From the NCBI GenBank assembly GCA_946811185.2, contig OX328107.1, forward strand, positions 9,885,565 through 9,949,564: 64,000 nucleotides of DNA, written 5' to 3'. The notes under the pieces were generated by a model, which saw nothing but the letters and a program-made list of their open reading frames with translations, did no database searches and had not been told where the DNA came from. This DNA comes from Hippopus hippopus (taxonomy: Eukaryota > Mollusca > Bivalvia > Cardiida > Cardiidae). The position numbers and the translations under genes were made by a program. This document shows, piece after piece, positions 1 through 64,000 of the stretch (position 1 is the first letter of the stretch; each line of letters starts with the position of its first letter).

Positions 1-432
1 CAGGTAGAGTTATGGTTCTTTCACACTGCACTCCGTATTATTGCAACAAACACAAATGCCAAGTTTCAAGTCAATCGGACTGGAGATGACAAAGTTATGC
101 TCCGGACAAGCAGAAAATGCTGTAAAAATCACGATCAAAGGGAAATAACTCAGACAGCACCAGGTAGTGTTATGGTTCTTTTGCACTGCACTCCGTATTA
201 TTGCAACAAACACACATGTCAAGTTTCAAGTCAATCGGACTGGAGATGACAAAGTTATGCTCCGGACAAGCAGAAAATGCTGTAAAAATGACGATCAAAG
301 GGAAATAACTCAAAGACAGCACCAGGTAGAGTTATGGTTCTTTCGCACTGCACTCCGTATTATTGCAACAAACACACATGCCAAGTTTCAAGTCAATCGG
401 ACTGGAGATGACAATGTTATGCTCCTGACAAA
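1..432. repeat. Tandem repeat, about 161-bp unit, nearly three copies
   Basis: The start of the unit (CAGGTAGAGTTATGG) recurs at 1, 161 and 323, and the copies are close to identical along their length. The third copy breaks off near 432 into GC-rich sequence. Small reading frames here cross unit borders and repeat the same peptide, so I do not call genes. It is a host satellite or minisatellite fragment. Confidence 0.85.
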
Positions 433-851
433 GAACTGGACACCGGATGCCCGCCCGCCCGGACGCCCGCCCGCCCCTACGCCATGGGTGATCCCAAAAT
501 ACGTCCCGTCTTCGACGGGCGTATAAAAAAAAGGAGACAATTCTGGCTAGCAGCATGTTCTCCTTTTCCCCAGTGTTTTCAGAAGCTTTCATTTTCAGGG
601 TCATTAAAACTCGAGATGATAGGGCAAAGGGTTAAGTTAGACAAAACATAACACAACGCCATACTAGCGAGGTTTAAATTGAAATTACTTATGCCAGTGT
701 TTATGAATTTGCTTGTTTTAAAGTAATTGGATTTGTTTAAGGTTCTAATTTTATTTGGTCATGGTTTTACAAAAACAACTGTTATAAATGAACATAATCT
801 AATTAACTCATGGGTAGAACTACTGTTAAGAAGTGAATCGAAGTCAATTGT

Positions 852-2745
852 TCATTTAGCTGGTATAAGTGATTTTCGTTCTTCAGAGAAATTTTTGCAT
901 TCAAATAAATAATGATATTCGTCACCAGTATTTTCAAGACAAATAGCGCATATTCTATCTTTTAATTCGGTATTTGCACACCTTCCATGCTCGATAGGGA
1001 GTCTGTGGTTGTTTGTTCTAAATTTCAGTAAATATTGCATTAATGCTCGGGGGATTTGGTAAGATAATTTTCAAAACCAAATTTCTTTTAAATAATTTGT
1101 CCGTCATCAGACTATGATTATTTTCTATATCGCTAAACCATCAGTTCACGAATAAATCCTTTAGCTTCTGTTTAACTGTTAATTTTAACTAAATAGGGTT
1201 TGGGGAGAAATGATTATTCCATATGTTAATCAACCTACATTTTATCAAGATATCATTTACATGCTTATACCAGTTAAATACAGTTTGATTTCTGTCACAC
1301 ACTTCACAAGCATACAATAATATTGGTTTAACAGTTTTATTGAAAAGGTCAATTTGCATATCTACTTGTAATGAAAGTTTCTTGATTTTGCACAGTAAGC
1401 TATACATTGCTCGCGCTGCTTGTTTAGAGAGTGATTGCTTTGCTTAATAAAAACTGCCAGATCTGCTGAATATTATCCTAAGTATTTATATTCGCGTACT
1501 ACCTCAATGGGTTGATGACCGAATGTAGAATTGTATAATCTATTTCTGCCTTTACAGAAAACTACTATTTTTGACTTTTCATTATTAACTTTTGAGTGCC
1601 ATTCTTGATTTTTCATAAAAGTTTAATGCATTCTTTAGATCCTCTGCAGTATCACTTATAAGAAGTGTATCGTCTGCAGAAAGTAACAAGAAAATCTTAA
1701 GGTAATCTTAGATAACATTCTTTGCATGATTTGGTAAAGGATGTCTTGTGCCGTTTAAAAGATCAGTCATAAAGATCATTGAGGTATAGAGAAAATATTA
1801 TTGGCGAGAGGTTTTCGCCTTGTCTTAATCCGATCTAGCAAGGGAAGTATGGTGGTATATTTCCGCCGGGAGATACGAGATAGCTATTGCGATAATTTAA
1901 GAGAATTATCGTGATGATACAAAGTTTCCTGGAAATATTATCTAGATAATAAAAGACTTTCACGATAAAAATATCGCGATATTTCAATATGTTATCATGA
2001 TTTTTTTTTTTTTTTGCTTTCGTGCCCACAACTGAAATTCATGGTATCTATAATAAGATACAGTTTCGGAACATCTTCGTCTACAACCTTATGAATTTCC
2101 TTTTTAAACTTGTTAGTAGGAGGCATTTCGAGTCATCTTTGTGATTTTACAGCCTTCTGTTTATTTCGAGCCTTGTCAAAATTTACCAATTAAGCTACAA
2201 TTGTTAATAATTCGAATTTTTACTTACTGCAATCTTGTGAAGTCAAAAACTACCGAGTTTATTCAAACGGTGAATTTTCTATTTATAGATATCGAGAAAC
2301 GGGTAGAATTAACACGATAATTTTATCTCGATTGTCAGCTTCATGCACGATTGAGAAACTTTGCGTTAATATATTTACTGATCAATGTAAAATTTTCTAG
2401 ATAACAAAGTTTATCGTGATATTTTTTTCCAGGAAACTTTTCACTATCTCGATAAACTTTCCAGGAAACTTTGATTTATCGCGGTTGTTTTCTAAATTTA
2501 TCATGATAGCTATCTCGTATCTCGTGGCAGAAATATGCCACCATTGGGAAGAGACTAGAGCAAGTGCCAAGTCTTACACATGACTTGATATTTTCATACA
2601 TGTTCTCTATAAGGTTAAAACATTTACCGTTAATATTGAACTGAGGAAGTTTATGCCATATCCCACTTCTCCATACAGAGTCAAGTGCCTGTTTTAGGTC
2701 TATAAAAGAGCAAAATAAATTACGTTTGACAGAAACATGTATCTA
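852..2745 (-). pseudogene. Decayed non-LTR retrotransposon (LINE) reverse transcriptase
   Basis: Minus-strand fragments in several frames resemble LINE ORF2. The segment 1189-1407 encodes a region of the type DLFNKTVKPILLYACEV, typical after the RT palm. Around 1640-1690 the minus strand reads SADDTLLISDTAEDL, a variant of the YxDD catalytic motif. The segment 852-1040 resembles the C-terminal Cys/His region (CAICLENTGDEYHYLFEC). Near 2580-2720 an earlier RT segment is visible (SLWRSGIWHKL). The order is consistent with one minus-strand LINE, broken by stops and frameshifts and split by an AT-rich insertion at about 1848-2547. The clade is not assigned. Confidence 0.7.
1848..2547. mobile_element. 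MITE-like AT-rich insertion with imperfect inverted ends
   Basis: The left end (TGGTGGTATATTTCCGCC, followed by GAGATACGAGATAGCTAT) matches the reverse complement of the right end near 2505-2545 (TGGTGGCATATTTCTGCC, same continuation) over about 38 bp with a few mismatches. The interior is AT-rich with repeated TATCGCGAT/ATTATCGTGAT motifs and no gene. It separates LINE fragments, so it inserted after the LINE. The exact ends and target duplication are not resolved. Confidence 0.6.
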
Positions 2746-2747
2746 AT

Positions 2748-3118
2748 CAACAGCAACAACCGCAACAACAACCGTAGCAACAACAACAGCAACGACAGCA
2801 ACAACAACAGCAGCTACGTCAACCACAGCAACCGGCAGCAACATCAGCAGCAACAACAACAACAGTAACGTTTACCACAGCAACAACAATGACAGGAGCA
2901 ACAATAACAGCAACGTCAACCACAACAACAACAACAGCTACGTCAACCGAAGCAACAACAGCATCAACAGGTGCAACAACAACAATAACAGCAACATCAG
3001 CAACAACAACAGGAGCAAAAGGAGCAACAACAACAACAGCAGCAACAGCAGCAACAGCAACGTCAACCACAGTAACAATAACAGCAGCAAAAGGAGTAAC
3101 AACAACAAAAACACAGCC
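2748..3118. repeat. (CAA/CAG/CAR)n trinucleotide microsatellite
   Basis: About 370 bp of interrupted CAA, CAG, ACC and similar triplets. Long open frames on both strands here (Thr-rich on plus, Val/Ala-rich on minus) come only from the triplet composition. Confidence 0.9.
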
Positions 3119-3247
3119 CGTCTTCTTAACCTTTACAACTCCTGGGCATCAAGGTCGAAGTGGAGTGTGAATGATGGCTCATCATCTTCATCCTAGCACC
3201 CCGTCTCCGGAATGACAAAGCGTTCCTCCTTTTCGTTGTTCTTGTTA

Positions 3248-3566
3248 TACCCCCGCAAAACGAATGTTTTCGGGGATATACTGGAATCAGCCTGTCTGTC
3301 CGTCCGTGTGTCTGTCCGTCCGTGTGTCCGTGTGTCCGTCCGTGTGTCCTTCTGTGTACAAAATACTAGTAATTTTGTGTCGCGAACTCCTCCTACAGTT
3401 TTGCTGCTATTGTATTGAAAGTTTGTTGATATATTGATCGTATACTGAAGTTGTGCAAGACGCAGTTTTCAATCATCTACTCCCTATGATTCTAGGGTAA
3501 TCTCTCCTTGAACCTAGAAAAATTTTTGTTAAATTGCCTGTTTCTGTCAAAGCGCTGGCGGGGGTA
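3248..3566. mobile_element. Putative short MITE with TACCCCCGC ends
   Basis: TACCCCCGC at 3248-3256 is mirrored by GCGGGGGTA at 3558-3566, giving 9-bp inverted ends. Inside lies a TGTCCGTCCGTG microsatellite (about 3290-3350). There is no coding content. It looks like a host MITE, but copy number cannot be judged from this window. Confidence 0.45.
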
Positions 3567-5428
3567 TTAAGTCACATTCAGTGACAGCTCTAGTTTTTTT
3601 TACTAACTTTAGTTGATTCAGCTGATCGCTCGTTTGACGAGAGCGATTTAACCGATCTCGTCGTTTCTTTTATAGACTTCTGTAGCTTTTCAATATCTTG
3701 TTGATTGGGGTGAACGTTCATTGCATTTTATAGGTTTAAGGGCGGACTGACCTTCTCTTACTCAGAATTAACATTAGACCAATCAAAATGTACGTTACAG
3801 GGAAAACGGTACAGAAACGCTCATGTAACATTTTTTTTTTTTTTTTTAAATAGAGTTGCGGATGACAAGCGCTGTTTCTTGGAAAAGAGTTATGAAGTGA
3901 TTTTCTAACTTCTTTCCTTAAAACGACCTATTTGTTTGTTCTTATAAAACAACTTATGGTACTGCTTTTTATATGCGTTTCACGCCTACCTTTATCTGTA
4001 ACTTTTCGGACCATCTGTCAAAACTGATTCTAAAACAATAGATGGAACATGTCCAGGCTCGCAGATACCTAGGAAATTCCTGGTGCTTCGTTGGAATTCC
4101 AGAAGACTGTCGAAATATTAATGAAACCGATTTCTGATTCAGCTGCCAGGGTGTGTGTCACCTGTCACCAGTTTAACTTTATATGAATTTCGACTATGGA
4201 ATCTAAATACACCTACTATAGATGTTCATATTGAAAGACAAAGAAAATGTCCGTACCATCTGACCCCAGTAAAAACTAGAGAAAAGAACGTGTCACCTAC
4301 CCCCTCGAAAAACAAAAGGGGGCGTATCTCATTGTTGTCCTAGAACTGAGCCTTATCTTTCACGTTCACTGGTCCTTCCATTTTGAAAGCAGTCGAATTG
4401 CTGTACGTCATTTTCTGATGTCGGCCTTGATCCTGTTCGTCCTCTTGCAGTTCGCCCTAGTTATTTCGTATTCGCTTTGGTTTCTTCAACACCCTTATCT
4501 ACGTCTTGTGTTTTTTAACACTTTGTTCACAAGGCTAATGAAAATATTACTTCTCCGATTGTTATTTAATGAAGAAAAAGAGTATTGTAAATATTGTTGA
4601 TTTTGAGAAAACTGACAAGAGGACTAGGGATAGATAGTTGGGTACTAAATACATGTAGAGGATTGGATAAAGATATTTTAGGAGATTTGGGACAAAGAGA
4701 TAGGAAGAGTGCTTGTCGCATTGTTTTGGGTTGGTTAGGACGTTTGTTTAAAATGTCTCTTTCGCCCGTTTCTAGGCTTTGTCTATTTTCATATTATTTA
4801 ACAGAAAAAGGAAAATAAACCTAGTTACCAGTGCAGATGGGTTCACAAAAGATTTTTCTTCTGTACCCTGACCCTCGAAAGTTCCATTTGGCTTTTGCCA
4901 TCAAGCAATACATGTAGCTCTGAATTAATATAACGAGCTTCCACATTTTTCGGATCGCCATGCGCTGACGTCACACAATTCGTTATGACGCAGCGAATTA
5001 TAACTCACGTGAATTTGCTATCAAAAGACGCGCCAAAGCTTTTGACCATATTTGGAGTGCCGAGTTTTGATGCCAAAAATCAATACTTTGACCCCATTCA
5101 CAACTAGTATCTCCTCTTTGACTCCATAGTGACCATTGGTGCCAAAAATCGATACTTTGGCCGCATTCACCATCCCCTCTTCGATTGCATTAACTCCATA
5201 GTGACTCATCTACTACCCTAATGATTGTACAGAAATTGTTCTATGTTATTGCCGCCAATTCCTCAATTTTCAAGGTTTGACTACATAATGTCTGTTGTCT
5301 AATGATAACAGCCAGAAGAAGTGAGAATTTTTGTGTTTCATGTTTAACTCTTTACCGGTTCTCTTTTTAAAAGTGCACCCATTTACATATCAAAAGTAAA
5401 TTTACGATTTTGACGTGACAGTTTATTT
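3567..5428. other. Host intergenic DNA, no gene recognised
   Basis: AT-rich sequence with only short open frames that have no recognisable similarity. It includes a T-tract near 3830 and a locally duplicated phrase about 'GCCAAAAATCGATACTTTG' at 5070-5165. Nothing here supports a gene. Confidence 0.6.
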
Positions 5429-5434
5429 TGTGTT
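5429..5434. repeat. Target site duplication of element A, left copy (TGTGTT)
   Basis: TGTGTT directly precedes the AGTAGTAATAAATAG end. The same six bases follow the other end at 37924-37929. Six-base duplications are the known Polinton/Maverick signature. Confidence 0.9.
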
Positions 5435-5963
5435 AGTAGTAATAAATAGAGAGAGCTGGGTTTTAACCACAAATTTGACCATCTACGAAAGAGCTAGTTT
5501 TTTAACCATATGTATGCTTTAATTAACATTTTAACCATGTGTACGATTAAAATATTATACCAACCATATCCCTGCTTAAATCTAAAACTAATCATCCCCC
5601 TGCTTAAATCTAAAACTAACCACCCCCCTGCTTAAATCTAAAACTAACCATATCCCTGCTTAAATCTAAAACTAACCATATCCCTGCATAAATCTAAAAC
5701 TAACCATCCCCCTGCTTAAATCTAAAACTAACCATCCCCCTGCTTAAATCTAAAACTAACCATCCCCCTGCTTATTACTACATCCCAACGATTCATATTT
5801 TTAGCCCATATAGCTATATGAGCGAAATTACAAGATTTTTTAAATCGCCATATTATATATATTCTGCCCTATACGTAGTAAATTTTCTAAGATCTGCGTC
5901 ATTATCTTAGTGTGTCTCCAAGCTAATGTGTCGATATTGTTCCCAAGGATATAGCGTTTATCA
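5435..5963. repeat. Element A left terminal inverted repeat
   Basis: Matches the reverse complement of 36240-37923 outside the 28-bp satellite. The inner part (about 5776-5963) is nearly identical to 36240-36427 and covers the last roughly 40 codons of PolB. This arm is about 530 bp while the right arm is about 1.7 kb; the whole difference is satellite copy number. Confidence 0.85.
5569..5773 (-). repeat. 28-bp satellite in left TIR, about 7 units
   Basis: Read on the minus strand, units follow ATGGTTAGTTTTAGATTTAA then GCAGGG plus a variable pair, 28 bp in all. The variable pair gives two main forms, GCAGGGGG and GCAGGGAT. There are no unique spacers, so this is not a CRISPR. Confidence 0.9.
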
Positions 5964-8900
5964 TCATTACTACTTAATGCGACTTTATTTACCTCTTCAG
6001 TATACAACTCATGATTATGGCTCCTAATAACTACCATTCTCCTTAATTGTGTTTTATTTTCAAACAAACACACTTTATAATGATCATGTTTAATAAATGC
6101 TTTTACTACATGCCTTTTAATTCCCTTACATTTTTTACTTTACTCCTCATCATCACACATTTTATAAGAGTATAGCTTAGACCTGAGGCCTACAAACTCT
6201 CCAATAATCTTACCACTTGTCTCATCTTTAAATATACCTACAACTTTCTTATTTAATCCAGTGGGAATACCTGAAGGGTGATCAGGTGGGTAATCACTTG
6301 TATCAAACCAATCTTTAACATCACCACTAATATCCTTATAAAAATCTTCTGTTTCTATTTCATACATTAAGCTATCTGTATCAGTGAAAAGAAGTTTAAC
6401 TTTTTCACCATATTTATCTTTAATATAATTATAATGAAAGTTATACATCAATGTCTTACTTAAATCTAATATACACATCCCTACATAAATAGGCTTATTA
6501 AAATATAAACGTGGTTTTTTCATTTGAATTATACATAAATTTTCATCAAGGGTAGTTATATCGTAATATTTGGGTTTAGCGTTTAATTTTTCAGCTTTTT
6601 CCTTGGTACTAACTAATCTTATATCTACTCTATTCCTAATATTTTCCATAGTCTTACCAAATACAGAATTATTTTTCAAATGCGGTTTTAGCTTTTGCTC
6701 TTAGTGTAGTATTTTTATCGATATAAGGTTTTAAACATTCACTCTCATCAAAAGTTAACCCTCTATGAATCTTTTTAAGCTTTAGACCTAAACTTAAATA
6801 TAACTTTAAATTTTCATGGTGTAATATATATTTATTTTTATTATCTAAATTAGGTATAAGTTTTTCAACTTTACGGTCTTTAATCTTTCGGGAGCTAATG
6901 GAAAATCATTATGCAAATCATGTAATTCTTTAGGATATTCTAAATCAACATCTAATATACAAGGGCAACTTTGCCAATTTTGTAAATTATTTTCATCCAT
7001 CCATTTAAAATTTCCAATGGGAAGTTTTTGACACATTGCCCAACCATAGAGATTATTTGCATCTAAATAAGTAATAAATTTAGGTGGTTCATTTGGGTTA
7101 TATTTTTTACCCATATATGAATTATTTGCGTTTGCAAATCGTTTAAAAATGGTTGAGATACCTCCTCTTATTCCGTTTTCAATAAATAAAATCATATCAG
7201 GGTCTGATAATAATTCTAATTCTACCTTAGTAGTTTTTAACATTGTCTCCCAAGCTAATCCCGGCGTTGTATAAAACCAAGATGGGTCTAACCCATAATT
7301 ATTAAAGCAAACATTCCTAAAAATTTCAAAGACATCCGCCAACAGTAAAACATCAGTCTTATTATATAAGTCATGATAATCTTTAAAAGTTTTCATCTCG
7401 AAGGTATTCCATACATTTAATGCATGTTGATAATCCTCCTACCCAATTCCACTATATTTAAACTTTGAGTAAAATTCTCTTTGTTTGGGTAACTTTGTTT
7501 CCTCTAATTTACTAAGGTTATCAAACCATTCATATGGGAATATACCCTTTTGAGAGACCAATTCAAGCTTTTCCCCCTCAAAATATTTCATAAGATTAGT
7601 TTTGTCTTCCTTAGCTAGAGTGCTAGCTAATTCATCTAAACTTTTACCTAGAAATTTTAAACTATCAAGGAATCTAATCTCATGCGTTTTAATTTTCTTC
7701 ATCCCTTTAACAGTGTATTGTATTGGCACATTTTTAGACACGCTTATATATGTTTCCTTGTTTGTTGGTATACAACTCGTCTCACCAGGTGTACTCATTA
7801 AGTCTTTTTATAAATAAATGAGCATCATACTTACTATAATTATGAAAGAATATGGGTGTAAAAGTAGGTCTTCTACATTTTAAATTACACACACTGTGCG
7901 CAGCTCCCCTAAACTTTTCAGTATAATGGCAATGGTCTCTTACTTTTTTCATGTCTTTACATTTTGAAAATGACTCCCCACATATCCAGCAGTTTTCTGC
8001 TTTATCAAACTCTCTTTTATCCTCAACTCTATAAATCATTTCCCTCGTTTGTATCCTATCTATTTCTTTTATAACATTTTCTAAATCCTCTACGAATTTC
8101 TTAGATGCATTTTCGCCAGAATATTGAAAAATCTTAGAAGGATAAACATTTTCATAATGTGATTTAACATAGAAACAATATCCTGAAACATTATGCTCAT
8201 TAATTAATTTTGTCCCATTGCCTTTATTTTCGTTTTTCTTTTCTAATGTAGCCTCCATATCCGCATAAATTGTAAAAGGGTGTCTTTGTTGTTTATTAAA
8301 ATTCTGAAAAGATATCTTGGTACCCTTTTCAGGTAAGTCTATTCTACAGGCATCTTTTTCACCACAATACTCTAAATGTTTATTTAAAGTTTCTTCTTTT
8401 TGAAAATGATTTAAACATCTTTCACAAATATAAGTTTTACCATTATGATCAGATATTTGTTTAGATAACAATCTACTCATATTTTTAATTAAACAATAAT
8501 GTTTTTTACCATCCTTCTCAAGAAGTAAAAGATTAATATGATGTTCTCTTTTATAAACTTCTTTACTTAGACTAAGTGGATAAACACCAGTGAAATAATT
8601 ATACCCAAAAATTGATACGGATATAGATGGCTTTAGGGTTTCGAATTTAATTCTATCTTGAAGGGAAACAGGGTAATTAATCCCTTCCATATTTATAGTG
8701 TTTAATAATGGTCTTAGTCTATCAATTTTTTCAGGGTTATTATCTGTTGGGTTCAAAGCTATAAGAATACAATAAGCAAAACACATATCATCATTCTTAT
8801 TTATTGGATTAATAACACTTTTTGTATTTGCTATCTTAGGAGGAGTTGGGAACCAAGAATTTCCTTTTATTGGGTTATATGATACTGTGTGTAATCTTAA

Positions 8901-9338
8901 ATCAATTATGTAAAGAACTTTATAATAATCTTGTTTCATTTCCTCATTTGCTATATTAATTAATATCTGTTCCCCCATTTCATCATATAATTCATCCACA
9001 ACATCCCCATCTAAATTAACAAATGGAAAACCAGAATCAAAATTCATCTCTTTTAAACGATTTTCAATAGAGTGTTTCATCATACATCTCATAATAAGTT
9101 TAACTTTTGTTCGGCGATTATTTCTCATAACATTGGTTAATTTATCTTTCGCTAAATCAAGGAAATCATCAGGTGTAAAAGCTCCTTTACCTTTTATAAG
9201 ATATTGTTTGGTAAAACCTTTAAATGCTGATGGGCCTTCTTTAATCTCTATTTTATCTTTATCCTTATATAACTTATCTATTTTTTCTTTTAAAGCTTCT
9301 AAACTAGGTGATATATTTTTTTTTTGGAATTTTTCCAA
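5840..9338 (-). pseudogene. Protein-primed family B DNA polymerase of element A (broken)
   Basis: This is the replicative polymerase of the Polinton. It is read from 9338 leftward in pieces: 7782-9338 (N-terminal region, two Cys/His clusters such as CERCLNHF, and exonuclease motif I in TIYADMEAT), 7439-7798, 6845-7396 (polymerase motif A, LDANNLYGWAM), 6140-6679 (motif C, FTDTDS) and 5840-6073 (C-terminal tail, ILGNNIDTLAWRH). Lesions visible: a frameshift near 7800, an in-frame TAG at 7439-7441, two compensating frameshifts near 6880 and 6680, and an in-frame TAA at 6140-6142. The upstream SAP frame (9304-9741) was probably the N-terminus, now separated by an indel in a T10 run at 9316-9325. 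The last codons lie within the TIR, so a copy of them recurs at about 36240-36360. The family assignment is firm and the gene is clearly dead. Confidence 0.9.
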
Positions 9339-9741
9339 TACTATCTAAATAGTTCATCAACTCCTCAGCTGCGGCTTTAGGTGGAGTTGGTACCGAGGGT
9401 GGTGTGTAAGGTGTAGGTGTTGGTGTGTAAGGTGTTGGTTTTAATACAGGGGCTCCAAAATTACTAATATCACAATCTAATAATGGCGCTCCCTGATTAA
9501 GTAAGCAGTCAATTAATTGAGCTCTTCTAAGCGTAGAGTATCCTCTAATTCCTCGATATTTAGCTTCTTGTTTTAAGTCTCTTACTGTGAACCTCCTGAA
9601 TTGTTCAGCAGGACTATGAGGTATAGGATTACTTAGACGCCCAATTAATTCAGCTCTTCTAAGTCTTGAGTATCCTCGGATTCCTCTTGACTTGGCTAAA
9701 TTTTTTAAACCTTGTACGGTATATATATTATAATTTTCCAT
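9304..9741 (-). CDS. Double SAP-like N-terminal module of element A PolB
   Basis: 145 residues. Two copies of a SAP/Rho-N-like helical motif are seen, around residues 5-35 (TVQGLKNLAKSRGIRGYS, LRRAELI) and 50-80 (TVRDLKQEAKYRGIRGYS, LRRAQLI). They are followed by a Pro/Thr-rich linker (TPYTPTPTPYTPP) and a helix. SAP motifs bind DNA or mediate protein contacts. The frame ends just past an A10 run on the coding strand and overlaps the start of the polymerase frame at 9304-9338. In related Polintons this type of module sits at the front of PolB, so I infer one original protein split by a homopolymer indel. TATATATAAAA lies against the ATG. Confidence 0.7.
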   Translation of the reverse strand: MENYNIYTVQGLKNLAKSRGIRGYSRLRRAELIGRLSNPIPHSPAEQFRRFTVRDLKQEAKYRGIRGYSTLRRAQLIDCLLNQGAPLLDCDISNFGAPVLKPTPYTPTPTPYTPPSVPTPPKAAAEELMNYLDSIGKIPKKKYIT

Positions 9742-9809
9742 TTTTATATATATAAAAAAAATCTTAACTAAATGTCAAAATAATTTTATTATGGAGTGAC
9801 ATAATAAAA

Positions 9810-10157
9810 TTATTGAATGTTAATCTTATATTTATTATTCCAAACTCTTCCGTCCCATTTTGTAACTGTTTGAGGACAACGATCTATAAATTTACCCGCC
9901 TTGTAAATTGATGGCAATATTATTATTTCACCAGTTTCAACATCCTCTAAAGTGACTTTCTTAGGATTATGCTTAATAGTTTTTAATCTTTCAAACTTTG
10001 GATCCTCGCTTATTTCTTTGTGAGGCAACTTAGGAGACACCTCCGGTAACAATCCATGTTTTTTCACCAACTCAACTAAGCGTTTTTTATCCCAGTATGA
10101 GCAGAAATTTATATTATTTTCTTTAAGAATTTTTTTTAAATCTATAATCTTTATCAT
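9810..10157 (-). CDS. Small SAP/NUMOD-like DNA-binding protein
   Basis: 115 residues. The N-terminal roughly 40 residues (IIDLKKILKENN, KKRLVELVKKHGL) look like a SAP-type helix pair. The C-terminal part (VETGEIIILPSIYKAGKFID, then WDGRVWNNKYKI) resembles the NUMOD1-type modular DNA-binding motif found with homing endonucleases, but no nuclease domain is present. It lies between PolB and the major capsid gene, and CTTATATATAAAA abuts the start codon. A role in element DNA binding is inferred. No copy from element C is visible because the window ends before that region. Confidence 0.65.
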   Translation of the reverse strand: MIKIIDLKKILKENNINFCSYWDKKRLVELVKKHGLLPEVSPKLPHKEISEDPKFERLKTIKHNPKKVTLEDVETGEIIILPSIYKAGKFIDRCPQTVTKWDGRVWNNKYKINIQ

Positions 10158-10180
10158 TTTTATATATAAGAAAAAATATC

Positions 10181-11490
10181 TTAATACACTACAGACATTT
10201 TATTTCCATCAGACTGAAAGTTAATAAACTTATCACTAATAATAACAGCATATGCCTCTGTGTTCGCATTCACATTTACACCAAAATTTATCTTAATTTG
10301 AATATCAGTAACAGAATATTTTAATCTCTCGCTTTGTTTGGAAACGTCAAACAAAAACAAAAGATATAGAGTTCTATAATCTGAGGGGGAAATGTTAGGG
10401 TTCGATACTAATTCATCCATGTTATAAAACTTAGATCTAAATAACGCCATATGCTCTACTAAATTGCTGTTTACCAAATGCAAGATTGTAGTCAACCGCA
10501 GGGTATCGGGTAGTATTTAGCGTAACATAAATATTATTAACGTTTAAATTGTTAAATATAGATGCATTTTGTCTTTGGTTATTACTTTTATTAGTTAGAA
10601 AGCGGACAATGATAACACATGGTACCTCAGGAGATGATTTAACGGAAAGTCTCCAGGTAAATGATGTTGTCTGAGGAACTGCGATAGAGTCACACTGTAG
10701 CATTCTATATCCAACTGGTATTTTTTTCTTTTTTCTCGATAATTTTATAAAGTGTCATCTTCTCATTATCCGCAGGTAGCACGTGAGGCATAAACCAAGA
10801 TATCTTATCTAATCTAATTCTACCTTCAGGAGCAGTGTTGACCCGAAAGATTGCATCATTATCATTATTTCTTGTTAATGTGAGAGTTTGCTTCATTCCA
10901 TACAATATTTTATTATAGTCCTCACAAAAACCAAATATATGCTTTAAAGGAACTCTAAAACTAAATGAACTTACTGGATCAATAGTATTATTAATGATGT
11001 ATTGTCTTCTTATTTCCCATCCTGCATTTTGATCGTCTGCATTGACTGTTGTATCCTTATACCACAATTGGTTTAACCTCTGTGATTTAGAAAAATCATC
11101 TGGATATTTTAACAACCCAAGCATTGTAGTAGCCTGGCCAGGATATGTTAAAGATTCAATATCCATACCAGAAAGTTGATACCTAATATTTTTAAACAGG
11201 TACATCAAGGCGTTGTTTGTTAAAGCAATATTAGTGTTGTCTGTGCCTATAACATAAGGAGTACCATCAGCATTCTTTACTAATTGACCTTCTATAAGTA
11301 AATAACTCTCACTAGGATGAGTAAAAATATCTTGGGTTTCAATACTAATCCTAATATCTCCTCCTGAGTTGTTGAGATTTGCGCCAGTGATCGGTTCATA
11401 CTCATAGTGTTCATACTCATCAATACCAACAAATTTTGGAGTTGGTTCGGTAACTTTTAAAATTGAATTGACGGTTTCTGAAATATTCAT
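10181..11490 (-). pseudogene. Polinton major capsid protein (frameshifted)
   Basis: Three consecutive minus frames, 10705-11490 (261 aa), 10437-10703 (88 aa) and 10181-10495 (104 aa), together cover about 435 residues. They resemble the double-jelly-roll major capsid protein of invertebrate Polintons, with recognisable stretches such as TNNALMYLFKNIRYQLSG, GQATTMLGLLKYPDDF and IPLKHIFGFCEDY-like sequence (here RVPLKHIFGFCEDYNK). The first frameshift is in the A-rich tract near 10720-10735 and the second near 10445. Jelly-roll identity comes from family recognition, not structure. The gene lies between the NUMOD-like gene and small virion genes, as in other Polintons. This copy cannot make the full-length protein. 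Confidence 0.8.
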
Positions 11491-11545
11491 TTTTTATTAT
11501 TGCAATTATAATTTCAAATAAAAATTATAATTGTATCACTTTTAC

Positions 11546-11914
11546 TTAAAACTCTAACCAAAGCTGGGGAAAAGCTTTATATTCACTATTAACAAACACA
11601 CCTTTAAGTTTAATTTTATTTAGTTTATTTTCTGAGGTAAATGTTTTCTTTTTAGGGTAAATTCTATTTCCGTACACAAGTGTTACAGGGGTTATATTGT
11701 ACTCTTCTAAATGCTTATTTACTTTTTCCTCAATCTCTTTCATTACGTTTACTTTACTAGGAGGCAACTTTATAACAGCTTTTTGATGTTTATAATCTGT
11801 GTTATTAATTTCAGGAATCTCACAATCTTTTAGGTTTAAAGATGCATTTTGTATATGAATAGTACTACTTCTGTATTTTGAATAATATTCACGATCAAAT
11901 ATTAAGTTTGACAT
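11546..11914 (-). CDS. Uncharacterised 122-aa Polinton protein
   Basis: Not recognised. It has a mixed composition with a Lys/Glu-rich helical middle (VNVMKEIEEKVNKHLEEY) and a basic patch near residue 90 (YPKKKTF). It has no membrane segment and no Cys/His cluster. It follows the major capsid gene on the same strand with about 55 bp between, so it is likely a virion or assembly component. TATATAAAA lies a few bases before the ATG. Confidence 0.6.
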   Translation of the reverse strand: MSNLIFDREYYSKYRSSTIHIQNASLNLKDCEIPEINNTDYKHQKAVIKLPPSKVNVMKEIEEKVNKHLEEYNITPVTLVYGNRIYPKKKTFTSENKLNKIKLKGVFVNSEYKAFPQLWLEF

Positions 11915-11967
11915 TCTCTTTTTTATATAATAAATATAATTTTCTTAACTTATTTTTATTTTTTTCT

Positions 11968-12393
11968 TCATACTACCTTAATGCCTGCTCCACTGTTTAA
12001 TTTTTTAACTAAGTCTTGAATAGCTATGGCACTTCCATCTATTAATGTATTAATAGTTTGTGTTTTAGGGGTATCTGTGGGTTTTGGTGTTGTAGGGGTA
12101 TCTGTGGGTTTTGGTGTTGCGTTATATTTTTGTAAAATTTTCTTTGATTTTGGTGTTAAAGCTTTTGTAACTAATTTTTTCCCTGCTTCTACAGCTGCAC
12201 TCTTTCCCACCTCTAAAGCTTTCTTCGCTCCTTCCTTAGCTAAACTCTTTCCCACATCAAGGGCAGAAGATGCTATTTGTTTACCTGCGCTACTTGTAAA
12301 AAGCCTCGCTAAAAAGTTAGCAATGCTGTCAAAGATTCCAGTACCACCGTATGAATACCTTCTTTTAAATCCGTATTTTTTATTGACAATCAT
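11968..12393 (-). CDS. Small basic/amphipathic virion-type protein (pX/pVI-like)
   Basis: About 141 residues. An ATG five codons upstream (12408) exists, but ACTATAAAA lies directly against the ATG at 12393, as for most genes of this element, so I choose that start. It also avoids overlap with the neighbour ending at 12396. The protein has a short basic N-terminus (KKYGFKRRYSYGGTG), a hydrophobic helix (IFDSIANFLARLF), Ala/Lys heptad-like repeats (VGKSLAKEGAKKALEVGKSA) and a repeated PTPKPTDTP segment. This make-up recalls core or membrane-active minor proteins of adenovirus-like particles, but it is a compositional resemblance only. Confidence 0.6.
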   Translation of the reverse strand: MIVNKKYGFKRRYSYGGTGIFDSIANFLARLFTSSAGKQIASSALDVGKSLAKEGAKKALEVGKSAAVEAGKKLVTKALTPKSKKILQKYNATPKPTDTPTTPKPTDTPKTQTINTLIDGSAIAIQDLVKKLNSGAGIKVV

Positions 12394-12395
12394 TT

Positions 12396-13265
12396 TTATA
12401 GTATACACATTAAATTTTTATAAGCGTCTGAATTTAAAACACCTTGTCTTTTTAATTCATCACAAATACTCACTAACTCATTTCTTACACCTGTGTTACC
12501 TGCTTCTTTACTTGCCAATAACAGATCTAGTCTTTCTATTAATGCGTTAGGGTCGGACGGGATAACAACGATACCCTTTCCCTCATAAAATCTTTTATTA
12601 TCCCAAATAGGTTTAAGTATAGTGATCCATTTTACACCTCCGGAAGATTTAGGACTTGGATTTTTCGGATCGTTATTTTTACGAAGAGCATTTGTTTTTA
12701 CCATCAACTTCGCGTAACTGACGTAATCTTCACTTGAATAAATATTATTATCTGGTTGTTTAGATGTGATTAACTCCCATAGGCCAGGCGTGCCTACATA
12801 TTTCTCATTTCCCAGAAAAATATCATTTTCTTGAACATTAACTTCTTTGTTTCCAATATAAAACTTACCCTTTCTGCGAGTTATTCCTAACGTTTTATCA
12901 GCATGTTTTTCATTATCACTATACGTTCCTAAATATTTATCCACTATTTCACCAATAAATAATTTATCTAATCCTTCTTCTGGTGATTTATCATAAGCTT
13001 GAATAGAAGGAAAGTCTGGGAACTTAATAATTTGCGGTGAGTTTTCTACACCTTCTTTAATAGGTCTAAGCCCTTCAGTAATCTCCCTTGTTGTAGTTTT
13101 TTGTGTTTCCGTAATAGGTTTAAAAAACTTTGAAAGATCGGTTTGAAGTTGCTGTTCACCTGTTCTCTCTGCTAGTAGATTATCCCTAATATTCTTTTTT
13201 GTTTCAAGATACTCTTTTACAATTAAATCCCTTTTTGCTGGATCAGTGATTTTTAAAAAAGACAT
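12396..13265 (-). CDS. Conserved Polinton protein, DUF8207-like
   Basis: 289 residues and apparently intact. The N-terminal 70 residues are helical (KRDLIVKEYLETKKNIRDNL). The middle contains GKFYIGNKEVNVQENDIFLG and GTPGLWELITSKQPDN, followed by EDYVSYAKLMVKTNALRKNN and SSGGVKWITILKPIWDNK. This arrangement is common in uncharacterised proteins of invertebrate Polintons; I believe it corresponds to the family named DUF8207, but that label is from memory. The start of an orthologue is seen in element C at 63719. Function unknown; location in the structural cluster suggests an assembly or virion role. AATTAAAAA abuts the ATG. Confidence 0.75.
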   Translation of the reverse strand: MSFLKITDPAKRDLIVKEYLETKKNIRDNLLAERTGEQQLQTDLSKFFKPITETQKTTTREITEGLRPIKEGVENSPQIIKFPDFPSIQAYDKSPEEGLDKLFIGEIVDKYLGTYSDNEKHADKTLGITRRKGKFYIGNKEVNVQENDIFLGNEKYVGTPGLWELITSKQPDNNIYSSEDYVSYAKLMVKTNALRKNNDPKNPSPKSSGGVKWITILKPIWDNKRFYEGKGIVVIPSDPNALIERLDLLLASKEAGNTGVRNELVSICDELKRQGVLNSDAYKNLMCIL

Positions 13266-13384
13266 TTTTTAATTACTAAAATGATTTTTTATCCTAGTTT
13301 TAACATAGTTTTTAACATAATTCTTAACATAATTTTTATCACGTTTCATAATTAAAGCTGCATGAAAACTTTATTTTTGGTCTT

Positions 13385-14065
13385 TTAATATTCAAGCGCC
13401 CCACCATGATGTTTCTCAACCAACCTCCGAAAGGATTCCCTTTGCTCACGCCTCCCTCTCTCAATTAAACTTTCTTCATTTTCGGTAGATATCTTTTTCT
13501 TAGTTTTTGTTCTTATTTCATCTTTCATTTTCTTATACTTCTCTTGTTCTTCCATGATAAGTTTAAACTCTTCATCTGATATATGATCGTCAACTAAAGC
13601 TTTAGATATATGTGAAGCAATTGTATCAAGCTTAGCATCAGCTATCATCCGAATCTTTTGATGTTTTTCTCCTTTTGTTTTTGAATTTCTTACTACATAC
13701 TTACCTACCATTGAGAGTAATCCGGTTGCTGCACTTGTAATTTCTAAACCTAATGCTATTGGTACCGCTGCAACTGTACCCAATAATATGGCTCCCCCAA
13801 CACCTGAAGCCATTGTTAGACCGATTAATGCTGTATCAATATTATCAACAACTCTCGCGGCTCTAAAATATTTCTTGGCTAAGGCTTCTCTGTTTTGAAT
13901 TTCGTTCTCAAGAAACTTCTGTACTTCGGATATCTTTTGTAAACGGCAGGAATGTCCTTTATCATCTAATGGCATCATTTCAATAGACGGGGCTGAAGGT
14001 GTATTACTTTCTTTAGGTAACGAAGGATAGACTTTATTAGGATGTCTTTGATCTATATCTGTCAT
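13385..14065 (-). CDS. Polinton membrane-type protein with two hydrophobic segments
   Basis: 226 residues. A Pro-rich N-terminus is followed by a helix (ISEVQKFLENEI), two long hydrophobic stretches (about residues 80-100, GLTMASGVGGAILLGTVAAV, and 100-120, PIALGLEITSAATGLLSMVG) and a charged, probably coiled-coil C-terminus rich in Lys and Glu. An intact orthologue lies in element C at 62740-63426, with the same 'ESFRRLVEKHHGG'-type ending. Such proteins recur in metazoan Polintons. A membrane-interacting virion role is inferred and no enzymatic motif is seen. Confidence 0.75.
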   Translation of the reverse strand: MTDIDQRHPNKVYPSLPKESNTPSAPSIEMMPLDDKGHSCRLQKISEVQKFLENEIQNREALAKKYFRAARVVDNIDTALIGLTMASGVGGAILLGTVAAVPIALGLEITSAATGLLSMVGKYVVRNSKTKGEKHQKIRMIADAKLDTIASHISKALVDDHISDEEFKLIMEEQEKYKKMKDEIRTKTKKKISTENEESLIERGRREQRESFRRLVEKHHGGALEY

Positions 14066-14094
14066 TTCTTTATTAAAATTATAATTTTTTTATC

Positions 14095-14472
14095 TCAGGA
14101 TTGTAAGTATTTTAGATAGCAAAATAACTCACCCTCAGGTATTTTAATTGGTTTTTGTGAGAAATTATAAATGTAGACTAAGATATCATTAGTCTCATTA
14201 TCAAGATGTGTCCCGTTTAAAATGGTTAAACTATCTTTCCATTTATTACTAACAGATACCAATATAACCCCCTGAGTAGCTATATAGCCAAATCCTAACG
14301 ATATTATTTTTCCATCTTTTGAAGGAATCTTAATGTCATCTTGGACATAAATTTTCCATTTTAAAGGATCTTGCATGATGGGAGGATAGTCAACGTGTAA
14401 GTTAGGTTTCCAAAATATAGTTTTATGTTGATTAGCAGTATTATGTTTTAAACCAAATTTGTGTATATCCAT
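14095..14472 (-). CDS. dUTPase-fold-like small protein, no catalytic motifs
   Basis: 125 residues. The pattern (basic N-terminus, WKIYVQDDIKIP, ISLGFGYIATQGVILVSVSN, then NDILVYIYNFSQKPIKIPEG) follows the beta-strand layout of trimeric dUTPases, where a 'PLGFG' strand precedes the active site. The conserved glycine/aspartate motif of active dUTPases is not present, so catalysis is unlikely. A paralogue with the same layout is next door (14538-14924), and an orthologue is in element C at 62341-62718. A structural or regulatory role is inferred from position among virion genes. The fold call is moderate. Confidence 0.6.
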   Translation of the reverse strand: MDIHKFGLKHNTANQHKTIFWKPNLHVDYPPIMQDPLKWKIYVQDDIKIPSKDGKIISLGFGYIATQGVILVSVSNKWKDSLTILNGTHLDNETNDILVYIYNFSQKPIKIPEGELFCYLKYLQS

Positions 14473-14537
14473 TTTTATTTTTACTTGTTACAAATAATAT
14501 TTAAATATTATTATTATTTATAACATTACAATATAAC

Positions 14538-14924
14538 TTAACCATGACTTCTAAAATCAATAACTAAAAATAAAGGTTCATTTTTTGCGATAGTAATCTT
14601 TTTAATAGAAATATTTTTTATAAATATAAATATATCATCTCTTGTAACTGATCTTTTGCCTTCCGTGTGTATTAGACCTTTTAAGGATAAATTATCTTTA
14701 AGTACAGTTGCAATTTTATCATTATTATTATATGTAATACATCCAAGCCCAAGTTGCAATTTTACTCTTTCTCCAGGTTGTAGTATTATTTCACTTTGTG
14801 AATATACTTCCCATGTATTTTCTGCTATTTTTTTAGGTGGATATTCCAAATTTTGTAAAGGAAACCACATTACTCCTTTTATATTTTCATTAATTTGAAA
14901 ATCATATCTATTCATACGTATCAT
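14538..14924 (-). CDS. Second dUTPase-fold-like protein
   Basis: 128 residues, from MIRMNRYDFQINENIKG. The strands (WEVYSQSEIILQPGERVKLQLGLGCITY, then DDIFIFIKNISIKKITIAKNEPLFLVI) parallel the neighbour at 14095-14472. It therefore looks like a diverged tandem duplicate. The dUTPase catalytic signature is absent. No counterpart is present between the corresponding genes of element C, so the duplication is either specific to this lineage or lost in C. AATTAAAAA lies against the ATG. Confidence 0.6.
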   Translation of the reverse strand: MIRMNRYDFQINENIKGVMWFPLQNLEYPPKKIAENTWEVYSQSEIILQPGERVKLQLGLGCITYNNNDKIATVLKDNLSLKGLIHTEGKRSVTRDDIFIFIKNISIKKITIAKNEPLFLVIDFRSHG

Positions 14925-14961
14925 TTTTTAATTATGTATTATTTTTTTATATTAATATTTT

Positions 14962-15546
14962 TTATAAGATAGCTCCTAGAATAGGGATATTAGCAAATGG
15001 ACTATTAGGCCCAAGCAAAAGCCCTTTTCCGTCATAAATTTTCCCTCCTTGCTTTAAATACAAACCATCACCAACATACTCTAAACCTTTACCTTTGTAT
15101 GGCTTTAAGTATAATCCAGATCCATCAGTTTCAACTTGACAAACACAACCCCCTTTTTTAAGATAAAGACCCGACCCCATTGCTTTTTGTACCCCCGTTT
15201 GAGCTAATCCAGAGAGAGCACCAATACCTAACGCAGGTAAAACGGTTTTTGCAAACATTGGTAAAGCTCTAGCAGCTAACCCGGCCAACATTCGGAGAAA
15301 ACCTCCCTCTATTTTCATATTATGTTTAAGTTGTTTCACAGACATTTTAATAGTTATACCCTTACCCTCCTCATAGGCTTTAGCTATTTTCTTTGCTTGT
15401 GAATTGGTAATTGCTAAAACATCATTACCTTTTAAATCTTCATGACCTAAACGTATACTTACCGGGCAACTAGCTTTAACAGCATGTTGAAGCTTTTCCT
15501 TTTGTCCTTCTGATATATTTAGTTTAATTGTAGTGTAACTTGTCAT
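14962..15546 (-). CDS. Glycine-rich, membrane-active-type virion protein
   Basis: 194 residues. The N-terminal 80 residues form a small domain (LNISEGQKEKLQHAVKA, ITNSQAKKIAKAYEEGKGI). Next is an Ala/Gly/Leu-rich amphipathic segment (GGFLRMLAGLAARALPMFAK, PALGIGALSGLAQTGVQK), then three repeats of the type GSGLYLK/GDGLYLK (residues about 125-175). It ends in PFANIPILGAIL. The amphipathic helix plus Gly repeats recalls adenovirus pVI-like or other membrane-lytic minor capsid proteins, but homology is not shown. An orthologue at 61727-62311 is very similar. ATATATATATAAAA precedes the ATG. Confidence 0.7.
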   Translation of the reverse strand: MTSYTTIKLNISEGQKEKLQHAVKASCPVSIRLGHEDLKGNDVLAITNSQAKKIAKAYEEGKGITIKMSVKQLKHNMKIEGGFLRMLAGLAARALPMFAKTVLPALGIGALSGLAQTGVQKAMGSGLYLKKGGCVCQVETDGSGLYLKPYKGKGLEYVGDGLYLKQGGKIYDGKGLLLGPNSPFANIPILGAIL

Positions 15547-15574
15547 TTTTATATATATATAATTCTTTTTTATT

Positions 15575-16349
15575 TTATCTCGCTTCTCTAATATGGAATC
15601 TAATTGTTAAATTTTCACCTCTAAGATTTAGTAAATTGCCATCTTGATCTGTAATATTTACCTCTAAGCTATGTATTTCATGTAATGTTAATGGTAAGTA
15701 TACTAAATTAAGTGGTGACTCAATTATCTTATATCCAGGTGCAACATCTGGGAAAAAAGAGTAAATCGTATTTTTTGTTGAACCATTAACATAACTTCCC
15801 GAAATAATATCTATGTTAACAAGCAAACTATCTATACTAAGAATGTTCACTACATTCTCCGACTCGTAAAATCCTCGTGTATATTTAGCGTGAGTAAATC
15901 CTAATACTTTAGCAATAGAGTTAGGTTGATTAAAATCCACTTGATAACCATCTTCTAGAGTAAGAACAAACTTTAAGGTATTGGTGTTTGCAGAAATGTT
16001 AATATAATACTCTTCATTAACTTCATCATAATGGCCTTTTTTTCTCATTTCCTGGTGAATGGTATCATTAATGTCAACAAGGTCATAACTTCCTTCAGGT
16101 ATTTCTATTTTAATCCATGTGGTACCATTGTCTGGAGAATAAACGAATATGTTGTTTGTTGTATCAATGTTTGGAAAAGAGTAGTAAGTTTCAAGGTTTA
16201 CTAAAGCTATTTCATATTTTTTATCCTTTTCCAGCTGAATAGGGGGGTTAAACCTTGTTCTAAAACGTATTTTGTTGTCGCTTACTATAATTTGAAATGA
16301 TGTTTTGTGTTCTGTATTTTTTTACAATTTGTTCTAAAAGTTCTTCCAT
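15575..16349 (-). pseudogene. Polinton penton (minor capsid) protein, frameshifted near its start
   Basis: The frame open from 15575 to about 16317 matches most of the intact 257-residue protein of element C (60925-61698), including SANTNTLK, DGYQVDFNQPNSIAKVLGF and LRGENLTIRFHIREAR. The start codon is at 16347-16349 but an extra base in the T7 run at 16317-16323 shifts the frame after about nine codons. The family is the single-jelly-roll penton-type protein of Polintons, known by recognition. It would occupy capsid vertices. CTTTAAAA abuts the ATG. Confidence 0.8.
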
Positions 16350-16407
16350 TTTTAAAGTATGAAATATAATATTTATCTGTGTAAATATTATATTCTAGGA
16401 AAAATAT

Positions 16408-16734
16408 TTATAAAAAAGTAAGAATACTTTCTTCTAACATAAAAAGATAATTCTTTCTGTCTTTTTCTGTTTTTGTAGAAATCGCTGCTATCTTTCCAAA
16501 CACTAGGTTTAATTTTTTAATATACTCATCCTCAACATCATCATTTTCAGCAAATCCAATCTTATAGATTAAATCTAATACTTCTTCTCTGAAACGCCCT
16601 AACGCACTGAAAACATATACAAATTCATAAGTATCTATGGAACCTCTCGGGTTTTCTATATTATATGTATTTAATATATAATCAATTACATTCATAGTTT
16701 TATTTTGTTTTTGAAATATTTCATAAAGAGTCAT
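16408..16734 (-). CDS. Uncharacterised 108-aa helical protein
   Basis: Not recognised. It is predominantly helical by composition (MTLYEIFQKQNKTMNVIDYI, REEVLDLIYKIGFAEN), acidic in the middle, without Cys clusters or membrane segments. It lies between the penton gene and the packaging ATPase, same strand, 26 bp from the ATPase stop. Element C has no counterpart in the matching 18-bp gap (60907-60924), so it is a lineage-specific gain here or loss there. TTATAAAAA abuts the start. Confidence 0.55.
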   Translation of the reverse strand: MTLYEIFQKQNKTMNVIDYILNTYNIENPRGSIDTYEFVYVFSALGRFREEVLDLIYKIGFAENDDVEDEYIKKLNLVFGKIAAISTKTEKDRKNYLFMLEESILTFL

Positions 16735-16759
16735 TTTTTATAACTAATATTTTTTTTAT

Positions 16760-17542
16760 TTATACTGACTTAGGTATGTAAAAGTTGTCAAAACCGTACC
16801 TATACTTCCCATTATTTTTTTTACTGGTTAAATCGATAATAGCAAAGCCGTGCGGTCTTTCCCATGCCCTTTTACAAAATTCCCTAAATTCATCCTTTGG
16901 CATATCATCACCTACATGATCACTATAAATATGGTTAATGTTTTTTAGGTCTTGTCGGAAAAGACAAATAAAATTAGAGTTTTCTCTAATAGTTTGCCTT
17001 GGTAGTCTAAAATAATTCTGTGAGAGGTAAAAACAATCTACGTTACTATGTCCTCCCCGAATGTAGTAACACTCACATTTATTCTGTTTTTCTAAAAGTA
17101 AATCATCAAAAATCATTAAATTTTTATTTTCTGAGTTTAACTCTCTCGGATCAGGTACATCACTCGCATTTTCAAAAAAGTTACAATTTATATCCGATAT
17201 GTTTTTAAACGAATTAACCCATTCCTCAACTAAAGCAGTAGGGGATACATTTAATTCTTGTATTTCTTCACGCATGTTAAACAACTTTAAAATACATTCT
17301 TTTGGTAGTTTTTCTTCAAAAGCCTTTTTTAGTATTCGGTATTCTGGTTGAAAAAGGCTTTTTCCAAAAACAGTTAAATCATTATAGTCGAGCCATCCCG
17401 GTCTAAGTAAAAGGTTTAGCAATAGAGTAGTTTTACCACATCCTGATTTACCTATAATTAAACCTCTGATACTTTTTGGTAAAAGAGAGTGATTAAATCT
17501 CTTTGATACTACTTCATTCCATGATAAGTTTACAATATCCAT
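16760..17542 (-). CDS. A32-like genome packaging ATPase
   Basis: 260 residues, apparently intact. Walker A is GKSGCGKTT at residues 31-39 and Walker B is LMIFDDLLLE near 141-150. A conserved SQNYFRLPRQTIREN segment follows near 180, typical of FtsK/HerA-type packaging ATPases of Polintons, virophages and NCLDVs. It would pump element DNA into the capsid. The element C orthologue (60070-60906) is highly similar but carries a basic C-terminal extension. It is transcribed divergently from the PLA2 gene with only 33 bp between starts, TATATAAA abutting this ATG. Confidence 0.92.
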   Translation of the reverse strand: MDIVNLSWNEVVSKRFNHSLLPKSIRGLIIGKSGCGKTTLLLNLLLRPGWLDYNDLTVFGKSLFQPEYRILKKAFEEKLPKECILKLFNMREEIQELNVSPTALVEEWVNSFKNISDINCNFFENASDVPDPRELNSENKNLMIFDDLLLEKQNKCECYYIRGGHSNVDCFYLSQNYFRLPRQTIRENSNFICLFRQDLKNINHIYSDHVGDDMPKDEFREFCKRAWERPHGFAIIDLTSKKNNGKYRYGFDNFYIPKSV

Positions 17543-17575
17543 TTTATATAACTTTTTTAATTTTTACATATAAAA
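17543..17575. promoter_or_regulatory. 33-bp divergent promoter, ATPase and PLA2 genes
   Basis: The gap between the two start codons reads TTTTATATAAC on one side (giving GTTATATAAA on the minus strand) and TACATATAAAA on the plus side. Both directions must start from TATA-like motifs that touch the start codons, leaving no room for normal 5' leaders. Confidence 0.55.
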
Positions 17576-18073
17576 ATGTATTGTGTTAAATGTAAAAAAG
17601 TTACTGATATAAGTGACATAAACTATACTGTTGCTAAAAATGGAAGAAATATGAAACGGGGAAAATGTATGATTTGTGGAATAACTAAAACTCATTTTGT
17701 TAAGACGGCAAAGGGAGGATCATTACTAAATAAAGCTATAAATAATTTACCTTTTGAAATGCATCTCCCTGGGCACAATTTTACAGGACCCGGCACTAAA
17801 TTAAAGAAAAGACTCAATCCAGATTTAACACCAAAGAAATGGAGTAAACCAATAAACCGCGTTGATAAAGCTGCTTATCATCATGATGTTTGTTATCTTC
17901 AGAATAATGACACTGCCACAAGAAACGCAGTGTGCGATAAGAATATGTTAACAGAGTTAGAAGGGATTTACAATCCTACTATTAGAGAAAAAATGGAAAG
18001 GGGGTTGGTAAGTAAACTCATTGGAACGAAGATGAAATTTGGAATGGGAGTTAAAAAAAATATACCAGCATGA
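17576..18073 (+). CDS. Zinc-ribbon plus parvovirus-type phospholipase A2 protein
   Basis: 165 residues. The N-terminus has a zinc ribbon (MYCVKCKK ... GKCMICGITK, Cys pairs at about 3/6 and 31/34) of the DUF5679 kind. From residue about 62 there is a short PLA2-like domain: calcium-loop type sequence NFTGPGTKL and the catalytic His-Asp pair in KAAYHHDVCY, followed by a second helix (NDTATRNAVCDKNML). This resembles the PLA2 of parvovirus VP1 unique regions and of other Polintons, where it is thought to act on membranes during entry. It overlaps the integrase start by 4 bp (ATGA). The frame appears intact. The element C copy (59549-60030) is broken. Confidence 0.82.
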   Translation: MYCVKCKKVTDISDINYTVAKNGRNMKRGKCMICGITKTHFVKTAKGGSLLNKAINNLPFEMHLPGHNFTGPGTKLKKRLNPDLTPKKWSKPINRVDKAAYHHDVCYLQNNDTATRNAVCDKNMLTELEGIYNPTIREKMERGLVSKLIGTKMKFGMGVKKNIPA

Positions 18074-18975
18074 TAAATTTAGCGGAAGAATTACATAAAC
18101 CTGTAAGAAGAAAATTTAAGAAAAGGAGAGTTATAGTAAATGGTATAGATAAGATATGGGCTGTGGATTTAGTAGACATGCAAGCATTTTCTAAGTTTAA
18201 TCACGGTGTAAAATACCTTCTCGCTGCCATTGACATCTTTTCTAAATACAGATGGTAAGTGCCATTAAAAGATATAACGGGGAAATCTGTTGCTATAGCA
18301 TTAAAAAGTATTTTTAAGGAGAGGAAACCGGAAAAAATGTGGGTGGATAAGGGAAAAGAGTTTTATAACAAAGATGTAAAAGACTTGGTTGAATTGTATT
18401 CTACTGAAAATGAGGAAAAATCTAGTGTTGTTGAGAGATGGATTAGAACAATGAAAGAAAAAATGTGGAAGTATTTTTCTGCTCATTCTACAAATATTTA
18501 CATTGACGTGTTATCTGATCTCGTTAAAGAATATAATAACACAAGGCATTCATCTATTAAGATGACTCCAGTAAATGCGAGTAAAAAAGAAAATGAAACC
18601 AAAGTCTGGAGAAATCTTTACCCCGATAATCTCGAAATAAAAGATATAAAGCCTAAGTTTTCCATTGGAGACAAAGTAAGGATAACTAAAAAGAAAAAGA
18701 CTTTTGAGAAAGGTTATACAACAAGATGGACAGAAGAGGTTTTTACAGTTTCTGAAGTAAAACATACATCACCTGTAACATATAAAATTAAGAATCTTAA
18801 TAGAGAAGAAATACAAGGTACCTTTTATGAACCCGAACTACAGAAAACCACTCAGGAGCTGTATAGGATAGAAAAGGTTATTAAAAAAGGAAAAAAGAAA
18901 TCTCTTGTAAAGTGGAAAGGTTACCCCGATGAATTTAATTCATGGGTTGACAGTAAAAACATTAGAAATATTTAA
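18070..18975 (+). pseudogene. RVE-family integrase with chromodomain (internal stop)
   Basis: About 301 codons. The catalytic triad of the DDE fold is visible: Asp in IWAVDLVDMQ, Asp in MWVDKGKEF and Glu in SSVVERWIRT. A C-terminal SH3-like segment (FSIGDKVRITKKKKTFEKGY) precedes a chromodomain (YRIEKVIKKGKKKSLVKWKG, YPDEFNSWV). It would catalyse element insertion with 6-bp duplications. A TAA at 18256-18258 interrupts the frame between the first and second catalytic Asp; the frame continues directly after it, so this is a single nonsense change. The start overlaps the PLA2 stop. Confidence 0.9.
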
Positions 18976-18984
18976 CTGTAAAAA

Positions 18985-19401
18985 ATGTTAAATATTTCGA
19001 TTGAAAACGTAATTTTACCAAATAAACCATTAAATAATTTCGAGTTAGAAGATGCTGCAAAAAGATTAAAGATACCTTATTTTAGAGGAGTCTTTTTACT
19101 AGATACATTACCGAAAAAACCAAATAAAAAAGAATGTGGTATAGTAAACTTTGATAAAAGTGGTGGACCTGGTACCCATTGGGTTGCTTGGTATAAAAAT
19201 GGTAAAACTAAAATTTATTTTGACAGTTATGGCATACAGCCACCTAATGAAATTCGAGAGTACCTAAAAAGTCCAATACACTATAATACTGATCAATTAC
19301 AACAAGCTGGGGAGGTATTTTGTGGGCATTTATGTTTATACATTCTTAAAGAGTTAAGCTCGGGTAAAAAGTTTCAAAATGTTTTAAATAAACTTTTTTA
19401 G
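18985..19401 (+). CDS. Adenain-like cysteine protease
   Basis: 138 residues, intact. The order His-Asp-Gln-Cys of the Ulp1/adenovirus protease clan is present: His65 in GTHWVAW, Asp80 in IYFDSYG, Gln106/107 in LQQAGEVFCG and Cys113 in FCGHLCLY. In Polintons and adenoviruses this enzyme matures capsid proteins. It lies 9 bp after the integrase stop and 11 bp before the fibre gene on the same strand. The element C copy at 58213-58629 keeps all four residues. Confidence 0.9.
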   Translation: MLNISIENVILPNKPLNNFELEDAAKRLKIPYFRGVFLLDTLPKKPNKKECGIVNFDKSGGPGTHWVAWYKNGKTKIYFDSYGIQPPNEIREYLKSPIHYNTDQLQQAGEVFCGHLCLYILKELSSGKKFQNVLNKLF

Positions 19402-19412
19402 CAATATAAAAA

Positions 19413-19930
19413 ATGCCAATTGATAAATTCGGAAGAATGAAAGAAGATAAAATAAGCGGTGATGGTGTGTCACTCGCTTACATAAATAATAATTTTTTAC
19501 GTAAAGATGGTACAACTGTTGTCACTGGTTCTATAGACATGAATGGTAATACATTAACGAGGGTTAGTAATCCGGTAAATTCTCAAGATGTTGCTACAAA
19601 ACATTACGTTGATGAAAATTCTGGGGTGTTATTAAAAGAAAATGGTGGATACCAAGCCCTTGGATTTATAAATATGGGTTTCAATGAAATAAGAAATGTT
19701 AAGGAGCCAACAGAACCAAACGAAGCAGCTACTAAAAAATACGTGGATAGAAGCGGTAAAAAGCGATAGTAGAGAACCAAGACGGTACCTTTTCTGCTGT
19801 TGCAGATATAGATATGCGAGAGTATTCGTTAAAAAATCTTTTGGATCCCGCAGATGCGCAAGATGCAGCAACTAAAAGATATGTAGACAGTGCAAATAGA
19901 GCCTTCGTTTATGGAGCTGGTAGGTATATG
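19413..19930 (+). pseudogene. Tail-fibre-like gene of element A, 5' part (split by element B)
   Basis: The frame at 19413-19769 contains fibre-type repeats: a strand pair (GSIDMNGNTLTRVSNP) followed by a TKxYVD motif. This is the pattern of phage and Polinton fibres. A single-base lesion near 19755-19785 shifts the frame; the continuing repeat is open in another frame up to the insertion. Element B then begins at 19931 after TATATG. The rest of the gene is at 35410-36222. Comparison with the intact 404-residue protein at 56987-58201 shows the interruption falls about 45% into the coding region. Confidence 0.85.
19925..19930. repeat. Target site duplication of element B, left copy (TATATG)
   Basis: TATATG precedes the AGTAGTATA end and recurs at 35410-35415 immediately after TATACTACT. 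It lies in the fibre coding sequence and the reading frame stays in phase across it. Confidence 0.92.
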
Positions 19931-19940
19931 AGTAGTATAG

Positions 19941-19991
19941 GACGGCTCTTTGTACGTCTGACAGGCCTGGTCAGACGTACAAAGAGACGTC
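19941..19991. repeat. Terminal hairpin of element B, left
   Basis: Arms GACGGCTCTTTGTACGTCTG plus AC (19941-19962) and the inverted counterpart (19970-19991) pair over 22 bp with one mismatch around the 7-nt loop AGGCCTG. It starts 10 bp inside the element end. An identical structure is at the other end. Confidence 0.9.
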
Positions 19992-20159
19992 CCTGTAGGC
20001 CCTACGCTACCTACCTTACAGAGAATTTATCCCCAGTTTGCCTACCATGAAAGAATTTAATTATATCACTTCTACAAAAAATGCCCAAAAAATACCCAGT
20101 TTGCCTACCCTGAGGGAAAATGGGGGGAGGGAAATTTATCCCTACATTGCCGTTTTTTC

Positions 20160-20610
20160 TGCATCCATGAATGATTTCTTCTCTCTAAAAGACTGAGTAC
20201 TGAGCTGGACTTAGTTTTTTTCACCCTATGGATGATTTCTCTCTCTAAAAGCCTGAACACTGAGTTGGACTTAGTTTTTTCACCTATGAATGATTTTCTC
20301 TCTCTAAATGCCTAACCACTGAGTTGGACTTAGACTTTTTTCTGCATCTATGGATGATGATTTCTCTAAAAGCCTGAACACTGAGTTGAACTTTTTTTTT
20401 CTGCATCTATGGATGATTTCTCTCTCTAAAAGCCTGAGTACTGAGTTGGACTTAGTTTTTTTTACCCATATGCTATTAGGATTGATTTATTGTTTCTCTC
20501 TAAAAAGCCTAACCATTGAGTTGGACTTAGTTTTTTCTGTATCTAGGTATGATTTTCTCTCTCTAAAAGTCTGACCACTGAGTTGGACTTAGTCTTTTTC
20601 TGAGTTTTTT
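20160..20610. repeat. Approx. 60-bp spacer repeats, left TIR outer block
   Basis: Units of the type GAGTTGGACTTAGTTTTTTC, CTGCATCTATGGATGATTTC and TCTCTCTAAAAGCCTGA recur roughly every 60-70 bp with variation. There is no coding content. The inverted copy is at about 34730-35190. Confidence 0.85.
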
Positions 20611-20719
20611 TTCTCTCTGGAGTGTAACTCTCTGGAGTGTAACTCTTTGGAGTGTAACTCTTCTAAAAGAAAGAAGTTTGACAATTTGAAGAAATGACAA
20701 TTTTGAAGAAAGATAGAAC

Positions 20720-21420
20720 TTTCGTGGTAGATGGTTAGTCCTGAAAAGGTCTGTTGGGTTAGCTCTGAAAAGAGCTGTGACAATTTGAAGAAATGACAAC
20801 TTGAAGATAGAACTTTCGTCTGACAACTTGAAGATAGAACTTTCGTCTGGCATCTTGAAGATAGATCTTTCGTGATAGATGGTTAGTCCTGAAAAGGACT
20901 GTTGGGTTAGCTCTGAAAAGAGCTGTGACAATTTGAAGAAATGACAACTTGAAGATAGAACTTTCGTCTGACAACTTGAAGATAGAACTTTCGTCTGGCA
21001 TCTTGAAGATAGATCTTTCGTGGTAGATGGTTAGTCCTGAAAAGGACTGTTGGGTTAGCTCTGAAAAGAGCTGTGACAATTTGAAGAAATGACAACTTGA
21101 AGATAGAACTTTCGTCTGACAACTTGAAGATAGAACTTTCGTCTGGCATCTTGAAGATAGATCTTTCGTGGTAGATGGTTAGTCCTGAAAAGGGCTGTTG
21201 GGTTAGCTCTGAAAAGAGCTGTGACAATTTGAAGAAATGACAACTTGAAGATAGAACTTTCGTCTGACAACTTGAAGATAGAACTTTCGTCTGTCAATTT
21301 GAAGAAATGACAATTTTAAGAAAAGATAGAACTTACGTCTGACAATTTGAAGAAAGATAGAACTTTCGTGGTAGATGGTTAGCCCTGAAAAGGGCTGTTG
21401 GGTGTCCTAAAAAGGTCCTG
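20720..21420 (-). repeat. 148-bp tandem array of histone-type stem-loops, left TIR
   Basis: On the minus strand, pairs of stem-loops repeat with 148-bp period at 20737/20761, 20885/20909, 21033/21057 and 21181/21205, plus one at 21381-21396. Each pair is AGCTCTTTTCAGAGCT, AACCCAAC, then AGTCCTTTTCAGGACT or a close variant, 24 bp apart. Between pairs are repeated GAAAGATCTATCTTCAAG and TGTCAGACGAAAGTTC phrases. Open frames of 106 codons here merely follow the repeat (148 is not a multiple of 3) and are not genes. Confidence 0.92.
21381..21396 (-). terminator. Histone-type 3' stem-loop after the 75-aa gene (left)
   Basis: AGCCCTTTTCAGGGCT on the minus strand: 6-bp stem, TTTC loop, followed by AACCATC and CACGAAAG. 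It lies about 42 nt beyond the stop codon, the distance expected for histone-type processing. Confidence 0.7.
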
Positions 21421-21437
21421 GTTTGGAGGTTGTATTT

Positions 21438-21665
21438 TTAAGCACAACCTCCAACCTTTCTGCAGGCTGGGCAGCTACTCGCCGCCCGCCTCTTCAATCT
21501 CTTCAGTTGCTGCTCATCAAGATTAAAGCGCAGCGAAAATGCTGGCTCGTTGTCACCATTCCAATCCTCCGTCACCGGCACAACAAACTCCTTCTTCTTT
21601 TCCTTCTTCTTGGTGGGTAGAAGCGCAAGCTCCCAAAAGTCCATATCTCTAAGTGCAACCTCCAT
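21438..21665 (-). CDS. 75-aa TIR-borne protein, left copy
   Basis: Unknown function. MEVALRDMDFWELALLPTKK starts a protein with a Lys/Glu run, an acidic centre and a C-terminus with basic residues and CPAC...C (SSCPACRKVGGC). The protein is identical to that at 33673-33900 in the other arm, with at least one silent difference, so two copies exist per element. The promoter upstream on the minus strand has CCAAT, TGACGTCA and TATAAAACCCAGCG. Downstream is an imperfect and then a perfect histone-type stem-loop (21381-21396). Conservation of promoter and 3' signal supports a real gene. Confidence 0.75.
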   Translation of the reverse strand: MEVALRDMDFWELALLPTKKKEKKKEFVVPVTEDWNGDNEPAFSLRFNLDEQQLKRLKRRAASSCPACRKVGGCA

Positions 21666-21709
21666 ACCGACTTGAAGAAAATGAACGATGTGCGGGAAAT
21701 AACGCTGGG

Positions 21710-21755
21710 TTTTATAGCTTTTCAGACGGATTGAACTAGTTGACCCATGACGTCA
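21710..21755 (-). promoter_or_regulatory. Promoter of left 75-aa gene (CRE plus TATA)
   Basis: On the minus strand TGACGTCA (21748-21755) precedes TATAAAA (21710-21716), then CCCAGCG. Further upstream is a CCAAT-box (CTGATTGG, about 21820). The layout matches the promoters at 24277-24322, 31851-31896 and 33583-33628. Confidence 0.75.
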
Positions 21756-21994
21756 TTTTCTCCTATGTTTTTCCCGCGTTGGCGTTTCATGCTGTTTTGG
21801 CTCCAAATTAATGTTATCCAATCAGAATTATCGTTGTTTTTTCTAATGGTAAATGTTTTATTGTTGACCAATCTATAGTTTTGTTACATTTTCTTGTTCG
21901 GGTTAGAAAAAACTAGAGTTTGACTATCCTATGACTTTTTTTGATTATGACTCTTCTGATAAAATGAAAAGAAAGATGTTTATTTAAGATAGCT

Positions 21995-22260
21995 AGCCCT
22001 GAAAAGGGCTGTTTTTTGTGCAGAATACACTTTTTTATCCTCCCCTCTTTCTTTCGATTGATTCCATTTTATCTAGCATTTGCATCAGATGCTCAATTTC
22101 ATACCTGATATATCTAAACGTTCTCTTTCTTCTAACCAGAAGAGCAATGAGAGAAAATATGTCAATCCAAACATTATGGGATACTGACCCAGCTTTTAAG
22201 ATAGTTAATGGTGAATGAGAAAAAATTAATCAAGAGTTTACTGTTTTATATGTGTAATGG
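21995..22260 (-). other. Possible small transcription unit in left TIR
   Basis: The inverted counterpart of 33087-33342. A stem-loop (21995-22010, minus sense) with AGCTATCTTAAATAAAC after it and a TATAAAACAG motif about 240 bp before it bracket a short region. No convincing ATG-initiated frame is seen in the sense direction; a 60-codon open stretch including IFSLIALLVRRKRTFKY lacks an ATG at its start. An antisense 66-codon frame (22018-22218) is conserved in both arms but points away from the stem-loop. It may be non-coding, spliced or a short peptide gene. Confidence 0.35.
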
Positions 22261-22299
22261 GTCACTTTTTTTAGGCTTGTTTTGATTTTATCCCTATAT

Positions 22300-23215
22300 C
22301 GCTGGACTTAGTTTTTTCATCCTATGAATGATTTTTTCTCTAAAAGTCTGAGCACTGAGTTGAACTTAGTTTTTTTCTGCATCTATGGATGATTTCTCTT
22401 TCTAAAACCCTGACCATTGAGGTGGACTTAGTTTTTTCTTCACGTATGAATGATTTCTCTTTCTAAAAGCCTGACCATTGAGTTGGACTTAGTTTTTTTT
22501 ACCCATATGCTATTAGGATTGCTTTATTGTTTACTTCTATCCACTACTTGGTCTTTAAGTGGTTTCTGTCTAAAAGCCTGAGCATTGAGTTGGACTTAGT
22601 TTTTTCTTCACCTATGTATGATTTCTCTTTCTAAATGCCTAACCATTGAGTTGAACTTAGTTTTTCTGCATCTATGGATGATTTCTCTTTTAAATGTCTG
22701 ACCATTGAGTTGAACTTAGTTTTTTCTGCATCTATGGATGATTTCTCTTTCTAAAACCCTGAACATTGAGTTATACTTAGTTTTTTCTTCACGTATGAAT
22801 GATTTATCTTTCTAAAAGCCTGTCCATTGAGTTGGACTTAGTTTTTTTACCCATATGCTATTAGGATTGCTTTATTGTTTACTTCTATCCACTACTTAGT
22901 CTTTAAGTGTTTTCTCCCTAAAAGCCTGAGCATTGAGTTGGACTTAGTTTTTTCTTCACCTATGTATGATTTCTCTTTCTAAATGCCTAACCATTGAGTT
23001 GAACTTAGTTTTTCTGCATCTATGGATGATTTCTCTTTCTAAAAAGCCTGACCACTGAGTTGGACTTAGTTTTTTCTGCATCTATGAATTATTTTTCTCT
23101 CTCTAAAAGCCTGAATACTGAGTTGGACTTAGACTTTTTTCTGCATCTATGAATGATTTTTTTCTCTCTAAAAGACTGAGTACAGAGTTGGACTTAGTCT
23201 TTTTCTGAGTTTTTT
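22300..23215. repeat. Approx. 60-bp spacer repeats, left TIR inner block
   Basis: The same family as 20160-20610 (GAGTTGGACTTAGTTTTTTC and related). A roughly 350-bp segment is duplicated in tandem here but single in the right arm. No gene is visible. Confidence 0.85.
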
Positions 23216-23339
23216 TTACTCTCTGGAGTGTGACTCTTTGGAATGTAACTCTTTGGAGTGTAACTCTTCTAAAAGAAAGAAGTTTGACAATTTGAAGAAA
23301 TGACAATTTGAAAAGAAAGATCTTTCGTGGTAAATGGTT

Positions 23340-23403
23340 AGTCCTGAAAAGGACTGTTGGGTTAGCTCTGAAAAGAACTGTTGGGTTAGCCCTGAAAAGG
23401 ACT
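23340..23403 (-). terminator. Three tandem histone-type stem-loops after the 195-aa gene
   Basis: Minus-sense stem-loops at 23388-23403, 23364-23379 and 23340-23355, 24 bp apart, each with a 6-bp stem (some G-T pairs) and TTTC loop, followed by AACCCAAC or AACCATT and then CACGAAAGATC. They start about 24 nt beyond the stop codon of the gene ending at 23427. Confidence 0.72.
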
Positions 23404-23426
23404 GTTTTGGAGGCTGTGTTTTTTCT

Positions 23427-24014
23427 CTACCGACAGCTTTTCTTTGGCTTTTTCGGGATCTTGAAATCAACGTGATTATCAATGTTTTTCCCGTATTTGC
23501 CCTGGCCTGTCATTATTGGTGTAGTTGGCTTTTGATCAACTCGCTGTTTTTTGTGGAGATGGCTATCGTCTTCCTCAGATTTCCGTTTTCTTGGATTTGT
23601 TGTTCTTGGTTGTTTTTCCTTTGGCTGATTTTTCTTCACAACAGTTACGATAGAGTCCACTAACTTGTGAAGATTGGTTTTATCAAACTCAAACTCCACA
23701 GGGATCTTCACAGGAACTGGTGAAATGCGCTGACTCTGTTGGCGTACTGTCTCGACTTTTCTACTGAGCTGTTCGGTGTTTGTGTTTAAAGTTTTAATCT
23801 CCTCCAAATGCCTGTTTAAAGTCTCCAGTTGTTCTAAGATTCGAGTCATCATGGCATCTTGTTTTGAATTTAACTGTTTCATCTCTTCACAAATGTTGTC
23901 CAACACCGTCGGTAGGTTGATAATTGTCGAATTTATAACTGATGAAAGAATGTCTCCATTGTTTTCCACTGGTGGAAAATCGTCCAAGTTGATTTCATCT
24001 AAGTTGTGCTTCAT
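23427..24014 (-). CDS. 195-aa coiled-coil, nuclear-type protein of element B
   Basis: Unknown family. Residues about 40-95 form a likely coiled coil (NICEEMKQLNSKQDAMMTRI, EQLETLNRHLEEIKTL). A basic nuclear-localisation-type stretch is at about 138-160 (NPRKRKSEEDD, HKKQRVDQK) and the C-terminus is basic (KIPKKPKKSCR). It is single-copy, just inside the left TIR. The 5' region (TATAAAACCCAGCG and leader) is closely shared with the gene at 31214, so a promoter duplication is likely. It ends in three stem-loops. Oligomerising DNA- or chromatin-associated role is inference. Confidence 0.75.
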   Translation of the reverse strand: MKHNLDEINLDDFPPVENNGDILSSVINSTIINLPTVLDNICEEMKQLNSKQDAMMTRILEQLETLNRHLEEIKTLNTNTEQLSRKVETVRQQSQRISPVPVKIPVEFEFDKTNLHKLVDSIVTVVKKNQPKEKQPRTTNPRKRKSEEDDSHLHKKQRVDQKPTTPIMTGQGKYGKNIDNHVDFKIPKKPKKSCR

Positions 24015-24105
24015 ATTGAAACTGCTTCCGAATATTGATACTGCTTTCGAAGTGATCGTTAGCTGAGAGTCAAAGAAATGGTGATTGTATGAAAATAACG
24101 CTGGG

Positions 24106-24112
24106 TTTTATA
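24106..24112 (-). promoter_or_regulatory. TATA box of the 195-aa gene
   Basis: TATAAAA on the minus strand followed by CCCAGCGTTATTTTCATAC. It lies about 92 bp upstream of the ATG and is divergent from the promoter at 24277-24322. CAGGTCCGCGCTCTTAA upstream is shared with the promoter at 31116. Confidence 0.7.
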
Positions 24113-24276
24113 CGTTTACAGAGGATTGAAAATTTAAGAGCGCGGACCTGGCAGGAAACACCAGGATTGTACTGTATGACACTGATTTAGGAGTGGTGAA
24201 AAAAACACCGATATAACCATCGATTTGATTGCACAATGTTAATGAAACGCCGACGCGGGAAAAACATAGGAGAAAA

Positions 24277-24322
24277 TGACGTCATGGGTCAACTAGTTCA
24301 ATCCTCCTGTAAAGCTATAAAA
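24277..24322 (+). promoter_or_regulatory. CRE plus TATA promoter of the 68-aa gene
   Basis: TGACGTCA at 24277-24284, GGGTCAACTAGTTCAATCC, then TATAAAACCCAGCG from 24316. The block from CGCGGGAAAAACATAGGAG onward is nearly identical to the promoters of the genes at 31933 and 33673. Confidence 0.75.
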
Positions 24323-24360
24323 CCCAGCGATATTTTACATAAAAACATATTTGTTGCAGG

Positions 24361-24567
24361 ATGGTTCGAATTCTTGTGTGCCCTCACTGCGCAAGCAGAT
24401 GCCAGATAGAGTGTGGAAAATGTTTTGCCATACTTGAGTATCTTGGACAGAAACATAACTGTCCAGATACAGATGAAGGATTTTACGATGATGATGAAGG
24501 TTCATCGACTTGCTGTGAACACTGTGGGTGTGAAGTCACCCCAGTGGATCGGACGGAGGAGTCGTAG
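24361..24567 (+). CDS. 68-aa zinc-ribbon protein
   Basis: Four Cys pairs are spread along the protein: CPHC and CGKC in the first 22 residues, then HNC and CCEHCGCEV near 50-57, with a very acidic stretch between (DTDEGFYDDDEG). It could bind one or two zinc ions. The family is not recognised. The ATG (24361) lies about 45 bp after the TATA box and the stem-loop at 24599 lies 32 nt after the stop, so the whole transcription unit would be about 250 nt, very much like a histone gene in layout. Confidence 0.72.
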   Translation: MVRILVCPHCASRCQIECGKCFAILEYLGQKHNCPDTDEGFYDDDEGSSTCCEHCGCEVTPVDRTEES

Positions 24568-24598
24568 AGCTCGATGTTGTCGTGAAATCCTTTTAAAA

Positions 24599-24633
24599 AG
24601 CCCTTTTCAGGGCTAACCATCTCCAAGAAAAGA
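24599..24633 (+). terminator. Histone-type stem-loop with downstream element, 68-aa gene
   Basis: AGCCCTTTTCAGGGCT (24599-24614), AACCATCTC, then CAAGAAAAGA (24624-24633). The last closely resembles the purine-rich histone downstream element (CAAGAAAGA) that pairs with U7 snRNA, at about the expected spacing. It is the best single match to the complete signal in the window. Confidence 0.78.
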
Positions 24634-24723
24634 TCTTTCTTTCTCAAAATTGTCAAAAGTAAAAAGACTTACTGTCAAAACTAGAAAAAGTTAAAAGTAA
24701 GAAGTAATTATTTTCATGTTTTT

Positions 24724-24729
24724 TTTATT
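24724..24729 (-). terminator. AATAAA polyadenylation signal candidate, zinc-knuckle gene
   Basis: AATAAA on the minus strand about 145 nt beyond the stop at 24874. No stem-loop of minus orientation lies in this interval, so this gene appears to use ordinary polyadenylation. Confidence 0.45.
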
Positions 24730-24873
24730 TTCAAAAGAACTTATGTACAATGAAAAAAATCAAGTCATGAACTGTAAAGACAAAAAATGAATGAAGTGTA
24801 AAGACAAAAAAATGAATGAAAAAATCAAGTCAGTCTTTTTTGTTTAAATTCAATATTGTGTTGAAATCTTTTT

Positions 24874-25725
24874 TCACTCAGTATGTTTTCTTTTTTTCTT
24901 CGGAATGTCAGATTCACATTTGGTTTTACGTTTTCTTGTCCTTTCGTTGTTTTTTAATACCATATCTGGACAGATTTTACCCTTGTGTTTTGTTGATTTG
25001 CAAAAGAAACAGTTCTTTGTTACTCGTTTTTTCTTCTTTTCGTTGTTTTGCTGTTTTTCCTCTCCGTACGAGCAACCCGGTTCTGCAGAAAATTCGTTTT
25101 TTAGATCCAAAGTTTGTTGTTTTCTTAGATTATCATTTGTAGATATTTTTTTCTCTACCTGTTCTGTTATTTTGCAGATTTCTGATTTGGTGATAACCGT
25201 TGTGTCGCTCTGCATGTCTACGGTCTGAGTTTCAACCGATGATGATGTAGCTTGTGGTGAACTTTTTTTCCATTTATTTTCGTTGCAGAATGATTTCAGA
25301 ACACCGACGAATTTCATGTGCTGAAATTCAGCACCCAGTTTCATTGTTGGTGAAATTTCGATGTCATGACTGTGTGGATCCACGTAGACAAAAACGACTG
25401 TTCCTATCTGATTTTCTTTTTCTGGACATTCTTTGGCCCAATGTCCTGCTTCGTTGCATGTAAAACAAATATTTGTTCTCTCACCATTCACCCCATATCG
25501 TTTGTCGATCGTCGCTTGATCCAAAACTCTGTATCTGGTAATACGGTAAACATCTTTTTCTTCTAAATGTTGGTGGGATAAAAATGATCCCACGTAGTTT
25601 CCGATATGTTGAACTTGATACTTTGACGGAACATTGCTGATCTCGTAATCGTGGGTGTATGGATTAACATACAGATGCATCCTCTTTCTAAGTGGTGATG
25701 TACTTTGCAACTTGAACTTGCTCAT
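24874..25725 (-). CDS. 283-aa protein with two CCHC zinc knuckles and a duplicated domain
   Basis: Two zinc knuckles of the exact form CX2CX4HX4C: CFTCNEAGHWAKEC (residues 87-100) and CFFCKSTKHKGKIC (239-252). Two copies of a small domain precede and follow the first knuckle: LYVNPYTHDYEISNVP...GNYVGSF (18-48) and VYVDPHSHDIEISPTM...VGVLKSF (113-146). The C-terminus is very basic with NLS-type runs (RTRKRKTK, PKKKRKH). It is transcribed divergently from PolB across a short shared promoter. Retroviral-type knuckles bind single-stranded nucleic acid, so a role in replication or DNA/RNA condensation is likely by inference. Overall family unknown. Confidence 0.8.
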   Translation of the reverse strand: MSKFKLQSTSPLRKRMHLYVNPYTHDYEISNVPSKYQVQHIGNYVGSFLSHQHLEEKDVYRITRYRVLDQATIDKRYGVNGERTNICFTCNEAGHWAKECPEKENQIGTVVFVYVDPHSHDIEISPTMKLGAEFQHMKFVGVLKSFCNENKWKKSSPQATSSSVETQTVDMQSDTTVITKSEICKITEQVEKKISTNDNLRKQQTLDLKNEFSAEPGCSYGEEKQQNNEKKKKRVTKNCFFCKSTKHKGKICPDMVLKNNERTRKRKTKCESDIPKKKRKHTE

Positions 25726-25794
25726 ATTCTTTTATCAACTGTACTGTCTGAGATTGAGCAGTAGAATGAATAGATTTTCACAACAGTTTTCTCT

Positions 25795-25801
25795 ATTTAT
25801 A
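25795..25801 (-). promoter_or_regulatory. TATA box of the zinc-knuckle gene
   Basis: TATAAATAGAG on the minus strand, about 70 bp before the ATG at 25725. It lacks the CCCAGCG and CRE module of the small genes. Only about 22 bp separate it from the oppositely oriented PolB TATA. Confidence 0.65.
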
Positions 25802-25823
25802 CACTGTTGCAATGGAGAGGTTA

Positions 25824-25830
25824 TATAAAT
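25824..25830 (+). promoter_or_regulatory. TATA box of the element B PolB gene
   Basis: TATATAAATTG on the plus strand. It lies downstream of the first possible ATG (25812), so transcription would begin after that codon; this supports the ATG at 25884 as the true start. Confidence 0.65.
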
Positions 25831-25883
25831 TGTTAGTTTTTCTCACTTCCTGCATTATTGTCTTTTCACTCAGAGCTAAAACG

Positions 25884-28800
25884 ATGGGTAAAAGAAAAAG
25901 AATAATAACCTATTCAGACAGCGAAAGTGACGATGAGGTATTTCCACCAACAAAAAAGAAAAAAACTAGACCGTTGAAAGAAGAAAGTGACAGTGACGAT
26001 GAGATATTTCCACCAACAAAAAAGAAAAAAACTAGACCATTGAAAGAAGAAAGTGACAGTGACGATGAAAGTATCAACTCTAGCTTAGACATGAAAAGTC
26101 TATATGATTTAACAGAAATGGGTAATAAGAAGTCAAGAAAATTTAAAACAGAATCACATGTGCTGATGCTGAGTTTTAAGAAATTTAAAGAATTAACACC
26201 TCAGAGACTACTTGGATTATTTGACGATGTTACCCATGAAATCATTCGAAAGTTAAATGCTAACCCGACGGACATGATTAGAATTACCATCAATCATCCT
26301 TCATTGGATATGGGGATCCATATTCCCTTTTTAACCACAGAACAGTTGCAAGGTGAAACTATGTTGAATGAAATTGAACGAGTTTTACAATCGAATACAG
26401 ATTTCGTCTTGAACGATGGATTCATGACATTTGACATTACACATACAATACCTCCAAGTGGTAACGGAAAATATAGATTATCATCTGAATTAGATTCAAA
26501 GGTTTTTGCCCAGAAGAAAAAATCCATTATTCAAATTGACAATCATGACCAACTATGTTTTGCAAGAGCCATTGTTGTGGGAATTTGCTACAGTGAACGT
26601 GAAAACACCGGAGCATGGAATAGAAAATGGCGTCGTATTCGTCGTTCAAACTCCCCTCTTCAAAAGACTGAAGCTGAGAAATTGTTGAATGAAGCTGGAG
26701 TTTCACCAACACAGCCTGTAGGAATTGATGAATACAAAAAAATTCAAACATTCTTGTATGAAAAAGGCTATGTCATTAAAGTTCATCAACAGTATTCAAA
26801 AGTGGAAAAAATATTTGAACATCCAGAAGTGAAAACCAATAGTAAGATCATACATTTGTACTTTCATCAAAACCATTATGACTACATCAAATCTATCAAA
26901 GGTTTTTTTTGTTGTACATATTATTGTGAGTTCTGTGATGTGGGTTACTCTCACCGGGAAAGTCATGCTTGTTCAAATATCTGCAAAGGTTGTTGGCGCA
27001 AAGGAAAATGTCCATCAGAATTAAAAGAATATGTTTGCAGTGATTGTAGTAGACGATTTTTTAGTGCTGAATGCTTTGAAAATCACAGAATTGTTCAAGG
27101 TAAAGAAAAGAAATCCATTTGTGAATTAGTGAAACTCTGTTCGAAATGTGGTGCACAATATCTTGTCAGAAAGAAAAATCATGTTTGCAATGGAAAGAAA
27201 AGGTGTCATATCTGTAAGAGAATTGTTAACTTTTCTCATCGATGCTATATTCAGCCTTACCAAAGTAAGTTGAACCATGACAGCGATGACGAGACGAGTT
27301 CTTCTGTAGTCAAAAAAACACAGTACATTTTCTTTGATTTTGAATGCAAACAAGACACAGGGGTACACATCCCGAATTATTGTATTGCACACAGAGCATG
27401 CGATGAATGTATCGATAAATCACTTGATTTTCATTGTTCTACATGCAGTGAATTTGAAGAGGGTAGGGAAGTTATTTTTCAAGGTGAAGAAACTTTGAGT
27501 CAATTTTGCAAGTGGCTCTTTTCAAAACATCATAAAGGAGTCACGGCTATTGCCCATAATTCCAAAGGTTATGACGGTCAGTTCATTCTTGGCCATATTG
27601 TCAAAGTTGGGTTAAATCTTCCAAAATTGATCATGAATGGAAACAATATTATGAAGTTAGAGCTGAATGGTGTGCGTCTGATCGATTCTTTCAATTTCAT
27701 GAGCTTTGGTTTGGCAAAATTTCCAGCCACATTTGGTCTTCAAGAAATGAAAAAAGGTTACTTTCCTCACTGGGCAAATACAGATGAATTTTGGAGTTAC
27801 ATTGGACCTTACTTGGATATGTCTTATTACAAACCCGACTCAATGTCTGAAGAGGCTAGGTCAAAATTCATAGTTTGGTATAATGACAAAGTTCAAAAGG
27901 GTGAGGAATTCAATTTTCAGAAGGAGATGGAATTGTACTGTTGGTCAGATGTTGATATCCTCAGACGAGGATGTGCTGAATTCAGAAAGCTGTTTATCGA
28001 ACAGGGTGGTATTTGTCCATTTTTAGAGGCGATTACCATTGCAGATGCCTGTAACAAGGTCTGGCGAAGCAAATATTTGCCAGAAAATCAAATAGCTATC
28101 ATTTCAAGCAAAGACTCATCCAGACGTCGCTTTTCTATGAAAGCGATACGCTGGGTTCAAAGCGTAGCTCGGGAAAAAGGTATTAATATTCAGCATGCAA
28201 AAAATGGTGGGGAAGTTCAAATCGGGAGATATAGTGTAGATGGTTTTCACCGTCAATCAAACACTGTTTATGAATTTCTTGGGGATTTGTATCATGGTTG
28301 TCCTGTATGCTATACAGATCGAAAACAGATCAATCCTATTAATGGGAAATCCATGTCTGAATTGTACGAACGTACTTTTGAACGTATAGCAGATATCGGA
28401 AAAATGGGTTATAATGTAGTGTACATTTGGGAGCACGATTTCGATGCTAAGATGAAGGATAAAGAGTACAAAAAACTCACTGAAAAGTTATATCCACATT
28501 TGGACCCTATCGATCCGAGGGATGGTTTGTCTGGGGGAAGATGTAATGCAATAAAAATTGGCTATGATGTTGATGAAAAAAGCAAGGGGGAAATCAAGTA
28601 CATCGATATCTGTTCTCTGTACCCTTATGTTTGTAAACACAAATCCTATCCTGTAGGTCAACCAGAAATTTTGTCTGCTGAGAATATTGACATGAACAAT
28701 ATTCGACAATATGAGGGGTTAATCAAATGTAAAGTTTTACCTCCAACTGATTTGTTTCACCCCGTTCTCCCAGTTCACTGTAACAACAAAATGATGTTTC

Positions 28801-29876
28801 CACTCTGTATGAAATGTGCAGAAGAAAGTTCAAGCATTTGTAGGCATGGTAAAGAAGAGAGGGCTTTGGTCGGAACTTGGGTTACTTTTGAATTATTCAA
28901 GGCTCTTGACTGTGGTTATCGATTATTGCAAGTGTATGAAATTTGGCATTTCAATTCTGTATCAGATCAGTTCTTTAAACATTATGTGGACAATTTCTTG
29001 AAAATTAAGCAAGAAGCCAGTGGTTATCCAGATTGGTGTCAATCAGACTCAGAAAAAGATCAGTTCGTTTGTGAATATGAGAAGGCGGAAGGTGTTCGTC
29101 TTGATCCAAGTTGTATTAAAAAAAATCCTGGGAGAAGATCATTTGCTAAGATTATGTTGAACTGTCTTTGGGGAAAATTAGCTCAGCGTGAAAAAATGTC
29201 CAAGACGGAATACATCAGTGATCCGTCTAAATATTTTGAATTAGTCACCAATCCCAATTTCATTGTAAAGCATGTAGAAATCTTTGACGAGGACTGTCCA
29301 TTCATCTTGGTTAACTATGAATCAAAGTTGGAACATATTGACACCCACGCTACAGCCAATGTGGTAGTAGGGTCTTACGTAACAGCTTATGCAAGGTTGG
29401 AATTGTACAGCGTTCTTGAAAAGTTAAAAGATAGAGTTCTGTATTTCGATACAGATAGTTGTATGTACATTCACGACCCTGAATTATGGAATCCTCCTAT
29501 TATTAACAGCCGGCTAGGAAAATGGACTGATGAAGAGCCTGCTTGTAAAATTACTCAATTCAGAGGGCTTGGGCCTAAGAATTATGCTTACAAAATGAAA
29601 ACAAAAGATGGAGAAGAGATAAGCAAATGTAAAGTAAAGGGGATTACTCTGGATTACAATACAAAACAGGTGCTGAATTTCGATACATATTCAAAATGTA
29701 CTTTGGATCGCACAATAGAAATCAAAATTCAGTATGATTGTAGAATTAAAAGACACAGAGATAGAACGGTTACCAGTGAACCACAAACAAAAACGTTTCG
29801 CTCTGTATACACCAAGAGAGTTATTGTAAATGGTACTGACACTGTACCCTATGGTTATAAAAGTTTGAGAAAATAA
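25884..29876 (+). CDS. Full-length Polinton-type protein-primed DNA polymerase B
   Basis: 1330 residues from ATG 25884; an in-frame ATG at 25812 lies before the TATA box and is rejected. The N-terminus has an acidic/basic tandem repeat (SDSDDE...PPTKKKKTRPLKEE). A Cys/His-rich region (about 350-455) is followed by exonuclease motifs FFDFEC (about 485), HNSKGYDG (558) and SDVDIL (686). A PD-(D/E)XK-like insert follows (VDGF...YEFLGDLYHGCP, about 785-805). Polymerase motifs A (DICSLYP, 907), B (MLNCLWGK, 1092) and C (FDTDS, 1187) are all present, with no stop or frameshift. It would replicate linear DNA from a protein primer using the TIRs. It belongs to a different PolB subgroup from that of element A. 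The 79-bp gap to the next gene suggests co-transcription. Confidence 0.95.
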   Translation: MGKRKRIITYSDSESDDEVFPPTKKKKTRPLKEESDSDDEIFPPTKKKKTRPLKEESDSDDESINSSLDMKSLYDLTEMGNKKSRKFKTESHVLMLSFKKFKELTPQRLLGLFDDVTHEIIRKLNANPTDMIRITINHPSLDMGIHIPFLTTEQLQGETMLNEIERVLQSNTDFVLNDGFMTFDITHTIPPSGNGKYRLSSELDSKVFAQKKKSIIQIDNHDQLCFARAIVVGICYSERENTGAWNRKWRRIRRSNSPLQKTEAEKLLNEAGVSPTQPVGIDEYKKIQTFLYEKGYVIKVHQQYSKVEKIFEHPEVKTNSKIIHLYFHQNHYDYIKSIKGFFCCTYYCEFCDVGYSHRESHACSNICKGCWRKGKCPSELKEYVCSDCSRRFFSAECFENHRIVQGKEKKSICELVKLCSKCGAQYLVRKKNHVCNGKKRCHICKRIVNFSHRCYIQPYQSKLNHDSDDETSSSVVKKTQYIFFDFECKQDTGVHIPNYCIAHRACDECIDKSLDFHCSTCSEFEEGREVIFQGEETLSQFCKWLFSKHHKGVTAIAHNSKGYDGQFILGHIVKVGLNLPKLIMNGNNIMKLELNGVRLIDSFNFMSFGLAKFPATFGLQEMKKGYFPHWANTDEFWSYIGPYLDMSYYKPDSMSEEARSKFIVWYNDKVQKGEEFNFQKEMELYCWSDVDILRRGCAEFRKLFIEQGGICPFLEAITIADACNKVWRSKYLPENQIAIISSKDSSRRRFSMKAIRWVQSVAREKGINIQHAKNGGEVQIGRYSVDGFHRQSNTVYEFLGDLYHGCPVCYTDRKQINPINGKSMSELYERTFERIADIGKMGYNVVYIWEHDFDAKMKDKEYKKLTEKLYPHLDPIDPRDGLSGGRCNAIKIGYDVDEKSKGEIKYIDICSLYPYVCKHKSYPVGQPEILSAENIDMNNIRQYEGLIKCKVLPPTDLFHPVLPVHCNNKMMFPLCMKCAEESSSICRHGKEERALVGTWVTFELFKALDCGYRLLQVYEIWHFNSVSDQFFKHYVDNFLKIKQEASGYPDWCQSDSEKDQFVCEYEKAEGVRLDPSCIKKNPGRRSFAKIMLNCLWGKLAQREKMSKTEYISDPSKYFELVTNPNFIVKHVEIFDEDCPFILVNYESKLEHIDTHATANVVVGSYVTAYARLELYSVLEKLKDRVLYFDTDSCMYIHDPELWNPPIINSRLGKWTDEEPACKITQFRGLGPKNYAYKMKTKDGEEISKCKVKGITLDYNTKQVLNFDTYSKCTLDRTIEIKIQYDCRIKRHRDRTVTSEPQTKTFRSVYTKRVIVNGTDTVPYGYKSLRK

Positions 29877-29955
29877 TTTTATATCACATTGTTGTGTAGC
29901 AATCAGTCAAAGTAAGTCGGGAAAAATATTAGCCGTTGGTCAAAAAATAACAATC

Positions 29956-30609
29956 ATGTTACCGTTACCAATAGATCTACGTGAAAAAAATTATGGAGAA
30001 TTTGTTCGACAGCATACACTTGATGAACGAACACAGGTTAACATTAAATTTTTCTGTGTGAAAATTTGGATCAAAAAAATGTTTAAGTGGATTGCAAAAG
30101 GAGAAAAGTCCTACAAAGTGTATGGTATAATCAACTTTATTGCGATGATGGTGGACGATTCGGGGTTGGATCTCGATCTCAAGACTTATTTAGCAGATAG
30201 CTGTTTGAAAGACAATGTTATTAGTAAACTGTTTCGATCCACAAGTCGATGGACATTTTTTATCATAGGAACAACAGAAGAAAGTTTTCTTAACGTTCTG
30301 AAAATGAAATCAGTTCTATTTGACTTTTACTTACGCTACAAAAAAGGATCTGTTCATTCCTACGGAGAAACAATGGAAACCATATTAGGGTATATTCTAT
30401 TTGATAGAGATGTTACAGAAGAAGTAGTGAATTCAGCTCTTTCAACAAAAGACGCTTATAGACATGTTGCTCCATTCATAGGACTACGAGATTTCGACGA
30501 TATGGACAGTGAGTATACAATGTTTTTGGGGTATGACCAATTGCATAAAGACATTACGGAATATGAAGACAAATGTGAAACTCGTGGTATTTGCGAATTT
30601 GCATTGTAA
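29956..30609 (+). CDS. Uncharacterised 217-aa protein downstream of PolB
   Basis: Not recognised. Mainly helical, with an aromatic/basic segment (FCVKIWIKKMFKWIAKGEKS), a hydrophobic-acidic middle (IINFIAMMVDDSGLDLDLKT) and an acidic C-terminus (DFDDMDSEYTMF). It has no zinc motif or clear membrane span. It follows PolB by 79 bp without an obvious promoter, so it may be expressed from the same transcript, and AATAAA lies about 315 nt past its stop. A replication-associated role is possible from position only; terminal protein is one candidate, but nothing in the sequence shows it. Confidence 0.7.
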   Translation: MLPLPIDLREKNYGEFVRQHTLDERTQVNIKFFCVKIWIKKMFKWIAKGEKSYKVYGIINFIAMMVDDSGLDLDLKTYLADSCLKDNVISKLFRSTSRWTFFIIGTTEESFLNVLKMKSVLFDFYLRYKKGSVHSYGETMETILGYILFDRDVTEEVVNSALSTKDAYRHVAPFIGLRDFDDMDSEYTMFLGYDQLHKDITEYEDKCETRGICEFAL

Positions 30610-30960
30610 AAAATTAATTGCGAATAATTCATTGTAAATAATTCATTGTGAAAAAATATTTCAGTGTGATTTTTTTCATTGTGAATAATTCATTGTAAAA
30701 AATATTTCAGTGTGATTTTTTTCATTGTCAAGAAAATGTTTTTTATGTTGTATTGTAAAAAATATTTCAGTGTGAATTTTTTCATTGTTAAGAAAATGTT
30801 TTTATGCTGTATTGTAAAAAAAATGTTTCCTTGTGAATTTTTTCATTGTCAAGAAATTTTTTTCATTGTCAAGAAAATTTTTATGATGCATTGCAAAAAA
30901 TGTTTCATTGTTTAGTTCTGTTCAATAAATAAAAGTTTAAAAACAATAGAGCTCTTCATT
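30610..30960. repeat. AT-rich ATTGTAAAAAATATTTCAGTG repeats and poly(A) signal
   Basis: Five or more imperfect copies of TTCATTGTCAAGAAAATGTT and AAAAATATTTCAGTGTGA fill the space after the 217-aa gene. Open frames here only follow the repeat. AATAAATAAA at 30924 is a likely polyadenylation signal for the PolB/217-aa transcript. No stem-loop of the AGCYCT type is present in this interval. Confidence 0.75.
30924..30929 (+). terminator. AATAAA polyadenylation signal, PolB/217-aa unit
   Basis: TTCAATAAATAAAAG gives two overlapping AATAAA hexamers about 315 nt after the 217-aa stop, in a stretch with no histone-type stem-loop. Confidence 0.5.
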
Positions 30961-31115
30961 CTGTTTTTCCCCCAAGACTTGTTCTGTCTACATTTTTTCC
31001 CATACATCGGCTCATAACTTTTTTGCTATATTAGCATGAAACGTAGCATGGAAAAAAATGTATGTGCTTTCTGCCAGGTCCGTGCTCTTTAAAAATTTTC
31101 AATCCTCTGTAAACG

Positions 31116-31122
31116 TATAAAG
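31116..31122 (+). promoter_or_regulatory. TATA box of the 101-aa gene
   Basis: TATAAAGCCCAGCGTTATTTTCATAC. The surrounding 150 bp, including CAGGTCCGTGCTCTT upstream and the AATCACCATTTCTTTG leader, is a close duplicate of the 195-aa gene promoter in inverted orientation. Confidence 0.7.
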
Positions 31123-31213
31123 CCCAGCGTTATTTTCATACAATCACCATTTCTTTGGCTCTCAGCTAACGATCACTTCAAAATCAGTATCAATATTCGG
31201 AAGCAATATCAAT

Positions 31214-31519
31214 ATGGAGCAGATAAATCATCAACTACGTGAGGCTCTCCAAGAATATCTAAATGCAGGTCAACAGTTATTACAACTAAACACTCATTTC
31301 GTAGGAGAGGAGGAACAAAACCAACTACAACGTATAACACAGCCATACAAAGATCTCGGCGAAAGATTAGTTCAACTATTCTTAAAGACAACACCGGATG
31401 TCATTTTGGTTGATATCGAATTTGGGAGGAAGATTACTTTCGATAATGGAGCAATGGTAATCAGAAAAAGAGTTGAAGCATGCCCCATTTGTCAAGCGAA
31501 TTTCGGGTGCTGTCATTAA
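31214..31519 (+). CDS. 101-aa small protein with C-terminal CPxC motif
   Basis: Unknown. The first 60 residues are helical (MEQINHQLREALQEYLNAGQ, LQLNTHF, NQLQRITQPYKDLGERLVQL). The end is VEACPICQANFGCCH, four Cys plus His that could hold a zinc ion. The 5' region is shared with the 195-aa gene although the proteins are unrelated. The 3' end has a stem-loop at 31570-31585. Single-copy in element B. Confidence 0.72.
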   Translation: MEQINHQLREALQEYLNAGQQLLQLNTHFVGEEEQNQLQRITQPYKDLGERLVQLFLKTTPDVILVDIEFGRKITFDNGAMVIRKRVEACPICQANFGCCH

Positions 31520-31569
31520 AAGTGGAAAAACAACGTGAGACGAAAAAAACACAGCCTCCAAAACAAAAC

Positions 31570-31585
31570 AGCCCTTTTCAGGGCT
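31570..31585 (+). terminator. Histone-type stem-loop, 101-aa gene
   Basis: AGCCCTTTTCAGGGCT followed directly by ACCCATCT, which matches the ACCCA flank of true histone messages, then CACGAAAG about 12 nt on. It lies 50 nt past the stop. Confidence 0.75.
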
Positions 31586-31850
31586 ACCCATCTACCACGA
31601 AAGTTCTATCTTTTTTCAAATTGTCATTTCTTCAAAATTGTCAAAACTCAAAAGATTTACAATCAAAAAAAGTCATAGAATAGTCAAACTCTAGTTTTTT
31701 CTAACCCGAACAAGAAAAATGTAACAAAACCACGGGTTGGTCAACAATAAAACATTTAGTATTAGAAATAAAACGGTGATTCTGATTGGACAACATTAAT
31801 TTGGAGCCAAAACAGCATGAAACGCCGACGCCGGAAAAAATAGGAGAAAA

Positions 31851-31896
31851 TGACGTCATGGGTCAACTAGTTCAATCCGTCTGAAAAGCTATAAAT
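31851..31896 (+). promoter_or_regulatory. CRE plus TATA promoter of the 104-aa gene
   Basis: TGACGTCA at 31851-31858, then TATAAAT at 31890-31896 and CTCTGCGATATATTTTCATAC. A CCAAT-type sequence (CTGATTGG) lies about 75 bp upstream. Confidence 0.72.
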
Positions 31897-31932
31897 CTCT
31901 GCGATATATTTTCATACATTTCATTTTTCACA

Positions 31933-32247
31933 ATGGCTTCAAGACCATCACTCCTTGTCACTTGGATGGATGCTGAGCGAAAGTTAACAAGAGCAAGGAG
32001 GCAAATCGTTTTACTTAAACAACGCTTAGTTGGAGTAAGAAAGCGTTATGAGAGGGCTGAGCTTGCTAATAACAGGGTGTTCTGTTATAACCTTCGGATG
32101 AAGGAACTCATTATTGAGGGCATGCTTGAAATGTATTTTCAGTATGTTATTTCAAAAACCGAGCAGGTAGACCGTCTTTTCCGCGAGCAAATCGCCGCTG
32201 AAAGGAGTGAGTCAGACAGCGAATCGACTGATGCTGATACTGAATAA
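31933..32247 (+). CDS. 104-aa basic coiled-coil protein with acidic tail
   Basis: Unknown family. Residues 15-45 are strongly basic and helical (ERKLTRARRQIVLLKQRLVG, VRKRYERAEL), followed by a helical stretch and an acidic serine tail (SESDSESTDADTE). The layout recalls small DNA-binding coiled-coil proteins but lacks a true bZIP signature. It has the common promoter module and ends just before a stem-loop at 32283. The hexamer AATAAA overlaps the stop codon (GAATAAAC). Confidence 0.72.
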   Translation: MASRPSLLVTWMDAERKLTRARRQIVLLKQRLVGVRKRYERAELANNRVFCYNLRMKELIIEGMLEMYFQYVISKTEQVDRLFREQIAAERSESDSESTDADTE

Positions 32248-32282
32248 ACATTTTCAAAAAAATCAGTCCTTCTCTAAAAAAC

Positions 32283-32298
32283 AGCCCTTTTCAGGGCT
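32283..32298 (+). terminator. Histone-type stem-loop, 104-aa gene
   Basis: AGCCCTTTTCAGGGCT, then AACCATTTACCACGAAAGATC. It starts 36 nt past the stop and marks the inner edge of the right TIR, pairing with the stem-loops at 23340-23403. Confidence 0.72.
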
Positions 32299-33086
32299 AA
32301 CCATTTACCACGAAAGATCTATCTTTCTTCAAATTGTCATTTCTTCAAATTGTCAAACTTCTTTCTTTTGGAAGAGTTACACTCCAAAGACCCACACTCC
32401 AAAGAGTAAAAAAACTCAGAAAAAGACTAAGTCCAACTCAGTACTCAGTCTTTTAGAGAGAAAAAATCATTCATAGATGCAGAAAAAAGTCTAAGTCCAA
32501 CTCAGTATTCAGGCTTTTAGAGAGAGAAAAAAATCATTCATAGATGCAGAAAAAACTAAGTCCAACACAGTGGTTAGACTTTTTAGAAAGAGAAATCATC
32601 CATAGATGCAGAAAAAACTAAGTTCAACTCAATGGTCAGACATTTAAAAGAGAAATCATCCATAGATGCAGAAAAACTAAGTTCAACTCAATGGTTAGGC
32701 ATTTAGAAAGAGAAATCATACATAGGTGAAGAAAAAACTAAGTCCAACTCAATGCTTAGGCTTTTAGACAGAAACCACTTAAAGACCAAGTAGTGGATAG
32801 AAGTAAACAATAAAGCAATCCTAATAGCATATGGGTAAAAAAAACTAAGTCCAACTCAATGGGCAGGCTTTTAGAAAGAGAAATCATTCATACGTGAAGA
32901 AAAAACTAAGTCCAACTCAATAGTCAGGGTTTTAGAAAGAGAAATCATCCATAGATGCAGAAAAAAACTAAGTTCAACTCAGTGCTCAGACTTTTAGAGA
33001 AAAAATCATTCATAGGATGAAAAAACTAAGTCCAGCGATATAGGGATAAAATCAAAAAAAGCCTAAAAAAAGTGACCCATTACACA

Positions 33087-33342
33087 TATAAAACAGTAAA
33101 CTCTTGATTAATTTTTTCTCATTCACCATTAACTATCGTAAAAGCTGGGTCAGTATCCCATAATGTTTGGATTGACATTTTTTCTCTCATTGCTCTTCTG
33201 GTTAGAAGAAAGAGAACGTTTAAATATATCAGGTATGAAATTGAGCATCTGATGCAAATGCTAGATAAAATGGAATCAATCGAAAGAAAGAGGGGAGGAT
33301 AAAAAAGTGTATTCTGCACAAAACACAGCCCTTTTCAGGGCT
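33087..33342 (+). other. Possible small transcription unit in right TIR
   Basis: TATAAAA at 33087-33093 and a stem-loop at 33327-33342 (AGCCCTTTTCAGGGCT followed by AGCTATCTTAAATAAAC) delimit about 250 bp. The longest sense open stretch lacks an initiating ATG, while a 28-codon ATG frame starting near 33161 is hydrophobic. Conserved in both TIRs; coding status unclear. Confidence 0.35.
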
Positions 33343-33582
33343 AGCTATCTTAAATAAACATCTTTCTTTTCATTTTGTCAGAAGACTCATAATCAAAAAA
33401 AAGTCATAGGATAGTCAAACTCTAGTTTTTTCTAACCCGAACAAGAAAATGTAACAAAACTATAGATTGGTCAACAATAAAACATTTACCATTAGAAAAA
33501 ACAACGATAATTCTGATTGGATAACATTAATTTGGAGCCAAAACAGCATGAAACGCCAACGCGGGAAAAACATAGGAGAAAA

Positions 33583-33628
33583 TGACGTCATGGGTCAACT
33601 AGTTCAATCCGTCTGAAAAGCTATAAAA
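33583..33628 (+). promoter_or_regulatory. CRE plus TATA promoter of the right 75-aa gene
   Basis: TGACGTCA at 33583-33590 and TATAAAACCCAGCG from 33622, with CTGATTGG (CCAAT box) near 33515. Mirror of the left-arm promoter. Confidence 0.75.
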
Positions 33629-33672
33629 CCCAGCGTTATTTCCCGCACATCGTTCATTTTCTTCAAGTCAGT

Positions 33673-33900
33673 ATGGAGGTTGCACTTAGAGATATGGACT
33701 TTTGGGAGCTTGCGCTTCTACCCACCAAGAAGAAGGAAAAGAAGAAGGAGTTTGTTGTGCCGGTGACGGAGGATTGGAACGGTGACAACGAGCCAGCATT
33801 TTCGCTGCGCTTTAATCTTGATGAGCAGCAACTGAAGAGATTGAAGAGGCGGGCGGCGAGTAGCTGCCCAGCCTGCAGAAAGGTTGGAGGTTGTGCTTAA
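33673..33900 (+). CDS. 75-aa TIR-borne protein, right copy
   Basis: Same protein as the left copy at 21438-21665 (residue-for-residue identical), with WELALLPTKKKEKKKEF near the start and SSCPACRKVGGC at the end. A silent difference in the codons for GND shows the arms are not perfectly homogenised. The stem-loop at 33942-33957 follows the stop by about 42 nt, preceded by an imperfect one ending in ACACCCA. Confidence 0.75.
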   Translation: MEVALRDMDFWELALLPTKKKEKKKEFVVPVTEDWNGDNEPAFSLRFNLDEQQLKRLKRRAASSCPACRKVGGCA

Positions 33901-33941
33901 AAATACAACCTCCAAACCAGGACCTTTTTAGGACACCCAAC

Positions 33942-34601
33942 AGCCCTTTTCAGGGCTAACCATCTACCACGAAAGTTCTATCTTTCTTCAAATTGTCAGA
34001 CGTAAGTTCTATCTTTTCTTAAAATTGTCATTTCTTCAAATTGACAGACGAAAGTTCTATCTTCAAGTTGTCAGACGAAAGTTCTATCTTCAAGTTGTCA
34101 TTTCTTCAAATTGTCACAGCTCTTTTCAGAGCTAACCCAACAGCCCTTTTCAGGACTAACCATCTACCACGAAAGATCTATCTTCAAGATGCCAGACGAA
34201 AGTTCTATCTTCAAGTTGTCAGACGAAAGTTCTATCTTCAAGTTGTCATTTCTTCAAATTGTCACAGCTCTTTTCAGAGCTAACCCAACAGTCCTTTTCA
34301 GGACTAACCATCTACCACGAAAGATCTATCTTCAAGATGCCAGACGAAAGTTCTATCTTCAAGTTGTCAGACGAAAGTTCTATCTTCAAGTTGTCATTTC
34401 TTCAAATTGTCACAGCTCTTTTCAGAGCTAACCCAACAGTCCTTTTCAGGACTAACCATCTACCACGAAAGATCTATCTTCAAGATGCCAGACGAAAGTT
34501 CTATCTTCAAGTTGTCAGACGAAAGTTCTATCTTCAAGTTGTCATTTCTTCAAATTGTCACAGTTCTTTTCAGAGCTAACCCAACAGTCCTTTTCAGGAC
34601 T
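33942..34601 (+). repeat. Histone-type stem-loop plus 148-bp stem-loop array, right TIR
   Basis: Plus-sense stem-loops at 33942, 34118/34142, 34266/34290, 34414/34438 and 34562/34586. The pairs are spaced 24 bp and repeat every 148 bp. The first follows the 75-aa gene; the others have no gene directly before each of them. Confidence 0.92.
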
Positions 34602-34729
34602 AACCATCTACCACGAAAGTTCTATCTTTCTTCAAAATTGTCATTTCTTCAAATTGTCAAACTTCTTTCTTTTAGAAGAGTTACACTCCAAAGAGTTACA
34701 CTCCAGAGAGTTACACTCCAGGGAGAAAA

Positions 34730-35190
34730 AAACTCAGAAAACGACTAAGTCCAACTCAGTGGTCAGACTTTTAGAGAGAGAAAATCATACCTAGATACAG
34801 AAAAAACTAAGTCCAACTCAATGGTTAGGCTTTTTAGAGAGAAACAATAAAGCAATCCTAATAGCATATGGGTAAAAAAAAAACTAAGTCCAACTCAGTG
34901 CTCAGGCTTTTAGAGAGAGAAATCATCCATAGATGCAGAAAAAAAAAAGTTCAACTCAGCGTTCAGGCTTTTAGAGAAATCATCATCCATAGATGCAGAA
35001 AAAAGTCTAAGTCCAACTCAGTGGTTAGGCATTTAGAGAGAGAAAATCATTCATAGGAGAAAAAACTAAGTCCAACTCAGTGTTCAGGCTTTTAGAGAGA
35101 GAAATCATCCATAGGGTGAAAAAAACTAAGTCCAACTCAGTACTCAGTCTTTTAGAGAGAAGAAATCATTCATAGATGCAGAAAAAACGG
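34730..35190. repeat. Approx. 60-bp spacer repeats, right TIR outer block
   Basis: The mirror of 20160-20610, with AAAACTAAGTCCAACTCAGT and GAAATCATCCATAGATGCAG phrases. No gene. Confidence 0.85.
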
Positions 35191-35348
35191 CAATGTAGGG
35201 ATAAATTTCCCTCCCCCCATTTTCCCTCAGGGTAGGCAAACTGGGTATTTTTTGGGCATTTTTTGTAGAAGTGATATAATTAAATTCTTTCATGGTAGGC
35301 AAACTGGGGATAAATTCTCTGTAAGGTAGGTAGCGTAGGGTCTACAGG

Positions 35349-35399
35349 GACGTCTCTTTGTACGTCTGACCAGGCCTGTCAGACGTACAAAGAGCCGTC
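35349..35399. repeat. Terminal hairpin of element B, right
   Basis: Mirror of 19941-19991: 22-bp arms with one mismatch and loop CAGGCCT, ending 10 bp before the element border. Confidence 0.9.
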
Positions 35400-35409
35400 A
35401 TATACTACT

Positions 35410-35415
35410 TATATG
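35410..35415. repeat. Target site duplication of element B, right copy (TATATG)
   Basis: Directly follows TATACTACT. Identical to 19925-19930. Confidence 0.92.
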
Positions 35416-36222
35416 GCAGTTTCTGACGTTTCTATGGGAGGACGAAGAATTAACAATGTTGGAAGCCCTTTAGAAAATGATCAAGCTGTAAATAAGTTTT
35501 ACGTAGATACAGTCGTTCAGGTGGCTACCGCGGGTGAAAAAGCTTTAACAAAAAAACAAGATGGATCTTTTTCAATGGCTGGTGAAATAGATATGAATGA
35601 TAACCCAATTACTGGGTTACCAAATCCTATATCCCATGATGCCGCTGCCAATAAAAATTACGTTGATAACGGTGGAGCTATCGTAAAAAATCCAAATGGA
35701 AGTTTCACGGTGGTGGCTGACATAGATCTTCAGGGTTTTTCTATAAAAAACGCGGCAACCCCGGTAGAAGAGAGAGATTTAGCGACAAAATCCTACGTGG
35801 ATAAAAAAGTATCCCTTCCTTCTCTCGTAGGTCCTAAACCTATTATAACTGTGTGGGCTGAAGAACAAGGGGGGATTGTAGATGGTAATTATGAGTTCTC
35901 ATTCGGTAATGGTAATTCGGGTCGCAACCATCGTTTAGGAGGTTACTGCATGAGTGCACCGGGTAGAATTATAAGAGGAAGTTTAACGATTGTTAAAGAT
36001 AACTATAACGCACTAGAAGAGGTACAAGTTAATATTGCGGTAAACGGAATAGAGCAGGTTGATTACTCTATTATTAAAAAAGCGGACGAAATTTGTAGCT
36101 GTATGGTTTTTCCAAGGGCGTTGGAGGTAAAGCAATGCGACATCGTAAACTTTGTTTCAAAAACAACCGACCGTGATGTAATACACGCTTACATATCTAT
36201 TTTGATAGAGTTAGACTTGTAA
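35410..36222 (+). pseudogene. Tail-fibre-like gene of element A, 3' part
   Basis: An open frame of 269 codons begins inside the duplicated TATATG and carries the remaining fibre repeats (VNKFYVDT, ANKNYVDN, ATKSYVDK motifs), then a C-terminal head domain starting PKPIITVWAEEQG and containing FSFGNGNSG, RLGGYCM and CSCMVFPRALEV. The head is about 130 residues and closely matches the one in element C (56987-57380), whereas the shaft repeats differ in number and order. A host-attachment role is the usual assumption for Polinton fibres. The gene is interrupted by element B and also frameshifted in its 5' part. Confidence 0.85.
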
Positions 36223-36239
36223 AAATATAACTTTGTTTA

Positions 36240-37923
36240 TAAACGCTATATCCTTGGGAACAATATCGATACATTAGCTTGGAGACACACTAAGATAAAG
36301 ACGCAGATCTTAGAAAATTTACTACGTATAGGGCAGAATATATATAATATGGCGATTTAAAAAATGTTGTAATTTCGCTCATATAGCTATATGGGCTAAA
36401 AATATGAATCGTTAGGATGTAGTAATAGGCAGGGGGATGGTTAGTTTTAGATTTAAGCAGGGGGATGGTTAGTTTTAGATTTAAGCAGGGGGATGGTTAG
36501 TTTTAGATTTAAGCAGGGGGATGGTTAGTTTTAGATTTAAGCAGGGATATGGTTAGTTTTAGATTTAAGCAGGGATATGGTTAGTTTTAGATTTAAGCAG
36601 GGATATGGTTAGTTTTAGATTTAAGCAGGGATATGGTTAGTTTTAGATTTAAGCAGGGGGATGATTAGTTTTAGATTTAAACAGGGGGATGGTTAGTTTT
36701 AGATTTAAGCAGGGATATGGTTAGTTTTAGATTTAAGCAGGGGGATGGTTAGTTTAAGATTTAAGCAGGGATATGGTTAGTTTTAGATTTAAGCAGGGAT
36801 ATGGTTAGTTTTAGATTTAAGCAGGGATATGGTTAGTTTTAGATTTAAGCAGGGGGATGGTTAGTTTTAGATTTAAGCAGGGATATGGTTAGTTTTAGAT
36901 TTAAGCAGGGATATGGTTAGTTTTAGATTTAAGCAGGGATATGGTTAGTTTTAGATTTAAGCAGGGGGATGGTTAGTTTTAGATTTAAGCAGGGGGATGA
37001 TTAGTTTTAGATATAAGCAGGGAAATGGTTAGTTTTAGATTTAAGCAGGGATATGGTTAGTTTTAGATTTAAGCAGGGGGATGGTTAGTTTTAGATTTAA
37101 GCAGGGATATGGTTAGTTTTAGATTTAAGCAGGGGGATGGTTAGTGTTAGATTTAAGCAGGGGGATGGTTAGTTTTAGATTTAAGCAGGGATATGGTTAG
37201 TTTTGGATTTAAGCAGGGATATGGTTAGTTTTAGATTTAAGCAGGGGGATGGTTAGTTTTAGATTTAAGCAGGGGGATGGTTAGTTTTAGATTTAAGCAG
37301 GGATATGGTTAGTTTTAGATTTAAGCAGGGATATGGTTAGTTTTAGATTTAAGCAGGGATATGGTTAGTTTTAGATTTAAGCAGTGGGATGATTAGTTTT
37401 AGATTTAAGCAGGGGGATGGTTAGTTTTGGATTTAAACAGGGATATGGTTAGTTTTAGATTTAAGCAGGGGGATGGTTAGTTTTAGATTTAAGCAGGGGG
37501 ATGATTAGTTTTAGATATAAGCAGGGAAATGGTTAGTTTTAGATTTAAGTAGGGATATGGTTAGTTTTAGATTTAAGCAGGGGGATGGTTAGTTTTAGAT
37601 TTAAGCAGGGGGATGGTTAGTTTTAGATTTAAGCAGGGATATGGTTAGTTTTAGATTTAAGCAGGGATATGGTTAGTTTTAGATTTAAGCAGGGATATGG
37701 TTAGTTTTAGATTTAAGCAGGGGGTGGTGGTTAGTTTTTGATTTAAGCAGGGGGATGGTTAGTTTTAGATTTAAGCAGGGATATGGTTGGTATAATATTT
37801 TACACATTTTATCATACACATGGTTAAAATGTTAATTAAAGCAAACATATGCTTAAAAAACTAGCTCTTTCGTAGATGGTCAAATTTGTGGTTAAAACCC
37901 AGCTCTCTCTATTTATTACTACT
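36240..37923. repeat. Element A right terminal inverted repeat
   Basis: Inverted copy of 5435-5963 with a greatly expanded satellite. The inner 120 bp (36240-36360) duplicate the last PolB codons (ILGNNIDTLAWRH equivalent), so the TIR reaches into coding sequence on the other side. Confidence 0.87.
36429..37790 (+). repeat. 28-bp satellite in right TIR, about 48 units
   Basis: Tandem ATGGTTAGTTTTAGATTTAA plus GCAGGG and a variable pair. Two main variants (GGGGG and GGGAT before ATGG) alternate irregularly. A rare unit with AGATATAAGCAGGGAAATGG occurs at 37011 and again 504 bp (exactly 18 units) later at 37515, showing block duplication. No spacers and no genes. Confidence 0.93.
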
Positions 37924-37929
37924 TGTGTT
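37924..37929. repeat. Target site duplication of element A, right copy (TGTGTT)
   Basis: Follows TTATTACTACT. Identical to 5429-5434. Confidence 0.9.
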
Positions 37930-38509
37930 GATGAAGGGTATTATGAGACGAGTCCTTGAAAGATTGAGCTCAAAAATAAGAAGAATTTACAATAATGGGT
38001 ATCGAGTGTTCTCCTTTTCCCACAAAATTTCTACTCTTTAAGATACAAATCCAGTCATTTCAGTCTCAATTAGCTTGTGCGTCTGCAAATGCCTTCGATC
38101 TTGGCATTTCCAGAATTACTTGTAATTTCTTGTATGGTAAGAGGCAACGACGTTTTCACAATTATACTGCAGTAGTCCGTGCTTTCCTATCTAGAGTCCC
38201 TTTTACCAGTCTTTTTGCTCAATATTCTTTCCAGTCTACTGGCTGCTGTCTAATATATAAATATTGTCAAAGAATGCTCAGCAGTGAGAGAGGAATGAGC
38301 CCTGTAGACAATCTGCTGTAAAGTCACGTGGGTCTTCTTGACTCAGTGGTAGACATTCTTGTCAGACTAAAAGAATTCAATTTTTCGATTTTTTGTTTCA
38401 CATTTAAATCTTTCACCGCCAAATAAATAAACTCGACCTCTTTTGATGGCTCTTAATACAATCCATTGAAACTTACAAAGATTTTGATTGTATAGGCTTG
38501 ACTACACAA

Positions 38510-38577
38510 GCGGACGGTATAGATCAAAGATCAGACTGCACGTTCTGTGCAGTCTGATCTTGATCTATGCCGTCCGC
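38510..38577. repeat. About 68-bp hairpin repeat (GCGGACGGTATAGATC family)
   Basis: Near-perfect inverted repeat around TTCT: GCGGACGGTATAGATC...GATCTATGCCGTCCGC. Family members in this window: 45040-45105 (degenerate), 47118-47184, 48030-48080 (degenerate), 48773-48840 and 50184-50250. Confidence 0.8.
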
Positions 38578-39445
38578 AAAAGTCACTGTTTTCGCCTACG
38601 GCGCCTAAAGGGTTAAAACTCTTTGCTCAGTAATTTACCCATAGAGCGCCATATAAACCCACCAGGCATTTTCATTCTTGTTATGGATGAGACAACCCCC
38701 ACCCTACAAATCTTCTGTCACCCATAAGCAAAGGTTCATTTTATATATCAGTTAAAGTCTTTACCAATCCACTAAATCTTAGACTTGTTCAAATCGATTC
38801 GCTGGCTGACGAGAAATCAAATCTAGCTTTAATGGTGGGCTATGAAAAGTCAGAAAACATAGTGGGAAAAGGAGAAAATGCTGGTTACCAGCATTTTCTC
38901 CTTTTCCCACAAGTTTTCAAAAGGCTCTTTAACTCAATACCTCCTGAAAAAAAATCTGCAGTATATGACAAAGAAACTATCCTAAACAACAGAAGAAATC
39001 ATGGTTTAATGTTTAAATGATTAGAAAAACATTGTGGCCAAACAATAAAAGTGTTCACCATAGGCATAGGAATGACAAATTGACTGTTTTAAACTCGTTC
39101 TATTGTTCACTGAACATTTTTGCTGGGTGGATCAAACAACTTTTGAACCTGTGAATGCGGCCTTCGTCAAGAGATCACATGCTTCAGAAGGAGAGGGTAT
39201 GAAGGTCGAGTTGGAAAAAAGTTAGACTGAAGAGTCTGGATGCAAAACCAAACGATATGAAAGTAGGGAAGACAGCGTGAATAGGGGGAAAAGGGGTTGG
39301 CAAGGGAGTTGTAACAAGATATGGCAAATACTAACACACAAATATGAGTAATTGTAACAATATACATGCTATTATACATAAAATATTGCCAAAATACTAC
39401 AACATTCAATACAAATGATTAACAGATTTTTACACGACATGAAAT

Positions 39446-39705
39446 GGCTTGCAACACGCGAAAAGGGGCATTCGGACATTTGCGTAAAGTGTCGTCTCGG
39501 ATCAGCCTCCGCAATCCGCGCAGGCTAATCCGAGAAGGCACTTTACCACTACATTAGGTTTTGTGCTTCAGTAGACTTGCGCAAAACAGAAAATTACATA
39601 TAAACGGAAAGTGTCGTCTCGGATCAGCATGCGCGGATTGTACAGGCTGATCCGAGACGACACTTTACGCAAATGTCCGAATGCCCCTTTTCGCGTGTTA
39701 CAGGC
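39446..39705. mobile_element. 260-bp palindromic MITE (GGCTTGCAACACGCGAAAAG family)
   Basis: Ends GGCTTGCAACACGCGAAAAG and the inverse, with internal GTAAAGTGTCGTCTCGGATC mirrored. Two other copies occur at 47677-47937 and 51068-51327. Non-coding. Confidence 0.8.
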
Positions 39706-40257
39706 CAAATTGGAATGTGGCGATATTATTAGAACTCTTGTGACATTGTCCTAGATGTACATGTATTTATTCGCACAAAATAAAACTCATTGAAACAACA
39801 GATTTTAGAAATAGGTAAATCCAGCATAAAATGCGGTTGAATCTTCATTAGGCGAAATATTTTAGACTCCTTTATATTGAGAGCATTGGCAGATAAAATT
39901 ACTCAATAAAATGTGAATCATGATAGGGTTTGTCTTTAAAGCATTCTGGGTGTAAAAAAAATAAGAAAAGGAGAAAATACTGAAAAAAAGAAATACTGGA
40001 ATACTGAGAATAACAGTACTTCTTTTCCCACTTTTTAAAAAGCTTTCATCCCCGGGGCCAACTCACAGTCTAGTTTGATAAAAGGTTAATGTATCCAAAG
40101 AAACATTGTGTCAAAACGATGTTACAAAAAAAATTGCTAGTTCCAAGCATTTTCCCGTTTTTCACTGTTTAAAAATGGACTCTGCTCTGTTGCAAGACGA
40201 AAAACATTTTTTTCATGAGGTAATATGCAGAAGACTTCAAATGAGTTATTTAAGAAA

Positions 40258-40625
40258 TTATCTTCTTTCTATCGTGGTTTATTGTTCAATAAACCACCGT
40301 TGTGAGTTATGAGGCACAATAAATAATCCACGAGGGCGATAGCCCGAGTGGTTTATTCATTGCGCCTCATAACTCACAACGTGGTTTATTGCACGATAAA
40401 CCACGATAGAAAGAAGATTATTTCGATTCTAACATGACCAACTCTTAATAAAAGGAAAACAAGTTCATACTTAGAGTAAAAACGCGGATGCAGATTATAT
40501 TCCATTGAATAACTTACTTACTTACTTTATACAGAATGACGTCACTCTACATAGAATGACGCAGATTTTACCTCGCTTTCGTTGCACTGTGTTTATAGCC
40601 GAATTCACGTGTCATGTTAGAATAG
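40258..40625. repeat. Palindromic host repeat, copy 1 of a near-identical pair
   Basis: TTATCTTCTTTCTATCGTGG opens a palindrome (mirrored near 40395-40425), followed by unique-looking sequence that is also shared. About 370 bp match 52934-53322 closely. Confidence 0.8.
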
Positions 40626-41099
40626 CAAAATAAATTTCGATAACGTAACACGTTATACTAACCAAGACAAATTCATAATAAAAATATACAAAAAATTCAA
40701 AATAATATACAATGTGTGCACGGTTCCAAATCAACTTAGACTCAAAATGACGTGGTTAATTTAGGCCTACGTCTTCGATTGGTTTTGTGTATATCAAGGT
40801 TTTGGCCCTTATTCTCTTACCCTTATCAAATATATTTTGAGTCTTATGTTAGATTTAAAAAGTAACGCAACTTCTGATTGGCTAAACCTTTCGGTTTAGC
40901 AAATTAGAAATTGAGTTAATTGCAAATCAAAAATTATTGACAGTTGACTAAGATCGTGATTAAGAGATTAGTTGGTAAATACGGGCCTAGACTGTACAGA
41001 GCCTGGTCCGTTGTCTGCGCATGTCATATCCTTCGAAGATTCGACCTGTCTGCTATGACGCATCACCCATACCCGTATACCTGGGAAAAGTAGGGCTTA

Positions 41100-41355
41100 T
41101 ACCGAAGCTGTTAGCCTGTTACCCAAGCATGTAGGGGCTGTTTTAATAAATGGCCAATGCATAGGTTACATGCTAGCGGATCATAGCTGAATGAATCGCA
41201 CCAGGTAGCGTTTTATTGAGTAAACGTTTATTTCATTTTGAAATTCAAAGTAACGGTTGTTTTGAAAAGTAGTCCGGTTCTGTACCCAGAATGCCCAAAT
41301 TAGATAGATGGGTATTTGTAGAATGCCATCTAGCGGGAGATAATGTAGCCTGGTC
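41100..41355. repeat. Host repeat, inverted partner at 51555-51800
   Basis: Phrases such as TCTGTACCCAGAATGCC, GTAACCTA/TAGGTTAC and AGTTTACTCAATAAAACGCTA recur in reverse orientation at 51555-51800. No gene is visible. Confidence 0.6.
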
Positions 41356-42001
41356 TGATCTTGGGGTTACACCATCCTCTACCTTTACACACTCTAGGCG
41401 GCATAGCCTTGACTTGGGTCGGTTGCTTTTCTTTTTCTAAAATGTCGGGGAATGCTTATGTTTTTTTCTATGTGTAAATGAACCAAAAAAAAAATGGAAA
41501 TATCGAAGTTAAATGTAGAGAGATCACTTTCATCTGTAAATCACGGCCCGAAACGTGATAAATGTCACAAAATACCATTTAACAGACCAAACTCTCCGGA
41601 TTTGAAAATCCGCCCTCGTGGCTGAACTTAATTATAATCGCATGAAACAAATTTTCTGCAAATAACTTAATCCGCTCAAAATACATGTATGTTCATGTAT
41701 TATCTACATGAGTAAAGATAAAAATAAATAAATAAACATTGCACGACAATCTAAATGTGGCAAAATAACTGCTTTCTACGAGCGATTCTACATTTTCCAT
41801 GCTTCGAAACGAAAAATTATTAGAATTGTCAAACTAGTTCTAAAATTCATGACGCACAGGCTCTAAGACAAGGCATTTTATTGTTCATGCTAGGTATACC
41901 GTTTTATTTTTAAATGTTTAAAACGTACAGGCCTGTGTTCAAATGTGCAGAATTTATCAATTCGAACAATGAATCATATCAAGACACCTTTACTACATTC
42001 C

Positions 42002-43228
42002 TTATTTCTTCTTGGAATGTAGGTTCCTCGCGATCGACTTTTGAACCAATCTCGACGACTGTGCGTGAGTCACAACCGTTTTTACGCATGCGTAAGAGTC
42101 CGATGCTTCAGGTGCTGATGATAGTGCTGGTGCTGAAAACCCGTCATCCCACGGGGGAAGAGCCGCCGATGCATCACCGTATCCAAACAAACTGCCAATG
42201 AAACCCAAGATTCGGCTGGACATACTTTGTGACGGGCGATTCGCTTTATATGAAGAGCGCATTTCACCACACAAGTTTCTCATATTAGAAAATTTCTTTG
42301 GAATTTGCCATGAAGTGACCGATGTTAATTCCATGTTGTTACGTCGTAACTGATGCACCTGTTCTTCTCTGGATCTAAATCTTTTGTGTAGCATGTCGAT
42401 CATGGCTTTTGCATCTACTTCTCGGCCTGCAGCAACTTTCTGCTGAATTTCTGCATCAACTTCCGCCATTAGAGCTTGAAGTGACAACTCCTCCTTGACT
42501 CCACCAACGATAACGCCTGGGAGTAGCTGGGCCTTAGTCAGTGGCACGTACTGACCCCCTGTCTCGTAGACCACGGTCATATAGAAATCACTGTAACGTC
42601 TAATACTTGATTCACATCCCACCAAGTAGACCGTGATACCTTTTTTAGCTATCATTTTCACTGGGTCAATACCAGCAGTACGACTGCTCAAAAACGAGTC
42701 GCATCCGATACCTAGACCATGTGGAGGGGCATCAGAAACACACACACACATCTTGGTCGCTTCTTCTCTCCATTTTAGCTTTAGTACATCATGTAATGCG
42801 TCTACAACTGCTTCCGGTGTATCTCCACCACCACTGGCCGCGCACTGACTCAGCCAATCTTTCATTGTTTTCGGGAAGGGCGTAAAGTCATGCAGCCTGG
42901 TCACGAAACTCGTATCTTGTGGTGGGTGGTCACGATACTCGATCAGAGCTAATCGAACATCACTTTTCTCGGTAACTACAATTTCCTCCACTATTTTATC
43001 GATATTATTTCGCACACCTTCGATATAAGATACCATGCTACCTGTACAATCCATAACAAAGGCTAAATCCAACAGTTTACTGTCATGCTTAGCCACTTTC
43101 TCGACCTGGTCGCACTTTTTCCTCTTTTTTTCCGGTATAGGATTTAAAGAATAGGTGTAAACACTGTGTTTTACTCTCTGCCGTCTGGTTTGCATGATAT
43201 TGAGGTTAGTATGTCCTCTGGTAAACAT
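42002..43228 (-). CDS. Single-exon vWA-domain protein
   Basis: 408 residues, intact, the only convincing host-type gene. A von Willebrand factor A domain spans about residues 53-230. The metal-ion site is visible as DCTGS (60-64, a variant of DxSxS), a conserved Thr in GGGDTPEA and Asp in VCVSDAPPHGLG. The C-terminal part has charged helical stretches (AEVDAEIQQKVAAGREVDAK, RSREEQVHQLRRNNMELTSV). It lacks a signal peptide, so it is probably intracellular. The vWA type resembles that of alpha-kinase/VwkA-like proteins, but no kinase domain follows. The lack of introns suggests retroposition or a genuinely intronless gene. The exact family is not determined. Confidence 0.8.
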   Translation of the reverse strand: MFTRGHTNLNIMQTRRQRVKHSVYTYSLNPIPEKKRKKCDQVEKVAKHDSKLLDLAFVMDCTGSMVSYIEGVRNNIDKIVEEIVVTEKSDVRLALIEYRDHPPQDTSFVTRLHDFTPFPKTMKDWLSQCAASGGGDTPEAVVDALHDVLKLKWREEATKMCVCVSDAPPHGLGIGCDSFLSSRTAGIDPVKMIAKKGITVYLVGCESSIRRYSDFYMTVVYETGGQYVPLTKAQLLPGVIVGGVKEELSLQALMAEVDAEIQQKVAAGREVDAKAMIDMLHKRFRSREEQVHQLRRNNMELTSVTSWQIPKKFSNMRNLCGEMRSSYKANRPSQSMSSRILGFIGSLFGYGDASAALPPWDDGFSAPALSSAPEASDSYACVKTVVTHAQSSRLVQKSIARNLHSKKK

Positions 43229-46201
43229 TGCGAAATATTAGGTCAGTTTTACAAAATTGATCTACATACCCTTGCAAGCTAATGTATTCGGCAAACTAAG
43301 GGTCATCCGTTAATCAAGTTAGATATCCATGGTACGGAATCGGTTGAGCTGTGACGAGTGAAGCGGGTGAATACGGTAACTTCTTTGTGTAGAAATCATG
43401 GGGCCCGGTTTTAGGTCATGAATTGAATTCGACTCCCTTTACCAGTGAAAGAGGTACGGTACCACAATGTTCAGTTGTCGATCAGAGATCGATATTTGCC
43501 TCTGTATACACCACAATCAAGGACAGATCGTAATCAATTCAGGTAAACAGGTTGATGTTCGAACCCACTTTCGGTTTCGTATCCAATAGAATAACATTTT
43601 CTTGACCGACTACAATCAAAATTATTGAATCACATTTCTTACGTTTTAGATCCATTCATAACGGGTCTCCAAGCCTCTAGTAGGTTTTTTAAACCATAAA
43701 AGATATAATAATACACAACTTACATCAAATTCTGCCCCCCCCTCCACAGTAAATTTTGACATTTAAATGAGCATTCTACGTAGCAATATTGGCCGGTGTG
43801 CGTACGTTTTACTATGAAGCAAAAAATACGAGCGTCTGCCAGCGTCTACAAGTATCTGCAAGCGTCTACAAATCTACAATGCTGAATTTTTGAAGTACAT
43901 GTACTTGGGAAGATACGAGTGACCTATTTCAAATCCTGTCCCCTCTAAATAAATCATGAAATTTAAAACACCTTGGCCTGCATACAATCATTTGTTCCAG
44001 TTAACGTCACCCCTAAGGTCATGAGATTGTTGAAGGAATTATTCACTTGTCAGAATTGTAAATTATAAGGAAATTGACTCTTCTTAGTTCTTCATAACAA
44101 GTGTTAACTTATTATGAATAAAGCCCACGAACCACGTCAAGGTGAGAGTCACTCGTGAGGTTTTTTTTTTTTGGGGGGGGGGGTTATGAACTTACGGGCT
44201 GTTAGGCCGCGCCAGAGGTTACCATTCTTTGCTAGTGTCTGTTCTTATTCTTATCTGGTATGAACTTACGGGCTGTTAGGCCACGCCAGAGGTTACCATT
44301 TTATGCTAGTGTTTAGCCTACTCCATAGCCCAGAAATTTAGAAGTTGGATATGTAGTTGAAGTGTTGGACCGATCCTCACCGGAAGCGCTGGTCGTATCG
44401 CATTATCTTAGGGCAGGTTACTCCAGAGTCCCGGTATCGAATGGACGAAACCTAGGGGACACATACATGAGAGCGGTCGCCATCGTATAACTTAATATAT
44501 TTAACTTTTCTCAGCGCCAAATATATAATCCCGATCTCTTATTTTACGGCTAATATGCAATTCACTGCAATCTACTAAGGTTTTTATTTTATTAACGGAA
44601 GAAATAGAATTCTTTTTGTTTTAATGGAGGAATGAAATGAAAAAAAAAAAACCTAATCACACTGTTTGAAACCACTTCTTCGCAGTTTCATGCAAAAGTG
44701 TGATTAGGCTTCTTTTTTGTTGTTGTTGTTGTTGTTGTCAAACCTCCATGAAAACAACAAAAACTCTCGTCATTTCTTATAGTTCAATATCACACTTAAC
44801 AAACACAGACATGACATATGTTAATGATACTAAATGCATTTTTTAAATATATTTACTGAAGAAAAGCATTATAAATCTCGTATGTATACATGTTCGTTTA
44901 CCTTAGTTTGACAGCCAAAGTAGTTCCGGCACCGCGTGATATTTTAAGAGCTATGACTTTATTTTAAAGCGAATCAAACCTCGCCAATTGATTTTGATGA
45001 AAACGACTAGCATTGAATTATAAAGGCTGTGCTGAACTTGCAGACGGTATAGGTCCAAGATCAGACTACGTTCTGTGCACTCTGATCTTGATGTATGCCC
45101 TCCGCAAAAGCCCTGAGAGGGTTAAAGCGGCATATACACCATATAACTCTCACGTGATAAAACTTTCTATATCAGTTTTGGTCATTATATTACTGTTTGT
45201 GTTTGGGAATAAGGTTTAAAATCACGTACCGTGATTAGATAATTTTACTTTAGTGCGGAAAGTTAAAAAATATCAATAAAATGAATTACTAAAATAATCT
45301 ATGCATACCTATATTACTATAATGAGATATTTTTGATCATATCGAGTGGGGTTTATATTTCAAAGATCAGAAAAGACAAACAAAAAACAAAATAGGTTTT
45401 CATTTTCTATTGTAAATCAAGTTGTGAAAGCTATAATTTCTTGTATTATTTTTCTGTACGTACAACGCCAAATAACATCTGCCGACGTCATTTAACTCTC
45501 AGTGTAAGAGATCCAATAGATCTAGTTGGCGTTTTTTGCCCATTAAATTCATCCTGAAATCTAAAATAGAAGTTAAGTTTCTAATGACATGTCAGTAAAG
45601 AACATCTTTTATCACTTAAAGGAGCATAAAAACTAGATCTGAACCCATATTTTTCAGGGGGTGGGGTGGGAGCTGATATTTAAACAGACAAAAAACCATA
45701 ATGACACGACTGTTTATTTTCTGGAAAAACAATGATTCGAATCCGCTAGGATTCAAACCAACCATCTATAAAACCATAACTCGACTGTTCTAAGCTGTCC
45801 GAGCTATTGTTCCGTGTCTAAAATGGTTTTGTCTTTTGGTAAAGAATAAATGCTACTCCGTTACTAACGGAGTTTGAATTTTTACAAAAAACATCCTCGA
45901 TATATGGTTAAGTTCCAGTGTTTTCTAAATTTCGACCGTGCTCTGGCAAAAGGGGGTTTAATGCATCTCAGTAATGCATGATACTAAGTGAGGCGGATCC
46001 ATGAAAAAGTGCGAAATTAAATCTGAGTGGGAGCCACTTTAATTAGAGAGATCTTTCTGTTTCGTATGAAGATCGGCGACATACATGTGAGCCGTGCTCT
46101 TTGAAAAGGAGGCTTAATGCATGTCAGTGATGCATTATACCAATCAGGCCATCATATGATTATAGATTCATAATAGCCGCTTTTTTTTAACAACCAAATT
46201 T

Positions 46202-46345
46202 ACCATGAGGTAGACTGGTCCTTGGACATACAGAAAACTGACCGATAGCGAAAAGTTTCGGCCCAGGTCAGCCTGCGCGGACTACCCAGGCTGACCTTGG
46301 ACGATACTTTTCGCAGATGCATTAAGCCCCCTTTCCACAGAGCAT
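46202..46345. repeat. Palindromic repeat with CAGCCTGCGC core (GCATGCTCTGTGAAAAG family)
   Basis: An inverted repeat around CAGGTCAGCCTGCGCGGACT. Related copies lie at about 46360-46580, 47411-47520 and 52582-52838. Short non-coding host element. Confidence 0.6.
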
Positions 46346-47117
46346 GTAGATTGTAAATGGGCCATGCTCTGTGAAAAGGGTTTTTAATGCATCTGCAAAA
46401 AAGATTTCTACCCAGGTCAGCATGCGCAGTCCGCGAAGGCTGACCTAGGTCGAATATTTTGGCTTTTGGTCAATTTTCTTTGTTTCAAAAGACCAGTGTA
46501 CCTCATGTTAGAAAAAAAATTTTGGATCCTCAATCATGCGATGACTTGCTTCTTGTAATGAATTACGGAGATGCCAGAGCATGGCTCATATACAAAATAC
46601 ATGCATACGGATAAGTGTGCAAATTTAATTTGTTTGTTTGTTTGTTTGTTTGGTGAAGCAGAAAGCCATGCAACCATTTTTATTAATATGTGGGTAATCA
46701 ATATCTATGGAATACAAGTACTCGAATAACATGATCAAAGGCTTGAATTGTGTTTTACGCCCCCTTTAACAGCCACAGTTCGCTTTTTCACGCCTTTCAT
46801 GACTTTCATGGATTTCACTTATAACGTTACTGGGCTTGGCATCTGAAGTGTTTTGCCAAAGGGCACTCCCACAAAAATTCCAGTGCCTGGAGATGAGGAT
46901 CGAGGCCGGAGCCTCAAGGTTTCAAATCTTACATACATGTATTCGCCACAGAGCCACACATGTCTTCTTGGTGAAATGTATAATTACTGTTCATGGTAAA
47001 TTACTCCTTTTGGCACCATGTTTTTGAAAGTTGACGGCCGTAAAACGATAAATCCTCCTGCAGGAAAGTAACATAAATTAACCCCTAGACGACTAAGCGC
47101 GACTCACTGACCTTTTG

Positions 47118-47184
47118 CGGACAGTGTAGATCCAAGATCAGACTGCACAGAACGTGCAGTCTGATCTTGGATCTACACTGTCCG
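47118..47184. repeat. Perfect 67-bp hairpin repeat
   Basis: CGGACAGTGTAGATCCAAGA...TCTTGGATCTACACTGTCCG around a short AGAAC loop. Member of the family listed at 38510. Confidence 0.85.
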
Positions 47185-47676
47185 ATAAGGAGGTATCTTT
47201 CCTCCCAAAATATGAATTTGAAATATCATCTATCGGGATTTTACTATCAGCTTGAGAGTTTCCATTACATTTATTTAGCAAGATAAGGGTTAATTGGCAA
47301 AACAGATCAACAAGAATTATTCGCTTTCTTGAATTTCACCCAACTTTTCAAGCACATGGCATTATCACTGTTAAAACCGTTAACGCCTCACTCTTTCAGC
47401 TATATATATATATGAGTCGTGCTTCGTGAAAATGGGGTTGAATGCATCTGCGAAAAGTATCGACCCAGGTCAGCCTGCGCAGTCCGCGCAGGCTGACCTG
47501 GGCCGAAACTTTTTGCTTTTGGTAAATTTTCTGCGTGTCAAAGAACCAATGTACCTCATGATTCAGTTGGTTGTTAGACAAGTTGGATCTTATAGATCCA
47601 TAATTATATGATGACTTGCTTGGTATGAGATGAAAGCCCCCCCCCCCTTTTGCTAGAGAATAGCTCAATTATGTAT

Positions 47677-47937
47677 GGCTTGCAACACGCGAAAAGGGGC
47701 ATTCAGACATTTGCGTAAACTGTCGTCTCGGATCAGCCTGCGCAGTCCGCGCAGGCTAATCCGAGACGGCACTTTACGACTACATTAGATTTTGTCCTAA
47801 AGCAGACTTGCGCAAAACGGAAAGTTACATAAAAACGAAAAGCGTCGTTTCGGATTAGTCAGCGCGAAGTGCGCAGGCTGATCCAAGACTACACTTTACG
47901 CAAATGTCCGAATGCCCCTTTTCGCGTGTTGCAAGCC
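47677..47937. mobile_element. 260-bp palindromic MITE, second copy
   Basis: Same ends as the 39446 copy (GGCTTGCAACACGCGAAAAG). Internal sequence diverged by a few percent by eye. Confidence 0.8.
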
Positions 47938-50623
47938 ATATTATTATAGACCCGACCTTTTTCCACGGACTTAAAATACAATCCACTGACACTCAGAGAT
48001 GTTTCTATCTCACAGGCATGACTAAACAAGCGGACGGTATAGATCGAAAATCTGCAGCCTGATCTTGATCTTTACCGTCTGAAAAGCGCTCCTGTTTATT
48101 GCTTTGGCACTGGAAGTGCTGTTGAAGACGCTTTGGAAAATTATGAGAAATGAAGAAATAACTTAAACAAGTCCAATTTCTCCATTTTTTTACAGTGTTT
48201 AATGGCATCTCTTTGCTTTCAAGTTTGATTTTTTTTAAATAAATGTGATCATCTGAGGTTGTTAAGTAAGAAAAGTTGGAGGTGGGGGGAAAATGAGCGC
48301 AGTTATGCAGCTTACCTTTTCATTTTGATTGTAGCAAATCGCTTTTACTTTGGCCTACTACACTGAAACGAAAATGGACCAGTTGCTCCTTCAGCCACAT
48401 TTTATAAATGTGTTTTCATATATCTAACCTGAATTTATTTTCTTCAGCCATATTTTACAAGGATTTTTTTTCAAAGTCGTCTGCAGCAAGTTTCTTATAC
48501 GAGAAGTAACGAGTTAGAACTGTAATAACGTGGAATCATGCGTGTCTGTAAACATGTGAAATGCGAAATACATACGGAATATTATGTTGTAATGGTTTTA
48601 CAAGGCTTGTAGTTTTCTTCGAGCTGAGTGAGAAAAGTTCATATCCTGCGAGACTGAAGTTCGAGGGTGAGCCAGATAGTAAACCCTAAAAACCCCCAAA
48701 AAAAGCAATAGAACTTCTCATCCCAGATGACTGCAATTTCATGATTGCTTTTGTCTACAGTGTTTTAGCCACGCGGGCAGTGTAGATCAAAGATCAGGCT
48801 GCACGTTTTGTGCAGCCTGATCTTGATCTACACTGTACGCGAAGACAATTTAAGTGTTGAGATGCGGTTGAAGGGTTAAAATTTTTACCTCCCAGCGAGA
48901 AGCAAAGTTACTACAGCAGAATACTTCTTTTATTACATACTTACAAATTGATACCAATATAATACTGCAATTACCGAGAAATTTATTCGTAAACGGTAAG
49001 AAATTAAAACACACACTGGTTAAGAGGGTAACTACTTTTTTTCATAAATGCGGATGAATACTATTGTGTAACATTTTGACCAATCAAATCCGAAACCAAG
49101 TTGAAAGTAGTTTTGAACGCATGCGGGCTACGTCAACATACCAAAAGTCTGGCTTACATGGATCGAAACTCTGTTATTTATAAATTTTCTGCATATCCAA
49201 GGATCATACTACCTCATGCTTCAGTCGGTTACGGCTTGTATACCCCACCGACGAAAAAGGTTTTATTCCTCTGATTATGAATTGAAACGGGGGGGGGGGG
49301 GAGAAATGACACCGACATTGATTAAAATTTGTTATTTTTATACAAAATGTGCTATTGTCATGATGAAATATTATGCTAAAAAACTTAGTCACTATTTTTG
49401 TAATAATATAATTGAAATGAAAGACACAAAAATCGTATGGAAAAAAATTGCACCAATAAAACAATCATATCTCGGAAAATGCATAATGCATAAAATTCCT
49501 GATGATGTTATGTTTATTTTGGCCCCGATATGAAAAGGCAAGATTAATTTTACAGTTGTTACGTGAATAAAATCAAACCAGTATTCCTAAACATAACAAG
49601 ACCCGCAGATGAAACATTTCAAGGCGTAAAAATACACAGAAATACAAACAACGTATTGCCAGGGAGTGTTCTCAGCCAAATCAGAAACATAAAAACAACA
49701 ACAGAATAATGTAGTAGCGCAATAGCTTAAAGATACATCTTTACTCGTTTCCACCCATTTCTTTTAACCAGTTTCATCATTATTTTATGAAACTATAATC
49801 ATTCTTGTATCTTCGTGTCAATTGTTGCTCCTGACAGTTGCAAGGTTGTACAGATTATGACGGATATAGTAAAATGCCTTTTGTTCTCTGGAGGTTATCC
49901 GAGACATCATTGTGGTTGTTTCCGGTTTTTTAAACCGAACACAAATCCCTTCAGTTTCTTTATCCCATACACCTTATATATTGATTATTTATCTATGTTT
50001 ACACAGCTGACTAGACTCTACATACTATCAAGTTTTAACAACGTTTTTTTTTTCCTCTCTGGCTGAAAGATGTATCTTTAACCCTTATCCTACCAAATAA
50101 GCGCAATAAAACTTTCAAGCCGATTGTAAAAACCCACTTTCTGCTATTTCAAAAGTATTTTTGAGGGAAAGATATCTCCTTATCGGACAGTGTGGATCCA
50201 AGATCAGACTGCACGTTCTGTGCAGTCTGATCTTGATCTACACTGTCCGCAATAGTCCTTAAGTCGTGCTAAGAAGGCTAGGGATTTAAAGGAAATCTTT
50301 TGAAAAAAAAAAATCAAAGCTGTAAGAGATACAAGAAAATGATTATTGGAAGTTTTGTGGTTCGTCATGATGAGAAATAATGAAAAGCAATCTCACCAGT
50401 AGTTGCCTCTTTTTCCAAGTTTTATATAGTTTTGAAAAGTAGTAGAGGCTGGCAAATTAACTTGTCCATAATTTTAACCAATAGCAAATTACTATTTATA
50501 CATTCGAGGCTAATATGAAAAAGTAGGTCAACAGTCAGCAAAAATACAGCTACGCAAAAAAAAAACAAACACTTTACACGAAATGTTGGACATTTGCATC
50601 CAAATGGTTAATAGATTGATTGA
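47938..50623. other. Host intergenic DNA
   Basis: Hairpin-family copies at 48030, 48773-48840 and 50184-50250. A 105-codon plus-strand frame (49216-49533) is AT-rich and has no recognisable similarity; it contains a G12 tract, and I do not call it a gene. Confidence 0.55.
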
Positions 50624-50930
50624 TTGTATGGTGCTTTACGCCGTTTTCAACATTATTCCAGCTATATCGCGGGGGCCAGTACACCTATCCATGCTTTCCT
50701 GGAGTTTCTTTTACCAGTACTCTGTACAATATTCTTTCAAAGCCACTGGCTGCTTTCCCACACAACCATCGTCGAAACAATGATCAACGGTGAGAGAAGA
50801 ATGAATCCTGTCGCAAAGACTATCGTCAATCCTCGGAAAGAAATTGGCCGAACCAGAGATCGAACCAGCGACCTCCTGTTCTCATGTTCTGCACGCTACC
50901 GACTGAGCTACCGGGACTTGGCATTTGCGT
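50624..50930 (-). mobile_element. tRNA-derived SINE
   Basis: On the minus strand the head contains A-box-like TAGCTCAGTCGGTAG (about 50897-50911) and B-box GGTTCGATC (50858-50866), a tRNA-like pol III promoter. The body (ending in sequence complementary to ATGGTGCTTTACGCCGTTTT) recurs in fragments at about 38130-38330 and 54885-54945. It is not a functional tRNA gene because the arms do not fold fully. Confidence 0.72.
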
Positions 50931-51067
50931 CCCAAACTGATGATCTTCCACCGTGGCTGCGTGTGCACTATACGTGAAGTCGCAAGGGCGTCAAAAACTC
51001 CTTTAGATGGACAAAGCTTTATTTTTCAAAAGAGGTTTACATGTTGATAGTGGCCAGCTCCGAGTTT

Positions 51068-51327
51068 GGCTTGCAACACGCGAAAAAGGACATTCGGACA
51101 TTTGCGTAAAGTTTCGTCTCGGATCAGCCTGCGCAGTCCGCACAGGCTGATCCATGACGTCACTTTACGACTACATTAGATTTTGTCCCATAGTAGACTC
51201 GCGCAAAACAGAAAATTACATAAAAACGGAAAGTGTCGTTTCGGAATAGTCAGCGCGGAGTGCGCAGGCTGATCTGAGACGACACTTTACGCAAATGTCC
51301 GAATGCCCTTTCTTGCGTGTTGCAGGT
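51068..51327. mobile_element. 260-bp palindromic MITE, third copy
   Basis: GGCTTGCAACACGCGAAAAA at the left; the right end has a degenerate TCTTGCGTGTTGCAGG. Same family as 39446 and 47677. Confidence 0.8.
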
Positions 51328-54300
51328 CATTTCGTCTCTTTCGCAAATAAACGGAGAAGCGATTGTCCCAATAGTATCCCCAAATATGGGCGATGTAGGA
51401 GAAGAGGCAGGTTCAAATCTGAAACACCTTCTGCAAGCCCCTGTCGAACTTCCATACCTGGATCGTTAACTCTTTACAAAACGACATTTTGGACCTGTCC
51501 ATATCCAAAATATTTGCAGACGATAAATGGTGAAAAATGAAGGAGTAGAAAAACATTTTGGGCATTATCTTCCGCTAGGTGACATTTTTCAAATACACAT
51601 CTGTCTGATTGTGGCATTCTGGGTACAGAACGGGACTACTTCAGTTTCAAAATAAAATAAAAGTTTACTCAATAAAACGCTACCCTATACGATTCATCTA
51701 GCCATGGTTAGCTAGCATGTAACCTAGGCACCAGTCATTTATCAACACAGCCCCTATAAGATTGAGAAACAGCCCCGGTACAAGCCCAGCATGTTAGGGA
51801 CGTTATTGTTGTTGTCAAAGTCTGTTGCACAAATCACAGTTCTGCTCATGTCTATATTTAGAAACTGTACGCAAAGATTTTCAGTAAACAATGGTATTTT
51901 TTAAAATAATTTTTCACGTGTAAAATTATTATATTTCTGAGAAATTTGGAGCGATAAAAAGGCTTTATTCTTTTCACAAGAATTATTATTAATAGCCATT
52001 ATCCACCTGATACTTTTTAGCGGCAGAACATTTTTTGTTTACGCACTGCGTATTAAAATTTATCCTGTACAGGATAGTGATGCATCAAAGCAGACAGGTC
52101 AGTTCTTCGAAGAAGATGACATGCGCAGACAACGACATTGTGGAAAAAAGGAGAAAATGCTGGTTACCAGCATTTTCTCCTTTTCCCACAATGTTTTCAA
52201 ACGCTTTCTTCCTCAAGGTGATTAAAATTCGGGATGGTGTGGTAAAGGGTAAGTTAAATCACTTGATTATTTGTGTTAAAGGTTTAAATACAGCTTATTA
52301 ATTATATCAGAGTTTAATGGCATCCCGATGCAGCAATACATCAAATGTCAAAATGCTTTTTACAGCCGTGTTCACGGTGTCAAATAGTTTAGATGACGGT
52401 AAATTTAATTCCAACCGTTTTCATAACTTGATGACAAAGCAAATAATGTGAAATTGTGGAAAAGTGGGTTGATCGGTTTACGGTAGAATTGTTTGTATGT
52501 TGGACATAAGTTGAATTCTGTGTTGAAGTTACTTTCCTAGTGTTCGTATTTGTGTCGAGCTACCGTGGAAAGTTTGATATGAGCCATGCTCGGGCAAAAG
52601 GGGGCTTAATGCATCTCCGTAATGTATTGTACCGAGCAACACATCACATAATAAGGGATCCACAAAATCCACTTTGTCTAACTAGCGGCTGAATCATGAG
52701 GTAGACTGGTCCTCTGATATGCAGAAATTCGAACGATAGCAAAAAGTTTCGGCCCTGATCAGCCTGTGCGGACTGCGCAGGCTGACCAGGGTCGATACTT
52801 TTTGCAGACGCATTGAGCTCCATTTTTATAGAGCATGGCCCTTAACTATTTTGACCGCAGGATCAAGCGAGAAGCAAGTACAGGCACTAGGAAAGTTACT
52901 ACAACATAATTCATATATTATATAGTTAAAAAATAATCTTCTTTCTATCGTGGTTTATCGTTCAATAAACCACAGTTGTGAGTTATGAGGCACAATAAAT
53001 AATCCACGAGGGCGATAGCCCGAGTGGTTTATTCATTGCGTCTCATAACTCACAACGTGGTTTATTGCACGATAAACCACGATAGAAAGAAGATTATTTC
53101 GATTCTAACATGACCAACTCTTAATCAAAGGAAAACAAGTTCATACTTAGAGTAAAAACGCGGATGCAGATTATATTCCATTGAATAACTTACTTACTTA
53201 CTTTATACAGCATGACGTCACTCTATATAGAATGACGTCACTCTACATAGAGTAACGTAGATTTTACCACGCTTTCGTTGCATTGTGTTTATAGAGCCGA
53301 ATTCACGTGTCATGTTAGAATATTTCTTTTATCATTTACCTACTAGTTTAACCAACACAGTATTGCAATTATTGACAATTTTATTCGAAAGCAGTAAGAA
53401 GTTAAATACTCCTAAGTCGGCCATAACTCCTTTCTTTTGTGAATGGTGGATGAATATTATAACGTAATATTTTTACCAATCAACCTGGAAACTAAACTGT
53501 TAGCAGTCTGTACGCGGGTTTTGTTATCACTGTGGCGCCGCATGAAGCAGCGGCACTCTATTTTTATTCGCTTTTGAAAAGTGCCTGTGGAGGTAGCCAT
53601 ATTGTTTACTATATGGACTGGTTCAGTGTTTTTTTTTTAACATACATGTAAAAATACGGTACTTTCATTACCAGATCGAGCCAACTTTGTTTTTCTATTT
53701 GGACTGATTTTTTGTTTTTTAACATGTAAAATACCGTACTTTCATTCCCAGATCGATAAAAACCAGATCTTATCCCAGATGGCCCAGAATTTAAATATTT
53801 GTCATGTAGTATCACCACGTGGACCTCTACAAAGCTTGTTCAAGTGGTGCCCTTGGCGTAGAAAATTAACCAGCTGTAATGTGCCCTATTTCAGAAACAA
53901 CTGATTTGCGGCGCCATTGATGTTATGCATCAACATTTTCTTATACCATATTTTGGGATAGTATCTGACACGGTGTAGAAACGAATCATTCCGTTGTGTC
54001 TGCATTCATCCGCGTGCGGTACATGTATTTGAGCAGTAACAGAAGATAGTGGCCAATGGCCTCAAACAAATGAGCCTAATTTGCCTTACAAAACCTATCC
54101 CATTTTGAGGGGTTGTCTATAAAACACTGAGGAAAAAGCCGTATCATTTGTCCTTCGAAATTCTGGGACCAATTTTCCAGGACCAGTGATCTGGTTGTAT
54201 GAGACTGTTTGTCTCATTCAGTCCGTTAGCTAGCCTTAAAATTTAGAATCAAGAGTTGAACTAGCGTGATCGATGAGTACGGTCCCTTGTACAGTTTCAC

Positions 54301-54945
54301 GTATATGTATATGAATTCTTACCAGATCTAAATTTTCTCATTCCAGATTGGAGAACTAGTTTGTTTAGCTGTGTTATGTGATTTCGGTGAGTATTTCTTT
54401 CTTGTACATACGCAGCTATTACGACCATGTCAAGTGGGTTTTTTTATCTATAGGCTGAATTTTTCAACTTTTCAAATACTTCAGGCTCAATACTTTGCCG
54501 CCTGGCTCACGTCATTTGCGTTTATTTAAGGGAAGTCATTACAGTATTTTTTTTTTTAATCATGTATATTTTGTAGTGCGTTTTAACATTAATGTGTTTG
54601 GTTTGAAGCCCTACGGCTTCTTCGATTAAGAAAGAAAAGAAAAAAACGATCGTCATATAAATTTAAGTGAACCGTTAAACAGCTGGTTTCAGAAAAGATA
54701 ACAGAACGCTGTTTACTTCACCGAAGCTTTAAGTAAGAGGATAATTACAGGAAAGGTCCTTATGCATATTTCGAGGCAAGACCTGAAATATGGTAATGAG
54801 GTTTGAGGTAATTTGCATACTGTAGGGATCTCCGAAATTAGAGCAGAACGTACATTTATCCCAAAGTATTCCGCTGTCCATTGTTTCGACTATGGTTATG
54901 TTGGAAAGCAGCCAGTGGCTTGGAAAGAATATTATGCGGAGTATT
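51328..54945. other. Host intergenic DNA left of element C
   Basis: No gene is recognised. It contains the inverted partner of 41100-41355 (51555-51800), a palindrome with AAAATGCTGGTTACCAGCATTT (about 52156), a CAGCCTG-core palindrome (52582-52838) and the near-identical repeat at 52934-53322. The last 60 bases are a SINE fragment into which element C is inserted. Confidence 0.55.
52934..53322. repeat. Palindromic host repeat, copy 2 of a near-identical pair
   Basis: Matches 40258-40625, with a small extra 'GACGTCACTCTA' duplication near 53220-53245. Confidence 0.8.
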
Positions 54946-55298
54946 AGTAGATTAAAAAATACACCCCCGTTGCCAAAAATACTATTTTTCTATAATTTGT
55001 CCCGGGAAGAATATAATGTCTCCCAGTTTTGCCCATACGATTTTGTATGAAAAATCTATTTCCTCATAATTCTAAAGAAAATAAATTTCATTATCCCACT
55101 AACCAACGCATTGATTAACAACGGTGCTCACTAACCAACGCATCAACTAATATATATCATGGCCCCATGTGTCAACGCAAGATAAGTCTATGCATGAGGG
55201 ACTAACCTAATTACTATATCCATTTTACAAAAATTCAAAAATAAATTAATGGATAAAATTTTTTGAATTTAATACTTTTTTTTTAAGTAAATAAAAGG

Positions 55299-56102
55299 AT
55301 GAGTTATAGAAGCGCAGAATTTAATAGGGCTCAATATATAGTTTGGAAAGGATTATATAATAAAAGGAATATAAGTTATAAATATTTTCAAAACAATAAT
55401 TTTTATCAATTATCTTCTGATAGCCGTTTTGGAGTGATAACATTTTATGAAAGAGGAGTTGATATATTAAAAATATTTAAAAGAATAAGAAGCGCTGCTT
55501 ATTATTTACTTAGTAAAGAACTTCATTTAAATAATTCAGAACCTTTTACCATAAATATTGCGATAATTTCACCATTTCCTTTAGATAATAGGGGAACCCC
55601 TATTTTAAATAATTATTGGTATACTGGTATTCCACATGTTATTCAGATTCCTAGTTTTCGTATTAGCAATTTCTTAGGAGACTATGAAAAAGCAATATAT
55701 GATCTAATTGGTCAACCAGGATTTCTAAAACCAAGAACATATTGTGATATATTTCCGATTATATTTTTTAATAAAAGTGAAATAACAAAGTCAAAGGGGA
55801 TCGCTGTGTCACCATTTGCACCATTTTACGGTGATATACATACTATAACAAAAATTAACGATTTTGAGAACTTAGGTTTTAAACGAAGAGAAGAGAGGGA
55901 AGAAGAAAATGATATTAGTCCTTCTATCAATAATGAAGAAACATATTATGAAGATGTGTGCATTATATGTAATGTAAATAAACCTAATATATTATTTTGT
56001 GATTGTGGCCATGTATCTATGTGCGATATTTGTAATAAAAGTTGTTCTAAAAAATGCCCAATGTGTAGAAAAGAGTCCTCTATTAAAAGAAAAATTTTTT
56101 GA
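55299..56102 (+). CDS. RING-finger protein 1 of element C
   Basis: 267 residues. The C-terminal C3HC4 RING is clear: CIICNVNKPNILFCDCGH and MCDICNKSCSKKCPMC. The N-terminal 200 residues are unrecognised and shared in outline with the neighbour at 56138 (both have an internal YYxxSxEL-type helix and a phrase like PFxxFG/PFAPFYG). RING proteins of this sort are E3 ubiquitin ligases; in viruses they often target host defence proteins, but the target here is unknown. It lies at the very left of element C. TAAATAAAAGG precedes the ATG. Confidence 0.82.
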   Translation: MSYRSAEFNRAQYIVWKGLYNKRNISYKYFQNNNFYQLSSDSRFGVITFYERGVDILKIFKRIRSAAYYLLSKELHLNNSEPFTINIAIISPFPLDNRGTPILNNYWYTGIPHVIQIPSFRISNFLGDYEKAIYDLIGQPGFLKPRTYCDIFPIIFFNKSEITKSKGIAVSPFAPFYGDIHTITKINDFENLGFKRREEREEENDISPSINNEETYYEDVCIICNVNKPNILFCDCGHVSMCDICNKSCSKKCPMCRKESSIKRKIF

Positions 56103-56137
56103 AAAAAATTTAAGTGAAATAAATTATAAAAATAAGT

Positions 56138-56926
56138 ATGAGCGCCTTACATACAAATGAAGTTTTTTACGATGTACTTGATACAATGCCACCTAAAGCA
56201 AAAGTACTAAATTGGCTTACCTCTGATGAATTAAATAAATTAGAAGAACATATCCAATCTAAATATAATGAAATACCTGTTTATAACCACCGAGAAAGAA
56301 ACGTATATATCCCTGGAATTTACGGTAATGATTATGTTAAAACTTTACAAAATGCAAAAGCAGTTATATATTATTGTTTTAGCGCAGAATTAAAAAAAGA
56401 ACATGGATTTAATTTAAGAATGCAATTTGGACTTTATAACAATACATCACCGACAAAAAGAAGAGTAGGTATATTTTGGGGAGGGGTTTATAATGAATGT
56501 GATTATGTAAATTATTTACATTGGTATCATAAGCTAATAGAAAATATGTCTTATGAAGAAGCATTAACTCCTGAAGGATTAAATGTGATTGAAGAAGATT
56601 TTCATAAACTATCTCCATTTATAGAATTTGGAGAAATAATTCCTACAGAAACCCAGTATGATTTTGAATTTGTGCCCGCAGAAGATGAAAGGAATCAATA
56701 TATGGTTTTATCTGACAAATTTTCACAAATTATAATATCTTGTCTAAAAGGATCAAATGGTTCAAAAACTTTTTATTTAGAATCTTGCGTTATATGCGGT
56801 GAAACTAAACCTAACGTGCTATATTGTCTTTGTGGTCATATACCTATATGTGAAAAATGTAATAAACTTACAACTAATAAATGCCCCATATGTAGAACAG
56901 AATCTTATGTTAAAAGAATTTTGTAA
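56138..56926 (+). CDS. RING-finger protein 2 of element C
   Basis: 262 residues, a tandem paralogue of the gene before it. The C-terminal RING is CVICGETKPNVLYCLCGH and ICEKCNKLTTNKCPIC. The N-terminal region (MSALHTNEVFYDVLDTMPPK, KAVIYYCFSAELKKEHGFNL) is diverged. Intact. Same strand as paralogue 1 with 35 bp between, convergent with the fibre gene. Likely an E3 ligase by RING family membership. Confidence 0.82.
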   Translation: MSALHTNEVFYDVLDTMPPKAKVLNWLTSDELNKLEEHIQSKYNEIPVYNHRERNVYIPGIYGNDYVKTLQNAKAVIYYCFSAELKKEHGFNLRMQFGLYNNTSPTKRRVGIFWGGVYNECDYVNYLHWYHKLIENMSYEEALTPEGLNVIEEDFHKLSPFIEFGEIIPTETQYDFEFVPAEDERNQYMVLSDKFSQIIISCLKGSNGSKTFYLESCVICGETKPNVLYCLCGHIPICEKCNKLTTNKCPICRTESYVKRIL

Positions 56927-56986
56927 AATATTTAATAATGGCTAAATAAATATATAATATATTTTTTTATAATATATTATATATAT

Positions 56987-58201
56987 CTACAAGTCTATTT
57001 CTATCAAAATAGATATGTAACCGTGTGTTACTTCACGATTATCTGTTCTCGAAATAAAGTTTATTATGTCGCATTTATTTACCTCCAACGCCCTTGGAAA
57101 AGTCGTACAGCTGCAAATTTCACGTTCTTTTTTAATAATAGAGTAATCAACCTGTTCATTTCCGTTTACCGTTATATTAACTTTTACCTCTTCTGGTGCA
57201 TGACGGTCCCTTTTAACGATTGTTAAACTTCCACTTATAATTCTACCTGACACATTCATACAATAACCCCCTAAACCGTGTCTTTTACCCGAATTACCAT
57301 TACCGAATGAAAACTCATAATTACCGTTTAAAATTGATCCCTGTTCTTCAGCCCACACGGTTATAACAGGTTTTGGCTTATATGCTCTGAAGAAACGCTC
57401 CATATATTCTCTAGTGACAGCATCTTTTTCATTTCTTGGGTCCGCTATATTATATATTCTTAAATTATTCATATCAATATTTTGGTTTACTGATAGTTCC
57501 CCATTCACTTTCATTGAGAAAGATTTATACATAGCACCTTGACCACCTCTAATATTTTTAACGAGGTCATCAACATAACCTTTAGTGGTAACCGCATCTT
57601 GGGATATGGGGTTTGATAATCCAGTAATCTGGTTACCATTCATATCTATTCCACCATCTATTGAATAGGACCCATCTTGTTTTCTCGTTAAAGCTTTTTC
57701 ATCTGCGGTAGCTGCCTCAATACTAGTATCCACATAAAACTTATTAGAGGCTTGGTCGTGTCTCGTGGGGGTTCCGAGATTGTTAATTACTCGTCCTCCC
57801 ATTGAGATTGCATCATCTGCCTCATACCACCTTCCGTCTTTATAAACGAAGGCTCTATCAACATTATCCACATAATTTTTAGTAGCAGCTTCACCCGGTT
57901 CTTTTGGATCCTTAACATTTCTTATCGGATTAAAACCCATATTTAAATATCCAGTAAAGTGGTATCCACCGTTTTCATTCAACAACCCTGAGTTGGCGTC
58001 AACATAATCCTTAGTTGCAACATCATGAGAATTTACTGGGTTACTAACCCTCGTTAATGTATTACCGTTCATGTCTATGGAACCGGTAACAACAGTTGTT
58101 CCATCTTTACGTAAAAAAACATTATTAATGTAAGCGAGTGACACACCATCACCGCTTGTTTCACCATCATCTTTCATTCTTCCGAATTTGTCAACAGGCA
58201 T
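56987..58201 (-). CDS. Tail-fibre-like protein of element C (intact)
   Basis: 404 residues. After MPVDKFGRMKDDG come at least five fibre repeats, each a strand segment (GSIDMNGNTLTRVSNP, LNMGFNPIRNVKDP, ISMGGRVINNLGTP, IDMNGNQITGLSNP, IDMNNLRIYNIADP) ending in a TKxYVD-type motif. The C-terminal head begins PKPVITVWAEEQG and includes FSFGNGNSGK and CSCTTFPRALEVNKCDI. Trimeric fibre and host attachment are inferred from phage-type fibres. It is the undamaged counterpart of the split gene in element A. CATATATAAAA abuts the start. Confidence 0.85.
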   Translation of the reverse strand: MPVDKFGRMKDDGETSGDGVSLAYINNVFLRKDGTTVVTGSIDMNGNTLTRVSNPVNSHDVATKDYVDANSGLLNENGGYHFTGYLNMGFNPIRNVKDPKEPGEAATKNYVDNVDRAFVYKDGRWYEADDAISMGGRVINNLGTPTRHDQASNKFYVDTSIEAATADEKALTRKQDGSYSIDGGIDMNGNQITGLSNPISQDAVTTKGYVDDLVKNIRGGQGAMYKSFSMKVNGELSVNQNIDMNNLRIYNIADPRNEKDAVTREYMERFFRAYKPKPVITVWAEEQGSILNGNYEFSFGNGNSGKRHGLGGYCMNVSGRIISGSLTIVKRDRHAPEEVKVNITVNGNEQVDYSIIKKEREICSCTTFPRALEVNKCDIINFISRTDNREVTHGYISILIEIDL

Positions 58202-58212
58202 TTTTATATATG

Positions 58213-58629
58213 CTAAAAAAGTTTATTTAAAACATTTTGAAACTGCTTACCTCTAGATAACTCTTTTAGAATGTATAAACATAAATGACCGCAAAATACT
58301 TGCCCAGCTTGTTGTAATTGGTCAGTATTGTACTGTATTGGACTTTTTAAATAATCTCGAATTTCAATAGGTGGTTGTATACCATAACTATCGAAATAAA
58401 TTTTAGTTTTACCATTTTTATACCAAGCGACCCAATGTGTACCAGGCCCATCACTTTTATCAAAGTTTACTATACCACATTCTTTTTTACTCGGTTTTCT
58501 CGGTAGTGAGTCTAGTAAAAAAACTCCTCTAAAATAAGGAATCTTTAATTTTTTAACGGCATCCTCTAATTCGAAATTGTTTAACGGTTTATTCGGTAAA
58601 ATTACGTTTTCAATCGAAATATTTGTCAT
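58213..58629 (-). CDS. Adenain-like protease of element C
   Basis: 138 residues from ATG 58629; an upstream ATG (58689) would overlap the integrase and lacks the ACTATAAAA context, so it is rejected. Catalytic residues lie in GTHWVAW, IYFDSYG, QQAGQVFCGH. Very close to the element A protein (18985-19401). It should process virion proteins. Confidence 0.9.
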   Translation of the reverse strand: MTNISIENVILPNKPLNNFELEDAVKKLKIPYFRGVFLLDSLPRKPSKKECGIVNFDKSDGPGTHWVAWYKNGKTKIYFDSYGIQPPIEIRDYLKSPIQYNTDQLQQAGQVFCGHLCLYILKELSRGKQFQNVLNKLF

Positions 58630-58642
58630 TTTTTTTTTATAG

Positions 58643-59548
58643 TTAAATATTTCTAATATCTTTATTGTCAACCCACGAATTAAATTCATCGGGATAACCT
58701 TTCCACTTCACGAGAGATTTCTTTTTTCCTTTTTTAATAACCTTTTCTATCCTATACACCTCTTGACTAGTTTTCTGCAGTTCAGGTTCATAAAAGGTAC
58801 CTTGTATTTCTTCTCCATTAAAATCTTTAATTTTATATGTTATAGGTGATGTATGTTTAACCTCAGAAACTGTAAAAACCTCCTCAGTCCATCTTGTTGT
58901 ATAACCTTTTTCAAAAGTCTTTTTCTTTTTAGTTATCCTTACTTTGTCTCCAACAGAGAAATTAGGATTAGAGTCTCTTATTTCAAGATTATCAGGGTAA
59001 AGATTTCTCCAAACTCTCGTTTCATTTTCTTTTTTACTAGCGTCTACCGGAGTCATCTTAATAGATGAATGCCTCGTGTTATTATATTCTTTAACTAAAT
59101 CCGGTAGCACATTAATGTAAACGTTTGTAGAGTTAGCGGAGAAATACTTCCACATTTTTTCTTTCATTGTTCTAATCCATCTCTCAACCACACTAGATTT
59201 TTCCTCATTTTCGGTAGAATATAATTCAACCAAGTCTTTTACATCTTTGTTATAAAACTCTTTACCCTTATCTACCCACATTTTTTCAGGTTTTCTCTCC
59301 TTAAAAATACTTTTTAATGCTATAGCAACAGATTTTCCTGTTTTATCTTTTAATGGCACCAGATATCCATATTTAGAAAAGATATCAATGACAGCGAGAA
59401 GGTATTTAACACCACGATTAAGCTTAGAAAATGCTTGCATGTCTACTAAATCCGCAGCCCATATCCTATCTATACCGTTTACTCTAACTCTCCTTTTCTT
59501 AAAATTTCTTTTTACGGGTTTATGTAATTCTTCAGCTAAATTTTTTTT
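58643..59548 (-). pseudogene. Integrase with chromodomain of element C, start codon lost
   Basis: The frame is open from 59548 to 58643, past the position where the element A copy has its TAA, and includes all three catalytic residues (Asp in WAADLVDMQ coded at 59452, Asp in MWVDKGKEF, Glu in SSVVERWIRT) and the chromodomain (SLVKWKGYPDEFNSWV). The element A start ATG region is missing here: the segment between the PLA2 end and the LAEEL codons is replaced by an A10 run, with a TAA in frame at 59549-59551. The first ATG (59440) would lose the first catalytic Asp. Translation could only work by fusion, frameshift or non-ATG start, so I call it probably inactive. Confidence 0.8.
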
Positions 59549-60030
59549 TTAACTCCCATTCCAAATTTCATTTTCGTTCCAATGAGTCTACTTACCAAAC
59601 CTCTTTCCATTTTTTTCTCTAATACTAGGATTGTAAATACCTTCTAACTCCGTTAACATATTCTTATCACACACTGCGTTTCTTGTAGCAGTATCATTGT
59701 GTTGAAGATAGCAAACATCATGATTATAAGCGGCTTTATCAACACGGTTTATAGGTTTACTCCATTCCTTCGGTGTTAAATCTGGATTGAGTCTTTTATT
59801 TAGTTTAGTACCTGGCCCCGTAAAGTTGTGCCCTGGTAGATGCATTTCAACGGGTAAATTATTTATAAATTTATTTAATATACTACTCCCGGCGGTTTTT
59901 TTTTTATAAATTGTGATTTAGTTATTCCACAAATAACACATTTCCCCTGCATCATATTTCTTCCATTTTTAGAAACAGAATATTTTATATTATTCGTATC
60001 TGTATGTTTTTTACATTTAACGCAATACAT
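59549..60030 (-). pseudogene. Zinc-ribbon/PLA2 protein of element C (frameshifted)
   Basis: The N-terminal frame from 60030 (MYCVKCKKHTDTNN ... CVICGITK) keeps both Cys pairs but shifts near 59895. The PLA2 core is open in 59588-59845 (NFTGPGTKL, AYNHDVCYLQ), and a further A insertion near 59615 shifts the end. At least two frameshifts compared with 17576-18073. Divergent from the ATPase gene, as in element A. Confidence 0.82.
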
Positions 60031-60069
60031 CTTGTTTTATATATAAAAAATAAAAGTATTTAAATAAAA

Positions 60070-60906
60070 ATGGATATTATGAACTTATCATGGAATGAAG
60101 TAGTACCAAAGAGATTTAATCACCCCCTTTTACCAAAAAGTATTAGGGGTTTAATTATAGGTAAATCAGGATGTGGTAAAACTACTTTATTGTTAAACCT
60201 TTTACTCAGACCGGGATGGCTTGACTACAACGATTTGAGTGTTTTTGGAAAAAGCCTTTTTCAACCAGAATATAAAATACTAAAAAAGGCTTTTGAAGAA
60301 AAACTACCAAAAGAATGTATCTTAAGATTGTTTAACATGTGTGATGAGATACAAAAAACAGACACTCCACCATCAGTTTTAGTTGAAGAATGGGCTAAAA
60401 CGATTAAAAACAAATCGGATATAAATTGCAACTTCTTTGAAAATGGTAGTGATGTACCTGACCCAAAAGAGTTAAACTCAGGAAATAAAAATTTAATGAT
60501 TTTCGATGATTTACTTTTAGAAAAGCAAAAGAAATGTGAATGTTACTACGTTCGAGGGAGGCATAGTAATGTTGACTGCTTTTACCTCTCACAGAATTAT
60601 TTTAGACTACCAAGGCAAACTATTAGAGAAAACACTAATTTTATTTGTCTTTTCAAACAAGACCTAAAAAACATTAATCATATTTATAGCGACCATGTAG
60701 GTGAAGATATGCCTAAGAATGAGTTTAGAGAATTTTGTAACGAGGTATGGGATAGACCACATGGTTTTGTTATCATTGACTTAACCAGTGGAAAACTTGA
60801 TGGGAAGTATAGAAGCGGTTTTGATAATTTTTACATACCTGGATTAGTAGAAAAAACAAAGAAAAAACAAAGAAAAAACAAAAAAAAGTTGTACACACCT
60901 AAATAA
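60070..60906 (+). CDS. A32-like packaging ATPase of element C
   Basis: 278 residues. Walker A GKSGCGKTT (residues 31-39), Walker B LMIFDDLLLE, then SQNYFRLPRQTIREN. About 18 residues longer than the element A protein owing to a basic tail (KKKQRKNKKKLYTP) that looks like expanded AAA codons. Intact. Followed 18 bp later by the penton gene; the 108-aa gene of element A is absent here. Confidence 0.92.
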   Translation: MDIMNLSWNEVVPKRFNHPLLPKSIRGLIIGKSGCGKTTLLLNLLLRPGWLDYNDLSVFGKSLFQPEYKILKKAFEEKLPKECILRLFNMCDEIQKTDTPPSVLVEEWAKTIKNKSDINCNFFENGSDVPDPKELNSGNKNLMIFDDLLLEKQKKCECYYVRGRHSNVDCFYLSQNYFRLPRQTIRENTNFICLFKQDLKNINHIYSDHVGEDMPKNEFREFCNEVWDRPHGFVIIDLTSGKLDGKYRSGFDNFYIPGLVEKTKKKQRKNKKKLYTPK

Positions 60907-60924
60907 TATTTTCACTTTATAAAA

Positions 60925-61698
60925 ATGGAAAAACTTTTAGAACAAATTGTAAAAAATACGAGCAACAAAACATCATTTCAAATCATAGTAAGCGACAACA
61001 AAACAAGTTTTAGAACAAGGTTTAATCCTCCAATTCAACTGGAAAAGGATAAAGTATACGAAATAGCTATGGTAAACCTTGAAACTTACTACTCTTTTCC
61101 AAACATTGATGAAACGAACAACACATTCGTTTATTCTCCAGACAATGGCACCACATGGGTTAAAATAAAAATACCTGAAGGAAGTTACGACCTCGTTGAC
61201 ATTAATGATACGATTCGTCAGGAAATGAGAAAAAATGGCCATTACGATAGAGTTAATGAAGAGTATCCTATTAACTTTTCTGCGAACACTAATACCCTAA
61301 AGTCTGTTCTTATTATTGATGATGGTTATCAAGTAGATTTCAATCAACCAGGTTCCATCGCTAAAGTATTAGGATTTACTCGAGCTAAATATTCGCAAGG
61401 ATTTCACGAGTCAGAGAATGTAGTGAACATTCTTAGCATAAATAGTTTACTCGTTAACATAGATATTATTTCAGGAAGTTACGTTAATGGTTCAACAAAA
61501 AATACTATTTACTCTTTTTTCCCAGATGTTGCACCTGGATATAAGATAATTGAGTCACCAGTTAATTTAGTATACTTACCAATAACGTTAGATGAAATAC
61601 ATAACCTAAATGTAAATATTACGGACCAAGATGGTAATTTACTAAATCTTAGAGGCGAAAATTTAACGATTAGGTTTCATATTAGAGAAGCGAGATGA
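60925..61698 (+). CDS. Penton (minor capsid) protein of element C
   Basis: 257 residues, intact. Recognisable regions: FNPPIQLEKDKVYEIAMVNL, ETYYSFPNI, YSPDNGTTWVKIKIPEGSYD, DGYQVDFNQPGSIAKVLGF and the C-terminal GENLTIRFHIREAR. The family is the single-jelly-roll penton-type protein of Polintons. It gives the reference frame for the damaged element A gene at 15575-16349. TTTATAAAA abuts the start. Confidence 0.85.
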   Translation: MEKLLEQIVKNTSNKTSFQIIVSDNKTSFRTRFNPPIQLEKDKVYEIAMVNLETYYSFPNIDETNNTFVYSPDNGTTWVKIKIPEGSYDLVDINDTIRQEMRKNGHYDRVNEEYPINFSANTNTLKSVLIIDDGYQVDFNQPGSIAKVLGFTRAKYSQGFHESENVVNILSINSLLVNIDIISGSYVNGSTKNTIYSFFPDVAPGYKIIESPVNLVYLPITLDEIHNLNVNITDQDGNLLNLRGENLTIRFHIREAR

Positions 61699-61726
61699 GC
61701 TAAATAAAAAAATACTCGTATATAAA

Positions 61727-62311
61727 ATGACAAGTTACACTAATGTTAAAGTAAATATATCTGAAGGGCAAAAGCAAAAACTTCAACATGCTGTTAAAGC
61801 TAGTTGTCCAGTAAGTATTCGTTTAGGTCATGAAGATTTACAAGGTAATGATGTTTTAGCAATTACCAATTCACAAGCGAAGAAAATGGCTAAAGCCTAT
61901 GAGGATGGTGTGGGTATAACTATTAGAATGACTACAAAACAACTTAAACATAACATGAAAATAGAAGGGGGTTTCCTCGGAATGTTAGCTGGGTTGGCTG
62001 CTAGAGCTTTACCGATGCTTGCAAAAACCGTTTTACCAGCTTTAGGTGTTGGTGCTCTTTCTGGATTAGCTCAAACAGGTGTTCAAAAAGCTATGGGGTC
62101 AGGTCTTTACCTTAAAAAAGGAGGTTGTGTTTGTCAAGTTGAAACTGATGGAAGTGGATTATACTTAAAACCATACAAAGGTAAAGGATTAGATTCCGTT
62201 GGTGATGGGTTGTATTTAAAACAAGGAGGAAAAATGTATGATGGAAAAGGACTTTTACTTGGACCTAATAGCCCATTTGCTAATATCCCTATCCTAGGAG
62301 CTATATTATAA
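61727..62311 (+). CDS. Glycine-rich membrane-active-type virion protein of element C
   Basis: 194 residues, same length as the element A orthologue (14962-15546) and close in sequence. Amphipathic GGFLGMLAGLAARALPMLAK segment, then GSGLYLKKGG, GSGLYLKPYKGKG and GDGLYLKQGG repeats, ending FANIPILGAIL. The strong conservation implies selection while the elements were active. Function inferred only. Confidence 0.75.
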   Translation: MTSYTNVKVNISEGQKQKLQHAVKASCPVSIRLGHEDLQGNDVLAITNSQAKKMAKAYEDGVGITIRMTTKQLKHNMKIEGGFLGMLAGLAARALPMLAKTVLPALGVGALSGLAQTGVQKAMGSGLYLKKGGCVCQVETDGSGLYLKPYKGKGLDSVGDGLYLKQGGKMYDGKGLLLGPNSPFANIPILGAIL

Positions 62312-62340
62312 TATTTAAATATTATTTACAACAAATAAAA

Positions 62341-62718
62341 ATGGATATTCATAAATTTGGTATAAAACCTAATATTACTACCCAACATAAAACTATATTT
62401 TGGAAACCTCATTTAAATGGAGTAAGATATCCTCCCTTAAAGCAAGATTCTCTAAAATGGAAAATATACTCACAACTAACTATCAAGATTCCTCCTAATG
62501 ATGGTATGAGAGTTCCATTAGGATTTGGTTATATAGCTACACGAGAAGTTGTGGTGATATCTATTAGTAATAAATGGAAAGATAGATTGACCATTTCTAA
62601 TGGTATACATCTTGATAATGATGTTAATGATATCTTAGTCTACATTTATAATTTCTCACAAAAACCAATCGAAATACCTGAGGGGGAGTTATTCTGCTAT
62701 CTAAAATATTTGCCATAA
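62341..62718 (+). CDS. dUTPase-fold-like protein of element C
   Basis: 125 residues. VPLGFGYIATREVVVISISN and NDILVYIYNFSQKPIEIPEG give the same strand pattern as 14095-14472. The dUTPase catalytic motif is missing. Only one such gene is here, two in element A. ACAAATAAAA abuts the start. Confidence 0.62.
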   Translation: MDIHKFGIKPNITTQHKTIFWKPHLNGVRYPPLKQDSLKWKIYSQLTIKIPPNDGMRVPLGFGYIATREVVVISISNKWKDRLTISNGIHLDNDVNDILVYIYNFSQKPIEIPEGELFCYLKYLP

Positions 62719-62739
62719 AAAAAATATTACATTTATAAA

Positions 62740-63426
62740 ATGGCAGATACAAATCAGGAACACCCTAATAAATTATATCCCCCACTACCCAAAGAACGGG
62801 TTACCCCTAACGCTCCACCTAATGAAGATATTGAAATGGAAACAATGGATAATGGCCATTCTTATAGACTTAAAAAAATATCTGAGGTTTTAGATTTTCT
62901 CAAAAAGGAAATAACTGAAAGGGAAAGATTGAATAAGAAATATAGTAGGATGGCTAAAGCAGTTGATAATGTTGAAGGTGGATTGGTTGTTGTTTCATTA
63001 GCGTTAGGTGGTGTAGGTGTTGTTTTGCTTTCAACTGTTGCAGCGGCACCCGTTGCTGTAGGTTTGGAAGTTGCTGCTGGTGTAATCGGTCTTTCTTCAT
63101 TGGTTAGTAAAGTATTTGTTAGGAAAACTACTAATAAAGCTGAAAAACATTTGAAAATTCAAACTCTTGCTGCTGCTAAGCTTAATACTATAGCTAATCA
63201 TGTATCAAAGGCTTTAATGGATAATCATATATTTGATGATGAGTTTAAGTTGATAATGGATGAAATGAATAAATATGAAGAAATGAAGAGTGAAATAAGA
63301 ACTAGCTTTAAAAAGAAGGTAACACTTGAAGAAAAGGAAAGTTTGATTGAAAAAGGGAGGGAAGAAGCGAGGGATTCCTTTCGGAGGCTTGTTGAGAAAA
63401 ACCATGGTGGAAAGCTTCCCTTTTAA
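62740..63426 (+). CDS. Membrane-type protein of element C
   Basis: 228 residues. Two hydrophobic stretches (GLVVVSLALGGVGVVLLSTV and APVAVGLEVAAGVIGLSSLV) between charged ends, with a C-terminal Lys/Glu-rich helix and the ending SFRRLVEKNHGG. Orthologue of 13385-14065. TTTATAAA abuts the start. Confidence 0.78.
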   Translation: MADTNQEHPNKLYPPLPKERVTPNAPPNEDIEMETMDNGHSYRLKKISEVLDFLKKEITERERLNKKYSRMAKAVDNVEGGLVVVSLALGGVGVVLLSTVAAAPVAVGLEVAAGVIGLSSLVSKVFVRKTTNKAEKHLKIQTLAAAKLNTIANHVSKALMDNHIFDDEFKLIMDEMNKYEEMKSEIRTSFKKKVTLEEKESLIEKGREEARDSFRRLVEKNHGGKLPF

Positions 63427-63524
63427 ATTACCTAAATTACCAAGTTTTAGATGTAAATGTCAATGTGAAATAGGGGATAATGATGATGAATAAATATATA
63501 AGAACATTATATATGCTCTTATAT

Positions 63525-63705
63525 ATTAAAATTACGTTAAAAACTGTGATAAAAACTACGTTAAAAACTGCGATAAAAACTACGTTAAAAACTGCGATAA
63601 AAACTGCGATAAAAACTACGTTAAAAACTGCGATAAAAACTACGTTAAAAACTGCGATAAAAACTACGTTAAAATCTATGATAAAATCTACGTTTAAAAA
63701 AAATG
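63525..63705 (+). repeat. Short tandem repeat (TACGTTAAAAACTGCGATAA)
   Basis: About ten alternating AAAACTACGTT/AAAACTGCGAT units between the membrane-protein and DUF8207-like genes. An open frame reading KTTLKTAIKT here is the repeat, not a gene. Element A has only a short related TTAACATAATTTTTA tract at 13290-13345. Confidence 0.8.
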
Positions 63706-63718
63706 TTGCTAATTAAAA

Positions 63719-64000
63719 ATGTCATTTCTAAAAATAACTGACCCTGTAAAAAGAGACTTAATTGTAAAAGAGTATCTCGAAACGAAAAAGAATATTCGAG
63801 ATAATCTACTAGCAGAGAGAACAGGTGAACAACAACTACAAACCGATTTGACAAAGTTTTTTAGACCTATAACGGAAACGCAAAAAGCTACAACAAAGGA
63901 GATTACAGAGGGACTTAAACCTATTAAAGAAGGTATCGAACAGTTACCACAAGCTATTAAACTACCAGCTTATCCATCAATAGAAGCTTATCCCTCTGGA
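63719..64000 (+). CDS. DUF8207-like protein of element C, truncated by window end
   Basis: 94 codons are visible, starting MSFLKITDPVKRDLIVKEYL and closely matching the first 94 residues of the element A protein (12396-13265). Open to the last base. AATTAAAA abuts the ATG. Confidence 0.8.
   Translation, partial: MSFLKITDPVKRDLIVKEYLETKKNIRDNLLAERTGEQQLQTDLTKFFRPITETQKATTKEITEGLKPIKEGIEQLPQAIKLPAYPSIEAYPSG

Follow-up and report, generated by a model that had tools for sequence, protein, structure and literature searches.

The short non-histone genes of element B, a mobile element in the bivalve Hippopus hippopus, bear the 3' signals of the host's replication-dependent histone genes together with some of their promoter boxes, and it is likely (a probability of about 0.84, judged from sequence) that their messages undergo histone-type processing, mainly in S phase and without poly(A). 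Stem-loop-ended, non-polyadenylated messages in animals are known for histones. Within the window, the whole stretch of 64,000 nucleotides analysed, a sequence-only reading had listed 26 histone-type stem-loops and proposed that the element mimics histone mRNA processing. All 26 coordinates and strands were recovered, and at the level of signals the proposed mimicry agrees both with the scores of a model built from host histone genes and with the stem-loops kept in other copies of the element.

Element B is Polinton-related as judged by its family-B polymerase, inverted terminal repeats and 6-bp target duplication, features common to Polintons/Mavericks and adintoviruses. It lies in the fibre-like gene of a Polinton, flanked by TATATG at 19925-19930 and 35410-35415, and comprises the following.

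19931..35409, no strand, whole element B, 15.5 kb, with terminal repeat ends AGTAGTAT/ATACTACT and the 6-bp duplication TATATG
19931..22848, no strand, left terminal inverted repeat, 98.1% identical to the right arm over 2,927 aligned positions
32484..35409, no strand, right terminal inverted repeat, from the arm-to-arm alignment; repeat length 2.93 kb
21438..21665, minus strand, 75-aa Cys-rich gene, left copy; stem-loop at 21381
23427..24014, minus strand, 195-aa gene, coiled-coil/basic by eye; 195-aa frame in four of five sampled dispersed copies
24361..24567, plus strand, 68-aa Cys-rich gene; pN/pS 0.20 over 24 copies
24874..25725, minus strand, 283-aa zinc-knuckle gene (zf-CCHC) without stem-loop; AATAAA at 24724, minus strand
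25812..29876, plus strand, 1354-aa family-B DNA polymerase without stem-loop; DNA_pol_B_2 E 2.8e-43
29956..30609, plus strand, 217-aa gene of unknown fold without stem-loop; AATAAATAAA at 30924
31214..31519, plus strand, 101-aa gene, reading frame present in other copies too
31933..32247, plus strand, 104-aa gene, reading frame present in other copies too
33673..33900, plus strand, 75-aa gene, right copy, reading frame; stem-loop at 33942

The earlier assignment to the Polinton type stands for the polymerase, terminal repeats and target duplication, but integrase, capsid, protease and ATPase were not found among the proteins of the element. Eight of these were scanned (seven plus the 68-aa protein), and none gave a histone domain, an RVE integrase, a capsid, a protease or an A32-type ATPase; Pfam likewise fails to detect the protease- and capsid-like genes carried by a contig from a bacterial bin, L004 (CALIZB010000033.1). 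The Polinton surrounding element B does have an ATPase. Relatives of the polymerase adjoin RVE integrase genes in L003 and L004, and in L002 under the curated cut-off. Element B further differs from Polintons/Mavericks and adintoviruses in its 2.9-kb terminal repeats and its histone-type gene ends. A large protein search returned no homologue of the 195-aa protein. The predicted fold of the 217-aa protein is of low confidence (mean pLDDT 37), and a by-eye likeness to RNase III is unsupported.

The stem-loops, with their scores against the host histone model where given, are arranged as follows.

20737..21220, minus strand, left tandem array of 148-nt units, eight stem-loops in doublets, from sequence
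21381..21396, minus strand, stem-loop of the 75-aa gene, left, 46.0 bits
21995..22010, minus strand, stem-loop of a short broken frame, left, 28.5 bits
23340..23403, minus strand, three consecutive stem-loops after the 195-aa gene, the last one 46.5 bits
24599..24614, plus strand, stem-loop of the 68-aa gene, 39.3 bits
31570..31585, plus strand, stem-loop of the 101-aa gene, 48.1 bits; Rfam 28.5 bits
32283..32298, plus strand, stem-loop of the 104-aa gene, 49.3 bits
33327..33342, plus strand, stem-loop of a short broken frame, right, 26.2 bits
33942..33957, plus strand, stem-loop of the 75-aa gene, right, 46.0 bits
34118..34601, plus strand, right tandem array of 148-nt units, eight stem-loops in doublets, from sequence

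The two terminal repeats contain 20 of the 26, 16 of these within the 148-nt tandem arrays, and because repeats and arrays multiply them the 26 copies reduce to six distinct gene-end sites: those of the 195-, 68-, 101-, 104- and 75-aa genes and the 33327/21995 site. The 75-aa gene is followed by a first stem-loop and then by eight more in a row. The gene preceding 33327, read by eye, is a short reading frame that is broken in this copy. At all six sites the orientation follows the adjoining gene, as had been claimed, and the stem-loops of the five clear genes lie near the claimed distance of 24-50 nt past the stop, the lower end of which is corrected to 23 nt (195 aa, 23 nt; 68 aa, 31; 101 aa, 50; 104 aa, 35; 75 aa, 41). 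The strict histone consensus (NGYYYUUHUHARRRCN, a 6-bp stem and 4-nt loop with a G-C second pair), with at least five of six pairs, is found in 25 of the 26, and the stem-loop at 20737 deviates at one stem base. One extra match falls beyond element B, at 36105. In 200 dinucleotide shuffles of the window the consensus occurred 1.44 times on average and at most six times. Chance alone is ruled out as the origin of the stem-loops by these shuffles together with chance-hairpin controls, ten IMG/VR contigs with about five distinct sites chosen for a histone-like hairpin, which score at most 15.9 bits in the covariance search. Duplication alone is rejected as a full account, though it explains why 26 copies stand at only six sites.

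The host provides a direct comparison for these gene ends. Its 1.07-Gb genome was searched, the histone cluster lies at C15:40.57-41.47 Mb, and a model (R1) was built solely from six of its histone genes (H1, H2A, H2A.X, H2B, H3 and H4). R1 recovers 16 of the 26 stem-loops at E<0.01, with a best score of 49.3 bits (E 2e-8), and has no match beyond element B with E below 0.5. The ten that it misses are the upstream partners in doublets or triplets, each of which starts 24 nt ahead of the next stem-loop, directly preceding it, and lacks its own downstream element. The downstream part also matches by itself: a second model (R2), made only from sequence downstream of the host stem-loops, has 32 matches at E of 10 or below, every one inside element B. 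The general Rfam Histone3 model matches 13 stem-loops of the 26, with E values of 0.0002-0.057 and scores that are all below its gathering score of 34; host H2A genes reach 33.5 bits.

In order and spacing, element B matches the host histone genes from the stem-loop through the spacer and the purine box to the TGTCA box. In both, the genes are short, their reading frame is uninterrupted, the stem-loop comes soon after the stop and the spacer is of the ACC type. The purine box lies at +12/13 in all six host genes and at +13/14 (GA) in six of seven element B modules; the TGTCA box, found at 1.05% of background positions, lies at +31 to +35 in six of six host genes and at +34 to +38 in seven of seven modules. 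As read by eye, pairing is possible between the purine box and the TCTTTC that follows it, and this might mask the box from U7. Host and element alike have the stem variants CCC/GGG and TCC/GGA, and the second G-C pair is invariant in all 13 distinct rows (17 sequences, comprising 16 of the 26 window stem-loops and that of L004). Three of the six stem pairs have changed on both sides, one of these only via L004, and two of five shuffle measures of covariation are not clear of shuffles. Differences from the host genes are that element B encodes no recognised histone, that some of its ends bear doublets, triplets or arrays, and that its stem begins with A-U rather than the G-C of all six host genes read.

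At the level of promoter motifs the likeness to histone genes also reaches beyond the 3' ends noticed earlier, to boxes common to some host histone genes.

24105..24155, minus strand, promoter of the 195-aa gene, with the 18-mer CCAGGTCCGCGCTCTTAA of host H1 promoters (24134-24151), a TTTTCAATCC box and TATAAAA
24260..24330, plus strand, promoter of the 68-aa gene, with TGACGTCA, a TTCAATCC box and TATAAAA
31085..31135, plus strand, promoter of the 101-aa gene, with a TTTTCAATCC box and TATAAA
31845..31905, plus strand, promoter of the 104-aa gene, with TGACGTCA, a TTCAATCC box and TATAAA
33575..33640, plus strand, promoter of the 75-aa gene (right), with TGACGTCA, a TTCAATCC box and TATAAAA

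The TTCAATCC promoter box precedes all five clear stem-loop genes as against none of the three other element B genes. Three of six host histone genes have its TCAATCC core, as does none of ten genes of element A; the core is absent from the host H1, H2B and H4 promoters, the other three of the six read, where those of H4 and H2B are near-identical. The H1-promoter 18-mer occurs 159 times in the host genome (reversed control, 0). Among the 100 of these 159 places listed, nine lie in the histone cluster, and beyond the cluster five of five sampled places are the 195-aa gene of element B.

Conservation across copies bears on whether these signals are used. It is distinctly unlikely that they are captured host flanks in weak use, with most transcripts reading through to be polyadenylated farther on and the stem-loops providing no more than a minor alternative end. 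Such weak use would fit the A-U first pair, seen in none of the six host genes, and the AATAAA motifs downstream of several stem-loop genes; one report (PMC1924863) describes poly(A) signals also behind histone hairpins in C. elegans and Drosophila. The AATAAA or ATTAAA signals near several stem-loop genes carry little weight as proof of two gene-end classes, because by estimate they are about as frequent as composition predicts. An unused flank should drift, yet over 27 copies the stem-loop of the 68-aa gene diverges by 0.009 where the sequence ahead of it diverges by 0.144 and that behind it by 0.120. All 30 of 30 copies have this stem-loop, in keeping with the expectation that other copies retain their gene-end stem-loops. 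An apparent loss of this gene and its stem-loop in three of the 30 was dropped, both being present farther out in all three. Stem-loops are retained behind other small genes as well: those of the 101-aa and 104-aa genes are each found in five of five other right arms, and one of nine other copies of the 195-aa gene (L059) has none within 195 nt of the stop. At the 33327 site, the five other arms include two with a clear stem-loop (L051, L055), one with a weak match (L057) and two in which none was seen (L052, L056).

That the hairpins are instead DNA or replication signals, such as cruciforms, origins or packaging sites, with a secondary likeness to histone ends, is very improbable. Many copies do stand in tandem arrays inside the terminal repeats, as might suit such a role, but orientation follows the gene at six sites, the five clear stem-loops lie 23-50 nt past a stop, the downstream half by itself matches host histone genes, and the promoters match them too. 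A further alternative accepts histone-type processing and places the gain in evading the surveillance or silencing that depends on poly(A), or in titration of SLBP by the arrays, rather than in S-phase timing. The eight stem-loops after the first of the 75-aa gene exceed the needs of one message end; the shared histone promoter boxes, however, point to shared transcriptional timing, and we regard this alternative as rather unlikely.

Histone-type processing timed to S phase is thus the preferred reading, and the combination of histone 3' signals and some promoter boxes makes it likely that SLBP and U7 cut the messages of these genes. Host SLBP would bind the A-U-based stem and the U7 machinery would cut just after the stem-loop, so that expression of the small genes would follow S phase in messages without poly(A), exported and stabilised, being intronless, by the histone route. 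The likely benefit would be that the small accessory proteins become available at a time of abundant replication factors and nucleotides. The polymerase, 217-aa and zinc-knuckle genes, which have no histone signals, would rely on ordinary polyadenylation. SLBP is encoded by the host (PF15247 above cut-off, two pieces, C11:6.98 Mb). For U7 snRNA, Rfam gave no match in the host genome, nor in any control genome; a pattern search gave 33 matches, of which 30 resemble one repeat family with near-identical letters and the other three have no clear 3' hairpin.

Outside the host, L004 appears, on sequence grounds, to be an independent case of a histone-type gene end in Polinton-like DNA. It encodes a family-B polymerase and an RVE integrase, and its Histone3 match of 35.8 bits, above the gathering score, follows the stop of a small C2H2 zinc-finger gene by 28 nt. 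With element B it has in common a small zinc-finger gene, TGACGTCA plus ATTGG upstream and a canonical histone stem-loop after the stop; it differs in its single stem-loop with a G-C base and no TGTCA box, and in carrying an integrase and, by eye only, protease- and capsid-like genes. Six of seven relatives of the polymerase from other genomes, on contigs of 3-8.5 kb, have no histone-type stem-loops. Scanning IMG/VR with the polymerase gave one marginal hit and, with three stem-loop patterns, the ten chance-hairpin contigs, none at the Histone3 gathering score; a stem-loop pattern scan of a genome contig collection gave no match. The literature covered, which included few subscription papers, yielded no report of mobile elements or DNA viruses with histone-type ends.

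On balance, though with less assurance than for the processing itself, we favour a broader view in which a selfish DNA family gives a whole group of unrelated, non-histone genes the look of replication-dependent histone genes at either end, with promoter boxes at one and stem-loop, U7 site and TGTCA box at the other, and so would enter the histone mRNA class and time its accessory proteins to host replication. L004 suggests a wider spread in virus-like elements, and the arrays may titrate SLBP. Comparing host and element also revealed a TGTCA box downstream of each of the six host histone genes read; its function is now testable because it is common to host and parasite. On the preferred reading host SLBP would bind the AGCCCUUUUCAGGGCU hairpin. 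If the prediction is true, element B, with its six sites, would break the rule that stem-loop-ended, non-polyadenylated messages are those of histones, would offer SLBP and U7 a natural set of substrates other than histone messages, and would show a route by which virus-like DNA may couple its expression to S phase.

All 26 histone-type stem-loops that the sequence-only reading had placed in this mobile element are present, and their coordinates and strands hold. The element itself is bounded as follows.

19931-35409, 15.5 kb: mobile element starting AGTAGTAT and ending ATACTACT, with a 6-bp duplication, TATATG, at its flanks.

In 25 of the stem-loops the strict histone consensus is kept and five or more of the six pairs form; the one at 20737 has one stem base off it. 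A single further match lies elsewhere in the window (36105), and 200 dinucleotide shuffles of the window gave a mean of 1.44 matches and a maximum of 6. The Rfam Histone3 model matched 13 of the 26 (E 0.0002 to 0.057), each with a score below the gathering score of 34. As a count, 26 exaggerates independence because ten stem-loops sit in each of two near-identical terminal repeats (2.93 kb, 98.1% identity between arms), eight per side inside a tandem array of 148-nt units. Distinct gene-end sites number six, namely those of the genes for 195, 68, 101, 104 and 75 aa and of a short broken frame ahead of 33327 (left counterpart 21995). Each 148-nt unit (34118-34601, 20737-21220) carries a stem-loop doublet with a downstream element behind the second one only; the doublets could possibly serve as an SLBP sponge or as a processing back-up.

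These ends were set beside those of the host's own histone genes. The assembly searched (1.07 Gb in 34 contigs, the window included) holds a histone cluster at 40.57-41.47 Mb of contig C15, found with 75 of 305,864 candidates scored, and encodes an SLBP RNA-binding domain above the curated cut-off. For the window gene at 42002-43228 the best named relatives, at up to 54% identity, come from the clam Mercenaria and other bivalves, with unnamed relatives at 72%, which makes a bivalve host likely. In the bivalve Lucina pectinata, stem-loop-bearing histone messages have been described (PMC6210712). Six host genes, named by eye from their proteins (H4, H2B, H2A, H1, H3 and H2A.X), were compared with seven modules from the element: a representative of each distinct site and, in addition, the final unit of the right array. 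An element hairpin reads AGCCCUUUUCAGGGCU and a host hairpin GGCCCUUUUCAGGGCC, with stems of AGCCCT or AGTCCT in the element and of GGCCCT or GGTCCT in the host. Behind the host stem-loops follow a spacer mostly beginning AC and a GA purine box at +12/13; in the element, six of seven modules have the purine box at +13/14 and all seven have a TGTCA box (+34 to +38), with TGTCA present in about that range at 102 of 9,676 background positions (1.05%). Element and host gene ends agree in stem-loop, spacer, purine box and TGTCA box. In the host genes (fetched stretches L050, L053, L063 and L064) the TGTCA box lies beyond the purine box, at +31 to +35, and is invariant in all six; we know of no earlier description of it behind histone genes. 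Letters resembling TCTTTC come after the purine box GAAAG (31588-31615 and similar places), and by eye a second hairpin is conceivable there.

A covariance model built from the six host genes, the kind of search by which the stem-loops were to be judged, finds 16 of the 26 with E < 0.01 and up to 49.3 bits, and gives no match with E < 0.5 in the window outside the element. The ten that it misses each start 24 nt upstream of another stem-loop's start and thus lack a separate downstream element. When the model is restricted to the sequence behind the stem-loop, it gives 32 matches with E up to 10, all in the element and eight of them with E < 0.05. Ten control IMG/VR contigs with a chance histone-like hairpin (about five distinct sites) reach at most 15.9 bits. 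Both-side changes occur in three of the six stem pairs, one of these solely via the Polinton-like contig L004; percentage paired and covariation score exceeded all 500 shuffles, and two other measures did not.

Polymerase copies in the genome number at least 34 (93-100% identity), 21 of them free of internal stops. Stem-loops at gene ends were also anticipated in other copies of the element, and the one behind the 68-aa gene is kept in 30 of 30, the window's own included. It was seen in the first fetched flank in 27; in the other three a longer stretch separates the gene from the polymerase, and their apparent loss was discarded once farther sequence proved to hold both gene and stem-loop. Across the 27 copies, divergence per site is 0.009 in the stem-loop, as opposed to 0.081 in the coding sequence, 0.144 in the spacer that leads up to the stem-loop and 0.120 downstream of it. 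The gene's pN/pS, computed from 24 of these 27 after three had been excluded because of gaps, is 0.20; one of the 24 has an internal stop. Pfam links its product (24361-24567) weakly to FYDLN_acid (E 0.0014, below the curated cut-off), perhaps only because of cysteines and acidic residues. The stem-loops of the 101-aa and 104-aa genes recur in five of five other right arms. In both right arms of sufficient length, one also follows the 75-aa gene or a longer counterpart of it. The 33327 site is more variable, with a clear stem-loop in two of five other arms (L051, L055), a weak match in L057 and none seen in L052 and L056. Stem-loops follow the 195-aa gene in eight of its nine other copies (L058, L066-L070, L072, L073); the ninth, L059, has none up to 195 nt past the stop.

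Likeness to histone genes extends to the promoters. A TTCAATCC box lies upstream of the TATA box in all five clear stem-loop genes, and its TCAATCC core occurs in three of the six host histone genes (H2A, H3, H2A.X). The core is absent from the host H1, H4 and H2B promoters (the H4 and H2B stretches being near-identical), from the three other element genes and from ten genes of surrounding Polintons. A 15-mer of the 195-aa gene promoter is also found in host H3, and its 18-mer CCAGGTCCGCGCTCTTAA in host H1; in 200 shuffles of the element promoters the longest match with the host was 15, reached twice. The 18-mer has 159 occurrences genome-wide (reversed control, 0), and nine of the 100 places listed are in the histone cluster; outside it, five of five sampled were 195-aa gene promoters of the element with stem-loops behind the gene. 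On host contig C9 (16304319-16355591) five occurrences of the H1-type 18-mer stand about 12.8 kb apart, which suggests a tandem run of element copies. TGACGTCA boxes precede the 68-, 104- and 75-aa genes and also a small zinc-finger gene of L004.

Seven relatives of the polymerase were found in other public genomes, all of them on contigs that are 3-9 kb long and come from bacterial bins. One of these, L004 (CALIZB010000033.1), encodes a family-B polymerase and an RVE integrase, its protease- and capsid-like genes being named by eye in the absence of a Pfam match. At 8042-8380 it carries an 89-aa C2H2 zinc-finger gene with a canonical histone stem-loop 28 nt past the stop, which at 35.8 bits passes the Rfam gathering score of 34. 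No histone stem-loop was found in the other six, mostly fragments. Some adintoviruses are described as carrying zinc-finger genes (PMC11071296). L004 is an independent case of a histone-type end; its zinc-finger gene could belong to the element or to that element's host.

The assignment to a Polinton-type element survives as relationship but not in full. Besides the small genes, the element has one for a family-B polymerase of 1354 aa (Pfam E 2.8e-43), one for a protein of 217 aa and one for a zinc-knuckle protein. No integrase, capsid, protease or ATPase was detected by Pfam or PHROGs among the eight proteins scanned; with these defining parts missing, integration functions would have to come from elsewhere. 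The 217-aa protein (29956-30609), which adjoins the polymerase, is 87-99% identical in 11 other copies, matches no known family and gave a fold model of low confidence. The insertion site is a Polinton's fibre-like gene (named by eye), with an uninterrupted relative at 56987-58201. Two Polinton copies of opposite orientation (up to 19930 plus 35410-36222, and 55299-64000) are about 70-88% alike over aligned parts, and the host histone model gives no match in them with E < 0.5. Directly beyond the fibre-like gene lies a 28-nt tandem repeat array (36286-37800; 47 overlapping 300-nt matches listed), with a related stretch at 5435-5961.

These features suggest a mechanism in which host histone transcription factors would recognise the promoter boxes common to element and histone genes, SLBP and U7 would cut the messages past the stem-loop, and in S phase this would yield stable, intronless, non-polyadenylated element messages. 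What concerns the sequence is observed directly; all that happens at the RNA and protein level is proposed. Three points weigh most against this picture: the first pair is A-U, no host U7 gene was found for comparison, and the purine box might, by eye, form a rival hairpin with TCTTTC downstream. A literature search, with subscription journals mostly outside its scope, found no account of transposons or DNA viruses whose genes end in the histone manner. Against that background, this would be an element of Polinton type that expresses genes by a strategy without precedent in the literature searched.
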